Assembly: GCA_028876495.1 (NCBI GenBank)
Contig: JAGWRO010000024.1
Span: 1 to 64,000 of the forward strand
DNA: 64,000 nt
Origin: Bacteroidota bacterium
Lineage (GTDB): Bacteria > Bacteroidota > Bacteroidia > Chitinophagales > Chitinophagaceae
Direction: 5' to 3'
Below are positions 1-64,000 of the stretch, piece after piece. Below the pieces are notes generated by a model that worked only from the letters and a program-made list of their open reading frames with translations, had not been told where the DNA came from and ran no database searches. The position numbers were made by a program, and so were the translations under genes. Within the stretch, counting starts at the first letter, position 1, and each line of letters starts with the position of its first letter.

Positions 1-194
1 AAATCCGCCAAAAGGTCGGACAGGCTCCGATCGCTCCGCGCGTTTTTCCGGGCTGGCGCGCAGGCAAAAGCCGTTGGTAAAATAAGTAAGTAGACCGTTG
101 TGGATGTGATTCTGCATTTAATCCGTGGTAATTCGTGTAATCAGTGGAAAAACAAATATGTCTGGCTTCTCCCTCCCGACTATTTGGGATGGTT

Positions 195-405
195 GGGGTG
201 AGGTTTAAAAAAAAATCGGCATATCGAAGGCATGTTTTGCCTTTTCTTTTGTCTTGATACAAAAGAAACAAAAAATCAAGGAAAATCCGATCGCTCCGCG
301 CGTTTTTCCGGGCTGGCGCGCAGGCAAAAGCCGTTTTTAAAATAAGTAAGTAGACCGTTGTGGTTGTGATTCTGCATTTAATCCGTGGTAATTCGTGTAA
401 TCCAT
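195..405. repeat. Dispersed repeat copy B (ggtgaggtttaaaa..atcggcatatcgaaggcatgttttgcc...ccgtggtaattcgtgtaatc)
   Basis: Near-identical to 1236-1474 and to 1-150 (copy A, truncated by the window start); copy B lacks a 24 bp segment (ccaaaaggtcggacaggctccgat) present in the others. Confidence 0.9.
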
Positions 406-521
406 GGCAAAACAAAACTTTATGATTAAGAACAAGGAGACTGATAATGAAATGTAGGGTTGCAAGCAACTTTGGGCTTCGATTTAGACTCTACTTGGTT
501 TTTAAATCTTATTTTTGATAC

Positions 522-989
522 ATGTCTTCACGCTTCTATTTTGACACTTCCATTTTTGGAGGAGTTTTCGATTCAGAATTTGAAGAGGAAACTCTTTTAC
601 TTTTTGAAAAAGTAAAACTTGGGAATATAATATGTGTTTATTCAGACCTGACTGAAAAAGAACTGAGGAATGCACCTATAAATGTTCGAAATTTCTTTCA
701 ACAGTTGGACAACAATTTCCTTGAGCGGATTGAAGTAACTCCCGAAGCTTTCAAACTCGGACAGGCTTATATAGATGCAAACGTGGTTGGCCAGACAAGT
801 CTCGACGATTGCATTCACATTGCAACTGCAACACTTAGTAAGGTTGATATTTTAATAAATTGGAACTTTAAGCATATTGTAAACATCTTTAGAATTCGAG
901 GATATAATTCTGTAAATTTACGATTGGGACATGGAACACTTGAAATACGTTCACCAAAAGATATAGTTGGTTATGAAAACGAAGGATAA
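522..989 (+). CDS. PIN-domain (VapC-like) putative toxin
   Basis: N-terminal RFYFDTSIFGG and central SLDDCIHIATATLSKVDILINWNFKH typical of PIN nucleases. Confidence 0.7.
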   Translation: MSSRFYFDTSIFGGVFDSEFEEETLLLFEKVKLGNIICVYSDLTEKELRNAPINVRNFFQQLDNNFLERIEVTPEAFKLGQAYIDANVVGQTSLDDCIHIATATLSKVDILINWNFKHIVNIFRIRGYNSVNLRLGHGTLEIRSPKDIVGYENEG

Positions 990-1122
990 AAAAATAAAAG
1001 AGTTTGATACGGTTAAAACTTTTCGCGAAATCAAAGAAAAGATTTCAAAAGAAATTCAGGGAATGACTTTTGAGCAATTCAAAGCATATTTAGCAGAAAA
1101 AAACTCTAACCTCTCTTCTTAA
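973..1122 (+). CDS. Small 49-aa protein, putative cognate antitoxin
   Basis: Not in the ORF track (short). ATG at 973 overlaps the PIN ORF by 17 nt; translation MKTKDKKIKEFDTVKTFREIKEKISKEIQGMTFEQFKAYLAEKNSNLSS. Confidence 0.6.
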   Translation: MKTKDKKIKEFDTVKTFREIKEKISKEIQGMTFEQFKAYLAEKNSNLSS

Positions 1123-1235
1123 ACACCGCCTGCACCTTACAGGGGGCTTGAATTGTTATTCTGCATTTAATCCGTGGTAATCAGTGGCAAACATGTCGTT
1201 GGCCGGGAGACAAGCGCAAGTTATCTCTCTCGACT

Positions 1236-1474
1236 GGGGTGAGGTTTAAAAAAAATCGGCATATCGAAGGCATGTTTTGCCTTTTCTTTTGTCTTGATAC
1301 TAAAGAAACAAAAAATCAAGGAAAATCCGCCAAAAGGTCGGACAGGCTCCGATTGCTCCGCGCGTTTTTCCGGGCTGGCGCGCAGGCAAAAGCCGTTGGT
1401 AAAATAAGTAAGTAGACCGTTGTGGTTGTGATTCTGCATTTAATCCGTGGTAATTCGTGTAATCAGTGACAAAA
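1236..1474. repeat. Dispersed repeat copy C
   Basis: Same sequence as copies A and B; ORF 1221..1439 lies inside it and is probably spurious. Confidence 0.9.
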
Positions 1475-1669
1475 AATATCGTTGGCCGGGAGACAAGCGC
1501 AAGTCAGGTGCTGCCTGACTTCTCCCTCCCGACTATTCTGGGAGGGCCGGGGTGAGGCCTTATCTCGCCACATTTTTCTTCTTACAATCCGGGCAATTTT
1601 TACAATCTTTGAATCATTACAATAATGCTATTAATTAAAAGTTTAATCACCTGTTTTTAAAGAACCTCT

Positions 1670-2725
1670 ATGATATCGTACATTGACTGTAAATTAAACC
1701 ACCTCTCCATTCACCACTCAGGCAATAAATTATTGGATGAAAAATACCGGCTATCGGCCAAACCCTTTTCGGTACAGGATGAGACACTTAATCAATTATT
1801 GCTCGATTATTTTTTACGCCCTTTTGAAAAGGTAAATGAGGTGTACCGCCTTTCGCATCCCAGCAACGATTTGCAGTTGAATGAAGTGTATCATTTTGCA
1901 GAGATGATCTTTAACGATCCCGGTGAATTTCATGAGCATTCAAAACAAATAACGAGGCATTTATATGACGTATCCAACCACCCGAGGATAAAATCGGGCG
2001 AAGTATATATTGCCGGTTTTAAAGACGTACAAATAGAAGGTGAACTTTTTGATGCCATTGGTATTTTTAAGTCGGAATCGAAAGAAACTTATTTAAAAGT
2101 ATATCCTGATGAGGAAGGCTACCAGGTAGATTATGAGCAGGAAGCGATCAATATAAAAAAACTGGATAAAGGTTGCCTTATTTTTAATACAGAAAAGGAA
2201 GAAGGCTATAAAGTAGCCGTAATTGATAATACCAATAAAGGCAGCGATACGGTTTACTGGATCGATGAGTTTTTGAAACTAATAGTGAGGAATGATAATT
2301 ATAACCAAACCTATAATGCAATGGGCATCTACAAAAGTTTTGTTACTGAAAAAATGGATGAGTTGTACGACATCAATAAGGCACAGAAAATTGATATGCT
2401 TAACCGCTCGATGAATTACTTTAAAGAAAAAGAAGCCTTTGATATTGACGAGTTTTCCAACGAGGTAATCGGAGACCCGAAAGGAATCAATTCTTTTAAA
2501 GAATACAAACAGCATTATGAGAAGGAATATGAAACCGAAATTGGCGATACTTTCTCTATTTCTCCGCAGGCGATAAAGAAACAAAACAGGAACTATAAGA
2601 GTGTTTTAAAGCTCGACAGGAATTTCCATATTTATATTCATGGCAACAATGAACTGATCACCAAAGGGTTTGATAAGAAAATGAATATGAACTATTACAA
2701 GGTTTATTTCAGGGAAGAGAACTAA
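1670..2725 (+). CDS. Nucleoid-associated protein (NdpA/YejK-like family)
   Basis: 351 aa; overall similarity to 37 kDa nucleoid-associated proteins of Bacteroidota. Confidence 0.7.
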   Translation: MISYIDCKLNHLSIHHSGNKLLDEKYRLSAKPFSVQDETLNQLLLDYFLRPFEKVNEVYRLSHPSNDLQLNEVYHFAEMIFNDPGEFHEHSKQITRHLYDVSNHPRIKSGEVYIAGFKDVQIEGELFDAIGIFKSESKETYLKVYPDEEGYQVDYEQEAINIKKLDKGCLIFNTEKEEGYKVAVIDNTNKGSDTVYWIDEFLKLIVRNDNYNQTYNAMGIYKSFVTEKMDELYDINKAQKIDMLNRSMNYFKEKEAFDIDEFSNEVIGDPKGINSFKEYKQHYEKEYETEIGDTFSISPQAIKKQNRNYKSVLKLDRNFHIYIHGNNELITKGFDKKMNMNYYKVYFREEN

Positions 2726-3059
2726 GGAAAAATTGCATTGATATAACCTGCTTAACCAAAAGAAAAGCTGCTGCGCTGATGGTGGGCGGTGAAGACAATT
2801 GTCACATTGCCGCGCTACTGGTGGGCGGTGAAGACACCGCCCACGGCAGAAGACAACAATGAACTGATCACCAAAGGGTTTGATGAGAAAATGAATATGA
2901 ACTATTACAAGGTTTATTTCAGGGAAGAGAACTAAGGAAAATTGCATTGATATAACCTGCTTAACCAAAAGAAAAGCTGCTGCGCTGATGGTGGGCGGTG
3001 AAGACAATTGTCACATTGCCGCGCTACTGGTGGGCGGTGAAGACACCGCCCACGGCAGA
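2644..3059. repeat. Tandem duplication, ~209 bp unit, containing the last codons of the NdpA-like gene
   Basis: caacaatgaactgatcaccaaagggtttgat... at 2644 and again at 2854; about 2 differences. Confidence 0.95.
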
Positions 3060-3172
3060 GGCTCCGTTTGTGAACAGTGAAGACACCGCCCACGGCAGAA
3101 AGAAAAGCTGTTAACAGGAAGGCCGTGAAAAATGGCAACCAGGCGGGCATTGCTAATGGTCACATTGCTGCG

Positions 3173-3206
3173 CTGCCGTGGGCGGTGAAGACACCGCCCA
3201 CGGCAG
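3173..3206. repeat. Perfect hairpin CTGCCGTGGGCGGTG-AAGA-CACCGCCCACGGCAG
   Basis: 15 bp perfect arms, 4 nt loop, read directly; half-units recur at about 2820-2850, 3030-3060 and 3080-3100. Confidence 0.95.
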
Positions 3207-3351
3207 AAGACACCGCCCACGGATTTGAAATGCACCTGCAACCAGTAAACCAATCAATACTCATTATTTTTATTTTAGATAGCTAAAGCAACTTTAGCGA
3301 AGATCGCGGGAAGGCGCGGGTGCATCTATGAAAAGCCCCGCCCGGGCAACG

Positions 3352-3385
3352 TGATAACTGTCACCGTATACGCTGACTCACATCA
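3352..3385 (+). promoter_or_regulatory. Tandem Crp/Fnr-like sites TGATAACTGTCA (3352) and TGACTCACATCA (3374)
   Basis: Both perfect TGA-N6-TCA, centres 22 bp apart, upstream of CDS 3436. Confidence 0.6.
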
Positions 3386-3435
3386 TTCTTAAAAAGAAAA
3401 TTTTTAATGAAACTTACAGCTTAATAACCCTCGAA

Positions 3436-4164
3436 TTGCTTTTTAAAAGAAATATCAACAAGCAGGAAAGGACAGGAATTCGAAAAGCGCTTCTTATTTG
3501 CGGCATCCTGGCATCACTGCTGTACATCGCAATGAACGTATTTATGCCCATGTTGTACCCGGGATATCATGTAGCCTCTCAAACGGTGAGTGAGTTGTCT
3601 GCCGTTGGCGCTCCTACAAGAACGTTATGGTTTGAACTTGGCATTTTATACACCCTTCTTGTAGCTGCTTTCGGACTGGGTATCCTGCAGTCGGCAGGGG
3701 AAAACCTGTTATTACGTACCCTGGGCATTTTGATGCTGATCAGCGGAATTATTGGCCTGGCATGGTCGCCGATGCACCAGCGCGAAGTAATAGCAGCAGG
3801 TGGCGAAACTTTTACTGACACGTGGCACATTATTATGAACGCCATTACCCTTTTACTTTTAATGTTAATTATTGGTTTCGGCGCAGCAGGCCTTAAAAAG
3901 GGATTCCGCATCTATTCTATTGCCAGTATGGGCATTTTTATTACGTTCGGCATTTTGACCAGTTTGGAAGCTCCCGGCATCACCACCAACATGGCTACGC
4001 CCATGATTGGCGTGTGGGAGCGCATCAATATCGGAACGTACATGATCTGGATGATCGTGTTGGCGGTACTTTTAATGAAAAGAGAACGTACAGCTTTATT
4101 AGCTACAACAAAAAAGAATACGCAGAAAACGAAAGCAGCTATTGATGAGCAACGGCTAAAATGA
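3436..4164 (+). CDS. DUF998-family integral membrane protein
   Basis: Multiple TM helices; LYPGYHVASQTVSELSAVGAPTR motif; TTG start. Confidence 0.7.
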   Translation: MLFKRNINKQERTGIRKALLICGILASLLYIAMNVFMPMLYPGYHVASQTVSELSAVGAPTRTLWFELGILYTLLVAAFGLGILQSAGENLLLRTLGILMLISGIIGLAWSPMHQREVIAAGGETFTDTWHIIMNAITLLLLMLIIGFGAAGLKKGFRIYSIASMGIFITFGILTSLEAPGITTNMATPMIGVWERINIGTYMIWMIVLAVLLMKRERTALLATTKKNTQKTKAAIDEQRLK

Positions 4165-4227
4165 AAATACAGATTTGTATTTTTTCACTTTTAAATATCA
4201 ATGTAAGTGTATTCAATAAAACAGAAG

Positions 4228-5106
4228 TTAACGGGCTTTTAAGTATCCCAGCAAACCAAGCCAATCGCCAAATCTTTCTATCCATGTATCAGTAGGGATA
4301 TTTTGTTGGTGCATGCCAAAGCCATGCCCTCCTTTTTGATACATATGCAATTCTGCAGGTTTTTTTGCAGCCAGCCACTTTGAATACAGTGCAACACTAT
4401 GCGGAGCCAGTCCTAAATCATCATCTGTAGCAGCAGCAATAAATATCGGTGGTGCATCGCCAGGTACTGTGCCCTGTAATGAGGGTGGCATATAGGCATA
4501 AACAGATCCCACAAAATCAGGACGGTTTTCAGGCGTATAATTAAAAGCGGATGATGCCGCAACAGTGCCCCCGGCAGAGAACCCGATAATACCAATCCGG
4601 TTGGGGTCTACACCATATTCGGCCGCATGGGTGCGCACATATTCGATGGCCTTTCTGCCGTCTGCAATGCTTAAAGGAATAATGGGAGTAACCTTATCAA
4701 CAAAATCGCTTTTTTTCATATTCTCACCCAGTTCTTTACCGGGATTATCTGTTAAACTCTGGCCTAACCTGTACTTCAACAAAAAAACAGTAACGCCTTT
4801 TTGGTTTAGCCATTGCGCTACCTCTGTACCTTCGTGCACTGCTGCTAAAATGTAAAAGCCACCACCGGGGCAAACAATTATAGCCGTTCCGGTAGATTGG
4901 GAAGGGTCTGCAGGATAGACCGTTAACGTTGGATGCGATACATTATAGATGAGCGCATCTTTACTGCCTGCATGATACACTTCTTCGTTATACGTCCAGC
5001 TTTCGGAACCCGGTGCATTACCATTGTACAATTGAATTACTTTTTGCTGGGCCTGTACCCCTAAAGTGAAAACGAGTAAGCAGGCAGTTATTATTCTTTT
5101 GAGCAT
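4228..5106 (-). CDS. Secreted alpha/beta hydrolase (acetyl-xylan-esterase/lipase-like)
   Basis: Signal peptide, VCPGGGFYILA and GFSAGG nucleophile elbow, C-terminal HGFGMH. Confidence 0.85.
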   Translation of the reverse strand: MLKRIITACLLVFTLGVQAQQKVIQLYNGNAPGSESWTYNEEVYHAGSKDALIYNVSHPTLTVYPADPSQSTGTAIIVCPGGGFYILAAVHEGTEVAQWLNQKGVTVFLLKYRLGQSLTDNPGKELGENMKKSDFVDKVTPIIPLSIADGRKAIEYVRTHAAEYGVDPNRIGIIGFSAGGTVAASSAFNYTPENRPDFVGSVYAYMPPSLQGTVPGDAPPIFIAAATDDDLGLAPHSVALYSKWLAAKKPAELHMYQKGGHGFGMHQQNIPTDTWIERFGDWLGLLGYLKAR

Positions 5107-5266
5107 GTGGTGTATTTTTTATTAAAAATAAGTATTTCAATTTTATTTAATTAAATGAAATCCTAAAGGCAGTTCGATAAATCAGCTCACCAGCAAACCC
5201 TCCCTTTAAAAAATACAAATCCGGGTTATTGGTTGGTTTACTACGTTAATCCTCCAGCAATCAAAT

Positions 5267-5331
5267 TGATAACCGTCATTGCTTTTACTAATAATAATCA
5301 TTGCCGAGGGAAGAACAGGTAAATAGCTTTG
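5267..5331 (+). promoter_or_regulatory. Tandem Crp/Fnr-like sites TGATAACCGTCA (5267) and TAATAATAATCA (5289) with -7 box TAGCTTTG (5324-5331)
   Basis: Centres 22 bp apart; proximal centre 33 bp from the -7 centre. Confidence 0.6.
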
Positions 5332-5394
5332 ATACTACAAAAAGGGATGTGGTAAATCAAAATAAATGATAGCAACCTGTTTTTTAAAAAGCGA

Positions 5395-5793
5395 ATGATG
5401 AATACAACCATTGCAGGATATTACGTAGATGAATTAGCACATTGGATGCGCCTGATAGGATTTTACAATCGTGAAATAACTGAGTTTGGGCATAAACTGG
5501 CTGAAGTGATCCAAAGGAATACCATACCTCATATTGCCGAAAAGGTGGAAGCGCAGCAAAGTAGCCTGGATAAAGTGTCGGAAAAATTTGGAACGCTGTA
5601 TACACTCATCGAAAAACAACATGCCGTGCTTAAAAAAGATCATGCGCTGATTGATAATTCGCTGATTGATGAGGATACCAATGAAAGGCAAAATGAATTG
5701 AGGCAACAGATGGAACAGGCAGAAAAATTGTACCTGGAGGTAAAATATGGCTGCTATCATTTTTTATCAGAAACCCTTAAGAAACAAAAATAA
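5395..5793 (+). CDS. Hypothetical helical protein
   Basis: 132 aa, first gene of an apparent co-directional operon. Confidence 0.7.
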   Translation: MMNTTIAGYYVDELAHWMRLIGFYNREITEFGHKLAEVIQRNTIPHIAEKVEAQQSSLDKVSEKFGTLYTLIEKQHAVLKKDHALIDNSLIDEDTNERQNELRQQMEQAEKLYLEVKYGCYHFLSETLKKQK

Positions 5794-5882
5794 CCGGGAA
5801 CCTGTTTATCCATAGAATTTAGAAAGCAGAGGAATTGAGATTATTACATCAATATTTTAGAAATCTATTAAACAACCATGTC

Positions 5883-7037
5883 ATGAAACGAATAAATGAA
5901 AAAAACTTAAAAGAACTGGCAGCAGTTCATGGTTTGCATTGCATATCTGTTTTTATTCCTACGCATATTTCGGGCGATAAAGGTCTCAGGGAAGGGGATG
6001 CTTTATTACTCAAAAATGAATTAAAGGACATAAAAAGGAAATTAGCCGCGAGAGGATTGGCTCAACCCGGGCTTGATGAATGGGTGAAGCCCATACAAAA
6101 CCTGGTAGATGACACTGAATTTTGGAGTCGCCAGGAAGGCGGGCTGGCCTTATTTATTTCAGACAACCTATTCAAAAAATATGAACTGGACATAAACTTT
6201 GAACCCTATAATTATGTTTCAACTGAGTTCTATATTAAGCCTTTATTTTCGGCCCTGGCAACCAATCAAGATTTCTTTCTGCTAACCCTTGAACTGGAAG
6301 AGGTAAGACTACATAAAGGCACTGAAGCCGGTTTGCAGGAGATCGATATTACTGAAATGGTACCAACAAGATTAGAAGAGGTAGTGGGTTCGGATTATGA
6401 GCAAAAATCCTCGCAGTTCAAAAGCCAACAGAAGGGGCATGGGTATTCTGTGTATTACGGTCATGGAGAAGGGAAAGATGAAAATAAAACAGAGATCAAC
6501 AAGTACCTGAGAGAAGTAGATAAAAGCATAACAAAATTGCTGAAGAATGAAAAGGTGCCGCTTGTGGTGGCAGGAGTTGACTACCTGGTTTCTGCCTACC
6601 GTGAAGTTAACTCGCTCGATAACTTATACGAAAGGCATATACCGGGTAATCCCAAACTTCTGGGTTTAGAGTCTTTACACAAACGGGCGCTGGATTTGCT
6701 GCAACCTTATTTTAATAAAACAAAAAAAGAAAAAACGGAATCCTACAGGCAATTCCAGGGTACACCCAAAACGGCTAACAACATTGATGATATTGTGCCC
6801 GAAGCCATGCATGGCAAAATAGACACTTTATTCATGTTGAAGAACCAGGATGTTTTTGGAATGGTTGATGAAGTGAGCGACCAGGTTGAATACAAAGAAG
6901 GAGCTGAATTAGCAGAAGTATCACTCTTTAACCTGGCCGCTAAAGAAGCATTCCTGCATGGTGGAAACGTGTATTTGGTGGAACAGGAAGAAATGCCTGA
7001 CGGGTTTTCAATCATCAACGCCTTATATCGCTATTAA
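5883..7037 (+). CDS. Archaeo-eukaryotic release-factor-like (BaeRF) protein
   Basis: CISVFIPTH start, C-terminal GGNVYLVEQEEMPDGFSIINALYRY typical of BaeRF proteins; start reassigned from 5835 to the ATG at 5883. Confidence 0.65.
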   Translation: MKRINEKNLKELAAVHGLHCISVFIPTHISGDKGLREGDALLLKNELKDIKRKLAARGLAQPGLDEWVKPIQNLVDDTEFWSRQEGGLALFISDNLFKKYELDINFEPYNYVSTEFYIKPLFSALATNQDFFLLTLELEEVRLHKGTEAGLQEIDITEMVPTRLEEVVGSDYEQKSSQFKSQQKGHGYSVYYGHGEGKDENKTEINKYLREVDKSITKLLKNEKVPLVVAGVDYLVSAYREVNSLDNLYERHIPGNPKLLGLESLHKRALDLLQPYFNKTKKEKTESYRQFQGTPKTANNIDDIVPEAMHGKIDTLFMLKNQDVFGMVDEVSDQVEYKEGAELAEVSLFNLAAKEAFLHGGNVYLVEQEEMPDGFSIINALYRY

Positions 7038-7118
7038 GCTGATTTTAGTAAATGAAGGATAAAAAGAGCATGAAAAGAAAGGATTTATAAATATTTTAAA
7101 CCAATAAAATAGTGAATT

Positions 7119-7391
7119 ATGAAACTGGAAACCAGTTGCCAAAGTTGCGGTATGCCATTGGATAATCCGGATCTGCAGGGTACAGAAAAAGATGGTAGTA
7201 AAAGCGATGAATATTGCAAATATTGCTACCGTAATGGAGCTTTCACTAACCCCAATATGACTTTAAAAGAAATGACCTCATCGGTTATTACTCAAATGGA
7301 AAAACTGAACCTGGATCCAAAAACAATTGATATGGCAGTAAGCGCTTTACCTAACTTAAAAAGATGGAAAGCTTCTGCAGTCGTTTTTTGA
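7119..7391 (+). CDS. Putative zinc-ribbon protein
   Basis: CQSCGMPL...EYCKYCYRNGAFTNP. Confidence 0.75.
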   Translation: MKLETSCQSCGMPLDNPDLQGTEKDGSKSDEYCKYCYRNGAFTNPNMTLKEMTSSVITQMEKLNLDPKTIDMAVSALPNLKRWKASAVVF

Positions 7392-7464
7392 TGACCTTAA
7401 AAAAATACCTGCTCCATCAGTATTTATTACCGACCTGAGATTTTCTCAGTACAAATTTTATATT

Positions 7465-8493
7465 ATGCTGTTACCAATTAAATCATCCGGCAAGCTTAGA
7501 ATACAAGACAAAAGCGAAATTGTACTTGCAGGGGATGTTGGTGCCACCAAAACCAACCTTGCTCTTTTTAAGAGTAAGGGCAATACTATGGTTTCTATAG
7601 CCAAAAAAGAATTCGTATCAAAAGAATATAAAAATATTACAGAGATGATTGGGGTCTTTCTAAAAGAAGCACCGGTTCCGGATTATTTTTGTTTTGGGGT
7701 AGCCGGTCCCGTTATGAATGGGCGGGCCAAACTTTCCAACCTTTTATGGGATATAGATAGCCGCCAACTGGCAAGGCATTTTAAAATAAAAAAAGTAAAG
7801 CTGATTAATGACCTGGAAGCTAATGCGTATGGGTTGGCCATGTTGAATCAAAAAGATGTGACCTCCGTTCATTCCGTTAAAAATGCTGAAAAGGGTAATG
7901 TGGCATTACTCTCACCCGGTACTGGTTTGGGTGAAGCAGGAATGTATTGGGACGGCGAATATTATCATCCGTTCGCAACGGAAGGCGGGCACTGTGACTT
8001 TGCGCCGCGCAATGAATTTGATTTTGAATTGTATAATTTTTTGAAGAAAAAATTTGTGCACGTTAGCTGGGAACGACTGATTTGCGGACCGGGTATCGTT
8101 AACATTTATCATTTTCTCCGGGATATAAAAAAACGCAAAGAACCGGAATGGCTGATAAAAAAAATGAAAGAGGGTGACGCTGCGGCAATTATCAGTCAGC
8201 ATGTTGACAAAAGCGCCATTTGTAAAGAAACCATGGAGCATTTTATTCGTTACCTCGCCTACGAGTCGGCCAATATTGTTTTAAAATTTAAAGCAACCGG
8301 CGGACTTTTTATCGGTGGTGGAATTGCCCCAAAAATTATTTCGTTATTTAAAGAAAATAATTTCTACGATTCCTTTTGCCAGAGTGGGCGGCTCAATTAT
8401 TTGTTGGAGAAGGTTCCGATAAAAATTATATTAAATGAAGAAACTGCATTGCTGGGAGCTGCATGGTATGGGTCTAAGAATCTTGCACTGTGA
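7465..8493 (+). CDS. glk: Glucokinase
   Basis: LAGDVGATKTNLALF, FGVAGPV, INDLEANAYG, GTGLGEA, EGGHCDFAPR. Confidence 0.85.
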   Translation: MLLPIKSSGKLRIQDKSEIVLAGDVGATKTNLALFKSKGNTMVSIAKKEFVSKEYKNITEMIGVFLKEAPVPDYFCFGVAGPVMNGRAKLSNLLWDIDSRQLARHFKIKKVKLINDLEANAYGLAMLNQKDVTSVHSVKNAEKGNVALLSPGTGLGEAGMYWDGEYYHPFATEGGHCDFAPRNEFDFELYNFLKKKFVHVSWERLICGPGIVNIYHFLRDIKKRKEPEWLIKKMKEGDAAAIISQHVDKSAICKETMEHFIRYLAYESANIVLKFKATGGLFIGGGIAPKIISLFKENNFYDSFCQSGRLNYLLEKVPIKIILNEETALLGAAWYGSKNLAL

Positions 8494-8545
8494 CGCTATC
8501 AAAAGTGATCAATAAATGGAAACCAAATTTTGACAGAATCTAATA

Positions 8546-9511
8546 ATGAAAAATGATCCATTAGTTATCGGTTTAACCGGAGATGTAATGATTGGAAGAA
8601 CAGTTGATTCCAGTATCTCCCGGGAGGGTTACCGGTATGTATGGGGAAACGTGCTGCCGTTACTTCGTAGTACAGATATGAACCTCGTGAACCTGGAAAC
8701 CACTTTGACCAACAGCAATAAAATGGTTACCAAAACATTCAACTTTAAAGCTTCGCCTGATAAAATTAAATGCCTTAAAGACGCGAATGTAACGGTCGCC
8801 AACCTTGCCAATAATCACATATTGGATTATTCGGAAGAAGGCTTAATAGAAACCATTCAAACATTAAAGAAGGCAGGCATAGAATATGTGGGTGCAGGTA
8901 TGAATGATAAAGAAGCTTCCAAACCTGTCATACTAACCAGGAAGAATATTAAAATTGGGATATTGGGATTTACGGATAATGAACCCACATGGAAAGCCGG
9001 TGCTGCCAAAAGTGGAATTAATTATATCAATGTTTCAAGTGAAGATGACCGAAAGAGCGCGTTATTGAGCATTGCTCAACTAAAAAAAGAGGCAGACCTT
9101 GTGATAACCAGTATTCATTGGGGGCCGAATATGAAAGAATTTCCGGAAAAGAACTTCATTGATTTTGCTCATCAAATGATTGATAACGGCGCGGGTATTA
9201 TTCACGGACATAGTGCCCATAATTTCCAGGGCATTGAAGTGTATGACCATAAATTGATCCTGTATGATACAGGAGATTTTGTGGATGACTACAGGTTTGA
9301 TCCGGTATTCAGAAATAACCATTCCTTTTTCTTTCGTGTTGAAGCGGATGAAAAAGGGGTGACTAAATTGAAGCTTTTCCCTGTCCTGATTTCTGATTAC
9401 CAGGTAAATTTAGCAACTAAGGATGCTAAATGGAGTTTACAGCGAATGCAACATTTATCAGGAAAATTTGGGACAACGATTACTGAAGCGGGGGAAATAG
9501 TATTAAGATAA
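8546..9511 (+). CDS. CapA/PgsA-family metallophosphatase-like protein
   Basis: GDVMIGR...NLETTLT...NLANNHILDY...HWGPN...GHSAHNFQGIE. Confidence 0.85.
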   Translation: MKNDPLVIGLTGDVMIGRTVDSSISREGYRYVWGNVLPLLRSTDMNLVNLETTLTNSNKMVTKTFNFKASPDKIKCLKDANVTVANLANNHILDYSEEGLIETIQTLKKAGIEYVGAGMNDKEASKPVILTRKNIKIGILGFTDNEPTWKAGAAKSGINYINVSSEDDRKSALLSIAQLKKEADLVITSIHWGPNMKEFPEKNFIDFAHQMIDNGAGIIHGHSAHNFQGIEVYDHKLILYDTGDFVDDYRFDPVFRNNHSFFFRVEADEKGVTKLKLFPVLISDYQVNLATKDAKWSLQRMQHLSGKFGTTITEAGEIVLR

Positions 9512-9548
9512 TCAATTCATCATTTTCGAACAATATAAATAATACGCC

Positions 9549-10202
9549 ATGTTTACAGATAGAAAAGATGCTGCCCTGAAATTGGCAAAAGCACTTGAAA
9601 AATACAAAGATAAAAACGCAGTAGTATTGGGCATCCCCAGAGGCGGCGCCGAAACCGCCTATTATGTAGCGCTTCATTTGAATGCCGAACTTTCCTTATT
9701 GGTTTCACGTAAACTGGGCCATCCTGCCAACCCGGAATATGCGTTTGGCGCCATTGCAGAAGATGGAAGTATCTACTTAAACCCTTCTTCAAGCGGGCAA
9801 CTTTCAGATGAAACGATTCAAGAGGTAGTGGACGAACAAAAAAAAGAGATTGTCCGCAGGATAACCATTTTACGGCAAGGAAAACCATTGCCGGAATTAA
9901 AAGGGAGAACGGTGATCCTCGTGGATGATGGCATCGCAACAGGTGCCACCCTTTTTGCCGCAATAGAAATGTGTAAAAAAAGAAAGGCAGGAAAGTTAAT
10001 TGTAGCGGCACCGGTTTCCGGTTATGAAATGGAAGAGGAACTGGCTGACATAGTGGATGAAGTGGTAATCCTGGAAAAACCCGGCGATTACTATGCTGTT
10101 TCACAAGCCTATTTGTCATTCTATAACCTTACCGATGAAGATGCCTTAAAATTTATGCAACGTTGGGAAAAGGAAAAAAACGTTATAAAAGAGTCCCCTT
10201 AA
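9549..10202 (+). CDS. Phosphoribosyltransferase-domain protein
   Basis: VLGIPRGGAETAYYVA, PRPP loop VILVDDGIATGAT. Confidence 0.85.
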   Translation: MFTDRKDAALKLAKALEKYKDKNAVVLGIPRGGAETAYYVALHLNAELSLLVSRKLGHPANPEYAFGAIAEDGSIYLNPSSSGQLSDETIQEVVDEQKKEIVRRITILRQGKPLPELKGRTVILVDDGIATGATLFAAIEMCKKRKAGKLIVAAPVSGYEMEEELADIVDEVVILEKPGDYYAVSQAYLSFYNLTDEDALKFMQRWEKEKNVIKESP

Positions 10203-11245
10203 AGAATTAATTTTTCAGCATATTTGTGCGCCAACTGTAAATACGCATTTGCCCTGGTCAGCCATTTAGGTTCATCTTTATAGCCGGGTTCTGTTATATG
10301 CCTTGCAATAAGGTAAGTCCGAAGAAAAGCTTTCTTTGATTTATAAAAAAAGATCAACAATTCCGGGATTCTGTCAGCACTTACTTTTTGATAATAATCA
10401 AAAAATATTTTACCAGTAACATGGTCGCCCATCATTTCGCATTCCATATCAAGAAAAGATAATTCTTCGGCTATATCCATTATTCTTAATTCCGTACTGA
10501 ATTCCAATGCATCAATAAAAGCAGATTGAGGAACAAGACAAATATGTTCGGGTTTCAGGTCTCCATGCGCTTCAATGATTTTGCCATTCGCAACCCGGTT
10601 GTCAAAAAGTAAGTAATGCATATCTAAGAACTGAAGAAGTTTATTGGTAATTTGTTGGTTTACTGCAACCGGTAAATGGTAAACCGGTTTTATCAATTCT
10701 GCGTGCGTGGAAATCACTTCCTCTTTTAATTTTTTTCTGTGCAAGACCGGATCTGTTTTTACAGGGCTGGCGTTCTTATAAAATTCAGTCAATACCCGCG
10801 CTGCGCTTTCAATTAATGCCTTTTCGTGTTTTTTAGATTTTATGGCCAGGTCGAGAAAATTTTCTTCGGGGATGCGTTTCATTTTTACCAGCCAATCAAC
10901 AATTTGTCCTTTTCCATCAAGTTGTAGTTTTCCAACTTCATTAATCACAAGCGGCACTATCCCAAGATAGATATCGTTGGCTAACCTTTTATTTACGCGA
11001 ACCTCTTCCAGGCAATTTTTTAACCTGGCTTTCAACGTTTGAAAATCAAACAAACTATTGGTAACCGGCTTTTTAAGTTTATAAGCAAATTCATTTACCA
11101 AAAAAACCCATGACATATGCGTTTCTTTTACTTCCACGTTGGTGGCCTTTTCGGGATAGGCTGAGGGTTGCATTAAAAAAGAAACTTTTGCCTTTAGAGG
11201 CACTTCATTTTCTGCAACCAGCCCGGTATGGTTATTTGGTAACAT
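10199..11245 (-). CDS. Aminoglycoside-phosphotransferase-like kinase (COG2187-like)
   Basis: ETHMSWVFLVNEFAYKLKKPV, EAHGDLKPEHICL; paralogue of 12579..13586. Confidence 0.75.
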   Translation of the reverse strand: MLPNNHTGLVAENEVPLKAKVSFLMQPSAYPEKATNVEVKETHMSWVFLVNEFAYKLKKPVTNSLFDFQTLKARLKNCLEEVRVNKRLANDIYLGIVPLVINEVGKLQLDGKGQIVDWLVKMKRIPEENFLDLAIKSKKHEKALIESAARVLTEFYKNASPVKTDPVLHRKKLKEEVISTHAELIKPVYHLPVAVNQQITNKLLQFLDMHYLLFDNRVANGKIIEAHGDLKPEHICLVPQSAFIDALEFSTELRIMDIAEELSFLDMECEMMGDHVTGKIFFDYYQKVSADRIPELLIFFYKSKKAFLRTYLIARHITEPGYKDEPKWLTRANAYLQLAHKYAEKLIL

Positions 11246-11259
11246 CCAAAGTAATTTCT

Positions 11260-12231
11260 TTAATCATCGAACAACTCTGTAACTGATCCTCCTTCCTGCA
11301 TACGTTTTATAACTTCTGCAAAAAGCGGTGCGGCATCCAATACAATTACTCTTTTTTTTATCCCCGTGTTCTCCAATCTGAAAGGAGGAATCGTATTGGT
11401 AACTATTATTTGATCCAACGGACTTTGCAATAAAGCTTCATCCGGATTTCCGGTAAAAAGACCATGTGTGGCCAAAGCCAATACCTTTTTTGCACCCAAT
11501 TTTATACAAGCTGCAGCAGCCCTTGCAATGGTGCCACCGGTACTTATTAAATCGTCAATAATAATTACGGTTTTATCTTTTACTTCGCCGGTAACTCTTT
11601 CTCCGGACACCACACCACTGCTGCGGTATTTTTCCATAAACACCACCGGCAATTCTTTATTCAATTGTTTCGCCAGCGTACGTTGAAATTGATCTGCTCT
11701 CTTAATACCTCCGAAATCCGGCGACATAATTACGGCAGCATCCTCTTTAACTACCGGTAACAGGTAAGCGGCAAATAGTTTTCTTGCTTCGAGATTTTCT
11801 GACGGTATCCTGAATGCGTTTTGGTAAGCCTGTAGATTATGAACATCCATTGTTACCACGCTATCAATTCCTGATGCTTCCATTAAGCGGGCTATATACC
11901 GGGTTGTCACCGGGTCACGCGGTTTCGTTTTGCGGTCTTTGCGGGCATAACACAAGTAAGGCATTATAGCAGTTACCTTTTTGGCCGATGCATCTTTAAG
12001 CGCTGCAGTAAAGAACAGCAGGCGGCACAGTTTATCATTTGCACTTTGAGTAGTATCCGAATACAGAGAATGAATTACAAATACATCCTCGTTGCGCACA
12101 TTTTCGAGCGGCCTGGCTTTATGTTCGCCATCCTCAAACTCTCTTTCTTCATGCGCACTTAAAGGCATATTAAGGGCTGCGGCAACTAATCCGCCAAAAC
12201 TTCGGGTACCATTTAATGCAAAGACTTTCAT
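11260..12231 (-). CDS. prs: Ribose-phosphate pyrophosphokinase-like (divergent)
   Basis: MPYLCYARKDRKTKPRDPVTTRYIARLMEASG, IIIDDLISTGGT; probable start MKVFALNG at 12231. Confidence 0.85.
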   Translation of the reverse strand: MKVFALNGTRSFGGLVAAALNMPLSAHEEREFEDGEHKARPLENVRNEDVFVIHSLYSDTTQSANDKLCRLLFFTAALKDASAKKVTAIMPYLCYARKDRKTKPRDPVTTRYIARLMEASGIDSVVTMDVHNLQAYQNAFRIPSENLEARKLFAAYLLPVVKEDAAVIMSPDFGGIKRADQFQRTLAKQLNKELPVVFMEKYRSSGVVSGERVTGEVKDKTVIIIDDLISTGGTIARAAAACIKLGAKKVLALATHGLFTGNPDEALLQSPLDQIIVTNTIPPFRLENTGIKKRVIVLDAAPLFAEVIKRMQEGGSVTELFDD

Positions 12232-12277
12232 TTGGAAAACAGGAATTTTTAGGTTGAGATTATAGGTTGCCAAAGTT

Positions 12278-12342
12278 CAAAGGAACTAATAAATGAAGGC
12301 GCTTTCAATGATCTTAATTATAGCGATGATTGATTGTAATCA
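12278..12342 (-). promoter_or_regulatory. prs promoter: -7 TTCCTTTG (12278-12285), sites 12309-12320 (TGATCTTAATTA) and 12331-12342 (TGATTGTAATCA)
   Basis: 22 bp site spacing, 33 bp to the -7 centre, same geometry as other promoters here. Confidence 0.5.
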
Positions 12343-12365
12343 GAGAATTGAAGTAGCGTGCAAAT

Positions 12366-12431
12366 TGCTATCTGTCAGCAAATCGCCTGACCGTTATCAT
12401 TTGATGTGGGCACTTACCGGATTTATATTTG
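12366..12431 (+). promoter_or_regulatory. sRNA promoter: sites TGCTATCTGTCA (12366) and TGACCGTTATCA (12388), TTTG (12400) N20 TATATTTG (12424)
   Basis: Exact Bacteroidota TTTG-N20-TAnnTTTG preceded by tandem TGA-N6-TCA sites. Confidence 0.6.
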
Positions 12432-12437
12432 CATCAA

Positions 12438-12546
12438 TCGGGTTACAGATTTATTCTTGACCCGGATGGATTAAAGTAGATAATAGTATTTGCAAAAAGA
12501 TATGAAACTACTGTATCCCGGGATTGGTTAACACCAGTCCCTTTTT
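12438..12546 (+). ncRNA. Candidate intergenic sRNA (~110 nt)
   Basis: Consensus promoter upstream, 5' stem TCGGGT/ACCCGG-like (12439-12464), 3' terminator GGGATTGG-ttaaca-CCAGTCCC-TTTTT (12520-12546), no ORF. Confidence 0.5.
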
Positions 12547-12578
12547 ATTGAACGCGGTAATGAGATTTCTGAACTGTT

Positions 12579-13586
12579 TCAAAAAGCCTTTAAGTAATCA
12601 TCCATTAAGTCGAGGTATTTTGCGGCTGCTATCAATGCCTTTGTTTTATCTTTTTTGCTACCTGTAGATTTCGCCCTCAGGCTGTTAACTTTTGCGCGTA
12701 CGTTTGCCCGGTAGCTTTTATAATAAATAAAAAGCCTTTTGTCTTCGCTTGTTTTTATTGCCGGAAACAACAGGTTATAGTCCTCAATAAATAAATCTGA
12801 CAAATCTTTTCTGTCAAAGGCATCCAAATCCATACAAAGAAAAGCCACCTCATTCAATACATCGATTTGCCGGAAATCATCGTTGAATTCTATACAATCA
12901 AAAGGCACGGGAGCAGGCAATAAAAAAATGTTTCTTGAATGTAAATCGCCGTGGCAGTCCCTGTAAAAGCCGTCGCGAAGCCTTGCTGCCAGCAAGTCTT
13001 TGTTTTTTTCTATGAATGAATCTGATACTTCTATTGCATGATCAATCATATCTCCGTATTTGTCGCCCAATTGATCAGTCAAAAATTCTTTTTCTTGTTC
13101 CAGGTCGTTAAAATCCTGTTTTATTTTCAGGAAATCTTTTTTGGTAATTATTTCTGTTTGCCTGTGAAAATCCGCTATTTTCTCAGCCAGGTTTTTTATA
13201 TCAGATTTTGTTACCCGGTCCTTTATCAGCAGTTGATCCATTTGCTTTTCCCTGTCCAGCTTTTTCATTCTTACTGCATAATCTGCCAGGATTCCTTTCT
13301 TCCCTCCCATAACAAAATTTCCATGGTTTTCATATATGGGTTGCACATCAAGATAAATGCCTTCAGCCAGTCTTTTATTTAGTTCAATTTCTCTTTCACA
13401 AAAATGCTTTCGCATTTTAAGCGTCGAAAAATCAAGAAAGGAATAATGAACCGGTTTTTTGATTTTGTACACGAATTGATGGCACACAATTACCCACGAT
13501 ATATGTGTTTCAATTAATTCGCGCTTCCCGGAATCACCGGGAAATTCGCCATCTGAAACCAATTTATTGATCTCTTCTTTTGTCAT
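12579..13586 (-). CDS. Aminoglycoside-phosphotransferase-like kinase (COG2187-like)
   Basis: CHGDLHSRNIFLL, ETHISWVIVCHQFVYKIKKPV. Confidence 0.75.
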   Translation of the reverse strand: MTKEEINKLVSDGEFPGDSGKRELIETHISWVIVCHQFVYKIKKPVHYSFLDFSTLKMRKHFCEREIELNKRLAEGIYLDVQPIYENHGNFVMGGKKGILADYAVRMKKLDREKQMDQLLIKDRVTKSDIKNLAEKIADFHRQTEIITKKDFLKIKQDFNDLEQEKEFLTDQLGDKYGDMIDHAIEVSDSFIEKNKDLLAARLRDGFYRDCHGDLHSRNIFLLPAPVPFDCIEFNDDFRQIDVLNEVAFLCMDLDAFDRKDLSDLFIEDYNLLFPAIKTSEDKRLFIYYKSYRANVRAKVNSLRAKSTGSKKDKTKALIAAAKYLDLMDDYLKAF

Positions 13587-14077
13587 TCTTTACTTTTCAA
13601 ATAATCAACAGCCTTCTCAAGCATTTCTTTTATATTACTATTGGTTGACTGCAATACCAGGTGAATTTTCTTCAAAGGCTCATTTTGACTGCTGATAATT
13701 TTATAAACCTTAAAATCAGCTTCGCTGTAGCGCCTCTTTCTTTTTAATCTTTCCCTGGTGATACTTTCTGCTGCGGTAATTTCGATGAAATAAACACCTC
13801 CCCTTTTTTCCATTTCTTTTATAAATGGTTGCCTCGTTTCTTTTTTATGAAAGGTTGCATCCAAAATCACGTTCCTGTTTTGATCCACCGCTTCTTTCAT
13901 CCTTTGTAGCATCGCCTGGTAAACCGATTCCTTCTCCTCTTTAGAATAGGTTCTCTTTTTAAACATCTCTTTTCTTATCCGATCGCTGTTGATATAATCT
14001 GCCTGGATTTTTTTTGCCAGCCTTGAAGCAAAATAGCTTTTGCCGGAACCGGGTAAACCAAAAACTATTACTACCAT
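13583..14077 (-). CDS. P-loop kinase (AAA_33/COG0645-like)
   Basis: VVIVFGLPGSGKSYFASRLA; 4 nt overlap with the downstream APH-like gene. Confidence 0.8.
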   Translation of the reverse strand: MVVIVFGLPGSGKSYFASRLAKKIQADYINSDRIRKEMFKKRTYSKEEKESVYQAMLQRMKEAVDQNRNVILDATFHKKETRQPFIKEMEKRGGVYFIEITAAESITRERLKRKRRYSEADFKVYKIISSQNEPLKKIHLVLQSTNSNIKEMLEKAVDYLKSKE

Positions 14078-14132
14078 TAACGTTATTTTAGTTGCTCTAT
14101 GGAAATTGTTTATTTATTCTTCATGTCATTAA

Positions 14133-14909
14133 TCAAAAAGCGATAAAAAAAGGATTCCTCAGATCGGGCTTATTATAAGAAAGTTCGGATGCTAAGTCCG
14201 TTTGGTAAACACCCCGGTTAGAAGCGTTTAAAATTGCATGAGCCGCGGCAGTATCCCATTCCATGGTAGTTCCAAATCTTGGATAAACTTCAGCTTTGTT
14301 TTCAAGAAGCAGCATAAATTTTAATGAACTGCCGGCACTCATTATTTCAACCTTTTTAAACTGTGCTGAAAAAGTTTGCGTTTCTTTGGAAGGGTGCGAC
14401 CTTGAAGCAACCAACCTTATATTCTCCTTCGCCAGCAGTTCATCCAATGTTTTTCTCTTTTTTAATGGAAAGAATTGAATGGTTTCCGCGTGTTCTTTCT
14501 TAAAAATCCCATACCCTGCAGCGCCGGAATATAAAGACCCGGAACATGGCCTGTAAATAATGCCGGCCACAGGAACATTCATTTTCATCAATGCGATATT
14601 TACGGTGAACTCTCCATTTTTATGGATAAACTCTTTAGTGCCATCGAGAGGATCAATGAGCCAGAAATATTCCCATAACTTTCTTTCCTTAAAATCAACG
14701 TTTATGCCTTCTTCAGACAGAATGGGCAAACCGGTTTTACTTAAAGATTGGGTAACGATTTCATGAGCCGATTTATCCGCTCTTGTTATTGGGGTGGCGT
14801 TGTCTTTCATTTCTGTTGCAAATTCATCAGAATCATATATTTCCATTATTGATCTTCCTGCATCAATTGCTGCATTTTCTGCTATTTGAATGAGTTGCTT
14901 AAGGTCCAT
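14133..14909 (-). CDS. cysQ: 3'(2'),5'-bisphosphate nucleotidase CysQ-like
   Basis: LSEEG...WLIDPLDGTKEFIHKNGEFTVNIAL...WDTAAAHAIL. Confidence 0.85.
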   Translation of the reverse strand: MDLKQLIQIAENAAIDAGRSIMEIYDSDEFATEMKDNATPITRADKSAHEIVTQSLSKTGLPILSEEGINVDFKERKLWEYFWLIDPLDGTKEFIHKNGEFTVNIALMKMNVPVAGIIYRPCSGSLYSGAAGYGIFKKEHAETIQFFPLKKRKTLDELLAKENIRLVASRSHPSKETQTFSAQFKKVEIMSAGSSLKFMLLLENKAEVYPRFGTTMEWDTAAAHAILNASNRGVYQTDLASELSYNKPDLRNPFFIAF

Positions 14910-14928
14910 TATTTCATTTTTTCTGCGT

Positions 14929-14993
14929 TAAAGTTAAAGGAGGAATAATTGAAGATGAATGACGGTGGTCAATAGAATTAATGATTAATAAAG
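14929..14993 (-). promoter_or_regulatory. cysQ promoter: -7 TAACTTTA (14929-14936), site TGACGGTGGTCA (14960-14971), degenerate site 14982-14993
   Basis: 33 bp from site centre to -7 centre; half-site 22 bp further upstream. Confidence 0.5.
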
Positions 14994-15063
14994 TAAGCCC
15001 GCAAAAACAAAAAAGCCCTTTATGGTTTGTTTACTACGTTAGTGTAAATTGTGAAATAATTAT

Positions 15064-15861
15064 ATGGCAAGCCAAATTCCGACCATCAGAACGGTAAACG
15101 TGATAAGATATATAACGCCTTTGCGCGAAGGAGGTTCGCTGCCTGCCATTGCGGAAGCGGATGATGACTTTATGTATGTTATCAAGTTTCGCGGTGCAGG
15201 ACAGGGAAGAAAAGCGTTGGTAGCAGAACTGATAGGCGCTGAGATGGCAAGATCGCTTGGGCTGAAAGTGCCGGAAATTGTTTTTGCCAACCTTGATGAA
15301 GCATTTGGCCGCACCGAACCTGACGAAGAAATACAGGATTTACTCAAAGCAAGTGTCGGGCTTAACCTTGGTGTTCATTATCTTTCGCGCTCGATCACTT
15401 ACGATCCGGCAGTTTCGCCTGTTGATGCTAAACTGGCTTCGCAAATTGTTTGGCTTGATTGCCTGCTTACCAATGTTGACCGCACTTCGCGCAATACCAA
15501 TATGCTTATTTGGTATAAAGAATTGTGGCTGATCGATTTTGGTGCGTCACTCTATTTTCATCACTCATGGAACAACTGGAAAGAGCAGGCGGAAAAACCT
15601 TTTTTGTTCGTGAAAGATCATGTATTGCTGCCACAGGCGGCGGAGTTGGATACAGTAAACAAAGAATTTAAAAATATTCTTACCCAAGAATTGATAGAAA
15701 ATATTGTGTCTGCAATTCCCGACGAATGGTTGTCCGGGGAAACCGCTTTTCGGTCAGTGGAAGAACACCGGCGGGCCTATGTAGATTTTTTAGTAACGAG
15801 AATCGCTCATTCAGAAATTTTTGTAAAAGAAGCAAAGCATGCAAGGGAATCAATTATTTGA
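15064..15861 (+). CDS. HipA-family kinase-like protein
   Basis: FMYVIKFRGAGQGRKALVAELIGAEMARSLGL, LLTNVDRTSRNTNMLIW, LIDFGASL. Confidence 0.75.
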   Translation: MASQIPTIRTVNVIRYITPLREGGSLPAIAEADDDFMYVIKFRGAGQGRKALVAELIGAEMARSLGLKVPEIVFANLDEAFGRTEPDEEIQDLLKASVGLNLGVHYLSRSITYDPAVSPVDAKLASQIVWLDCLLTNVDRTSRNTNMLIWYKELWLIDFGASLYFHHSWNNWKEQAEKPFLFVKDHVLLPQAAELDTVNKEFKNILTQELIENIVSAIPDEWLSGETAFRSVEEHRRAYVDFLVTRIAHSEIFVKEAKHARESII

Positions 15862-16222
15862 GTACGCAGTTATCAGGATTGTACCCCGCGTTGAACGCGA
15901 GGAGTTCCTGAATGTGGGCGTGATCCTGTATTGCCCGAAACAAAAGTTTTTGAAGGCCAAATACCAGTTAAACAAAAAAAGAATCGCTCATTTCTGTGAT
16001 CAAATTGACATCGACGAACTGGAAGAACATTTAAAAACCTTTGAGCGGATAAGCCTTGGCGGAAAACAGGCAGGCCCGATCGGGCAACTTCCGATCGCCG
16101 AAAGATTCCGCTGGTTAACAGCAACAAGAAGTACGATTGTACAAACCTCAAAAGTGCACCCTGGCTTTTGTTCTGATCCGGAAGAAACGCTGGAAAAACT
16201 TTTTGAGCAGTTGGTGTTATAA
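15839..16222 (+). CDS. DUF3037 protein
   Basis: FEYAVIRIVPRVEREEFLNVGVILYCPKQKFL; overlaps the HipA-like gene by 23 nt. Confidence 0.75.
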   Translation: MQGNQLFEYAVIRIVPRVEREEFLNVGVILYCPKQKFLKAKYQLNKKRIAHFCDQIDIDELEEHLKTFERISLGGKQAGPIGQLPIAERFRWLTATRSTIVQTSKVHPGFCSDPEETLEKLFEQLVL

Positions 16223-16447
16223 ACGCTTACAAAATAAGAATTGGCGCTATTAGTTGGTTTACTATAAATTAATCATCTTCCCTTATTACTCATCATGCTT
16301 TTCCGGCTAACGAACTGGCCGGATACCGGTTTTTTGCTTCCGGATATAAAGTCAACGCTGCCGGTTATAAAACCGCGCCATACCGCGCTGTATTGTAATC
16401 TAAATTTAGGAATACGGGAACTCCATTTTACTACTTAAATACTTTAT

Positions 16448-16557
16448 TATGAAATGAAGCATAACAATTTTCTAGCAACTTAATACTAACCGCGATGAAA
16501 ATTTTTATGCGGAATTCCATGTGGCAAATAAATAACAATAAAAAATATACACATGAA
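16448..16557 (+). repeat. ~110 bp leader element, copy 1
   Basis: About 90% identical to the reverse complement of 40109-40217; both copies end at a start codon (aaaaaatatacacATGAAA). Confidence 0.9.
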
Positions 16558-17902
16558 AACATTCATTTTACTGCTGTCTTTAATTTGCTCAGGCAGCCTT
16601 TCAGCACAAAAAACGAGTGACCTACTAAAACAGCAGGCAGGAGAAGGCGTAAAGGAAGGCGCTTCCATTGCCACCCAAAAAACAGCAGATAAAGTCACCG
16701 ACAAAATATTGGGTAAATTGTTCAGCAAAAAGAATAAGAATAAAAATTCCAATAAGAATAGCAACAGCACAACTGCCGGCAACACTACCGCGCAGGCGGC
16801 TCCTTCCGCTAGCAACAGTGCCAATATCAGTTCCACCACCGTTTCAGACAACATCGCTACACCCGGAGGTACAATCAAAACTTACAGCAAATATGATTTT
16901 GTGCCGGGTGCAAAAGTGTTGGCCTATGAAGATTTTTCACAGGATGCCATCGGCGACTTTCCACTAAAATGGAATACCAACTCGGCAGGTGAAATTGTTA
17001 CCGCTTCAGGCCAAACAGGCAATTGGCTGATGCTTAACAAAAAAGGAATATTTATACCTGAATTTATCAACAACCTGCCCGATAATTTTACCCTTGAATA
17101 CGACCTTATTTACTTAGGAGGCAATTACCTTCCGTCTCTACAGTTACTGTTTTTATCTGCCGGTAATGGTAAGGATGGCAAGCAGGTTTTGAATGCGGAT
17201 TTTGGTTACAACAAGAGATCGGGCGTGAACCTCGGTATGCAACCTATCCCCCGCGACAAAGGGGGCATCGCCACTATTGACGCTTTCCAGGACGGAGAAA
17301 AAATGATGGGCAACCAAATCCAGTTTCAAAACGATGGCAACTCTAAAATAAAAGTTTCCATCTGGCGGCAAAAGGAACGCCTGAGGGTTTACCTGGATCA
17401 GAATAAAGTATTTGATCTGCCAAAGGCATTCCCTGCGGGCAAAACGTACAGCACGATGTTGTACCAGATTTTGGGCGACTTTATAGGAGGAGAAGAATAT
17501 CTCATCAGCAATATAAAACTCGCTATTGGAGATCCGGACACACGAAACAAATTATTAACCGAAGGAAAATTTTCCACCACGGGGATATTGTTTGATGTAA
17601 ATTCTGCTGTCATCAAACCTGAATCTTACGGCACCTTAAAAGAAATTGCCGGCGTATTGCAGGACAACACTAATGTAAAAGTAAAGATCATTGGCCACAC
17701 AGACAGCGATGGCGACGCCGCACAGAACCTGGCACTTTCCCGCAAAAGGGCGGAAGCCGTAAAATCAGCTTTAACTAATGAATTTAAGATTAACGCCTCC
17801 AGAATTGAAACGGATGGCAAAGGCGCTTCTGATCCGGTAGCTGATAATAAAACGCCGGAAGGCAAAGCGCAAAACCGCCGGGTAGAATTTGTTAAGTTAT
17901 AA
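16553..17902 (+). CDS. OmpA-family outer membrane protein
   Basis: Signal peptide; C-terminal GILFDVNSAVIKPESYGTLKEIA...IIGHTDSDG...NRRVEFVKL. Confidence 0.85.
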   Translation: MKTFILLLSLICSGSLSAQKTSDLLKQQAGEGVKEGASIATQKTADKVTDKILGKLFSKKNKNKNSNKNSNSTTAGNTTAQAAPSASNSANISSTTVSDNIATPGGTIKTYSKYDFVPGAKVLAYEDFSQDAIGDFPLKWNTNSAGEIVTASGQTGNWLMLNKKGIFIPEFINNLPDNFTLEYDLIYLGGNYLPSLQLLFLSAGNGKDGKQVLNADFGYNKRSGVNLGMQPIPRDKGGIATIDAFQDGEKMMGNQIQFQNDGNSKIKVSIWRQKERLRVYLDQNKVFDLPKAFPAGKTYSTMLYQILGDFIGGEEYLISNIKLAIGDPDTRNKLLTEGKFSTTGILFDVNSAVIKPESYGTLKEIAGVLQDNTNVKVKIIGHTDSDGDAAQNLALSRKRAEAVKSALTNEFKINASRIETDGKGASDPVADNKTPEGKAQNRRVEFVKL

Positions 17903-17963
17903 AAACAAAAGTGGATAAAGAAGCAGAAAGGAAAGAAATAGATGAAGGGAATATTCTAAATTT

Positions 17964-20900
17964 ATGGAACAATTTATTGAATTGAAAATTCTCCTTTTCA
18001 ATATTGTTCTTTTGTGCTGTGGAGTAATGGCAAAAGCGCAAACCTTTCCGGATATAAAATTTACCCGCTTAACTGAGAAAAACGGTTTATCAAATGATGG
18101 CGTAACCTATGTAACCCAGGACGATGAAGGATTTATATGGGTAGGCACACACGACGGGCTGAACCGTTTAGATGGTTACCAGGTAAAAAAATTCTACCAT
18201 CATCCTTCAGATGTTCACTCACTGGTGAATAATGATATTGTGAAGGTAATAGCTGGTCCTCAAAAAAACATCGGGATCATCACTAAAGAAGGTTCATGTT
18301 ATTATGATAAAGTGAAAAACTATTTCATAAGCCCGAAGGATAAAAAAGGGAAAGGTGCCGATGGCAACAGTGATGGATATTTTGTGCCGTATTACAACCA
18401 ATTTAATTTATTAAAAGAGCGCCTGCGACTACGACATAACATCATCAATTTCCACAGTAAACAAATCAATTTAAAAGATTTTCAACTCAGTTACGATCAC
18501 CTGTATAAAGATCGGAAAAATAATGTTTGGATTTTGGGAAATCAATTGATTTTGGAAATGGACAGCAATATGCAACAGCTTCTGAACTTATATAAAACAG
18601 ACACTTTTGGCATAATTTCAATGTACCAGGATGCCGACATGAACTATTGGGCAGGCACTTTCCTGGGCGGCCTTCTTAAATTCAGGCCCCAGGATCCCCA
18701 ACCTTTTCACCCAATTCATCTTGCATCCCATGCGTCCATTGTTTATTCAATTACAGAATGGAAAGATAAAAAGAACCGGAGATGGATTGTAACCGGCACC
18801 AACAAAGGCATGATTTTGATAAACCCGGTAACTTATCAGAATAAGTCGTTTCTTCCCGAGAGAGAGAAAGAATTTTCCATACCCGGCAGCGAAGTAAGTT
18901 GTGTTTTTGTTGACCGGCAAAATATTTTGTGGCTCGCTACCAGCGGCGGTGTTGGCTATGTAGAACCGGGCAAGCAACTGATTACCTCGTGGAGTATTTC
19001 ACCGACGGGAGACGAAGTTTCTGACGCCGGCAGCACAGACGGGTCGCAAGCAGGATTTTTCAGTTCTTTTTACAACGACAGTGATTGTTATTGGAGCAGC
19101 AATTTTACTAAACCGGGTTTGATAAAATATGATGACAACGGCAGGATGGAAATGTATTTCAAAAACCTTTGCCCTTCGTGCACGCCGGAAATCCGGGGTT
19201 ATACCAGCCAGGCTTTTGGCATATATCGCCAGCCCAATGGTATTTATTGGTTTTCAACCAATGCAGGTTTGGCAGAATACCAACCGGTTGGCAGGAAATG
19301 GTTTTTTTACCAACCGACAGACGGTTACAGGGAAACGGGATTCAGAACGATAATTCCTTATAACGACAGCTTGCTTTGGATACGTACACGCAATAATGCG
19401 CCTTACGGGATTTATGTTTTTAATACTCACCAAAAAAAATTTATTAAACATTATCATTACGCGGATAGCTGCAGCACCTGCCTGCCCCCTGATTTGATGG
19501 ATATGCTGATCACCAAAAACAAACACATCTATACAACCCCACTCAACCACTTTCTTTATACCTACAATAGTTCGACAGATAATTTTATACCCGTTAAAGC
19601 GGCTAACAATTCTATTGCGTTTCCTGCTACGACTTTTGAATCACTCGCCGAAGATCGATCAGGTAATTTATGGATAGGAACCGTAAATGGGCTTTTTCAG
19701 TTTGATCCCTCTCACAACCGCATTTTAAAAGATTATTCTGCCGATAAAGAATTGGGCGGAGTTGAAATTCTGGCGCTTTGTTTTGATGATGACCAAAACC
19801 TGTGGATGAACACTGAAAGAGGATTATATTGCCTGGTTCACCAAAGTGGCAAGATCTATAATTTTAATACCCATGACGGGCTTCCCGGAAATTCCGTTCC
19901 CGGCTTTTTGGCAAAAGGCAAAAACGGTTACCTGCTTGCCGGCTGTTGGGGAAATGTGATCCATTTTAAACCGTCGGAATTGTTAGAACATTTTCCATCG
20001 GGACAAGTACATTTTTCAGATGCCACGATAATGAACAAAAACTGCTCGTGGCAATATGGAGAAAACAATATTCGCTCACTGACTTTATTACCAGGCCAAC
20101 ATAATTTTTCCGTTGATTTTGCCGTACTCAATTTTGATGGCGAAGCGGGCAACAGGTATTACTATAAAATGGATGGATTGAGCAGTGGCTGGAAAGAAAA
20201 CGAAAACGGGCATTTGTCATTTTATGATTTGCCGCCCGGCAGTTATTTGCTGCATGTAAAAGGGGGCAACAAATATGGCGAAATATTTAAATCGGAAGAC
20301 CTGCTGGCCATCATGGTGAAACCGTTGTGGTGGCAAACCTTGTTGTTCCGCTTGGGTTGCCTGGCCCTGCTGGGTTTGCTTGTATTTTTTCTTTTGAGAA
20401 GAAGGATTCAAAACATAAGACGTGAAGCGGCTTTTAAACAAAAAATTGCCGAAACAGAAATGATGGCCCTGCGTTCGCAAATGAACCCGCATTTTATTTT
20501 CAACAGTCTCAACGGCATAGAGTATTTTATTTTGCATAACGACAAACGACACGCAAGTGTTTATCTCAATAAATTTGCGAGCCTCATAAGAATCATTCTT
20601 TCCAACAGCAGGAAAGATCTCGTTCCTTTTGCCGAAGATCTGCGAACGATCGGCATTTATGTTGACCTGGAACTTTTAAGATTTAATCACAACTTTTGTT
20701 ACGTTACTGATATTGACAAATCCTTACTGGACCTCGATTATCGCGTACCGCCATTATTGATACAGCCTTTTGTGGAAAATGCAATCATTCATGGATTTGC
20801 CCACAGTGACAAGAAAAATCTTGAATTAAAAATATCGGCAAAACCACAGGATGACTATATCCTCTACACCATTGAAGATAATGGTGCAGGGCGCAGCGAA

Positions 20901-21086
20901 GCCTATGCTTACAACAATTTAAATAAGCCCAATCATACCAGCCTTGGTTTACAGATAACACAGGAAAGAATCAGCATTTTCAACCAGCAACACCATGCGC
21001 AAAGCACGATGAATATTGAAGATCTTTACGATGAAAAGCACCAGCCGGCAGGTACACGGGTTACGGTAAAAATTAAAAGCATGTAG
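17964..21086 (+). CDS. Two-component-regulator-propeller sensor with LytS-type histidine kinase
   Basis: N-terminal propeller repeats, Y_Y_Y-like region, TM helix, AETEMMALRSQMNPHFIFNSLNGIEYFI. Confidence 0.9.
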   Translation: MEQFIELKILLFNIVLLCCGVMAKAQTFPDIKFTRLTEKNGLSNDGVTYVTQDDEGFIWVGTHDGLNRLDGYQVKKFYHHPSDVHSLVNNDIVKVIAGPQKNIGIITKEGSCYYDKVKNYFISPKDKKGKGADGNSDGYFVPYYNQFNLLKERLRLRHNIINFHSKQINLKDFQLSYDHLYKDRKNNVWILGNQLILEMDSNMQQLLNLYKTDTFGIISMYQDADMNYWAGTFLGGLLKFRPQDPQPFHPIHLASHASIVYSITEWKDKKNRRWIVTGTNKGMILINPVTYQNKSFLPEREKEFSIPGSEVSCVFVDRQNILWLATSGGVGYVEPGKQLITSWSISPTGDEVSDAGSTDGSQAGFFSSFYNDSDCYWSSNFTKPGLIKYDDNGRMEMYFKNLCPSCTPEIRGYTSQAFGIYRQPNGIYWFSTNAGLAEYQPVGRKWFFYQPTDGYRETGFRTIIPYNDSLLWIRTRNNAPYGIYVFNTHQKKFIKHYHYADSCSTCLPPDLMDMLITKNKHIYTTPLNHFLYTYNSSTDNFIPVKAANNSIAFPATTFESLAEDRSGNLWIGTVNGLFQFDPSHNRILKDYSADKELGGVEILALCFDDDQNLWMNTERGLYCLVHQSGKIYNFNTHDGLPGNSVPGFLAKGKNGYLLAGCWGNVIHFKPSELLEHFPSGQVHFSDATIMNKNCSWQYGENNIRSLTLLPGQHNFSVDFAVLNFDGEAGNRYYYKMDGLSSGWKENENGHLSFYDLPPGSYLLHVKGGNKYGEIFKSEDLLAIMVKPLWWQTLLFRLGCLALLGLLVFFLLRRRIQNIRREAAFKQKIAETEMMALRSQMNPHFIFNSLNGIEYFILHNDKRHASVYLNKFASLIRIILSNSRKDLVPFAEDLRTIGIYVDLELLRFNHNFCYVTDIDKSLLDLDYRVPPLLIQPFVENAIIHGFAHSDKKNLELKISAKPQDDYILYTIEDNGAGRSEAYAYNNLNKPNHTSLGLQITQERISIFNQQHHAQSTMNIEDLYDEKHQPAGTRVTVKIKSM

Positions 21087-21087
21087 C

Positions 21088-21843
21088 ATGACAACAAAAA
21101 GATTAAGGGCGATAATTATAGATGATGAGATGACCAGTTTACAAAACCTGAAACAAAAATTGGTGCAGTTTTGTAAGCCCGTGGATGTGATCGCTGCCAT
21201 TCAAAATCCGGAAGAAGCCATAGTGCTTATCAAAGAACTTCGGCCTGATCTTTTGTTCCTTGATATAGAAATGCCTAAAATGAACGGCTTCAGGATGCTT
21301 GAAGAATTGGGAACCTACGATGCAGAAATTATTTTTACCACCGCCTATAACAATTTCGCCATAGATGCCATGCGCATCAGCGCTTTCGATTACCTGGTAA
21401 AACCGGTATCCATTGAAGAATTGGAAAATGCAGTAAACCGGCTGATTGAAAAGAAATCAATGCAAACGCGTGACCGCCTTAGTGTTTTGAAACAGTCGTT
21501 ACATGAAAATAAAAGCCAGGAAAATAAAATTGCTGTGCCGCTAACTGACGGGCTGCAATTTATTGTGATAAAAGATATCGCAAGGATCGAATCAAGTTCA
21601 AGTTACTCCAGGATTTTCCTTACCAACGGGCAAACGATACTGGTAACTAAATTGCTGAAAGAGTTTGAAGAATTATTGATTCCCTATCGCTTCTTTCGTG
21701 TGCACCACAGCCACCTGATCAATCTCAATTATATCAAAAAATACCTTCGCGGCATCGGAGGCCAGGTGTTGATGGAAAACGGCGACCTGATTGATGTTGC
21801 CCGAAGAAAAAAGGAAGAATTCATCAGCCTGATAAGTATGTAA
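21088..21843 (+). CDS. LytTR-family response regulator
   Basis: AIIIDDE, LLFLDIEMPKMNG, C-terminal FRVHHSHLINLNYIKKYLRG. Confidence 0.92.
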   Translation: MTTKRLRAIIIDDEMTSLQNLKQKLVQFCKPVDVIAAIQNPEEAIVLIKELRPDLLFLDIEMPKMNGFRMLEELGTYDAEIIFTTAYNNFAIDAMRISAFDYLVKPVSIEELENAVNRLIEKKSMQTRDRLSVLKQSLHENKSQENKIAVPLTDGLQFIVIKDIARIESSSSYSRIFLTNGQTILVTKLLKEFEELLIPYRFFRVHHSHLINLNYIKKYLRGIGGQVLMENGDLIDVARRKKEEFISLISM

Positions 21844-21940
21844 ATACAGCCAGCAAACTAAGAAATTTTAAAGATTTTTAATTTAGAATTAGAATCCCAG
21901 GCCGAAACTTGTGCATGCAGGTATAATGCAGGTTTCCACT

Positions 21941-22192
21941 TTACAACTTGCCCATTTTCTTCAAAACTCCTCCTGAAAGAATGATCGCTGAACTATCGGC
22001 AATTTGCAGTTGCATAGAATCTATCTGTGCATGTCCAATGTCCAGTATAGAATGGCCTTTCACCTTTGCATTTACTGAATGAATGATCATTGATTCATTG
22101 CTTTTTATATCATTCGATCCCGTTTCTGCGGGAGGTGGGTTATCACCAAAATTTATCGGGCTTCTTTTTTTTGCAGAAGACTCTTTTTGCTT
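21941..22192 (-). pseudogene. Orphan C-terminal fragment, possibly DUF2807/GIN-like
   Basis: Open frame without plausible start: KQKESSAKKRSPINFGDNPPPAETGSNDIKSNESMIIHSVNAKVKGHSILDIGHAQIDSMQLQIADSSAIILSGGVLKKMGKL*. Confidence 0.5.
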
Positions 22193-22198
22193 CTACAG

Positions 22199-24133
22199 TT
22201 AATAACTCAGCCCATAACCAAACTTATACAACGGATCTTTTGAATCGTAAGGCACGTCTTCCTTTTGATTGCGTACCGCTTCCATGGAAGAAGGCAACTC
22301 TATGGGTAAATGGCCGCCGGGTTTGTATTTCCCGAAAACCACATCCAAAACTGCAGCATCACTGGCGCCAAAATCTGCGAGTAATCCTTTTGCGTTGGCG
22401 CTGATATCAGGAATTACCGCCGGCCTGTCGAGATAGATATCAACAATAGTCGGTACCGTTTTTAATAAATGCAGAATGCTGTCTTTTTGCAGACCTTTAA
22501 AATCAAGATCGCCATGATGAAACATTTTTGCCATCGGGATGTCTGATTTAACAGGATACCACGGAGTGCTTAAACGAATAATAGCAATATCTGCTTCTGA
22601 AGGTTTTTCTACCACCGTTCCATATTTTGCGGCGGTGGCAGAATCAATATCCTTTACATAAATTTTTAATGAACCGCTTTTTAAAGGCAATATATTTTTA
22701 TCATTTTTTAATAAAGTGATGGCCCGGCGTTGAGATTCTTCACCTGCTTTTACAAATTCAGGCTTGCCTACTATCTGTGTGGCTTTAGAAGCGTCTATAT
22801 ATGGATCATCAAATAAACCCAACTCAAATTTTAACCGCAACAACCTGGTAACTGAACTATCAATTCTTTTCTCACTGATCTTTCCTTCTTTCACCAATTG
22901 CACCACCACTTCAGGAATATTTTCGCCACCAAACTGATCTACACCGGCATTAATAATTTTTTCTACACGCTGTGAAGAGTCAAGATTTTGAACGCCCCAG
23001 GCACGGGCAGGCCACAATACACCGCCCATGTGCGTATCCGAAACCAAACCCCAGTCGGTACATACAATGCCATCAAAATGCAATTGATTTCTTAAAAGAC
23101 CGGTAATAATTCCTTTGTTATAAGAGAAGCCGACATGCTCATGCGCAGAATCCATTGGCACACCATAATAAGGCATGATAGCAGTAGTGCCTGCAGCAAT
23201 GGCTGCTTTAAAAGGAATTAAATGATAATCGAAATTATTGCCGGGGTATACCTGTCCTTTTTGAAACGGAAAGTGCGGATCAAGGCCCTCAAACTGCGGG
23301 CCGCCACCGGGAAAATGTTTGGTCATAGTTGCCACACTCTCCGAACCTAAAGTATCTGTTTGAAATCCTTCGATGTAAGCTGTTGCCATCTTAGCGGAAA
23401 GTTGCGCATCTTCGCCAAACGAACCGGCGATCCTTGGCCAGCGTGGCTCCGTTGTCGGGCCAACCTGCGGATGTAAGGCTTCGCGAATGCCCACGGCAAG
23501 ATATTCCTGCCTTGCATCATTGGCGAACTCCCGGGTCAGTTTGGCATCGTCTATAGCAGCAAAACCCAACGGCTCGCACCACTGCGAAAACGAAGCCGCG
23601 CTCATGGCAAAAAGATTTTTAGTGAAATGGCTGCGCGGGTCTGAAGCAATGGTAATAGGAATTCCTAACCTTGTTGAATCTTCTGCATATTTCTGCATAC
23701 TGTCGTACCAATGTGCCAGAGCATCTACAGATGGAATGGCCCAGAGATTGAAATGATTCATTTTTTTATCCCTTACCAATTCCATTGCATTGGGTGCAAA
23801 AGCAAACATTCCTTTTCCCGGTTTATTTTCAATGCTTCCATCATCATTTACCCTCGCACCGTTGATGAACATCATACCGGCTTTTTCTTCAATCGTCATT
23901 TGAGAAAGAAGGTCTTTTACTCTTGCTTCAACCGGCTGCCTGCTGTCTTCATATACATCCAGTTTACCATTCTTATTTAAATCACGAAACGTGTATCCAT
24001 CAACGGTTATTAAATGCGATGAGTTGGCTTTTACCTCATCGGGCACTGTATTTTTTTGGGCTGTTTTGCAGGAAGAAATGGCGAGAGAGACAACGGCAAT
24101 CAGCAGCGTTGCGGGAAGGTTTAATTTAATCAT
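22199..24133 (-). CDS. Glycoside hydrolase family 3 (beta-glucosidase-like) lipoprotein
   Basis: TMTKHFPGGGPQFEGLDPHF, GIVCTDWGLVSDTH, lipobox AISSC. Confidence 0.88.
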   Translation of the reverse strand: MIKLNLPATLLIAVVSLAISSCKTAQKNTVPDEVKANSSHLITVDGYTFRDLNKNGKLDVYEDSRQPVEARVKDLLSQMTIEEKAGMMFINGARVNDDGSIENKPGKGMFAFAPNAMELVRDKKMNHFNLWAIPSVDALAHWYDSMQKYAEDSTRLGIPITIASDPRSHFTKNLFAMSAASFSQWCEPLGFAAIDDAKLTREFANDARQEYLAVGIREALHPQVGPTTEPRWPRIAGSFGEDAQLSAKMATAYIEGFQTDTLGSESVATMTKHFPGGGPQFEGLDPHFPFQKGQVYPGNNFDYHLIPFKAAIAAGTTAIMPYYGVPMDSAHEHVGFSYNKGIITGLLRNQLHFDGIVCTDWGLVSDTHMGGVLWPARAWGVQNLDSSQRVEKIINAGVDQFGGENIPEVVVQLVKEGKISEKRIDSSVTRLLRLKFELGLFDDPYIDASKATQIVGKPEFVKAGEESQRRAITLLKNDKNILPLKSGSLKIYVKDIDSATAAKYGTVVEKPSEADIAIIRLSTPWYPVKSDIPMAKMFHHGDLDFKGLQKDSILHLLKTVPTIVDIYLDRPAVIPDISANAKGLLADFGASDAAVLDVVFGKYKPGGHLPIELPSSMEAVRNQKEDVPYDSKDPLYKFGYGLSY

Positions 24134-24242
24134 ACCAGGTTTACGTTATAAATGAGAGTTGAGCGTTAAGAGTGATTCAGCATTAACCCCTATTCAAATC
24201 TAAAAGTAAAAAAATAAAGCATTCGGGTAAAAGTTATCGGAT

Positions 24243-24348
24243 GCATTTCAAATTATCGCCTGTTGGTGGATACCAACTGGGGCAGTCTGCCGTGGGTGGT
24301 GTCCTCCACTGCCCACAAAAAGCACGGCAAAGCGACACTTTGGAATGC
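24243..24348. repeat. Palindromic intergenic element, copy with gcatttcaaatt...actttggaatgc termini
   Basis: Colinear with the reverse complement of 51163-51271. Confidence 0.75.
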
Positions 24349-24426
24349 AACCCATTTATCCGTTATGAGTTATCAGTTATACTTTAATGTTCAGCATTCG
24401 AAATTCAGCATTCGGTCTTGAAAAGA

Positions 24427-24447
24427 TTGTTGGCGGGACGCCAACAA
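24427..24447. repeat. Hairpin TTGTTGGCG-GGA-CGCCAACAA
   Basis: 9 bp perfect arms. Confidence 0.9.
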
Positions 24448-24554
24448 CAGCTTTAGGTGAATAGTGAATTATGAATCAACTACATTGCCTATTGCCTATT
24501 GCCTATTGCCCATTCACATTCACAATTCCCAATTCACCATTGCCCATTCACCCT

Positions 24555-25022
24555 TCAACTGATCCGGTTCCAAATTAAAGTGCGGATAACCGGTTCTCCA
24601 TCAGGAGTAGTGGTTTCAAGTTGAATTACCAGGTTGTCGCCATTTACTCTCACCTCACGCAAAACGGTGATTCCGATATTCGAAGGTGATACAGAGCCAA
24701 TGAGGGTATGCGCTACCGTACCTGTTTTTTCGTTTACTTCGTAGGTGCCGAAATAGGCATCATATCCATCAGAAGCCGTGGTATTGTTTTTGCCCGTTTC
24801 AAATACTTTCTTTTCCAAATGTTCCGACCTTTCGCGCCTCATAAATTGAGCCTCAAAATGATTTTTAGCATAAGAAACAATTCCTATGGGATCAGCGCCC
24901 AAAACAGGATCAATCCTTTTCTGACCATCTTTGGTCCAATCTTCTCTTGATGTTAACCACCATGTTCCCTGTATATCTTTAGCTATGTTGCCTGAAGGTG
25001 GGGGAAGAATAGAAATACCCAT
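24555..25022 (-). CDS. Lipocalin-like domain protein
   Basis: IQGTWWLTSRE...DPIGIVSYAKNHFEAQFM...YFGTYEV. Confidence 0.65.
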   Translation of the reverse strand: MGISILPPPSGNIAKDIQGTWWLTSREDWTKDGQKRIDPVLGADPIGIVSYAKNHFEAQFMRRERSEHLEKKVFETGKNNTTASDGYDAYFGTYEVNEKTGTVAHTLIGSVSPSNIGITVLREVRVNGDNLVIQLETTTPDGEPVIRTLIWNRIS

Positions 25023-25123
25023 ATCATTTATTTTTACAATTAAAGATACGGTTTAATCATATTTCCTGATGAGATGTGGTAGCAGTAAACGAAGAAATAA
25101 TTACGATTTTTATTTTCTCTTCA

Positions 25124-26320
25124 TCAATCCAATAAATGATAGCATTGAGTAGCGATTTCCAACTCTTCATTCGTAGGAATTACCAGGATCTTTACGCGGG
25201 AGCCTTCCTGGTTTATTTCATGAAACCCTTTTAAACGGCGGTTATTTTTTTCTTCGTCTAATTGTATGCCGAGGTATTCCAGGTTGGTAGAACAGAGTTT
25301 GCGCATCAGGCGGTCGTTTTCCCCCACTCCGCCGGTAAATACGATCGCGTCCAAACCATTAAGTACAGCAGTAAAGGTGCCTATATATTTTCGGATACGA
25401 TAGGCGTACATGTGGTAAGCGAGCAAAGCCTGTTTGTCGCCGTTTTCAATTTTAGCAATAATGTCGCGCATATCGTTAAGCCCTGTCAGTCCTACCATCC
25501 CGCTGTTGTTGTTCAGCATTTCTTTTACTTTTTCCACTTCGTAGCCCAGTTGGTTTACAAGGTAAAAAATCACCGACTGATCAATATCGCCGGCGCGGGT
25601 TCCCATGATCAATCCGTTCATCGGACCAAAGCCCATGCTGGTATCAACAGACTTGCCGCCCTTAACGGCCGTCATGCTGCAACCATTTCCCAAATGAATC
25701 GTAATGATCTTTGAGTCTGTTTTTTGCAGGTACTCAACTGCTTTTCCGCTTACAAATTTGTGGCTGGTACCGTGGAAGCCGTATACACGTATCCCGTATT
25801 CATAATAAAATTTAGAAGGGATGGCATAACGGTACGCTTCTTCAGGAATAGTTTGATGAAACGCTGTATCAAAAACAGCTACCTGCTTTGCATGGGTAAA
25901 TAATTTTTCAGCTACTTCAATCCCTAAATAATTAGCAGGATTGTGCAGCGGCGCCAGCGGAAATAATTTTTTGATCTTGTCTTTAACTTCCTTTGTAATA
26001 ATGGTAGTTGCTGCAAAACTTTCGCCACCATGCACTACCCGATGGCCTACCACGTGTATCTCTGACGGATCTTTAATAACGCCGATTTCTTTATCAGTTA
26101 AAAGTGCGGCCACTTCCTTTAATCCCACAGCATGATCAGTAATTTTCATTACCTGCCTTTTTACCTGCTCCTTTCCCTCTTTAAAAGTTTTATGAATAAT
26201 GGCGGCATCTTCTTCACCAATTCTTTCCACAATACCACTACAAACTACCGCTTCGGAAGGCATTTCGATAAGCTGGTATTTTATAGAACTGCTTCCTGAG
26301 TTGATAACAAAAATATTCAT
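25124..26320 (-). CDS. ackA: Acetate kinase
   Basis: FVINSGSSSIKYQLI, VGHRVVHGGE, FDTAFHQTIPEEAYRYAIP, FHGTSHK, GDIDQSV. Confidence 0.97.
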   Translation of the reverse strand: MNIFVINSGSSSIKYQLIEMPSEAVVCSGIVERIGEEDAAIIHKTFKEGKEQVKRQVMKITDHAVGLKEVAALLTDKEIGVIKDPSEIHVVGHRVVHGGESFAATTIITKEVKDKIKKLFPLAPLHNPANYLGIEVAEKLFTHAKQVAVFDTAFHQTIPEEAYRYAIPSKFYYEYGIRVYGFHGTSHKFVSGKAVEYLQKTDSKIITIHLGNGCSMTAVKGGKSVDTSMGFGPMNGLIMGTRAGDIDQSVIFYLVNQLGYEVEKVKEMLNNNSGMVGLTGLNDMRDIIAKIENGDKQALLAYHMYAYRIRKYIGTFTAVLNGLDAIVFTGGVGENDRLMRKLCSTNLEYLGIQLDEEKNNRRLKGFHEINQEGSRVKILVIPTNEELEIATQCYHLLD

Positions 26321-26343
26321 GCTACAATTTCCGGGATTTTAAT

Positions 26344-28434
26344 TTATGATTGAGCCTGTATGGCGGTGATTACTACTGTATTAAAAATATCGTCTACGGT
26401 ACACCCCCTGCTGAGGTCGTTCACCGGTTTATTTAATCCCTGCAACATAGGGCCGATAGCCACTGCTCCGGTTTCACGCTGAACCGCTTTATAAGTATTA
26501 TTTCCGGTATTGAGATCAGGGAAGATCAACACACTCGCCTGCCCTGCCACTTTTGAATTGGGCAATTTTTGTTTGCCTACTGCAGGATCAACCGCTGCGT
26601 CATATTGAATAGGACCTTCTACCGGAAGGTCGGGCCTGCGCGCTTTTACCAATTCTGTCGCTCTCCTTACTTTTTCCACTTCTTCTCCCTGGCCTGAAGA
26701 ACCGGATGAATAAGACAGCATCGCAATTTTAGGCTCAATGCCAAACATGATGCTGCTTTCTGCAGAAGAGATCGCGATATCAGCCAATTGTTCTGAAGTA
26801 GGTTTCGGTATCACGGCACAATCGCCAAATACGATCACCCGATCTTCGAGACACATAAAAAATACGGATGAAACGGTAGAAACGCCCGGTTTGGTTTTTA
26901 TAAACTGCAACGCCGGCCGTATGGTATGTTGGGTAGTGTTGATAGAACCTGAAACCATTCCATCTGCGTCGCCCTTGTACACCATCATCGTTCCGAAATA
27001 AGCACCATCCTTCATAAAGTCGGCGGCCATGTCCATGTTCACATTTTTTTCTTTTCTCAATTCATATAATGTGGCAGTATAATCGGGCAACAGTGGTGAG
27101 TCCACCGGATTGATAATGGTTACATTCTTCCGGTCAAGTTCGATATTTAATCGCTGCAGAGATGCTTCTATTTCTTCTTTTTTACCAAGAATCGTTAATC
27201 GCACTACCTCTTGCTTCAGCAATTTTGCCGCCGCTTCAAGGATGCGGTCGTCACTGCCTTCAGGTAATACAATATGTTTTTTATGAAGTTTTGCTCTTTT
27301 CACCATCTGGTATTGGAACATCCTTGGCGTAATGCCTTCCGGTTGAGAGGTGACGATCTTATCTATCAAAGAAAGCGTGTCAGTATTTTTTTCAAAAGCG
27401 TTTGTTGCCAAATCAATCTTCAAAGTATTTTCGGGGTAGATCCTTGATTTAACTGCTGCCACTTTATTTACCGTTTCAAAAGTGCCTGTCTGTACCTGCA
27501 CTATCGGCACCACCGTTTCCAAACCTTCTACCAGTTTAATAATAGGTTCATCCGGTGCCAGTCCGCCGGAAAGAACCAGGCCTGCCACTTTCGGATAATT
27601 TTTAGAAAGATTAGCCTGAATCATTGCAATGATAATATCGCCCCTGTCGCCGGGAGTTACGATCAATGTATTTTCCTCCAGGTGGGTAAGGCAATTGCGT
27701 AACTGCATCGCTCCCACAATAAAATGATCTACCGGGTTGGATAAATAATTTTGTCCGAATAATATTTTCCCATCAACCCCTTCTACAATTTCTTTCATGG
27801 TGGGGCTGCTTAGTTCACTGGCATACGGGATTATAGAAGTGAGCAAATAAGGTGGTAACCGCTGGGCAAATAACACATGCAACGGTTCCACATTCAACTG
27901 ATCAACTTTGTTGGCTATTACTGCCAGTAAAGGCACTTCCTTATCCTTTAATATCTGCATGGTAGAGAGCACATTCCGCGTTACATCATCAGGCGTATAA
28001 CCATCTCCTTTGGCTACCAATATGAGTGGAATGGACAAATTTTTGGCGATCTCTACATTCGATGAAAATTCAAATGACGCACCTTCGCCTTCGAAATCCA
28101 TCCCGTCTACCAACACAAAATCGTGCGTATCTTCCAGCTTTTTGTATTTACTGATAATGGTGTCTATTACATAAGCATTGTTGTCTTCACTTCGGAATTT
28201 CAACAATTCAGCATAAGTAAAAGCATAGCAATCATTATAAGTAACATCCAAACCAAAGTGGTCGATCATGGTTTCGATATTGATATCTTTATTGTTACCA
28301 CCATTTTCACGTATCACCGGTTTGAAATAGGCGATCTTCCTGATCTTTCCGAGTAAAATGTTCATTAATCCGAGGGTAATAACCGACTTCCCGCTATTCG
28401 ATTCAGAGGAGGCTACATATATAGCTTTTGACAT
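26344..28434 (-). CDS. pta: Phosphate acetyltransferase (long form with P-loop and DRTGG domains)
   Basis: YVASSESNSGKSVITLGLM; C-terminal PILQGLNKPVNDLSRGCTVDDI-type end (PMLQGLNKPVNDLSRGCTVDDIFNTVVITAIQAQ). Confidence 0.96.
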   Translation of the reverse strand: MSKAIYVASSESNSGKSVITLGLMNILLGKIRKIAYFKPVIRENGGNNKDINIETMIDHFGLDVTYNDCYAFTYAELLKFRSEDNNAYVIDTIISKYKKLEDTHDFVLVDGMDFEGEGASFEFSSNVEIAKNLSIPLILVAKGDGYTPDDVTRNVLSTMQILKDKEVPLLAVIANKVDQLNVEPLHVLFAQRLPPYLLTSIIPYASELSSPTMKEIVEGVDGKILFGQNYLSNPVDHFIVGAMQLRNCLTHLEENTLIVTPGDRGDIIIAMIQANLSKNYPKVAGLVLSGGLAPDEPIIKLVEGLETVVPIVQVQTGTFETVNKVAAVKSRIYPENTLKIDLATNAFEKNTDTLSLIDKIVTSQPEGITPRMFQYQMVKRAKLHKKHIVLPEGSDDRILEAAAKLLKQEVVRLTILGKKEEIEASLQRLNIELDRKNVTIINPVDSPLLPDYTATLYELRKEKNVNMDMAADFMKDGAYFGTMMVYKGDADGMVSGSINTTQHTIRPALQFIKTKPGVSTVSSVFFMCLEDRVIVFGDCAVIPKPTSEQLADIAISSAESSIMFGIEPKIAMLSYSSGSSGQGEEVEKVRRATELVKARRPDLPVEGPIQYDAAVDPAVGKQKLPNSKVAGQASVLIFPDLNTGNNTYKAVQRETGAVAIGPMLQGLNKPVNDLSRGCTVDDIFNTVVITAIQAQS

Positions 28435-28465
28435 TCAGAGAAATTTTAAATAGATTTTTGTTGTG

Positions 28466-28530
28466 CAAAAGTCGGTGAATTTTCCCTAAAGCTCTATGAG
28501 GAAAATCATGGATAAGATTGTTATTAATTA
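28466..28530 (-). promoter_or_regulatory. pta promoter: -7 GACTTTTG (28466-28473), site TGAGGAAAATCA (28497-28508), degenerate site 28519-28530
   Basis: 33 bp from site centre to -7 centre. Confidence 0.45.
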
Positions 28531-28620
28531 ATTCTGTTCCGGAATAATTTTTCTTAACGCATAATTTGCTTCCGGAAAGAAAATGTTTCTATTATAAAAT
28601 CGCCAATGCAAAAAACGAGG

Positions 28621-28656
28621 AAAAGGCAGGGTAAAATATTACCCTGCCTTTTTTTA
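28621..28656 (-). terminator. Intrinsic terminator after the OmpA-family gene
   Basis: AAAAGGCAGGGTAA-AATA-TTACCCTGCCTTTT, 14 bp perfect arms. Confidence 0.9.
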
Positions 28657-28672
28657 TCGTCTTACAAATTCT

Positions 28673-29917
28673 TTACAGCTTAATAAATTCTACCCTGCGA
28701 TTTAAAGCTTTGTTGGATGGAGAGTCATTGGCTGCAACCGGCTGTGCTTCGCCTTTGCCATCTGTTTCCATCCTTGAAGGATCAATCTTAAAAGTAGTGA
28801 CTAATTCATTTTTTACAGAGGCAGAACGACGTTTGGATAACTCAAGATTTGCATCATCGGCACCATCAGCATCCGTATGCCCCACGATCCGGATCTTTAC
28901 ATCAGGATTCTCATTTAAAATGGCAGCAATTTCTTTGAGTGATCCATAGGATTCCGGTTTTACCGCATCTTTATTCACGTCAAAATAAATTCCATAACTC
29001 ACGATCTTTCCTTCAGTAAGCAACTTACTACGCATGTCAGGAGCCCCGACGGCAATTCGTACGTTACTTACCATGGCGGCTCCGTTTTCAAAACGAATCC
29101 TATCCATCTTAACCGAACTTACCGGAAATGCTTTGGGCAGATCAAATATTTTATTTTCGTTTTGATACACTCTTACCCTCGACTTTTGTATCCAGATTGC
29201 TATATGATAGAGTTGATTTTCTTTTTGATAATAGGATTTTTCTTCGTTGGTACCACTCAATCCAAGGCCTTCGCCTTCTTTGCCATTGATATAAGTTCGA
29301 TACCCCGGCCTGCCAAAGTATTCACATCCAAAATACAAACCTGCTTTTCCCGGCACCGATCCATGATCAAATGCCTTCGCGTTAATGCTCTGCATTAAAC
29401 GGAAACCATAGCCGGCCATTCCGCCTTCGGTTCCTTTAATGGGAATAATGTCAAACTCAATCGTATAATTTTCAGGCAGGTTGAGTAATTGATCCGTCCA
29501 GATGGCATCCCGCGAAACAAATTTTAACCACCGGCCCGGAAATAAATTGGTGGTAACTACTTCTCCTGAACCATTGGTATTCCAGGCAGCAGGAAAATCA
29601 CCAACGTTACCCTGGCTGAAATCATCAAAAAACACCACTTTATCACCAGGAACAAAATCAAATTTTGAATATGTCTGGAGAGCAACCTGGTTATTGGAAG
29701 GTTTATCCGCACCTGGTTTATTAGCCGCATTTGCATTTTCATCTTTCACCTCCGGCTTCTCTTTATTTTCCGATGTTTTAACAGGCGGCTGTTCTTTTTT
29801 ATTAATAATTTCATTTGCTTTTTTTTGAAGTAATTTTTTAGGATTTAACTGGGCGGTGACATTGCCTGCTGATACTAATATTAAGGCAGCAAAAGCCCAG
29901 TTTAATATAGTTTTCAT
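28673..29917 (-). CDS. OmpA-family outer membrane protein, paralogue of 16553..17902
   Basis: Same architecture and GIYFDVNKDAVKPESYGSLKEIA...NRRVEFIKL. Confidence 0.85.
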   Translation of the reverse strand: MKTILNWAFAALILVSAGNVTAQLNPKKLLQKKANEIINKKEQPPVKTSENKEKPEVKDENANAANKPGADKPSNNQVALQTYSKFDFVPGDKVVFFDDFSQGNVGDFPAAWNTNGSGEVVTTNLFPGRWLKFVSRDAIWTDQLLNLPENYTIEFDIIPIKGTEGGMAGYGFRLMQSINAKAFDHGSVPGKAGLYFGCEYFGRPGYRTYINGKEGEGLGLSGTNEEKSYYQKENQLYHIAIWIQKSRVRVYQNENKIFDLPKAFPVSSVKMDRIRFENGAAMVSNVRIAVGAPDMRSKLLTEGKIVSYGIYFDVNKDAVKPESYGSLKEIAAILNENPDVKIRIVGHTDADGADDANLELSKRRSASVKNELVTTFKIDPSRMETDGKGEAQPVAANDSPSNKALNRRVEFIKL

Positions 29918-29934
29918 TTGTAAAAAATTTTTAC

Positions 29935-30000
29935 TAAAGTTAGTTGCCCTGCGTAAATTTTATGGGTGATTGCGGTCACAGTAATCACTGATTGTTATCA
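29935..30000 (-). promoter_or_regulatory. Tandem perfect sites TGATTGCGGTCA (29967) and TGATTGTTATCA (29989), -7 TAACTTTA (29935-29942)
   Basis: 22 bp spacing, 34 bp to the -7 centre; divergent cytochrome c gene on the other side. Confidence 0.65.
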
Positions 30001-30064
30001 TTTGAATAACCCGGGTGATGATAGAAAAGCAATTGTATAATAGTATTTAGTTTAAATTCGTCTC

Positions 30065-30589
30065 ATGAAGAAGATACTGGTTTCTGTTATCCTTACTTTG
30101 GCTGGCCTTATCGGGCTCTTTATCATTTATATTTATTCAGGGTCTTATAATGTAAGTCAGTTGGCGCATCATAATGCCATCACCCAATGGGCCATCAACA
30201 CTACAAAGCACCGTTCTATTAATGCACATGATGCAGACATCAAAGTGCCACCGTTAAATGATACGTCCATGATTATAATGGGCTTTAAACATTACAATGA
30301 AATGTGCGTAACCTGCCATGGCGGCCCCGGAATAGAACCTGATGAATTAGCTAAAGGGCTTTATCCCGCACCTCCGAAGTTTTACAAATCTGATGATATG
30401 CCTGACACCACCGAGGCATTCTGGATTACTAAAAACGGAATTAAATTTACCAGTATGCCCGCTTTCGGGCCTACCCATTCCGATCAGAAAATATGGGCGA
30501 TCACTGATTTTTTACTGAACAAACTCAACAAAATGACACCGGAAGAATACCAGCAATGGAAAGTGAAATATGCTGAAAACGATGATTAA
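30065..30589 (+). CDS. Single-heme c-type cytochrome
   Basis: N-terminal TM, CVTCHGGPGI, distal Met in FTSMPAFGPTH. Confidence 0.85.
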   Translation: MKKILVSVILTLAGLIGLFIIYIYSGSYNVSQLAHHNAITQWAINTTKHRSINAHDADIKVPPLNDTSMIIMGFKHYNEMCVTCHGGPGIEPDELAKGLYPAPPKFYKSDDMPDTTEAFWITKNGIKFTSMPAFGPTHSDQKIWAITDFLLNKLNKMTPEEYQQWKVKYAENDD

Positions 30590-30747
30590 TTGAGTAGCAT
30601 TTTTTTTCAGAAAGATATTTTAGGGTACGCATTACTGTTACCGATTAAGTAAAAATAAAAATCTCCGGTATTTGTTGGTTTGCTATTGATCCCTTACCAT
30701 TTTAAATTTCATGCGAAAGGACACCGTTTTTAAAAGGTGTCACCTCT

Positions 30748-31686
30748 TTGGCGTATATTTATTTCATGAAAATAAAAACAACTGCCGTTTCTGCCTTTGC
30801 CTTATTGGTTTGTATTTTTCAAACAACCACCGCCCAGATAAGCCCACGCGTACAGCACATTTTCCCGGAAGGAACCATTACTTATGGCAACATTCCCTAT
30901 GCCGGAGATACGGTTTTGAAACATTTGCTTGACATTTATCTTCCGCCAAATCATACAAAAAACACACCGCTGATCGTGTGGATACATGGCGGCGCGTGGA
31001 TGCTGAATGACAAATATGCCGATATGAGCTATATGCAAAAAACCATAAAGTCATTCATCGACAGCGGTTATGCATTGGCGTCTATAGATTACCGTTATAG
31101 CACCACTGCCATCTTTCCGGCACAGATAAAGGATTGTAATGAAGCAATAGAATTTCTATATCAACATGCAGCAAAATATCACTTAGATAAAAACCGTATT
31201 ACTGTAATCGGCTTTTCTGCCGGTGGCCATTTGGCTTCGCTTATGGCGCTTTCCAATAACAACGATGTGAAAGAATTTTATCCACCCGGTAAAAAGATCA
31301 GTTTTAAAATAAGATGCGCTTTTGATTTTTACGGCCCTTCAGATTTGATCATGCAAACCACCAACCCTGATACCTCTGTAGTAAACGACCGCGACCCTGT
31401 GGCACTTCTGCTGGGCACCTTACCTATTAACCGCCCCGATCTTGCAAAGATCGCCAGCCCTGTAACTTACGTTGATAAAAACGATCCTCCGTTCCTTATT
31501 GTGCAGGGAGAAAAAGACCAGTCGGTGCCCAATACCGAATCAAAAATCTTAAGTTCATGGCTAAGGCTTGCGGGCGTACCCAATAAACTCATCATTGTTC
31601 CCGGCGCGCCACATTATGGAAAAATGTTTGACGCAGATTATATCAGGGCAGACATTTTTAAGTATTTGGATAAGTATATGAAGTGA
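30748..31686 (+). CDS. Secreted alpha/beta hydrolase (BD-FAE/carboxylesterase-like)
   Basis: VWIHGGAWML, IGFSAGGHLASL; likely start MKIKTTAVSAF. Confidence 0.85.
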   Translation: MAYIYFMKIKTTAVSAFALLVCIFQTTTAQISPRVQHIFPEGTITYGNIPYAGDTVLKHLLDIYLPPNHTKNTPLIVWIHGGAWMLNDKYADMSYMQKTIKSFIDSGYALASIDYRYSTTAIFPAQIKDCNEAIEFLYQHAAKYHLDKNRITVIGFSAGGHLASLMALSNNNDVKEFYPPGKKISFKIRCAFDFYGPSDLIMQTTNPDTSVVNDRDPVALLLGTLPINRPDLAKIASPVTYVDKNDPPFLIVQGEKDQSVPNTESKILSSWLRLAGVPNKLIIVPGAPHYGKMFDADYIRADIFKYLDKYMK

Positions 31687-31838
31687 GAATTGAAAGAAAT
31701 TTATAGGTTTATAAGGTGCAGGATATTGTATCCCTGATAACAGATGACGATAGTAAACCTACTTTTATTTGCTATTTTTATTTAGGGTAAACGCTTTGTT
31801 CAAGTGCCTCCAATTTTCGATAAAAAAAGAAAATTATT

Positions 31839-34610
31839 TTAATCACCCTTCACTACTTTAATACTTTGCCTTTGATGTGATCCTGCAATAATTGTAAGCA
31901 GGTAAGTTCCTTTTGATAATCTGCTGATTTTGCTTATCTGTACGATGTTGGTTCCGGCTGATAGTTGCCTATCCTCTTTGTATAATTGTCTTCCGCCCGG
32001 GTCGGTTATTATAAAAGTCGCCTTAACAGCAATAAGTGATTCAACCGTTACATTCAACTTATCCTGAAACGGATTTGGATTGACCGCAACAAATTTTCCA
32101 TAAAGATCCGTTCCGATTTTTATTATTGTGCTGTATTTAAAATCGCCATCGTTGTCCACACTTTTTAAACGATAAAAATACAAAGGCGATATCGTAACAG
32201 CTAATTGATCATTATAAATATAGGTGCCATTTCCTACAGCTTTAACCTGAGAGATTCCGGTAAAATTTTGTCCATCAATACTACGCTGCAATTCATAATA
32301 ATTAAGATTAAGTTCATTTTCAACTTTCCAGGTTAACTGGTTGCTATTTCCTTTTCTTTTACCATTAAAACTTATGAGTGTTACAGGTACAGGGCCGGAT
32401 TCTGCCGTCTCAATAAATGAAGTTAAAAAAGGATTAGCACCATTGGTAATATCAAAATCCTGCAGCTTTGTATAGGTGGATGTAACAGGATCAAAAGAAA
32501 AAACAACACCGGCATCGATGCTTCCTCCATACCCTGTCATGCCATATAGTTTTCCATCGCTTGCCTGCGCGAGGCTGCCATAAGGATACCCGCCATTGGT
32601 ATTATCAAAATCCTTGAGTTTGGTATAGGTAGAAGAAGGAACAAAGGAAAAAATAACACCCGCATCAATGCTTCCTCCTGAAACAGTCATTCCATATAGC
32701 TTTCCATCTTTTGCAGAGACAAGACTTCCTGCAGGATTACTACCAGTGGCATTATCAAAATCCCTGAGTTTTGCAAAAGTGTAAGCGGAAGGATCAAAGG
32801 AAAAAATAACACCGGCATCATTGATTCCTCCATAAGCAGTCAAACCATATATTTTTCCATCGTTTTTTTGTACCAGGCTGCCATAAGGATTACTTCCATT
32901 GGTCCCGTTAAAATCCATAAACTTGGTATAAGTGGTAGTGGAAGGATCAAAGGAAAAAATAACACCATAATCGCTGCTTCCGCCAAATACAGTCATGCCA
33001 TATAGCTTTCCATTGCTTGCCTCCAGTAGACTTCCTGCAGGATTCGCACCGTTGGCAATATCAAAATCCTTAAGTTTTGTATAGATAGATGTAGCGGGAT
33101 CAAAAGAAAAAATAACACCCGCATCGCTGCTACCTCCAAAGGCTGTCATGCCATATAGCTTTCCATTACTTGCCTGCATCAGGCTTCCATAAGGATTAGC
33201 TCCATTGGTATAATCAAATTCCTTCAGTTTTGTATAAGTGAAAGTGGAAGGATTAAATGAAAAAATAACGCCGGCATCGCTGCTCCCGCCCTCATTCGCC
33301 ATCCCATAAAGCTTTCCATCTATTGCTTTAAGAAGGCCGCCGTAAATATTTCTTCCATCTTCGTTTGTACCAAAATCCCTCACTTTTGAATAAGTGGAAG
33401 TAGAAGGCTCCAGAAAAAAAATAACACCATCTCCGATATTGCCTCCGTAAGTTGTCATGCCATATAATTTTCCGTTACTTGCCTGCACCAGGCTACCATA
33501 AGGATTTCCTCCATCAGTACTACCATCAAAATTCTTTAACGTTGTATAGGTTGTTGCCAAAGGATCATAAGAAAATACAACACCTTCAGAGTTGGTTCCT
33601 CCATAAACTGTCAGGCCATAAAGTTTTCCATCACTTGCCTGTATAAAGCTGCCATGAGGATTGCTGCCAATGGAAAAGTCAAAATCTTTTAGTTTTGTAT
33701 AAATAGAAGTAGAAGGATCAAAGGAAAATATAACACCTGCATCACTGCTTCCTCCATAACCCGTCATGCCATATAGTTTTCCATTTCCTGCCAGCAAAAA
33801 ACTTCCATAAGGATAACTGCCATTTGTATTATCAAAATCCTTCAACTTTGTATAAGTAGAGGTAGTAGGGTCAAAAGAAAAAATAACACCATAACCGCTG
33901 ATTCCTCCCTGGTAGGTCATCCCGTATAGCTTTCCATTGCCTGCCTGTACCAGGCTGCCATAGGGGCAACCACCATTGGCATTATCAAAATCCTTCAGCT
34001 TTGTATAAGTGGATGTAGAAGGGTCAAAAGAAAAAATAACACCATAACCGTTGTTTCCTCCATATGCTGCCATTCCATATAACTTTCCATTGCTAGCCTG
34101 CACCAGGCCACCATAAGGGCTACCACCAATGGTATTATCAAAATCTTTCAACTTTGTATATATGGAAGTAGAAGGATCAAAAGAAAAAATAACACCATCA
34201 CCGCTGCTTCCTCCGGAAACCGTCATTCCATAAAGCTTTCCATCGCTTGCCTGCATCAAGCTACCATAAGGGTAACCGCCATTGTCATAATCAAAATCCC
34301 TGAGCTTGATGTACGTGGAAGTCGAAGGATCATAAGAAAAAATAACACCGGCATCGCTGCTTCCCCCATAAACTGTCATGGCATATAGCTTTCCATTTTT
34401 TGCCTGGATAAAATTTACCTGGTTAGGGTTCATAGCATCAAGGCTTTCGAAAGAACGAACAACGGTTAAATTATTGGTAGCAGGTGTAAATTGATTAATG
34501 GTACCTCCTCCACCAATTCCTCCATAAGTTGTGGTACCATATAAGGTTTGCGCCTTTGTATAAAACATACCGGTTAAAAGGTAAATGATACTTAATAAAA
34601 ACTTTTTCAT
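31839..34610 (-). CDS. T9SS-secreted GloVer (TIGR03803-like) tandem repeat protein
   Basis: About 13-14 repeats of GKLYGMTxYGGssdaGVIFSFDPSTsTYTKLkDFD; C-terminal sorting-like domain; start at MKKFLLSIIY. Confidence 0.88.
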   Translation of the reverse strand: MKKFLLSIIYLLTGMFYTKAQTLYGTTTYGGIGGGGTINQFTPATNNLTVVRSFESLDAMNPNQVNFIQAKNGKLYAMTVYGGSSDAGVIFSYDPSTSTYIKLRDFDYDNGGYPYGSLMQASDGKLYGMTVSGGSSGDGVIFSFDPSTSIYTKLKDFDNTIGGSPYGGLVQASNGKLYGMAAYGGNNGYGVIFSFDPSTSTYTKLKDFDNANGGCPYGSLVQAGNGKLYGMTYQGGISGYGVIFSFDPTTSTYTKLKDFDNTNGSYPYGSFLLAGNGKLYGMTGYGGSSDAGVIFSFDPSTSIYTKLKDFDFSIGSNPHGSFIQASDGKLYGLTVYGGTNSEGVVFSYDPLATTYTTLKNFDGSTDGGNPYGSLVQASNGKLYGMTTYGGNIGDGVIFFLEPSTSTYSKVRDFGTNEDGRNIYGGLLKAIDGKLYGMANEGGSSDAGVIFSFNPSTFTYTKLKEFDYTNGANPYGSLMQASNGKLYGMTAFGGSSDAGVIFSFDPATSIYTKLKDFDIANGANPAGSLLEASNGKLYGMTVFGGSSDYGVIFSFDPSTTTYTKFMDFNGTNGSNPYGSLVQKNDGKIYGLTAYGGINDAGVIFSFDPSAYTFAKLRDFDNATGSNPAGSLVSAKDGKLYGMTVSGGSIDAGVIFSFVPSSTYTKLKDFDNTNGGYPYGSLAQASDGKLYGMTGYGGSIDAGVVFSFDPVTSTYTKLQDFDITNGANPFLTSFIETAESGPVPVTLISFNGKRKGNSNQLTWKVENELNLNYYELQRSIDGQNFTGISQVKAVGNGTYIYNDQLAVTISPLYFYRLKSVDNDGDFKYSTIIKIGTDLYGKFVAVNPNPFQDKLNVTVESLIAVKATFIITDPGGRQLYKEDRQLSAGTNIVQISKISRLSKGTYLLTIIAGSHQRQSIKVVKGD

Positions 34611-34629
34611 ATAAATAAATTTAGATTCA

Positions 34630-35046
34630 TTAGTGAGATTCAATTTTTAATTCATTTGCTACTTGCGGAGGCATTGTATTTTGCCAGTATCCCGTGTTTT
34701 TGTATTCGCGTATGATCCATTCTGCAATTTTATAGGCATCCTCTTTTTGGGGCACCCCTCCGGGTGAAAAGGCCAATGGATTACGTGGCTGATGCACCAA
34801 TCGTTTACCATCTTTCAATATGTCGAAGCCATAACCTGAAATACGGTTTGATGCTGGCAACGCCGGTATGAGCTTTATAACATATCCCTCGTATTCCTGC
34901 ATATTTTTCGTTGCATTAACAGACCCGGTTCTCTGTATAGTCAGCGGATCATGTTTTTGAGCAAATAGAGTAAGGGCGGCTATTTGCAGGAGTATTACAA
35001 AAAATAATTTTTTCATAAAAAACATTTTGAAAATTATTGTAATCAA
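34630..35046 (-). CDS. DUF4907-like protein
   Basis: YGFDILKDGKRLVHQPRNPLAFSPGGVPQKEDAYKIAEWII. Confidence 0.65.
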   Translation of the reverse strand: MITIIFKMFFMKKLFFVILLQIAALTLFAQKHDPLTIQRTGSVNATKNMQEYEGYVIKLIPALPASNRISGYGFDILKDGKRLVHQPRNPLAFSPGGVPQKEDAYKIAEWIIREYKNTGYWQNTMPPQVANELKIESH

Positions 35047-35056
35047 TTTGAGAAAT

Positions 35057-35121
35057 CAAAGCTACTTATGGCTGCCTGCGCTGTTAATGACGATTGTCAG
35101 TAGATATAATGATTCCGGTTG
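35057..35121 (-). promoter_or_regulatory. -7 TAGCTTTG (35057-35064), site TGACGATTGTCA (35088-35099), degenerate site TGATTCCGGTTG (35110-35121)
   Basis: 33 bp to the -7 centre, 22 bp between sites. Confidence 0.55.
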
Positions 35122-35288
35122 GATGGATCATATTCCAACATAGTAACAGATGTTGCGTTGGAAGAAGTGGAGGTGCATTTTGCTGCCTGTTTAATCTTTC
35201 TTTCCTAAAAAACCTTTAATTAAAAAAGATATTGAAGAAACTAATACTACCCTTATTGCTCAATTAAATCAACCCAAATTAATCGCAG

Positions 35289-35447
35289 CTTAAACCGAAC
35301 TCAGGTTATAAGAGACTGAAAAGTTCAGGAATAAATTTTCTTTCTGAACCGTTTCAAATTCCGACAGGCATGGCAGTTGAGTTTGATGCCCCATTTGGAA
35401 ACAGGCTTGGAATAACAGATTATTCAAACAAGAAAAATCAAGAGTAA
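35289..35447 (+). pseudogene. C-terminal fragment of a VOC/glyoxalase-family protein
   Basis: LKPNSGYKRLKSSGINFLSEPFQIPTGMAVEFDAPFGNRLGITDYSNKKNQE*, no N-terminus. Confidence 0.6.
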
Positions 35448-35516
35448 TATCTGGCAGATAAGAATAACTTCTTATTTTTCTTGATGATTTTAGTTATTCT
35501 ACCGAAAAAAAGCGGG

Positions 35517-36429
35517 TCACTTTTTAACCTCAAAAGCAAGCAATACATTTCCTGCTTTCTGGCCAAATTGAGAATATCCTGAGTTTACGTAAATCATTCC
35601 ATCTGCCATCACCGGTGCGGGGCTATCAATAGATCCGCCGTTGCCTTCAATTCCGTTAACTGTTTGATACTTTTGAACGGTATTATAATCCCACAAAATA
35701 TGGCCGTCGGTTGTGGAGTAAGCCCTGATATGACCATCGTTGCTGCCGTCAAATACTATACCCGGCACGACTGCCGGAGCAGCAGAATTAGCAGCGAGGT
35801 AACTTTCCTGTCCCGCCACCGCAGGAACCGGTGCCGACCAAACCACTTTGCCGGTAATAATATCCAATGCATAAATACCCGGCGAAGCTTTGCTGGATTT
35901 ATCATCAGGATCGAGCGACAGTATATTATCGGCATTGGCAGCATAAACATTTTTTCCATCGGTTGCCATGCCCCAATGTAAATTGCCGCCCCAGCCGGAA
36001 TAATCGTACAGGGAATTGCCATTATCCTTCAATGAAAAGTGCGTGTATGCCTCTTTGGGCATTACTACGGTTTTTATCATCTTGTTGGTAATATATTGGG
36101 CCACCGCTTCTCTTTGTTCTTCTGAAAGAGCGCTTGCCTGTTGGCGCATTAAGAATTACCCGTGGCGCCATGGCAGCCATCGCTTCCTATGCGGGCGCCT
36201 TTGGAAACGCGGGATTACCATGACATGCGCGGCAGGTAGCTGAGAATACCTCCTTGCCCATTGCCATAATGGTGGCACTATCTTTTTTTGGAGTGGAAGA
36301 AGTGCCGCTTTTATTCCTGCTGCTATGGCTACATGAATTTAAAACAGCAATAAAAACAACTGCTGCAAAAACGGAAAAATAAATTTTGAGTTTAACGGTC
36401 ATGATGAAATAGTTTTTATAAACGATCAA
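35517..36429 (-). pseudogene. Decayed PQQ-propeller quinoprotein with N-terminal cytochrome c domain
   Basis: CRACHGNPAFPKAPA then stop; +frame EAMAAMAPRVILNA; then MRQQASALSEEQREAVAQYI...YSGWGGNL/HWGMATDGKNVYAANADN with most of the propeller missing. Confidence 0.7.
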
Positions 36430-36534
36430 TACATTAGGTTATTTAAATATATGCTATCTGATAAAATGATTAATTGGAAAGAAGCAAAGCGTTACCTGGC
36501 TTAAGTAGTCCATGCTCCGCATTATTATTACCAA

Positions 36535-36750
36535 TTATTTTTTTCTCTCTTCCCTGTATTCTAAAATATCACCCGGTTGGCATTCCAGTACATCACAAAT
36601 AGCTTCTAATGTGCTGAAGCGGATTGCCTTTGCTTTTCCGGTTTTTAAAATGGACAGGTTGGACAGCGTTAAGCCCACCTTTTCAGAAAGTTCGTTTAAA
36701 GACATTTTCCTCTTTGCCATCATTACATCCAGGTTTACAATTATGGACAT
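36535..36750 (-). CDS. XRE-family (YozG-like) HTH regulator
   Basis: MAKRKMSLNELSEKVGLTLSNLSILKTGKAKAIRFSTLEAICDVLECQPGDILEY. Confidence 0.9.
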   Translation of the reverse strand: MSIIVNLDVMMAKRKMSLNELSEKVGLTLSNLSILKTGKAKAIRFSTLEAICDVLECQPGDILEYREERKK

Positions 36751-36752
36751 GA

Positions 36753-37307
36753 TTATACAGTTAAGTCATTTTCGTTTTGCAATTCGATACCACGCCTGAA
36801 AATTTGCGATATGATATAAACCATTCCTGCAATGAAAAGATATTCATCTCCATTGTTGAAATCAGTTAAATTTATTCCTGTAGATACGATAACATAATGC
36901 AGATAGGTCTTTCCTATAAAAGCAATTAAAATCCAAACACCTAATAACAAGTAGGCTAATTTCTCTAATTTTTTAGTTACAGTCATAGAAAATGGCGATT
37001 TAAGCTGAAGTTTCTGTAGAAGGTCAAACATAATATACCAAACGGCTGCCTTTAAAGCAGAGGCCAGGATAATTAAAGACATTCCAAAAGCAAAATACAA
37101 GGTGTTGTAATCAAGAATCTGGAACCATTTCTTCGATGCGCCAAGTACATTCTTTGCCCACCCCGGATTTATAAAACCGGATACAAAAGTAAGTAACTCA
37201 GCACCGCACTCGATTGAAAATCCGATGGCTGCTATTAAGGCCAAAACTTTTAGCACAACCAATATAATTTCTGTTTTTGTTTTCATTTTAATTTGTTTAT
37301 GATGCAA
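36753..37307 (-). CDS. DUF2975 membrane protein
   Basis: 4 predicted TM helices and adjacency to YozG-like HTH. Confidence 0.75.
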   Translation of the reverse strand: MHHKQIKMKTKTEIILVVLKVLALIAAIGFSIECGAELLTFVSGFINPGWAKNVLGASKKWFQILDYNTLYFAFGMSLIILASALKAAVWYIMFDLLQKLQLKSPFSMTVTKKLEKLAYLLLGVWILIAFIGKTYLHYVIVSTGINLTDFNNGDEYLFIAGMVYIISQIFRRGIELQNENDLTV

Positions 37308-37487
37308 ATATCAGTAAATATTTATTGTAAAACAATAAATAAATATTTTTTTTCAAAAAAAAAAATTATACCACATATAAATTAAGAAGAAAAACACTTT
37401 ACATACAGAAAATAAAAATCACCTGAATTTCTTTCTTTACTGTAGCTTTAAGATGGCTTACATATTATCACCAATAAATCAGCGAAT

Positions 37488-37931
37488 ATGAGAAAAGCAT
37501 TTATAATTATAGCAGCGCTTTTTATATCCTGCCAGCAACATAAAAGCAATACAGCACAAGACAAACAGCAAATGATAAAAGCGGATAGGGCCATGAATGA
37601 CATGGCTGCCAAAGAAGGTTTTAATAATGCCATCCTTTACTATGCCGACAGCAACCTGGTAAAATTTGAGGATACCCAATTTCCCATCATTGGCAAAGCA
37701 GCCTTCGCCGCATCTTTTGATAAAAACCAGGATATAAAAACCATTTCATGGAAGCCTGTAAATGCAGAGATAGCCCAATCAGGAGATATTGGCTATACTT
37801 GGGGCAATTGGAAATTTTCGACAAAAGATACCACTTACTATGGCAATTATTTTACGGCATGGAAAAAACAAAAAGACGGAACTTGGAAGGTAACGCTGGA
37901 TGGAGGAAATAATACGCCTAAGCCGGAATAG
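37488..37931 (+). CDS. SnoaL-like/DUF4440 lipoprotein
   Basis: Lipobox ALFISC; DRAMNDMAAKEGFNNAILYYAD...WKKQKDGTWKVTLDGGN. Confidence 0.75.
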   Translation: MRKAFIIIAALFISCQQHKSNTAQDKQQMIKADRAMNDMAAKEGFNNAILYYADSNLVKFEDTQFPIIGKAAFAASFDKNQDIKTISWKPVNAEIAQSGDIGYTWGNWKFSTKDTTYYGNYFTAWKKQKDGTWKVTLDGGNNTPKPE

Positions 37932-37952
37932 AAATTTAAAACATTAATCGTT

Positions 37953-38057
37953 ATGCCACACTTTATAATCGATTGTTCAGAAGACATTATTAAAATGAAA
38001 ACATCGGGCGTAATAATGCAGGCAGTTTATACTATTTGGCTGTTTGCAAAAAAATAA
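37953..38057 (+). pseudogene. N-terminal remnant of 5-carboxymethyl-2-hydroxymuconate isomerase-like protein
   Basis: MPHFIIDCSEDIIKMKTSGVIMQAVYTIWLFAKK*. Confidence 0.55.
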
Positions 38058-38069
38058 TAAGTTACCGGT

Positions 38070-38414
38070 TCAATCCAGTTTTTCAGGCTTAATTTTAATT
38101 CCAAATATTAACCAGAAGATCCAGCTAAAAGTAGTAAAAGCAGCAACAGCTAATGGAAACCAAAAAGCTAAAATGGTACAAAGTGCATAAAGAGCAAAAG
38201 CAAAATATCCAAACTTGCCGTTTTCCGAATTTCCTTTTCTGCCTTTTCACTTTTAGCTAATTTAGCTTTAGCCGCAACCCGGGATATTAAAATCCAGCCA
38301 ATCGCCTGGAGTGCCAGCACAAAATCATAAAGAACCACAGCCGGAGTCGCATGATCCGTTAAAAAGAAAAAAGTATTTATTTGTTTGCTTACTATAGCAG
38401 CTTTGGAAAACAGG
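38070..38414 (-). pseudogene. Frameshifted C-terminal membrane-protein fragment (TMEM175/DUF1211-like?)
   Basis: LFSKAAIVSKQINTFFFLTDHATPAVVLYDF...EKEIRK / frameshift at T-run 38221-38224 / NGKFGYFAFALYALCTILAFWFPLAVAAFTTFSWIFWLIFGIKIKPEKLD*. Confidence 0.5.
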
Positions 38415-38832
38415 TCAGGAATCCGAAAGTTTTTTATCAGCGGAATTATTTCTGCCACTATAAATCAGCAGGTAGATTAATAACAAAGTCATGGCAAAAT
38501 CAATCCTGTATTCATGGGCAAACGACCAGAAACCTTTATCCATAAGTATCGGAATTTTGGTGGTAACAAAAGCCACCAGCATTATTATCAGCAATGGAAT
38601 TGCGGCAAGACGAATTACCAAGCCAATCAAAATAAGGATGCCACAAACGATTTCGAAGGCACTGGTAAAATAAGCCCAGAAAGATGGATGACTGAAACCG
38701 ATTTTAGTAACCCGGTCAACACCCGGACCTGCCAGGATAAACTTTTAAATTCCTTCAGACAAAAAAATAAGACCTACGACAATGCGAATTAAAATCGAGG
38801 GCATTTTTGATGTACTGACTAACCTTTTCATC
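38415..38832 (-). pseudogene. DoxX-family gene with in-frame nonsense codon
   Basis: MKRLVSTSKMPSILIRIVVGLIFLSEGI*KFILAGPGVDRVTKIGFSHPSFWAYFTSAFEIVCGILILIGLVIRLAAIPLLI... Confidence 0.75.
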
Positions 38833-38870
38833 CTGTTAAGGTAACAAAACTTTATTTTCGCCAAACAATT

Positions 38871-39584
38871 ATGACACCACATGTACTTGATAATCCTGCA
38901 TGGAATGCAATGAACACAGCCAACAGCCATTTGGCTTTGGGTAACGATCGTGTAAAAATTTTTCCTGAAGAAGTGGGGCCTTTTGGAGGATTGAAAAACT
39001 ATGATGAACCCTCTTTTCGCGAACTGTATGATATGATACCTCACGGACGCAGGGTAGTTATTCCCATCAACCGGGAACTGAAAATTCCGGTATACTGGAA
39101 GGTAATCGATATAGTGAAGGTATTCCAGATGATATTCAATAATCCCACATTCGCCCCAGCCAATGATTCTCGTATTGTTGAATTGAAAAAGGAGCAAATA
39201 CCCCAAATGATTGCATTAACACAACTAACCCACCCGGGGCCATTTTTAGAACGCACTATTGAGTTTGGTAATTACAAAGGCATTTTTAATTCCGATGAAC
39301 TAATAGCGATGGCGGGGCAAAGAATGCACCCAAATGAGTATATTGAAATCAGCGCTGTTTGCACACATCCGGATCATACCGGTAAAGGATATGCGCGAAT
39401 ACTGATTTATGACCAGGTTCGTAAAATTATGACGGAAGGCAACATTCCGTTTCTTCACGTAAGAGTCGATAACGAAAGTGCTATTAAGCTTTATAAGCAT
39501 TTAGGCTTTACCGTTAGAAGCCAAATGAATATATATGTTTTAGAAAAAAGAGAATTAAATGACCATTCTCTCCTTTTAATTTAG
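38871..39584 (+). CDS. GNAT-family acetyltransferase
   Basis: ISAVCTHPDHTGKGYARILIYDQV, FLHVRVDNESAIKLYKHLGF. Confidence 0.88.
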   Translation: MTPHVLDNPAWNAMNTANSHLALGNDRVKIFPEEVGPFGGLKNYDEPSFRELYDMIPHGRRVVIPINRELKIPVYWKVIDIVKVFQMIFNNPTFAPANDSRIVELKKEQIPQMIALTQLTHPGPFLERTIEFGNYKGIFNSDELIAMAGQRMHPNEYIEISAVCTHPDHTGKGYARILIYDQVRKIMTEGNIPFLHVRVDNESAIKLYKHLGFTVRSQMNIYVLEKRELNDHSLLLI

Positions 39585-39791
39585 TTCCGAGCCTTGTTTC
39601 ATTTCTTTATCCTTAACTCCACAATAACCTAATATTTTTTCTAAAGGACAAAATTTGGTAATGCCGGATTGAAATAGATTTACACCTACAAAAACACCCA
39701 GCCAAATCCAGTTAATGTTTACAAAATAAGTAAGAGCCACACTTGTTAAAACAATAAGTCCGGCAACAACACGAATAATTCTTTCTTTCAT
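39576..39791 (-). CDS. DUF2892 (YgaP-like TM) protein
   Basis: ERIIRVVAGLIVLTSVALTYF...WIWLGVFVGVNLFQSGITKFCPLEKILGYCG. Confidence 0.85.
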   Translation of the reverse strand: MKERIIRVVAGLIVLTSVALTYFVNINWIWLGVFVGVNLFQSGITKFCPLEKILGYCGVKDKEMKQGSELN

Positions 39792-39802
39792 TTTTTTTTA
39801 TT

Positions 39803-40111
39803 TTAAAGATTTGATTTTTCAACCGGAACAATAAATGCTCTTATTGGAAAGCCGGTATCATTTGATTGGTTATATGTTTCGATGAGTTCCATCCCATGGG
39901 TTGCATTTTCATCAGCAGTAAAACTGAATATCATCCGCGAATCAAATTTTTCATCACCGCTGGCAAACCAATCTTCAAGGATGTTTGCCGGATGATCATC
40001 TTTGAATCCCACCACTTCGGTGATGCTAAATACGGAGATCTTTGCTTCTTTGAATATTCGGATCACCGCGTCCTGGTATTCTTTCAAACTGGTTACAATA
40101 AATAGTTTCAT
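39803..40111 (-). CDS. PII-like protein
   Basis: KLFIVTSLKEYQDAVIRIFKEAKISVFSITEVVGFKDD; size and position beside an RND operon. Confidence 0.6.
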   Translation of the reverse strand: MKLFIVTSLKEYQDAVIRIFKEAKISVFSITEVVGFKDDHPANILEDWFASGDEKFDSRMIFSFTADENATHGMELIETYNQSNDTGFPIRAFIVPVEKSNL

Positions 40112-40217
40112 GTGTATATTTTTTATTATTTTTTATTTGCCACATGGAATTCCACATATAAATTTTCATCGCGGTTGGTATAAGTTGCTCGAAAATTTTT
40201 ATGTTTCATTTCATACT
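40109..40217 (-). repeat. ~110 bp leader element, copy 2 (reverse strand)
   Basis: TATGAAATGAAACATAAAAATTTTCGAGCAACTT...GTGGAATTCCATGTGGCAAATAAAAAATAATAAAAAATATACACATGAAA on the - strand; matches 16448-16557. Confidence 0.9.
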
Positions 40218-40228
40218 TTGATTTTTAA

Positions 40229-43200
40229 TTATTTAGTTGGATATTTTTTGCGCATCATTCTATAATATAATAGCGGCACTACCAGCAGTGTGAGGAAGGT
40301 TGAGGTAATAGTTCCGCCCATCAGGGAAATGGCAAGTCCCTGGAAGATTGGGTCGAACAAAATGATTACCGCTCCTAATGCTACGGCACCTGCTGTTAAT
40401 AAAATAGGTGTTGTACGCACTGCACCTGCTTCGATGATGGCCTGCTTTAAAGGAATACCTTCCCGCAAGCGGATGTTAATAAAATCAATTAGTAACACCG
40501 AGTTTCGTACCATCACGCCCGCCAGAGCAATAAAGCCTATCATGGAAGTTGCGGTAAAATAAGCGCCCATCATCCAGTGGCCTAATACAATCCCGATTAG
40601 TGAAAGCGGGATTGCGGCTAACATCACCAAAGGCACCGTAAAATTCTGAAACCAACCAACGATCAAAATGTAGATCAATAAAATAACCACAGCAAAGGCG
40701 ATTCCCAGGTCTCTGAACACTTCGTAGGTGATCTGCCATTCGCCATCCCATTTCAAAGAGTAATTATCTTGCATTTCAGGTTGATGGGTATATTCTTCTT
40801 TTAACGAATAACCTTTGGGAAGCTTTACGTTTTTTAAACTGTCTGAAATATTAGCAATTGCATAAGAAGGGCTCTCTAACTTACCTGCCATATCTGCCAA
40901 TATATACACTACTTCTTTTTGATTTTTGCGATAAATATTTTTTTGTTTGATGCCTCTTGTTACAGTCACTAAATCCCTGATAGGAATTTCGTTGCCCTGC
41001 ATGTTGGCAATTTTCAAATCAAGAATGTCATCCAGGTTTGCTTTGTCAGAATCACTTAACTCTAATTTGATAGCGGTTTGATGATACGAAACCGGCTGGT
41101 AAATATTTCCGGAAGGCAACCCCGTTAAGGCAGCATTAACCGTAGCCGTCACCTGTTCAGTGGCAATTCCATAACGCATGGCTTTTTCTTTATCCACCTC
41201 AATATGATATTCGGGTTGATCAGCTTCCACCATCCAGTCTACGTCAACCACATCTTTTGTTTTGCTGATGATATCTTTAACCTGTTTTGCAATTTTTATC
41301 TGGTCTTTATAATCAGGCCCGTATATTTCAGCAACCAGCGTTGACAGAACGGGAGGGCCGGGCGGCACTTCAACAATCTTTACATTAGCATTGTATCTTT
41401 TTGCAATCACCTGGATGGGACCGCGCATCAATTTAGCAATGCCGTGGCTTTGAATGCTTCTATCTTTTTTATCCACTAAATTCACCTGTATGTCTGCTAC
41501 ATTATCGCCCCTTCTTAAATCGTAATGGCGTACCAATCCATTAAAACTAATGGGTGCAGAAGTACCAATGTATGCCTGGTAATTGGTTACTAACGGTTGA
41601 GTGGAAATGTAATCTGCAATATCTTTTGCAACTGCCTGTGTTTTCTCCAGGGTGGTTCCTTCAGGCATATCAATCACTACCTGGAACTCATTCTTATTAT
41701 CGAATGGCAACATTTTAACTGCAACAGCTTTTGTGTAGAACATTGACAACGATGCAAACAAGATCACTACAATGCTTATAATAAATGTCCAACGCTTCCA
41801 ACGGGTTTCTAATAGCGGACTGATGAACGAACGATAGATCTTATAAATGGGGCTTTCTTCCAGCGTATGGGGTTTACTTTCCTTATGGGCTAAGCCTTTC
41901 TTTTCTTTTTCACGAAGGAAAATAAAACCAAGGTATGGGGTGAGCGTTAACGCTACGATCAACGATAACATCATTGCGATAGACGCACCAATAGGCATAG
42001 GGCTCATATAGGGACCCATCATCCCTGATACAAAAGCCATCGGCAATACTGCCGCAACCACAGTAAATGTTGCCAGGATAGTAGGGTTGCCCACTTCGTT
42101 TATCGCATAGATAGCAGCCTGCAAAGGAGGTAACTTTTTCATCTTAAAATGCCGGTGCATGTTTTCGGCAATGATGATAGAATCATCCACTACGATTCCC
42201 GTTATAAACACCAAAGCAAAAAGTGTAATACGGTTAAGCGTATAATCCATAAAGTAGTAACTGAAAAGCGTAAGCGCAAATGTTACAGGCACAGAGAGGA
42301 ACACGACCAGCCCGCCCCGCCATCCCATAGCCAGCATTACAAATAAAGTAACCACCACTATAGCGATAAACAAATGGAATAATAATTCTGATACTTTGTC
42401 TGAAGCAGTTTCTCCATAATTTCTTGAAACGGTCAGGTGCACTTCATTGGGTAATAATTCATTTTTAAGATGCGCAACTTTGGCCAATATTTGCTTCGAT
42501 AATTTCATCGCATCAGCACCCTTCTTTTTTGCAATAGATAAAGTGATGGCGGGATAATTTGATTTGAAAGTGTTTGATTTGACAGTGTCCGACTTGCCGT
42601 ATCCAAACAACACATATTGGTTAGAAGTTTCAGGGCCGTCTTCCACTTTGGCTACTTGTTTCAGGTATACAGGTTGTTGTTGATTGGTACCTACAACCAG
42701 GTTCCCGACATCATCTGCAGTAGCCAGGAAATTTCCTGTTTCTACAGAAAAAGCGGTATCCTGTTGCAACAGATCACCGGATTGCATTTGCACATTACTG
42801 CCCTGTATTTGTTTACTGATGGCCAGGAAATCGAGATGGTTTGCAGCCATTTTATTTTTATCCAGTAATACTTTTATTTCACGGCTTCTACCTCCAATAA
42901 TTTTAATATCAGAAACATTTGGAATCTTTTTAATTTCGTTGTCAAGTTCCTGCCCAAGTTGTTTTAACTGGTAGTCGTCATACTTTTCGCTCCATAAGGT
43001 TAAGCCCAATACCGGAACATCATCTATCGATCGTGTTTTTATCAATGGAAGGGTAACGCCCTGCGGCATTTTATCCATATTCTTCATTAGTTCGCTGTAT
43101 AATTTTACCAGTGAATTCTCAACATTTTCACCCACATAAAATTGAACGATCAACATGGACTGTCCCTTCATCGAGGTGGAATAAACATATTCAACACCTT

Positions 43201-43438
43201 TTATATTGGAAATTATTTTTTCCATGGGCGCTGATACTTTCGTTTCAACATCTTTGGGTTCGGCGCCAGGATAGCCGATAAAAATATCGGCCATTGGCAC
43301 CTTTATTTGGGGTTCTTCTTCGCGTGGAATCAAATACGTACTGTATCCACCAATCAACAAAAATGCGATCATCAACAGTATCGTTAATTTCGACTGTATA
43401 AAAGCTTTTGCTATATTTCCTGCAAAACCATTTTTCAT
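40229..43438 (-). CDS. RND-family efflux permease
   Basis: 1069 aa; TVVAAVLPMAFVSGMMGPYMSPMPIGASIAMM, FITGIVVDDSIIIAENMHRH. Confidence 0.95.
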   Translation of the reverse strand: MKNGFAGNIAKAFIQSKLTILLMIAFLLIGGYSTYLIPREEEPQIKVPMADIFIGYPGAEPKDVETKVSAPMEKIISNIKGVEYVYSTSMKGQSMLIVQFYVGENVENSLVKLYSELMKNMDKMPQGVTLPLIKTRSIDDVPVLGLTLWSEKYDDYQLKQLGQELDNEIKKIPNVSDIKIIGGRSREIKVLLDKNKMAANHLDFLAISKQIQGSNVQMQSGDLLQQDTAFSVETGNFLATADDVGNLVVGTNQQQPVYLKQVAKVEDGPETSNQYVLFGYGKSDTVKSNTFKSNYPAITLSIAKKKGADAMKLSKQILAKVAHLKNELLPNEVHLTVSRNYGETASDKVSELLFHLFIAIVVVTLFVMLAMGWRGGLVVFLSVPVTFALTLFSYYFMDYTLNRITLFALVFITGIVVDDSIIIAENMHRHFKMKKLPPLQAAIYAINEVGNPTILATFTVVAAVLPMAFVSGMMGPYMSPMPIGASIAMMLSLIVALTLTPYLGFIFLREKEKKGLAHKESKPHTLEESPIYKIYRSFISPLLETRWKRWTFIISIVVILFASLSMFYTKAVAVKMLPFDNKNEFQVVIDMPEGTTLEKTQAVAKDIADYISTQPLVTNYQAYIGTSAPISFNGLVRHYDLRRGDNVADIQVNLVDKKDRSIQSHGIAKLMRGPIQVIAKRYNANVKIVEVPPGPPVLSTLVAEIYGPDYKDQIKIAKQVKDIISKTKDVVDVDWMVEADQPEYHIEVDKEKAMRYGIATEQVTATVNAALTGLPSGNIYQPVSYHQTAIKLELSDSDKANLDDILDLKIANMQGNEIPIRDLVTVTRGIKQKNIYRKNQKEVVYILADMAGKLESPSYAIANISDSLKNVKLPKGYSLKEEYTHQPEMQDNYSLKWDGEWQITYEVFRDLGIAFAVVILLIYILIVGWFQNFTVPLVMLAAIPLSLIGIVLGHWMMGAYFTATSMIGFIALAGVMVRNSVLLIDFINIRLREGIPLKQAIIEAGAVRTTPILLTAGAVALGAVIILFDPIFQGLAISLMGGTITSTFLTLLVVPLLYYRMMRKKYPTK

Positions 43439-43554
43439 TTGTGTATATTAATTCGTTTATAATTTTTTAAGCCGGTAAAAATTCTTTTTCGAATCTTTTA
43501 CATGCTGTTTAAAAGAGAATGTTTTAAACCGGTTATTCAATTCTTCAAGTCTCG

Positions 43555-44670
43555 CTATTTTATTTTCACCGGTGCGCCGTTATATAATTTCCCATCTGCA
43601 CTTACAATGTATTGTTCATGTTTATCCAAACCGCTCAGCACTTCTACTTTGTCTCCATATTTTTTTCCTAATCTTACCCAACGCAACAGGGCAGTATTAT
43701 TGCTGCTGATGGTATACAAACCGGTTAGCTGGTCCCGGTTCTCGATGCTTGCAGTTGGCACCAGCACCTGGGCGTCCTGATCATTATTGGTTGCAACGGC
43801 CTTTGTCAGCGGGATAGAAACATCTACATACATCCCTGCATACAATCCCTTTTTGTCATTATCAGGAATACCTATTTTAATAATGTATTGGCCACCGGTA
43901 TACTGAGAAGATTGATTGATCTGCGTAACTTCCCCATCAATTGTTTTATTGATGGCACTTATAGATAGAATCGCTTTTTCGCCTGCCTTAATTTTGTCAA
44001 TTGTATTTTCCGGCACAGAAGCGCTAACCTGGTAGCTGCCGGCTTGTTCGATCGTTAAAAGAGGCATACCGGGATTGGCCATACTTCCGGCATCGGCTAA
44101 TTTCTGTGTAACGATACCTGAGAAAGGCGCGGTTAAATTGGTATAATTTAATTGGGCACTTGCTTCATTGCGCATTTGCTTTGCCGCTTCCAGGCCTGAT
44201 TTGGCTGAAGCCAATTGCAGGGTAACATTATCCAGTTCTTTTGCCGTAGCGCTTTGTTGCTTGTATAAAACGGTGAACCGGTCATAATCTTTTTGAGCAT
44301 TTTTCAGGGCTGCTTCGGCTTCGGCAATCATTGCATCAGCCTGGGCTCTTTTGGCCATAATATCCTGGTTACTGATGGTAGCCAGCAATTGACCTTTGCT
44401 TACATGATCGCCGGCTTTTACTTTCAACATCGTAATATATCCCATCACTCGTGTGCTGATATTTGCAGACTGAGCAGCCTCAATTTGCCCGCTGATATTG
44501 ATACTTTGTTTCTCGCCTGAAGACGGTGTAGCCACAGTTACGGCAATTGGTGTATCAGTATTTGCCTTGGGTTCAAGGTTAACTTTAGAAGAGCAGGCAT
44601 TTAGTGTAAGCAATGCCGCTATAAAAGTAAGGATGTACAATGCCCTTTTTGGTTGAATAGTTATTTGCAT
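43555..44670 (-). CDS. RND periplasmic adaptor (MFP) subunit
   Basis: Lipobox NACSS; VKAGDHVSKGQLLATISNQ, LTAPFSGIVTQKLADAGSMANPG. Confidence 0.93.
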   Translation of the reverse strand: MQITIQPKRALYILTFIAALLTLNACSSKVNLEPKANTDTPIAVTVATPSSGEKQSINISGQIEAAQSANISTRVMGYITMLKVKAGDHVSKGQLLATISNQDIMAKRAQADAMIAEAEAALKNAQKDYDRFTVLYKQQSATAKELDNVTLQLASAKSGLEAAKQMRNEASAQLNYTNLTAPFSGIVTQKLADAGSMANPGMPLLTIEQAGSYQVSASVPENTIDKIKAGEKAILSISAINKTIDGEVTQINQSSQYTGGQYIIKIGIPDNDKKGLYAGMYVDVSIPLTKAVATNNDQDAQVLVPTASIENRDQLTGLYTISSNNTALLRWVRLGKKYGDKVEVLSGLDKHEQYIVSADGKLYNGAPVKIK

Positions 44671-44682
44671 GTTAAGAAAAAT

Positions 44683-46023
44683 TTATTGATTGGTTGATGA
44701 GGTGAGAAGTTGAATGTAAGCCCTGGTAACATTTGATGTAAAAACAGCCTGTGACAAAGTGAATTTTTGTTGTGACAGTTGTGTGGCGGCCATCAAAACA
44801 TCAGTGGTATTTACCAACCCTTGTTGGTAGCGGTTTTGTAAAATATTTAATGCTTCCGATGCCTGGTCAACAGCTATTTTTTGTTGCCGGATATCGTTTT
44901 GAGCATCAGCGAGATCGCGGTAAGCTTTATTGAGTTCCAACTGGCTTTGATCCTTTTGATCGGTTAATTGCTCTGCCAATTTATTTCGCTCCAGTGTTTG
45001 TGTATTGATCGTGTTTTTGATACTGTTTCCGCTGAAAATATTCCATGTAAGCTGCACACCGGCCAGGTAGGCATTGGCACCAAAACCCAGCATGCGCTTA
45101 TCATTAAGCTGGTAGCTACCAAAAGCATTTAACTTCGGCAGGTAGCTCATCTTGCTTGATTTGATCATTAAATCGGTTGCTTCAATGGCCTTTTGCATTG
45201 CCAGCAAATCAGATCTTGAGGCCGCTACTTTTGTTGCTGAATCAATTTCAGTAATCTCTGTCGGAAGAGCGCTTACTTTATAGATCTTGCCACCGGGTTT
45301 TCCCATCAACAAACTGAGTTGGTCAGACGCATTGCTGACATTGCTCTTCGCTTTTGCCAGGTTACTTTTTACAGCTGCCAGGCGAACCTCTGCATTCAAT
45401 ACATCCGATTTTTGAACCAATCCTTGTTGGTAATGGTTATTGGTAAATGTGTAAACAGTTTGGGTAGTTTGTAAAGCCTCTTCCAGCGCTTTAACCGCAT
45501 CATAAGCCAATTGCAATTGCATATAAGCTTTCTGAGCTTCGAAGGTGAGATATTCTTTGGTTCGCTGGGTTTTATAATGATATAATTCTATCTGCTTATC
45601 AGCAGCTTTTCTTTTATACCACATATCCATATTTATTATGGGTTGCTGCACTTCAAGTTTTGTGGTAAAATCAGAAGTTCCGGATGGATGGTTTAGCAGA
45701 TCAGGGCTAAAATCATTTTGTGTAATTGACTTTTGCTGCAGTTTGAATCCAAAGGCATTCAATGGATTATTGGTGCTCATAGCCGTATAAGAAAAACCTA
45801 CCTGAGGTAAATAAACAGCTTCAGTTTGTTTATAATTTGAGGCAGCAATGTCTTCTTCAAACGTCGCTAATTTAATAGCTGAATTGTTGGTTAAAGTAGC
45901 GGCAATAGCGTCGTTTAAGGTTAAATTTGATGAAGTGTCCTGGGCTGAAACATCCGCCGGCATTGAATTTAAGAGTACGACTATCGCTACAATAAAAGTG
46001 AGAAACTTGTTTTTTCTACGCAT
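44683..46023 (-). CDS. TolC-family outer membrane factor
   Basis: LNDAIAATLTNN, YQQGLVQKSDVLNAE / YQQGLVNTTDVLMAA internal repeat; start at MRRKNK. Confidence 0.92.
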   Translation of the reverse strand: MRRKNKFLTFIVAIVVLLNSMPADVSAQDTSSNLTLNDAIAATLTNNSAIKLATFEEDIAASNYKQTEAVYLPQVGFSYTAMSTNNPLNAFGFKLQQKSITQNDFSPDLLNHPSGTSDFTTKLEVQQPIINMDMWYKRKAADKQIELYHYKTQRTKEYLTFEAQKAYMQLQLAYDAVKALEEALQTTQTVYTFTNNHYQQGLVQKSDVLNAEVRLAAVKSNLAKAKSNVSNASDQLSLLMGKPGGKIYKVSALPTEITEIDSATKVAASRSDLLAMQKAIEATDLMIKSSKMSYLPKLNAFGSYQLNDKRMLGFGANAYLAGVQLTWNIFSGNSIKNTINTQTLERNKLAEQLTDQKDQSQLELNKAYRDLADAQNDIRQQKIAVDQASEALNILQNRYQQGLVNTTDVLMAATQLSQQKFTLSQAVFTSNVTRAYIQLLTSSTNQ

Positions 46024-46437
46024 CAATATTTTAATTTGCGTGCAAAAGTAACTGCACCAAAATCCCCGTGGTGTAACAAAAGTCACCAAGGCTGTTATTT
46101 ATTATTCAAAAGGATGAAACAGGTCTGAAAAGATTTGCACTCATTTAATGCATGTGATCATCACCATTATAAATCCCAAAACAGAAATCCCGTTTAAAAC
46201 CTGGTTTACTGTAAATAGAAAAGAATATGGAAGACGTTAGTTACAAAATAATCACGACTGGACTTACTAAAGCATACCGCAAAACGGCAAAGCCATACCA
46301 GGATTCACTTTTGAAAAATCCATTTTTATTCTTTTTATAAAATATTCCGTACCAAGAGAAATACTTATATGCTTGTATAGCGGAGGGTCTTTTGCTGCTT
46401 GTATATCTACAATAATGCAATTCTCCTGAGATGGATA

Positions 46438-47517
46438 TTAAATGTTTTGCAATTGTTTTGTGTAGTATTTTTTTCTAAACCAAAAAGCTACATTAACCAG
46501 GGATATTAATGCAGGCACTTCAACCAGCGGACCGATGACGCCGGCAAAAGCCTGGCCGCTGTTAATCCCAAATACCCCGATGGCTACAGCTATCGCCAAT
46601 TCAAAATTATTACCTGCTGCCGTAAAGGCTATCGATGTATTCGTTGAATAATCCGCTCCCATTTTTTTACCAATAAAGAAGCTCACCAAAAACATGATGG
46701 CAAAATAGATTACTAGCGGTATGGCTATTCGAACTACATCGAAAGGAATCTGTACAATCAATTCACCCTTCAGGCTAAACATTACAATTATGGTAAATAA
46801 TAAAGCTATTAAAGTAATTGGCGAGATAAAAGGAACGAATTTATTTTGATACCAGTCATCGCCTTTTACTTTTCTCAAAACGATCCTGGTGATAACGCCT
46901 GCGACAAAAGGAATGCCTAAATAGATAGCTACGCTCTTTGCAATCTGGCCTATGGTAATATCAACAACAGAACCCCGTATGCCGAATAACGGCGGAAGCA
47001 TGGTAACGAACACGTAAGCATATACGCTGTAGAGTAATACCTGAAAAATACTGTTCAATGCCACTAACCCTGCAGCATATTCGCGGCTGCCTCCTGCCAG
47101 TTCGTTCCACACAATAACCATGGCAATACACCTGGCTAAACCAATCAAAATTAATCCGACCATATATGCCGGATAACCATGCAAAAAGATAATAGCGAGA
47201 AAGAACATGAGTACCGGACCTATCACCCAATTAAGCAATAATGAAACACCCAATACTTTTGTGTTTTTAAATACTTCTTTTAATTTATCATACTTCACTT
47301 TTGCAAATGGTGGATACATCATCAATATTAATCCTACTGCCAAAGGAATATTAGTGGTGCCCGAAGAAAATGAATTGATGAAGTTGGAAGAAGATGGAAA
47401 GAAGTAACCAATGGCAACTCCAATTCCCATCGCCAAAAATATCCAGAGTGTTAAATACCTGTCTAAGAATCTTAATTTTTTTCTTTCGTTTGCCGGGGCG
47501 CAGTCGTTTGCTGACAT
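46438..47517 (-). CDS. acr3: ACR3-type arsenite efflux transporter
   Basis: [45 protein letters not shown]. Confidence 0.96.
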
Positions 47518-47601
47518 GATTATTTAAATAAATATTGTATTACTTTAATGGTTGCTCTTATTAAAAATATTGGTTGTACAGATCATCCGCCTTTTATTAG
47601 C

Positions 47602-48072
47602 TCACTCTTCGCTGGCTGTGTATATGCTATCCTGCATCCAGAAACCGGGCCTGTTTACCTCTTCAATAAATTGAATCACTTTCTCTTTTATTTCATCTCT
47701 TACCACACGAACTTTTGCAAGTATTTCTTCGTCAGTACCGGTGAATTTAGAAGGGTCCGGAAAAGACCAGGCAATTCTTTTTAATATACCCGGAAAGACA
47801 GGACATCTTTCAGCAGCTTCCTTCTCACACACGGTTATTACCGCCTGGTATAGTTTGCCTTGTCTAAATAAATGAAAAACTTCTTTAGTTTCATTATTGC
47901 TGATATCAATTCCAACTTCCTGCATTGCGCGGATAACATAAGGATTCAATTTACCTTTTTCAATACCGGCGCTTTCGGCTTTAAACTTCCCATTGCCCAA
48001 CTGGTTTAGAAAGGCTTCTGCCATCTGGCTCCTGGCCGAATTATGGATACAGACAAATAAGATTTTATACAT
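47602..48072 (-). CDS. arsC: Arsenate reductase, LMW-PTP (thioredoxin) type
   Basis: [20 protein letters not shown]. Confidence 0.93.
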
Positions 48073-48084
48073 TGGCTCACATTT

Positions 48085-48534
48085 TTAATTGAGATTTTTT
48101 TTCATAACAATTGCACTTACAGGGCAAACATTTTTAAACTCAGAAGAGGCTTTAATTGCTTCAGGCGTTTCGTCTCGTGTTACGGTTTTGTAACCTTTTC
48201 TTTCAAAATAAAGGGGCGCAGTTTCTGTAAGAAGATAGATGCAATTAATTCCCAAAGCAAGTGCGCCACTCTCTAATTCTTTTACCAGGCCGGATGCAAT
48301 GCTTCTATTTCTATGTTCTTTGTTTACAACCATCGATCTCAACAAACCACAATTAGCAAGTTGTTCTAATCCAATTGCAGCAACTACTTCGTCCCCTTCC
48401 AATGCCACCAAAAAATTATCCAATGAACCAGGTAAATCTTCAGTCGGAAGATTCTCTGATTGCAATAATGAAATGATTGATTGCCTTTGATCTTCCTTAG
48501 CCTTTACTATTTTGATTGATTGTATTGTCGTCAT
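48085..48534 (-). CDS. arsN2: GNAT acetyltransferase ArsN2-like
   Basis: GNAT fold signature in ars operon: LRSMVVNKEHRNRSIASGLVKELE. Confidence 0.85.
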   Translation of the reverse strand: MTTIQSIKIVKAKEDQRQSIISLLQSENLPTEDLPGSLDNFLVALEGDEVVAAIGLEQLANCGLLRSMVVNKEHRNRSIASGLVKELESGALALGINCIYLLTETAPLYFERKGYKTVTRDETPEAIKASSEFKNVCPVSAIVMKKNLN

Positions 48535-48549
48535 AGAAAAGAATGGTTA

Positions 48550-49398
48550 TTAATTACAGCAATCAGGGCCACAGCAAGCTACTTTTTCTTCTACAGGCTT
48601 TTCAGCATAAACCGTTATACTGCGTATACCCGTTCCCGATAGTTTAAAAGATTCAATTTGTTCTTTTGATAAATAATTGCTCAGGATATCGTCCGGTACA
48701 ATGATTGGTTTATCTTTTTGAATCGTAATATTTGTAAAACCGTTAGTCCCGATCAATTCAAGATACACTTGTTTTTGAATGGCTCCTGACACACAGCCTG
48801 CATACATTTCTGCAGCTTCCTTAATTTGTTTAGGCAATTCACCTTCTAATACAATATCGGAAATGCTAAAGTGCCCTCCAGGTTTTAGAACACGAAAAAT
48901 TTCTTTAATAACGCCATCTTTATTGGGAACTAAATTGAGCACACAATTACTAACCACTACGTCTGCAACATTTGAAGTGAGCGGCATCTTTTCGATATCT
49001 CCCTGCCTGAACTCTACATTATTAAATCCCCGTACTTCATTATTTTGTCTTGCTCTTTCAATCATGGCCGGCGTAAAATCTATACCGATAACTTTACCTG
49101 TTTCACCGGTTTCATGCCTTGCTATGAAAGCATCGTTTCCTGCGCCACTGCCTAAGTCAATCACTACATCCCCTTTTTTAATTTTAGCAAATTGAGTTGG
49201 TAGCCCGCAGCCCAAACCCAAATCAGCATCAGCATTATAACCTTCTAAAGAGGTATAATCATCTGCCATTAAATTATACACTTCTGTGCTGCAACCACCT
49301 GCACCGCAACAGGAAGACTGATTGGTTTCTTTATCCTGTAACGCTATTTCTGAATACTTCTCCTGTACCAATTTTTTTACCTTATCCTGAATTTCCAT
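48550..49398 (-). CDS. arsM: Arsenite methyltransferase
   Basis: GLGCGLPTQFAKIKKGDVVIDLGSGAGNDAF, C-terminal CCGPDCCN. Confidence 0.95.
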   Translation of the reverse strand: MEIQDKVKKLVQEKYSEIALQDKETNQSSCCGAGGCSTEVYNLMADDYTSLEGYNADADLGLGCGLPTQFAKIKKGDVVIDLGSGAGNDAFIARHETGETGKVIGIDFTPAMIERARQNNEVRGFNNVEFRQGDIEKMPLTSNVADVVVSNCVLNLVPNKDGVIKEIFRVLKPGGHFSISDIVLEGELPKQIKEAAEMYAGCVSGAIQKQVYLELIGTNGFTNITIQKDKPIIVPDDILSNYLSKEQIESFKLSGTGIRSITVYAEKPVEEKVACCGPDCCN

Positions 49399-49416
49399 TA
49401 TGCTATATTTTAATTT

Positions 49417-49434
49417 TATCGAAATATTGCGATA
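49417..49434. promoter_or_regulatory. ArsR operator-like palindrome TATCGAAATATTGCGATA
   Basis: Inverted repeat between arsR and arsM; related to 49789-49805. Confidence 0.65.
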
Positions 49435-49452
49435 ATAAATTTTAAAAAAAAG

Positions 49453-49782
49453 TTAGCAGCATTTGATGCCATCCTTAAATGTTTCAAACATTTGATTTAA
49501 AGCAGCCTGAGCAGCTTTCCATTGTTTTACGTCAATGCAGTAACAAACTTTTGCACCTTCAATTTCCCCGGTTATTAATCCTGCTTCTTTCAATTCTTTT
49601 AAATGTTGTGAAACGGTACTTTGAGAAAGAGGTAATTCATCTACTATATCTCCGCAAACACATGTTTGCCGCTTAGCTAATAAATTTAATATAGCAATTC
49701 TTGCCGGATGGCCCAAAGCCTTTGCAATATCTGCAAGCTTGTTTTCCTTTACACTGAATTGATATGATTTTGTAGCACCCAT
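49453..49782 (-). CDS. arsR: ArsR-family repressor
   Basis: [32 protein letters not shown]. Confidence 0.95.
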
Positions 49783-49788
49783 TATAAA

Positions 49789-49805
49789 CGCAATATTACG
49801 ATAGG
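49789..49805. promoter_or_regulatory. ArsR operator-like site CGCAATATTACGATAGG
   Basis: Immediately upstream of the arsR start; shares CGnAATATTnCGATA with 49417-49434. Confidence 0.6.
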
Positions 49806-50004
49806 TTTTTGATTTTGCAAAATTTTTTGTGGGGAATTAATGGTCTCTTTTCGAAAGAATACCTTCGAAATTTGCAACGCTTTCTCTTGGAATTTTACTG
49901 GCAAACGTGTAGGTAAATATGATGCCTGACATCGTTTTATATTTAATTTTTAACCGCACGACAGGTTTACTATATTGCATAATCAAAATCTCCAAAAATT
50001 GATC

Positions 50005-51102
50005 ATGATTCGATACAATTTATTGCTGCTTTATATTTTTACCGTTTCATTTTGCAACGCCCAAAAAAAGAAATCAGTTAATATAAACGTGATCGCATAC
50101 TATGCCGGCAGACCAACCATGATCGATAGCTTCCAGGTGGAAAAACTCACGCATCTTATTTTCAGTTTTTGTCATTTAAAAGGCGACTCGCTTGCCGTAA
50201 TGAATGCGGTAGACAGTCAAACGATCAAAAATATGGTGGCGCTAAAAAAAAGAAACCCGGAATTGAAAGTAATGTTATCGCTTGGTGGATGGGGCGGATG
50301 CAAAACATGCTCTGCAATTTTTTCTACCAAAAAGGCAAGAAAAACATTTGCTGAAACGACAAAAGAATTAACGGATTATTTTGGCACTGACGGAATTGAC
50401 CTGGATTGGGAATATCCTGTGATAGCAGGTTTTCCCGGGCATCCTTATAGTCTTGACGATAAAGACAATTTTACAGCTTTGGTAAAACAGCTAAGAAAAA
50501 AGCTGGGTAAAAAGCACGAGATCAGTTTTGCGGCCGGTGGTTTTAGTGCTTATATTAATTCTTCGATTAATTGGAAAAAAGTAATGCCTTTGGTGAACCG
50601 CGTAAACCTTATGAGCTATGATCTCACCTCCGGGGATAGCAAGGTTTCAGGACATCATACCCCGTTGTATTCAACACCGGAAGAACCTGAGTCAGTTGAT
50701 GAAGGAGTAAAGGAACTTATTGCTGCGGGTGTTCATCCCAATAAAATCGCCATTGGTGCTGCTTTTTATGCAAGAATATTTGAAGTGTCCGATACTACCA
50801 ATCACGGACTGAATCAACCTGCAAGATTTTATCACGGATTATCTTACAAAAGTTTTTCAGATACACTAACAGAGGCAAATGGCTTTACACAATATTGGGA
50901 TCCGGTAGCCCAGGCGCCTTATGCTTTTAATACGGGCAGAAAATTATTTGCCACTTATGATGACTCTGTTTCCATAAAATTAAAAACAGAATATGCTGCA
51001 CGACATCACCTTAATGGAATTATGTTATGGCAACTTGTCGATGACCGTTTTGAAAATGGATTACTGAATGTAATTTATGAAGTGAATAAGAAAAGTGAAT
51101 AA
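50005..51102 (+). CDS. GH18 chitinase-like
   Basis: KVMLSLGGWGG, DGIDLDWEYP catalytic motif; start MIRYNLLLLY. Confidence 0.95.
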   Translation: MIRYNLLLLYIFTVSFCNAQKKKSVNINVIAYYAGRPTMIDSFQVEKLTHLIFSFCHLKGDSLAVMNAVDSQTIKNMVALKKRNPELKVMLSLGGWGGCKTCSAIFSTKKARKTFAETTKELTDYFGTDGIDLDWEYPVIAGFPGHPYSLDDKDNFTALVKQLRKKLGKKHEISFAAGGFSAYINSSINWKKVMPLVNRVNLMSYDLTSGDSKVSGHHTPLYSTPEEPESVDEGVKELIAAGVHPNKIAIGAAFYARIFEVSDTTNHGLNQPARFYHGLSYKSFSDTLTEANGFTQYWDPVAQAPYAFNTGRKLFATYDDSVSIKLKTEYAARHHLNGIMLWQLVDDRFENGLLNVIYEVNKKSE

Positions 51103-51162
51103 GCAATAAGGATATAACTTTTGTACTCATAAATCATAAGTACTTAATTATAGAGAAAGGGC

Positions 51163-51271
51163 GCATTTCAAATGGGCGCACGGACATGCTGCTTGTGGGC
51201 GGTGTGTTCCCACCGCCCACGGCGGCCTGCACCGGTTGATGTCTTCACCAACCGGCTACAATTTGAAATGC
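51163..51271. repeat. Palindromic intergenic element bounded by GCATTTCAAAT/ATTTGAAATGC
   Basis: Exact 11 bp terminal inverted repeats; internal GTGGGCGGTG/CACCGCCCAC and CCGGTTG/CAACCGG stems. Confidence 0.9.
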
Positions 51272-51349
51272 CTGGAGAAAGGCCAATAAAAGTTAATTCT
51301 GAATAGATGTATATTTACACCTGCATTTTCACTATAAATTTTATGGTCA

Positions 51350-53665
51350 TTGCTTCCATATAAATCTTTTATCTATAGGCTGTTTTTCTTTTTGTTGCTT
51401 TCCATATTCACCAATCACACTTTTGGACAGAATTATGTATTTGCGCAACTAACGGGTTCACCAATGAACACTTCCGGCTGGAATTTGCAGGGAGCAGCCA
51501 AAGTTACCAATGTTACCGGCACTGGAAATTCTGAGCTTCTTATATGCCCCGTTAACCAACCCAGCGGCGCTGCTTTTTTCAAACAACCTATCAATCTTTC
51601 GATGTGCAGTCGCTGGAAAGCTGAATTTGATTTTCGGATGTTTGATGGTGACGGCGCTGACGGGCTTGCCTTTTGTTTCCTTGATGTGCCGCCTTCCGGT
51701 TTTGTTACCGGGGCTGGATTGGGGATACCGGCAACGGCCAATGGTTTAAAAATTTGTTTTGACACCTGGAATAATTGCATTCCTTTCAATCCCAACACTG
51801 TTCACAATGATATGCCTAAAGTCGAGATCCGCTGGGGAAATGGTTACAATGAATGTAACAGCCAGCCTACAAGGAATAACGCTGATGGTAAAATATCCTT
51901 CATCCGCTCCACCAATTACAACCATGCAGAAATCATATACGATAATGGAAACATACAGGTGTTTGTAAACGATAGCCTAATGATCACCGGATACCAGCAA
52001 TTTAATTTTTACGGTTATCTTGGTTTCACAGCCAGCACCGGAGGATACAATGATAATCATTCTATAAAAAATGTAGTGGTGTATACTGAAATGCCACCTT
52101 CCTTTGCAGGCAATTCTACTGCAATGTGTCCCGGTGATACGATCAGTCTGGGAGGTGCTCCCAATTCCACTTATGCCTATTCATGGTTTCCCTCAAGTGG
52201 ATTAAGTGATACAACTTCATCAGCGCCATTATTGCATCTATCGAACGATTCCGCCAATTCACAGATTCATACCTACTATATAAAAACGGCTTTTGCCACC
52301 AACCCGGGTTGCGCTTCATTGGATAGTGTAGCAATAAGCGTCTATCCAAAACCAAAGATCAATTTTATCAATCCTGAAATTTGCCTGCATGATGCATTGG
52401 CACAATTTACCGACAGTAGTTACACGGGGGATAACAGCACCTTGCCTTTTATATATAGCTGGAATTTTGGGGACTCAAATGCACAACCCTACAATCCTAA
52501 CTCATCTTCATTGCAAAATCCTGCTCACCATTATTCTGCAGAAGGCAATTATATGGTAGACCTCAAAGTTACCAATAGCAAAGGCTGCACGGATAGTATC
52601 AGTAAAATATTTACCGTAAACGGAGCGGTTCCCAAATCAGTCTTTGATGTGAATACCCCGTATGCATTGTGTAGCAACAGAGCTGTACAGCTAACCAACC
52701 AGTCTTCAGTTGATTTTGGTACCATTACAAAAATTCAGTTGTTTTGGGGAGATTCTTCAGGCATTTCCTCAATAGATGAACAGCCTTATCCCGGCAAAAT
52801 ATACAATCATAATTATCCGCCGGCAATCACTTCGGCCGATTCTGCCTTTACCATTAAAATGGTTGCTTTCTCCGGAATTTCCTGCCAGGATGAAGTAAGT
52901 GAACAGATCAAAGTGCTTCGTGCACCTCAAATTCAATACACTCCTGTTGCTGCCGTTTGTGATAATTCTTCGCCATTTTCCATTACACCATATGCTGCCG
53001 TTCCGGATTTGCAGGGAAGCTTTTCTTATTCAGGAACAGGCGTTTCTTCTAATGGAATATTCAATCCCAAGCAAACGGGAGCAGGAAATGCAACCGTTTT
53101 TTATCAATTTATCGCCACTAATAATTGCATGGATTCCGGTTCTCAGCAGATAACCATTGTTCCTTCGCCCCGGGTGAATGCCGGTCCTGATGTATATTTA
53201 TTAAAAAATGAAACGGGCCAGATACAGGCAACCGCAACCGGCAATAATTTACAATACAGTTGGTACCCGGCAATTTACCTGAACGATGTGACCGTTCTTC
53301 AACCTTCAGTTACACCTCTCGATGATATTACTTACACGCTTACCGTTACCGGAACGGGTGGGTGCAAAGACAGTTCAACCGTGTCTGTAAAAATATTACC
53401 CGAACCACAAATACCTAATGCATTCACCCCCAATAATGACGGACTCAATGATACCTGGGGAATTCCTTATTTAAATTTATATGCCAAGTGTGATGTCAAG
53501 ATCTTTAACCGTTACGGCCAGTTAATCTTTCACTCTCAAGGGTATCAGCAGCCATGGGATGGAACTTTTAAAGGAGAGCCTATGCCTACGGGTGCTTACG
53601 TTTATATAATCGACACCAAAAGGCAAAAAAAATTATATACCGGAATTGTAACTTTGATTAGATAA
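51350..53665 (+). CDS. Secreted L-type-lectin-like and PKD protein with CHU_C/gliding C-terminal domain
   Basis: DFRMFDGDGADGLAFCFLD, YSWNFGD PKD, IPNAFTPNNDGLNDTWGIPYLNLY...VKIFNRYGQLIF; TTG start. Confidence 0.88.
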   Translation: MLPYKSFIYRLFFFLLLSIFTNHTFGQNYVFAQLTGSPMNTSGWNLQGAAKVTNVTGTGNSELLICPVNQPSGAAFFKQPINLSMCSRWKAEFDFRMFDGDGADGLAFCFLDVPPSGFVTGAGLGIPATANGLKICFDTWNNCIPFNPNTVHNDMPKVEIRWGNGYNECNSQPTRNNADGKISFIRSTNYNHAEIIYDNGNIQVFVNDSLMITGYQQFNFYGYLGFTASTGGYNDNHSIKNVVVYTEMPPSFAGNSTAMCPGDTISLGGAPNSTYAYSWFPSSGLSDTTSSAPLLHLSNDSANSQIHTYYIKTAFATNPGCASLDSVAISVYPKPKINFINPEICLHDALAQFTDSSYTGDNSTLPFIYSWNFGDSNAQPYNPNSSSLQNPAHHYSAEGNYMVDLKVTNSKGCTDSISKIFTVNGAVPKSVFDVNTPYALCSNRAVQLTNQSSVDFGTITKIQLFWGDSSGISSIDEQPYPGKIYNHNYPPAITSADSAFTIKMVAFSGISCQDEVSEQIKVLRAPQIQYTPVAAVCDNSSPFSITPYAAVPDLQGSFSYSGTGVSSNGIFNPKQTGAGNATVFYQFIATNNCMDSGSQQITIVPSPRVNAGPDVYLLKNETGQIQATATGNNLQYSWYPAIYLNDVTVLQPSVTPLDDITYTLTVTGTGGCKDSSTVSVKILPEPQIPNAFTPNNDGLNDTWGIPYLNLYAKCDVKIFNRYGQLIFHSQGYQQPWDGTFKGEPMPTGAYVYIIDTKRQKKLYTGIVTLIR

Positions 53666-53744
53666 AAAACAGAAATCGCCAATTTTTGTTGGTTTACTGC
53701 TAATAATATTTGGGTATTAATTACCTTTATCGCAAAAAACTGCC

Positions 53745-54044
53745 ATGAAATACTTCATCACCTTAATCATTTTCTTTTTTCTGCTTGCCGGTTGTAAACA
53801 AAAAGTGTTAACAGGAGTTGCCTTACAAAATAAACTGATAGAAACGATGCATAATTACCTGGATACAACTCTCGCTCCCGACGCTCATTTTACAGTTAAA
53901 GATGTTGCTTTCTATCCTGAAGCTGAACATCATCTTTATAACTGCCGTTTTCATGTACGTATGCAATATAAAAACAGCGATACTACCGGTATAGTGATAG
54001 CCTCTATAACCAACGATTTTAAAACAATAGTTCGTACCCAATAG
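53745..54044 (+). CDS. Small putative lipoprotein
   Basis: Lipobox LLAGC. Confidence 0.7.
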   Translation: MKYFITLIIFFFLLAGCKQKVLTGVALQNKLIETMHNYLDTTLAPDAHFTVKDVAFYPEAEHHLYNCRFHVRMQYKNSDTTGIVIASITNDFKTIVRTQ

Positions 54045-54309
54045 TATCTTTTGGTGAATTTGAAATCATAACCGTTCTATTACTTTTTTGCACAAAAAGT
54101 ATTTTCCTTAATAGAAGGCTGTACTTCTTTTACGCTGTTCAGCTGAATTACCCTATTCGCATTTTTATATAACTCTTAATAATTTGTTAACAACTGTATG
54201 CAGCGGAAACTTCTCAAAAATTGCCTTGGTTTTGTTAATAAAAACTTAATCGCTTTTAAAGTAATTTTTACTTTCTTTGCGGCCTAAAAACAAATTAAAA
54301 CAATAGTTT

Positions 54310-57300
54310 ATGAAATTAAAACGGATTCTACCATTACTATTTGTGGCGTTTTTGTTCCCTTTCATTATGAATGCACAGGTAACGACGAGTAGTATAGTTG
54401 GTACGGTAAAAAGTGAAGACGGCGCTCCGTTAGCAGGAGCTACCATTAAGGCTACTCATGTTCCATCAGGGACTGTGTATGCAACCACCGCCCAGGCTGA
54501 TGGACAGTTTACAATCCCTAACATGAGAGTAGGTGGCCCTTATAAGGTAGACGTAAGTTATGTGGGATATAAGGCAAAGGAATTCAACGATTTACAATTG
54601 GCCTTGGGTACTCCATTAAGCATTAATGCGGAATTGATATCTGAAGCCAAATCGCTGAGTGAAGTAGTGGTTGCCCTCAATCAGAACGCAGTAATGAGCC
54701 CAAAGCATGAGGGAGCGGTAACACAAATTTCACAGCAGCAACTGCAGGACCTGCCCACAATAAGCCGCAGCGTTGCCGATTTTACAAGGCTTACTCCCCA
54801 GGCGGTTACCTATAATAGCGGAAGCGATGGTAGCTCACTTGGAACTTCTTTCGGGGGCGCCAATAACCGTTATAACCAATTTACCATTGATGGCGCCAAC
54901 GCAACAGACGTATTTGGTCTGGCTGCTTCAGGAACCAACGGTGGACAAGCCGGAACCAATCCGATTCCATTAGACGCGATCGAGCAGGTTCAGGTGGTTC
55001 TCTCTCCGTATGATGTTACCGAAGGAGGTTTCACAGGAGGCGGTATTAACGCTGTTACCCGTTCAGGTACCAATAACTTCCATGGTTCTCTTTATTCTTA
55101 CTATCAAAATCAAAGCATGGTGGGTAAGAGTGTGACTACAGGAAACAAATTGGACAAGTTTACCGATAAGACATTAGGTTTCCGCCTTGGTGGCCCTATT
55201 GTAAAAAATAAATTATTTTTCTTTGTAAATGCAGAATTGTACAAGCGTTCACAACCGTTAGGTTATAATCCTGCAGAAACCGGTTCAGGTTCCCAATTCA
55301 ACATTGGCGCTCTGGACAGCATTTCCACCTTCCTGAAATCATCTTATGGTTATGATCCGGGAAGCTATACGAACTTTAATAAAGATCGTAAATCCAATTC
55401 GGTATTTGCCCGTATAGACTGGAACATCAGTGAAAAGAGCAAACTTACATTGCGTCACAGCTACGAAAAGAGCAATGATTATAACATCAGCCGCAGCGCA
55501 AAATCAATTACTTTTGGCAATGCCGGTTATCATTTCCAGGATGTTACCAATTCAAGCGTTCTGGAACTGAATACTAACATTTCCAGCCGCAGTTCTAATA
55601 TGCTGCGCATTACCTATAACCGGATCAGAGATAATCGTTTTAGCAGTCCTTTATTCCCTTCTATCACCATTAAAGCTGCCGGTGGCTTAACCTACAATAT
55701 TGGTGGTGAACAATATTCGTCAGCCAACCAGCTTAACCAGGACAACTTTACACTTACTGACAATTACAGTATTTATGCAGGCAAGCACACCTTCACGTTT
55801 GGAACAGACAACCAATTCTACAATACAACGAATGTATTCTTACGTGCCTTTTATGGTGCTTACCAGTATAGCAGCGTTAACGACTTTGTAACAGGTGCTA
55901 TACCGGATCAATATCATGTAAGCTATTCAAACGTTTCAGATCCGAATGCACCTGGAAAAATTCACTTCGCACAATTCGGTGTTTATGGACAGGATCAATA
56001 TGATGCATCTGAAAATTTCCATTTGACTTATGGCTTAAGAATTGACTTACCTGCTTATTTTAACAAGCCTTCTGCAAATTCAACTTTCAATTCTTCGCAG
56101 ATTGCAATTGATAATAATGTAGCTACCAATAAAGTTCCAAAAAGCGCTTTATTGCTTTCACCAAGAATAGGGTTTAACTATGATGTAAATGGCAAGCATC
56201 AAACACAGTTGCGTGGCGGAATTGGTCTATTTACCGGACGGATTCCTTTCGTTTGGATTTCTAACCAGTATTCCAATACAGGTGTAGAATCTATCAAGTT
56301 TGATGATTATTCGCCAACTGCTGCTGAAGTATTTAATTACGATCCAAAAGGTGCACATCTTGGCGCTTATATCCCAAGCAATCCAGCCAGTGCCCCTTCA
56401 GAAATCGACATCACCAGTCATAACTTTAAAGTACCGAGAACATTACGGGCTAACCTGGCTGTCGATCAGAAATTACCGTGGGGCTTAATAGGAACAATTG
56501 AAGGTGTCTTCACAAAAACACTGGATGACATCGCTTATCAAGATATCAATACCGCTGCTCCTGCTCAATCAATAAAAATTGGTAATTCAACCCGCCCTCA
56601 ATATAGCAGCACTCCAATCGATTCACGTTTTGGACGTGTTATAATGCTGAAGAATACCAACAAAGGATATTCTTATAACTTTACTGCCCAGGTTCAAAGG
56701 TCGTTCAAAAAAGGATTTACAGGAAGTATCGCTTATAATCTAGGCCACTCTTACTCTTTAAATGATGGTACTTCTTCCCAGGCAGTTTCAAACTGGCGCT
56801 ATGTTTATACCGTAAACGGTTTGAATGATCCAAGTCTTACTCGTTCCAACTATGATCCGGGATCAAGAGTGATCGCTTATGTAACAAAAGTGTTCAAGTA
56901 CGGTCCTCTTTATACTTCATTAGGGCTCGTGTATACAGGTCAATCAGGCCAAACGTTTAGCTATGCATATTATGGAGATGTAAACGGCGACGATCCAGGA
57001 AACAGCAACGACATCATGTATGTACCCGCTAGCCAGGCAGAAGCTCAATTGGTTTATCCTAATGACTGGGCAAATCTCGAAGCATTTATCAATTCCGACA
57101 GCTATCTTAAGGCTCATCAGGGACAGGTATTAGAAAGAAATGGTAACCGCACTCCATGGGAAAATCACTTCGACATTAAATTGGCCGAAGGATGGAATAT
57201 CTACAAGACTAACAAGTTAGAATTTACTGTAGATGTCTTTAATGTTGGTAATCTGCTGAACAAGAAATGGGGTCGTTCCTACTATGTTTCATACCAGGAA

Positions 57301-57468
57301 ACAGAACCAATTACATTGGCTAAAACCAGTCAATGGATCAGCCCAACTCAGCCAACCTTTACTTTTAATCCAAAATATGCTACCGATGTAAATACCGGTA
57401 AAGCATGGGGAATTTCAGATTTCACTTCCCGCTGGAATATGAAGATCGGTCTTAGATATACATTCTAA
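54310..57468 (+). CDS. TonB-dependent receptor, Oar-like with carboxypeptidase-regulatory N-domain
   Basis: SSIVGTVKSEDGAPLAGATIKATH, plug DLPTISRSVADFTRLTPQAV, C-terminal RYTF. Confidence 0.92.
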   Translation: MKLKRILPLLFVAFLFPFIMNAQVTTSSIVGTVKSEDGAPLAGATIKATHVPSGTVYATTAQADGQFTIPNMRVGGPYKVDVSYVGYKAKEFNDLQLALGTPLSINAELISEAKSLSEVVVALNQNAVMSPKHEGAVTQISQQQLQDLPTISRSVADFTRLTPQAVTYNSGSDGSSLGTSFGGANNRYNQFTIDGANATDVFGLAASGTNGGQAGTNPIPLDAIEQVQVVLSPYDVTEGGFTGGGINAVTRSGTNNFHGSLYSYYQNQSMVGKSVTTGNKLDKFTDKTLGFRLGGPIVKNKLFFFVNAELYKRSQPLGYNPAETGSGSQFNIGALDSISTFLKSSYGYDPGSYTNFNKDRKSNSVFARIDWNISEKSKLTLRHSYEKSNDYNISRSAKSITFGNAGYHFQDVTNSSVLELNTNISSRSSNMLRITYNRIRDNRFSSPLFPSITIKAAGGLTYNIGGEQYSSANQLNQDNFTLTDNYSIYAGKHTFTFGTDNQFYNTTNVFLRAFYGAYQYSSVNDFVTGAIPDQYHVSYSNVSDPNAPGKIHFAQFGVYGQDQYDASENFHLTYGLRIDLPAYFNKPSANSTFNSSQIAIDNNVATNKVPKSALLLSPRIGFNYDVNGKHQTQLRGGIGLFTGRIPFVWISNQYSNTGVESIKFDDYSPTAAEVFNYDPKGAHLGAYIPSNPASAPSEIDITSHNFKVPRTLRANLAVDQKLPWGLIGTIEGVFTKTLDDIAYQDINTAAPAQSIKIGNSTRPQYSSTPIDSRFGRVIMLKNTNKGYSYNFTAQVQRSFKKGFTGSIAYNLGHSYSLNDGTSSQAVSNWRYVYTVNGLNDPSLTRSNYDPGSRVIAYVTKVFKYGPLYTSLGLVYTGQSGQTFSYAYYGDVNGDDPGNSNDIMYVPASQAEAQLVYPNDWANLEAFINSDSYLKAHQGQVLERNGNRTPWENHFDIKLAEGWNIYKTNKLEFTVDVFNVGNLLNKKWGRSYYVSYQETEPITLAKTSQWISPTQPTFTFNPKYATDVNTGKAWGISDFTSRWNMKIGLRYTF

Positions 57469-57490
57469 TTCCAACATTTTAAAAAATATA

Positions 57491-57522
57491 AAAAACCGGG
57501 TCATTTACTGATCCGGTTTTTT
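57491..57522 (+). terminator. Intrinsic terminator of the Oar-like receptor gene
   Basis: AAAAACCGGgtcatttactgatCCGGTTTTTT. Confidence 0.85.
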
Positions 57523-57665
57523 ATATTCCATATTTCAATACTGATAAATTATTAGGTTTAGGTAGAATAAATGTAACCCTTTATAGAACTAAATTTAACA
57601 GGATATCATTTCCCAATAAATTACCACTTACTTTAGCAGGTGGCTACTATTTATCAGGATTGAAA

Positions 57666-57747
57666 GGCTTTAGCCAAAATTCTTTATAAGTCACTTTAGG
57701 CTAAAGCCGGATAATAATCCTTCTATTCACAGGGTTAAAACCCTGTG
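57666..57747. repeat. Double palindrome: GGCTTTAGCC-N23-GGCTAAAGCC and CACAGGGTT-AA-AACCCTGTG
   Basis: Perfect inverted repeats read directly. Confidence 0.9.
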
Positions 57748-57927
57748 CAATTAAATTAGAAAGCATGATTGCTACTATTCTACCTAATCCTATTAAATAT
57801 AGTTAGCAGAATCGTTCAGTTTTAAACAAAAAAGGAAATAGGAATCCCTTGAATTTGTTTGTTTACTGCTCTTTTACACTAATCTGATAACATAAAAACT
57901 AAAGGAGAAAAAGGGCAAAAGGAAATT

Positions 57928-58413
57928 CTAGGAAACAGCCTCTCTTTGCGGATATTGGTGTTGCAACAAAAGGGAATTAAGGAGGTTATCTGATTTTGTT
58001 TCATCACCTATAAGATCGTACAGACTTAATTTATCAAGAAGTTGGTCAACAGAAAACTGTACCATCTGCCACAAGGATCGAACAGAACAATCAACAGAAT
58101 TGGTACAAAGCTTTTTTGCACCGGAAAAATCGTTGCAAAACGCTTTGGTAAATAAAGAACCACCCAATGTTTTCAATACATCGTTTACATTGATTTCTGT
58201 AGCAGGTTTTGCCAGAATATACCCACCTACGTTTCCGGGAGTACTATTGATAAAACCTGCCTTGCGAAGGATTCGTGTAAGTTTGGCAACATAAGCAGGC
58301 GATAAACCTTCAGCAACGCTCAAAGCCTGTATGCTCATGCTTTCATCGTCATGGCATCTCGCAATACGCAGTAATATCCGCAAACCGTATTCTTCCTGTG
58401 ATGTGATTTTCAT
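57928..58413 (-). CDS. Rrf2-family regulator
   Basis: MKITSQEEYGLRILLRIAR, LSPAYVAKLTRILRKAGFINSTPGNVGGYILAKPATEI. Confidence 0.93.
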   Translation of the reverse strand: MKITSQEEYGLRILLRIARCHDDESMSIQALSVAEGLSPAYVAKLTRILRKAGFINSTPGNVGGYILAKPATEINVNDVLKTLGGSLFTKAFCNDFSGAKKLCTNSVDCSVRSLWQMVQFSVDQLLDKLSLYDLIGDETKSDNLLNSLLLQHQYPQREAVS

Positions 58414-58510
58414 GATGATTATTTTTTAAACAATAATGGTGTATTACACGAATTTATTTTTATTCTTTTTCGTATAACCATCAACGTGATATAACTAAGA
58501 ACTATAAACT

Positions 58511-58559
58511 ATAAACTCTAAACTTTGAACTATAAACTCTAAACTTTGAACTATAAACT
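58511..58559. repeat. 21 bp tandem repeat (ataaactctaaactttgaact x2 plus partial)
   Basis: Read directly; abuts the stop of the SufT-like gene. Confidence 0.95.
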
Positions 58560-58869
58560 ACATAAATCCCAATTCCAACATCGCCACTTCACTCATCATA
58601 CTTCTGTCCCACGGCGGATCCCAAACAACTGAAACGTGTACATCATTCACTCCTTCGATTGTTCTTATTTTATCTTCAACCTCTACAGGAATCTCCTGTG
58701 CAGAAGGGCAACTTGGCGCGGTCAGCGTCATTACAATCTGAACATTATTGATCGGTAAAATATCCACTTCATAAATCAAACCCAGTTCATAAATATCTAC
58801 AGGAATTTCAGGATCATAAATTTCATGCAAAGCGGCAATTACTTTTTCTTTTAATTCTTCTGCTTCCAT
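58558..58869 (-). CDS. sufT: SufT-like DUF59 Fe-S assembly protein
   Basis: ALHEIYDPEIPVDIYELGLIYEVDI, TAPSCPSAQEIP. Confidence 0.92.
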   Translation of the reverse strand: MEAEELKEKVIAALHEIYDPEIPVDIYELGLIYEVDILPINNVQIVMTLTAPSCPSAQEIPVEVEDKIRTIEGVNDVHVSVVWDPPWDRSMMSEVAMLELGFM

Positions 58870-58873
58870 TGTT

Positions 58874-59317
58874 TTATTTTACGATTGCATCGGTTGATTT
58901 ATAAGCCAATGCATAATTTTTAATTTGTTTGATCATTGATAACAAGCCATTGGAGCGGGTTTGAGCCAAATGCGACATCATGCCAATGTCTTTTAAAAAA
59001 TCAAGTTTAGCTCCTAAAATTTCATCGGGAGTATTTCCTGACAATACTTTAATCAACATACTGATCAGGCCTTTCACAATCACTGCATCACTGTCTGCTT
59101 TATAATAAATCTTTCCATCTTTAAACTCAGAAGTGAGCCACACCGTTGACTGGCATCCTTTAATAATGTTCCCAGGAACTTTATATTTATCATCCAAAGG
59201 CTCAAGCTTTTTTCCAAGGTCGATGATGTATTCATATTTTTCTTCCCAGGTATCGAACAAAGAAAATTCTTCTACAATCTCTTCTTCCCTTTCTTTTATG
59301 GTTTTGTTTTCATTCAT
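58874..59317 (-). CDS. sufE: Fe-S assembly SufE
   Basis: DTWEEKYEYIIDLGKKLEPLDDKYK, IKGCQSTVWL. Confidence 0.95.
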   Translation of the reverse strand: MNENKTIKEREEEIVEEFSLFDTWEEKYEYIIDLGKKLEPLDDKYKVPGNIIKGCQSTVWLTSEFKDGKIYYKADSDAVIVKGLISMLIKVLSGNTPDEILGAKLDFLKDIGMMSHLAQTRSNGLLSMIKQIKNYALAYKSTDAIVK

Positions 59318-60576
59318 TACGTTAGCATTTTAATTGCTTTTTTTATTGCCACCACTAATCTGTCTACTTCTTCTTTTGTATTATACATAGCAAAGGATGC
59401 ACGAACTGTTCCCGGAACTCCAAATCTTGCCATAAGCGGCTGAGTGCAATGGTGGCCGGTTCTTACAGCGATTCCCTGGTTGTCAAGCAACACCCCAATA
59501 TCCTGCGGGTGTATATTTTTTATCACAAAAGAAATAACGCTTACTTTATTTTTTGCTGTACCGATGATCCGCAAACCATCAATAGCGCTTATTTGCTCTG
59601 TTGCATATTTCAACAAAGCATTTTCGTGATTCCTGATAATATCTTTTTTGGTTTCCGTTACAAAATCCAGTGCCACTTTTAAAGCGATTGTATCAGCAAT
59701 GTTAGGCGTGCCGGCCTCGTATTTATAAGGCAGCTCACTAAAAGTTGTCTTTTCGAAAGTTACTTCTTTGATCATTTCACCACCACCCATAAACACCGGC
59801 ATTTCTTCAAGAATTTTCTTTTTACCATACAACACACCAACTCCTGTTGGCCCGTAAACTTTATGACCTGAAAAAGCAAAAAAATCACAATCCATTTCCT
59901 GAACATCAATATCCAAATGAACGGTTGATTGTGCTCCATCCACAAAAACCAAAGCGCCAACTTTATGCGCTTCATCAATAATTTCCCTTACCGGGTTCAC
60001 GGTTCCCAGAGAATTGGAAACATGAACAATTGAGACCAGTTTTGTTTTTGAAGAAAGTAATTTTTTATATCCGATAGCTATCGGATCATCCATCATCAAT
60101 TCACCTTCATCACTTATTGGAATCACTTTTAATATTGCCTTTTTTTCTTCACAAAGAATTTGCCAGGGAACTATGTTGGAATGATGTTCCATTCCGGAAA
60201 TAATAATCTCATCTCCTTCTGAAATATTTTTTCTTCCCCATGTATAAGCCACCAAATTCACGCCTTCGGTGGTACCTCTTGTAAAAATAATTTCATCTGT
60301 TGATTTCGCATTGATGAAATCCTTCACCGTTTTCCTTGTTGCTTCATACGCTGCTGTTGCTTCTTCTGCCAGTGTGTGAATCCCGCGGTGGATGTTAGCA
60401 TTATAATTTGAATAGTAATAATTCAATGCATCAATAACAGCCTGCGGCTTTTGAGAAGTGGCAGCGTTATCCAAATAAACCATCAACTGGTTATTCACTT
60501 CGCGCTCAAGAATCGGAAAAGATTTCCTGATCTCGTTTACATCAAAAGTCGGTTTTATCGTAGTGGTTGTTTCCAT
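59317..60576 (-). CDS. sufS: Cysteine desulfurase SufS
   Basis: YLDNAATSQKP, FSGHKVYGPTGVGVLYG, RTGHHCTQPLM. Confidence 0.97.
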   Translation of the reverse strand: METTTTIKPTFDVNEIRKSFPILEREVNNQLMVYLDNAATSQKPQAVIDALNYYYSNYNANIHRGIHTLAEEATAAYEATRKTVKDFINAKSTDEIIFTRGTTEGVNLVAYTWGRKNISEGDEIIISGMEHHSNIVPWQILCEEKKAILKVIPISDEGELMMDDPIAIGYKKLLSSKTKLVSIVHVSNSLGTVNPVREIIDEAHKVGALVFVDGAQSTVHLDIDVQEMDCDFFAFSGHKVYGPTGVGVLYGKKKILEEMPVFMGGGEMIKEVTFEKTTFSELPYKYEAGTPNIADTIALKVALDFVTETKKDIIRNHENALLKYATEQISAIDGLRIIGTAKNKVSVISFVIKNIHPQDIGVLLDNQGIAVRTGHHCTQPLMARFGVPGTVRASFAMYNTKEEVDRLVVAIKKAIKMLT

Positions 60577-60580
60577 GATT

Positions 60581-61915
60581 TTATTCCTCCGTATTTACTT
60601 CTGAAAGCCTTTCGGTTATTAACTCTTCAGCATATTCGCGCAGGGGTTCAATTTTAATTTGTTCCACAATATTTGATGCGAATGCCTGTAACAACATGGC
60701 CTGCGCGTGCTCTTTTGAAATGCCTCTTGCTCTTAAATAAAACAAAGCTTCTTCATCCAATCTTCCGACAGTACAACCGTGAGAACATTTTACATCATCT
60801 GCATAAATCTCGAGTTGCGGCTTGCTGTTCACACTGGCATTATCGCTCAATAAAATATTGTTATTACTTTGATAGGCATTTGTTTTTTGTGCATCAGGCC
60901 TTACGAAAATTTTACCGCTAAATACGCCCGTTGCACTACCATCAATAACCCCTTTATACAATTCATTACTGAAACAATTCGGCATTTTATTATCAACCAA
61001 TGTATGATTATCTACATGACTTTTCCCTTTAAGCAAATACAAGCCATACATGTGAGCTTCGTTACCCGCTGCTTCCATAATAATATTAGTATTGTTCCTG
61101 ATGGTGCCACCATTTAAAGAAATTACAAGTGTATGGGCAAAACTTTTTCCGATTTGCCGCACATGAGTAGTGGCTACCTGGCTTGCCGTTGTCTTGTCAT
61201 TTTGAATTTTATAATATTCAAGTATTGCATCTTTATTTACCACTATTTCAAATACCTCATTGGTGAAACTATCCATTGAGCCAATGGTCTTATAACTTTC
61301 TACAATCTGCAATTTTGAACGTTCATCTATAAATACCAGGCTGCGGGGCTGCGATAAAATATGATTGTCTCCCGCATCCAAAATATGATATAAATAAACC
61401 GGGTTAGTAACCTCCTGCTTTTTATTCACATAAATAAAAACACCGCCATAAATAAACGAGGTGTTGAGTGCATGAATTCCATCGTTGATAAAAAGGTTGC
61501 TTTTGCCCAGGTGTTCTTTAACTATTTCCTTATAATCCCCGTTCTCAGCTTCTTCCAAAGGCATAATAACTATCTGCTCAGAAGAAGAACGAATGGCAGA
61601 AAGTTCAACTACAAATTTACCGTTTACAAATACCAATTCATTTGCATTTTCAAATCCCGGCAACCGCATTTCATCAATGTCATCTTTCATAACCGGCAAT
61701 TGATTTTTATCTTCAGTAAGCTTATATTCTTTATGAAATAAGTTGCTTACACTTGCGCCACTATATTTCCATTCTTCATTTTTATGAGTAGGAAGCCCTT
61801 TATCACTAAAATTTGAGAAGCCTTCTTTTCTTAACCGGCTTAAAAAAGCATCCGGATTTGAAGACTGAAGTTCGTTAAACTTTTCGCCGAAATATTGTAA
61901 TTTAATTTGGTCCAT
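60581..61915 (-). CDS. sufD: Fe-S assembly SufD
   Basis: SKPQLEIYADDVKCSHGCTVGRLDEEALFYLRARGI; start likely MDQIKLQYF at 61915. Confidence 0.95.
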   Translation of the reverse strand: MDQIKLQYFGEKFNELQSSNPDAFLSRLRKEGFSNFSDKGLPTHKNEEWKYSGASVSNLFHKEYKLTEDKNQLPVMKDDIDEMRLPGFENANELVFVNGKFVVELSAIRSSSEQIVIMPLEEAENGDYKEIVKEHLGKSNLFINDGIHALNTSFIYGGVFIYVNKKQEVTNPVYLYHILDAGDNHILSQPRSLVFIDERSKLQIVESYKTIGSMDSFTNEVFEIVVNKDAILEYYKIQNDKTTASQVATTHVRQIGKSFAHTLVISLNGGTIRNNTNIIMEAAGNEAHMYGLYLLKGKSHVDNHTLVDNKMPNCFSNELYKGVIDGSATGVFSGKIFVRPDAQKTNAYQSNNNILLSDNASVNSKPQLEIYADDVKCSHGCTVGRLDEEALFYLRARGISKEHAQAMLLQAFASNIVEQIKIEPLREYAEELITERLSEVNTEE

Positions 61916-61933
61916 TTTTATTTTTTGAATCAA

Positions 61934-62698
61934 CTAAATAGCTGATGTTACATTCTGTTCTTCTTTAATAAAATCGTATCCTTTTTCTTCCAGTTCCAGC
62001 GCCAGTTCTTTAGTGCCGTTTTTTACAATTTTGCCATTCAGCAATACATGTACAAAATCAGGTTGCAAATAATCAAGTAAACGCTGATAGTGAGTGATCA
62101 CAATGATAGCGCGGTTTTCATCACGCAATTTATTTACACCACTGGCCACAATTCGAAGTGCATCAATATCAAGCCCCGAATCAGTTTCATCCAAAATGGT
62201 CAGTTTGGGTTCCAGCATCGCCATTTGAAAAATTTCATTTTTCTTTTTTTCACCACCTGAAAATCCTTCATTGATAGAACGGGTCAACAATGATTTATCA
62301 ATCTCAACAAGGTTCATTTTTTCCTTCATCAGCTTCATGAAGGATACAGCATCCAATGGTTCTTCACCATGATATTTCCTTTTTTCATTTAATGCAGTCT
62401 TGATGAAATTAACTGTGCTCACACCGGGAATTTCAACAGGATACTGAAAGGCAAGAAAAAGTCCTTCGCGTGCCCGATCTTCGGGTGATAATTCTAAAAT
62501 ATCTTTTCCGAGAAATTTCACAGATCCATCTGTAACCTCGTATTCTTCCCTTCCTGCCAAAACGGAAGCCAGCGTACTTTTGCCTGAACCATTGGGTCCC
62601 ATAATAGCATGTACCTCACCTGCCTTTACTTCAAGATTAATTCCCTTTAAAATTTCTTTTCCTTCTACGGATGCATGCAAATTTTTGATTGATAACAT
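61934..62698 (-). CDS. sufC: Fe-S assembly ATPase SufC
   Basis: GPNGSGKSTLASVLAG, FSGGEKKKNEIFQMAMLEPKLTILDETDSGLDIDAL. Confidence 0.98.
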   Translation of the reverse strand: MLSIKNLHASVEGKEILKGINLEVKAGEVHAIMGPNGSGKSTLASVLAGREEYEVTDGSVKFLGKDILELSPEDRAREGLFLAFQYPVEIPGVSTVNFIKTALNEKRKYHGEEPLDAVSFMKLMKEKMNLVEIDKSLLTRSINEGFSGGEKKKNEIFQMAMLEPKLTILDETDSGLDIDALRIVASGVNKLRDENRAIIVITHYQRLLDYLQPDFVHVLLNGKIVKNGTKELALELEEKGYDFIKEEQNVTSAI

Positions 62699-62879
62699 TT
62701 TCGTTTATTGATAATATTTAATAAAAGATTAGAGCCTCATCCCAACCCTTCTCCCAAGGGAGAAGGACACGCTCCAAAGACTATGCGTCGGGTTGTTTAA
62801 TTTTCCTCTTGAACATTGAATATTGAACATTGAATATTTTCTAATTCGTAATTCGTAATTTTTAATTTTTAATTGATAA

Positions 62880-64000
62880 TCATCCCACACTTCCTTCCAA
62901 ACTAATTGCCAACAACTTTTGTGCTTCCACTGCAAATTCCATCGGCAACTGGTTCATTACTTCTTTTGCAAAACCGGTAACGATCAATGCTACTGCAGCT
63001 TCTGTATCTATTCCGCGTTGTCGGCAATAAAACAACTGGTCTTCCCCAATTTTTGAAGTGGTTGCCTCGTGTTCAATTACGGCTGTATTATTTTTAGATT
63101 CGATGTAAGGAAACGTATGCGCGCCGCATTTATCACCCAGCAATAAAGAATCACACTGGGAATAATTTCTTGCGTTCAATGCATTTTTCCCGGCACGAAC
63201 CAACCCGCGATAACTGTTCTGGCTTTTGCCGGCAGAAATTCCTTTAGACACGATTCTGCTTCTTGTATTTTTCCCGATATGGATCATTTTGGTTCCGGTA
63301 TCGGCCTGCTGAAAATGATTCGTAAGTGCCACTGAATAAAATTCTCCGATAGAGTTATCGCCTTTCAAAATTACGCTTGGATATTTCCAGGTGATTGCTG
63401 AACCGGTTTCTACCTGCGACCAGGAAATTTTGGAATATTCGCCGCTGCAAATGCCGCGCTTGGTTACAAAATTATAAATACCGCCACGTCCCTGGTCATC
63501 GCCGGGGTACCAGTTTTGAACAGTTGAATATTTTATTTCAGCTTTGCGCATTGCCACCAGTTCTACAACGGCAGCATGCAACTGATTTTCATCGCGACGT
63601 GGCGCAGTACAACCTTCCAAATAACTAACATAAGATTCATCTTCTGCTACAATTAGTGTACGCTCAAATTGCCCCGAATTTTCTGTATTAATGCGGAAAT
63701 AAGTGGAGAGTTCCATCGGGCAACGAACGCCTTTTGGAATATAACAGAATGACCCGTCAGTAAAAACGGCTGAGTTTAAAGCCGCAAAATAATTATCAGT
63801 CATCGGCACTACAGACCCCAAATGTTTCTTCACCAACTCAGGATGATTCTGAATGGCTTCGCTCATGGAACAAAAAATAATTCCCACTTCAGCCAATTGC
63901 TTTTTAAATGAAGTCGCTACGGAAACGCTGTCCATAACCACATCCACCGCAACGCCCGTTAATCTTTTCTGTTCATTTATAGATATGCCCAGCTTTTCAA
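62880..64000 (-). CDS. sufB: Fe-S assembly SufB, 5' end beyond the window
   Basis: [34 protein letters not shown]; frame stays open to 64000 ([26 protein letters not shown]), so the tracked start at 63947 is internal. Confidence 0.97.

Follow-up and report, generated by a model that had tools for sequence, protein, structure and literature searches.

The closest described relatives of the regulon considered here are the rhizobial FixL–FixJ–FixK and hFixL–FxkR–FixK cascades, with anaerobox half-sites of the form TTGAT-N4-ATCAA (PMC7888657). Further points of comparison are the FNR/Anr regulons of Proteobacteria, the class II and class III tandem-site CRP promoters of E. coli, and the enterobacterial small RNA FnrS. 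In Flavobacterium psychrophilum, the -7 box has been mapped at -12 to -5, and oxygen limitation strongly induces the cbb3 oxidase (PMC9723704).

The system described below, as deduced from sequence, would share with the rhizobial cascades (PMC7888657) a FixL-resembling PAS kinase, a receiver phosphorelay, a Crp/Fnr-type activator and cbb3 oxidase targets, and its half-sites (TGAY-N4-RTCA) are anaerobox-like. By contrast, the receiver and the Crp/Fnr module form one protein here, and the sites come in fixed 22-bp pairs followed by the Bacteroidota TAnnTTTG box. The two-protein arrangement in which FixJ, as the response regulator, induces a fixK gene was not found, both parts being fused; the fixK transcription step would thus be missing, and the system is FixLJ–FixK-like, not FixLJ–FixK. 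With the FNR/Anr regulons it shares Crp/Fnr half-sites, a predicted -41.5 class II position, and hemN, Usp and fermentation-type targets, but its regulator has a receiver domain and no N-terminal cysteines, and a second site at a fixed -63.5 is the rule; FNR-like cysteines occur, as in FNR, in REC-less regulators of other genomes. The proposed arrangement of a dimer at -41.5 and another upstream on the same DNA face recalls the E. coli tandem-site CRP promoters, from which it differs in having one upstream distance (22 bp) throughout the class and no sign of cAMP control. We found no description of this regulon or of the receiver-Crp regulator in the open-access literature searched, subscription papers and preprints lying outside the search.

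Paired sites in the window and across Bacteroidia

The window, the whole 64,000-nucleotide stretch analysed, is part of contig C9 of a 4.70-Mb genome in 99 contigs, whose best-matching named records place the host in or near Chitinophagaceae. The results on the sites and their conservation, on spacing and box distance, on target content, and on co-occurrence and gene linkage with the regulator and kinase come from computation. The first-pass annotation had described eight pairs of TGA-N6-TCA sites with centres 22 bp apart, and all eight were found where it placed them. A 66-bp model (site-N10-site-N23-box), trained on 159 promoters from other genomes only, matched the window at exactly these eight places with scores of 17–31; the reversed window gave 0 matches, and the chance expectation in the window was 0.03–0.07 (0.03 at threshold 16). 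The features were as follows.

3352..3385, + strand: tandem site, both members perfect, before the DUF998 gene 3436-4164; model score 22.3 on + and 17.5 on -; -7 box poor in both orientations
5267..5300, + strand: tandem site upstream of an operon comprising 5395-5793 (small coiled-coil-like protein) and the baeRF, Zn ribbon, glucokinase, CapA-like and phosphoribosyltransferase genes; model score 31.4
5324..5331, + strand: -7 box TAGCTTTG, starting 23 bp past the proximal site
12309..12342, - strand: tandem site before the PRPP synthetase gene 11260-12273 (-); model score 26.4
12278..12285, - strand: -7 box TTCCTTTG of the PRPP synthetase promoter
12366..12399, + strand: tandem site of the predicted small RNA promoter; model score 29.0
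12424..12431, + strand: -7 box TATATTTG of the small RNA, 24 bp past the proximal site
12436..12548, + strand: predicted low-oxygen small RNA, start predicted from the box; terminator 12520-12541, then T5
14960..14993, - strand: tandem site with degenerate distal member, weakest of the eight, before the inositol-phosphatase/cysQ-like gene 14133-14909 and the AAA kinase gene 13583-14077; model score 17.1
14929..14936, - strand: -7 box TAACTTTA of the cysQ-like promoter
28497..28530, - strand: tandem site before pta (26344-28434) and ackA (25124-26320); model score 22.6
28466..28473, - strand: -7 box GACTTTTG of the pta-ackA promoter
29967..30000, - strand: tandem site, both members perfect, before the OmpA-family gene 28673-29917; model score 30.0
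29935..29942, - strand: -7 box TAACTTTA of the OmpA-family promoter, 24 bp past the proximal site
35088..35121, - strand: tandem site before 34630-35046 (named DUF4907 in the first-pass annotation); model score 24.5
35057..35064, - strand: -7 box TAGCTTTG of the 34630-35046 promoter

The cytochrome c gene at 30065, initially listed as a perhaps additional target of the pair at 29967, was rejected because the box score in its orientation was -14.6. The region of the cysQ-like promoter adjoins genes for a HipA-like kinase (HipA_2) and then a DUF3037 protein (15064-16222).

This genome was covered by a genome-wide pattern search and by sampled stretches (422 kb). Genome-wide, 22-bp pairs with at most one mismatch numbered 54, compared with 3 for the backwards pattern, and pairs with TGAY/RTCA half-sites numbered 38, compared with 0 in the control; nearly all pairs inspected were intergenic, many of them 40–150 bp upstream of a start codon. 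In the 422 kb, the distance from the proximal site to the start of the -7 box was 23 bp for 20 of the 38 sites and 24 bp for 5, against a background of 1–2 per offset. Exact sites lying 12–80 bp apart had a spacing of 22 in 19 of 25 pairs, in stretches largely picked for holding such pairs. Several loci of another sampled set had likewise been chosen in the knowledge that they held sites; the clean set consisted of 78 loci picked solely for encoding a relative of the candidate regulator. These gave 115 pairs at spacing 22 (0 in the reversed sequence), compared with ~1.8 at other spacings; the TAnnTTTG box lay 23 bp downstream of the proximal site in 112 cases. Thus, where a lack of excess or of conservation would have spoken against the pairs, a large excess was obtained both genome-wide and in the clean set, and the sites were conserved in relatives, across families. 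Palindromic TGA-N6-TCA operators upstream of genes, as expected of a Crp/Fnr-type regulon, therefore exceed chance.

If the box occupies -12 to -5, its position in F. psychrophilum (PMC9723704), the fixed 23-bp box distance would place the site centres at -41.5 and -63.5. The box offset of 23 and the spacing of 22 in the wider data are consistent with the class II plus upstream-site Crp/Fnr geometry that had been suggested from the window. A good distal site is absent in about one quarter to one third of promoters with proximal site and box, and the pair may thus not be essential everywhere.

Within the window, counting pairs with up to 3 mismatches in 12 gave 43 against 35.2 expected, which was no significant excess (14 of 100 shuffles were as high); at this tolerance the window by itself proves little, and the count was discarded as a basis. 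The signal resides in pairs with no mismatch or one, and in the constant distance of the -7 box. That the pairs are functionless chance occurrences or repeats, a reading to which this loose count would lend itself, is extremely improbable given the strict spacing, strict box distance, cross-family conservation and near-zero controls, and was rejected on the reversed and shuffled controls.

Targets and a candidate small RNA

In this genome, sites were found before ccoNO, hemN-like, NuoA-like, cytochrome c, Usp, Hsp20, NhaA-like, Kdp-like, pta-ackA and PRPP synthetase genes, part of which were named by eye from sequence without a Pfam search; the pair upstream of ccoNO was perfect. Across genomes, the targets included ccoNO (25), ccoI (14), Hsp20 (11), Usp (10), DoxX (8) and hemerythrin (5), together with the kinase gene described below and two small families without a Pfam match. 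The cbb3 oxidase and hemN, typical of FixK/FNR-type low-oxygen regulons, are thus among the targets, and the low-oxygen gene content first suggested from the window agrees with that predicted in the wider data.

The match to ccoNO in this genome (G000:C26:38419-40533, a 727-aa open frame) contains one TAA, perhaps where the alignment overruns the stop codon. Small coiled-coil-like proteins of 127–150 aa (L026:11499-11918, L154:13471-13854), which have no Pfam match, recur as targets next to the fusion gene described below, and the window protein encoded at 5395-5793 is distantly related to some of these. Another recurrent target family without a Pfam match, of ~130 aa (L048:10640-11032, with 13 relatives), lies beside the fusion gene in many genomes.

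The promoter at 12366 on the + strand has no gene behind it, and its predicted transcript of ~110 nt ends in a strong terminator. The transcript folds far better than shuffled sequences (z -5.0), and no Rfam covariance model matched it up to E = 1. Homologues share GATTAAAGTAGAYAAT, ACTACTGTATC and the terminator, and a covariance model blind to the promoter found two further members (G382, G318). There are six confident members, all in Chitinophagaceae-family genomes, and the distance to the tandem promoter is identical in all six. Weak matches (L192-L196, L203, L204 and L206) were rejected for want of the promoter or the conserved core, and in L190/L205, from the same genus, only the 3' half is kept. 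The small RNA suggested by the first-pass annotation is thus well supported by terminator, strong fold and conserved homologues, and represents a conserved candidate for low-oxygen control without an Rfam family. By analogy only, its predicted Crp/Fnr-type low-oxygen promoter and intrinsic terminator recall FnrS; in sequence the small RNA is unrelated to FnrS, and it is confined so far to those six genomes.

The candidate regulator, its kinase and the signal

The first-pass annotation saw no candidate regulator in the window, and the best candidates indeed sit on other contigs. Ten cNMP_binding proteins are encoded in the genome, two of which, on contigs C86 and C89, are fusions of a receiver, cNMP_binding and HTH_Crp. 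As expected of Crp/Fnr proteins, both of the latter domains and the recognition-helix E and R are present. An N-terminal cysteine cluster was found in 0 of 12 REC-Crp fusions, and no solved structure spanning the receiver and Crp parts was among the best matches. The cAMP-contact residues of CRP were not evident by eye in the fusion; cAMP control is therefore unlikely.

E-value cut-offs defined which genomes have the fusion and which have FNR-like proteins; the fusion was found in 118 of 247 Bacteroidia genomes. Genomes with the fusion held a mean of 7.0 pairs, compared with 1.5 without it (p ~1e-21), a contrast confounded by taxonomy, habitat and genome size; it persisted within families (17 of 21) and in strata with or without other Crp/Fnr relatives. 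At least 10 pairs were held by 28 genomes with the fusion and by 0 without. Forty loci around fusion genes (770 kb) contained 60 spacing-22 pairs, compared with 5 in 379 kb around other Crp genes. The fusion gene lies directly behind a PAS histidine kinase gene in 110 of 118 loci, often near genes for the cbb3 oxidase (ccoINOPGHS), hemN, Usp and Hsp20, and in 20 cases the kinase gene itself stands behind a tandem-site promoter. The REC-cNMP-HTH_Crp fusion, presumably a DNA-binding protein, is the most likely activator in this genome.

FixL senses oxygen through a heme PAS domain in which the roles of the proximal His and the distal Arg are well established. The PAS domain of the C86 kinase matched mainly the heme PAS oxygen sensors FixL and DosP in the PDB, and both the FixL proximal heme His and the distal Arg were aligned; it thus appears to resemble the FixL heme oxygen sensor and may bind heme. 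The heme His is kept in 83 of 107 kinases, and the distal residue in the 107 is mostly Met, Arg, Leu or Ile. The C89 kinase (L032:12026-14086) carries three PAS domains, and the aligned one lacks the FixL heme His; the signals sensed by this genome's two REC-Crp systems may therefore differ.

The regulon might instead respond to nitric oxide, redox state or energy stress, with the PAS domain binding some ligand other than oxygen. The absence of the heme His from the remaining 24 of 107 kinases points in this direction, and Usp, Hsp20, PRPP synthetase and pta-ackA would also suit general energy stress. We consider a signal of this kind improbable, since cbb3 oxidase, ccoI and hemN genes are recurrent neighbours or targets, PAS matches in the PDB are mostly heme oxygen sensors, and the alternative regulators described below carry FNR-like cysteines.

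The wider data support the Crp/Fnr-type activator regulon with low-oxygen gene content proposed from the window, and we think it highly probable that these promoters form a low-oxygen regulon across Bacteroidia, activated by the fusion downstream of a FixL-like PAS kinase. The PAS histidine kinase encoded immediately upstream would phosphorylate the receiver of the fusion. One activator dimer would occupy the proximal TGAY-N4-RTCA palindrome at -41.5, in the class II position beside RNA polymerase, and a second dimer, possibly cooperating with it, would bind just upstream at -63.5, two helical turns away on the same DNA face. A drop in oxygen would then induce the cbb3 oxidase, stress proteins and the small RNA, along with heme synthesis and the metabolism of acetate and PRPP.

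Stand-alone Crp/Fnr proteins and sensor exchange

In fusion-less genomes, 25 loci surrounding genes for stand-alone Crp/Fnr proteins contained 20 spacing-22 pairs, compared with 0.48 at other spacings, with the box at offset 23 for 17 of them; these pairs often adjoin ccoI, ccoNO, ccoG, hemN or Usp. REC-less regulators of other genomes have a C-x2-C motif in 23 of 26 cases, plus further FNR-like cysteines, which by their resemblance to FNR may bind an Fe-S cluster. The recognition helices of fusions and REC-less regulators are nearly identical (GTATExxIRxLSxF). Since REC-less regulators adjoin the same tandem sites, the paired site is independent of the receiver domain, which was rejected as the cause of the tandem arrangement.

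The activator in this genome might accordingly be one of its own stand-alone Crp/Fnr proteins, L019 (with an N-terminal C-X4-C-X2-C-X2-C) or L020, the fusion just sharing or modulating the sites. Besides the FNR-like proteins adjoining tandem sites in fusion-less genomes, this would account for the 8, 23, 37, 38 and 53 sites in genomes with both a close L020 relative and the fusion, and for the correlation of other Crp/Fnr proteins, with their nearly identical recognition helix, with site number: the mean was 11.3 with fusion and FNR-like protein, 5.15 where the fusion occurred alone, 2.8 where the FNR-like protein did, and 0.85 where both were absent. The fusion, however, predicts site number even where such proteins are absent, a single site occurs in the sole fusion-less genome that has an L020 relative, and the loci around close L019/L020 relatives (L086-L090, L096-L100) contain no pairs. 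We regard a stand-alone activator as unlikely here, if the least unlikely of the alternatives; L020, L019 and L016 were ranked below the fusion as main regulator, the search of other genomes covering L019 and L020.

Oxygen inputs of two kinds thus seem to act through a single cis code. On balance we favour a single Bacteroidia code (a TGAY-N4-RTCA pair at -41.5/-63.5, bound by two cooperating dimers) served by either an FNR-like cysteine protein or a FixL-like kinase with a receiver-Crp fusion that would collapse FixL–FixJ–FixK into one phosphotransfer step, the sensor having been exchanged while promoters and targets stayed, and with a new low-oxygen small RNA family among the outputs. With so sharp a promoter code, and with regulator and kinase named, the low-oxygen response of the whole class would become predictable from sequence. 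The system would also offer a clear example from nature of a sensor being exchanged while the regulatory network stayed fixed, as well as a new oxygen-linked small RNA for study.

The L020 gene (G000:C9:168821-169522) lies on the same contig as the window, outside it. Given the 8–53 tandem sites in the five genomes with an L020 relative and the fusion, L020 may join an enlarged regulon.
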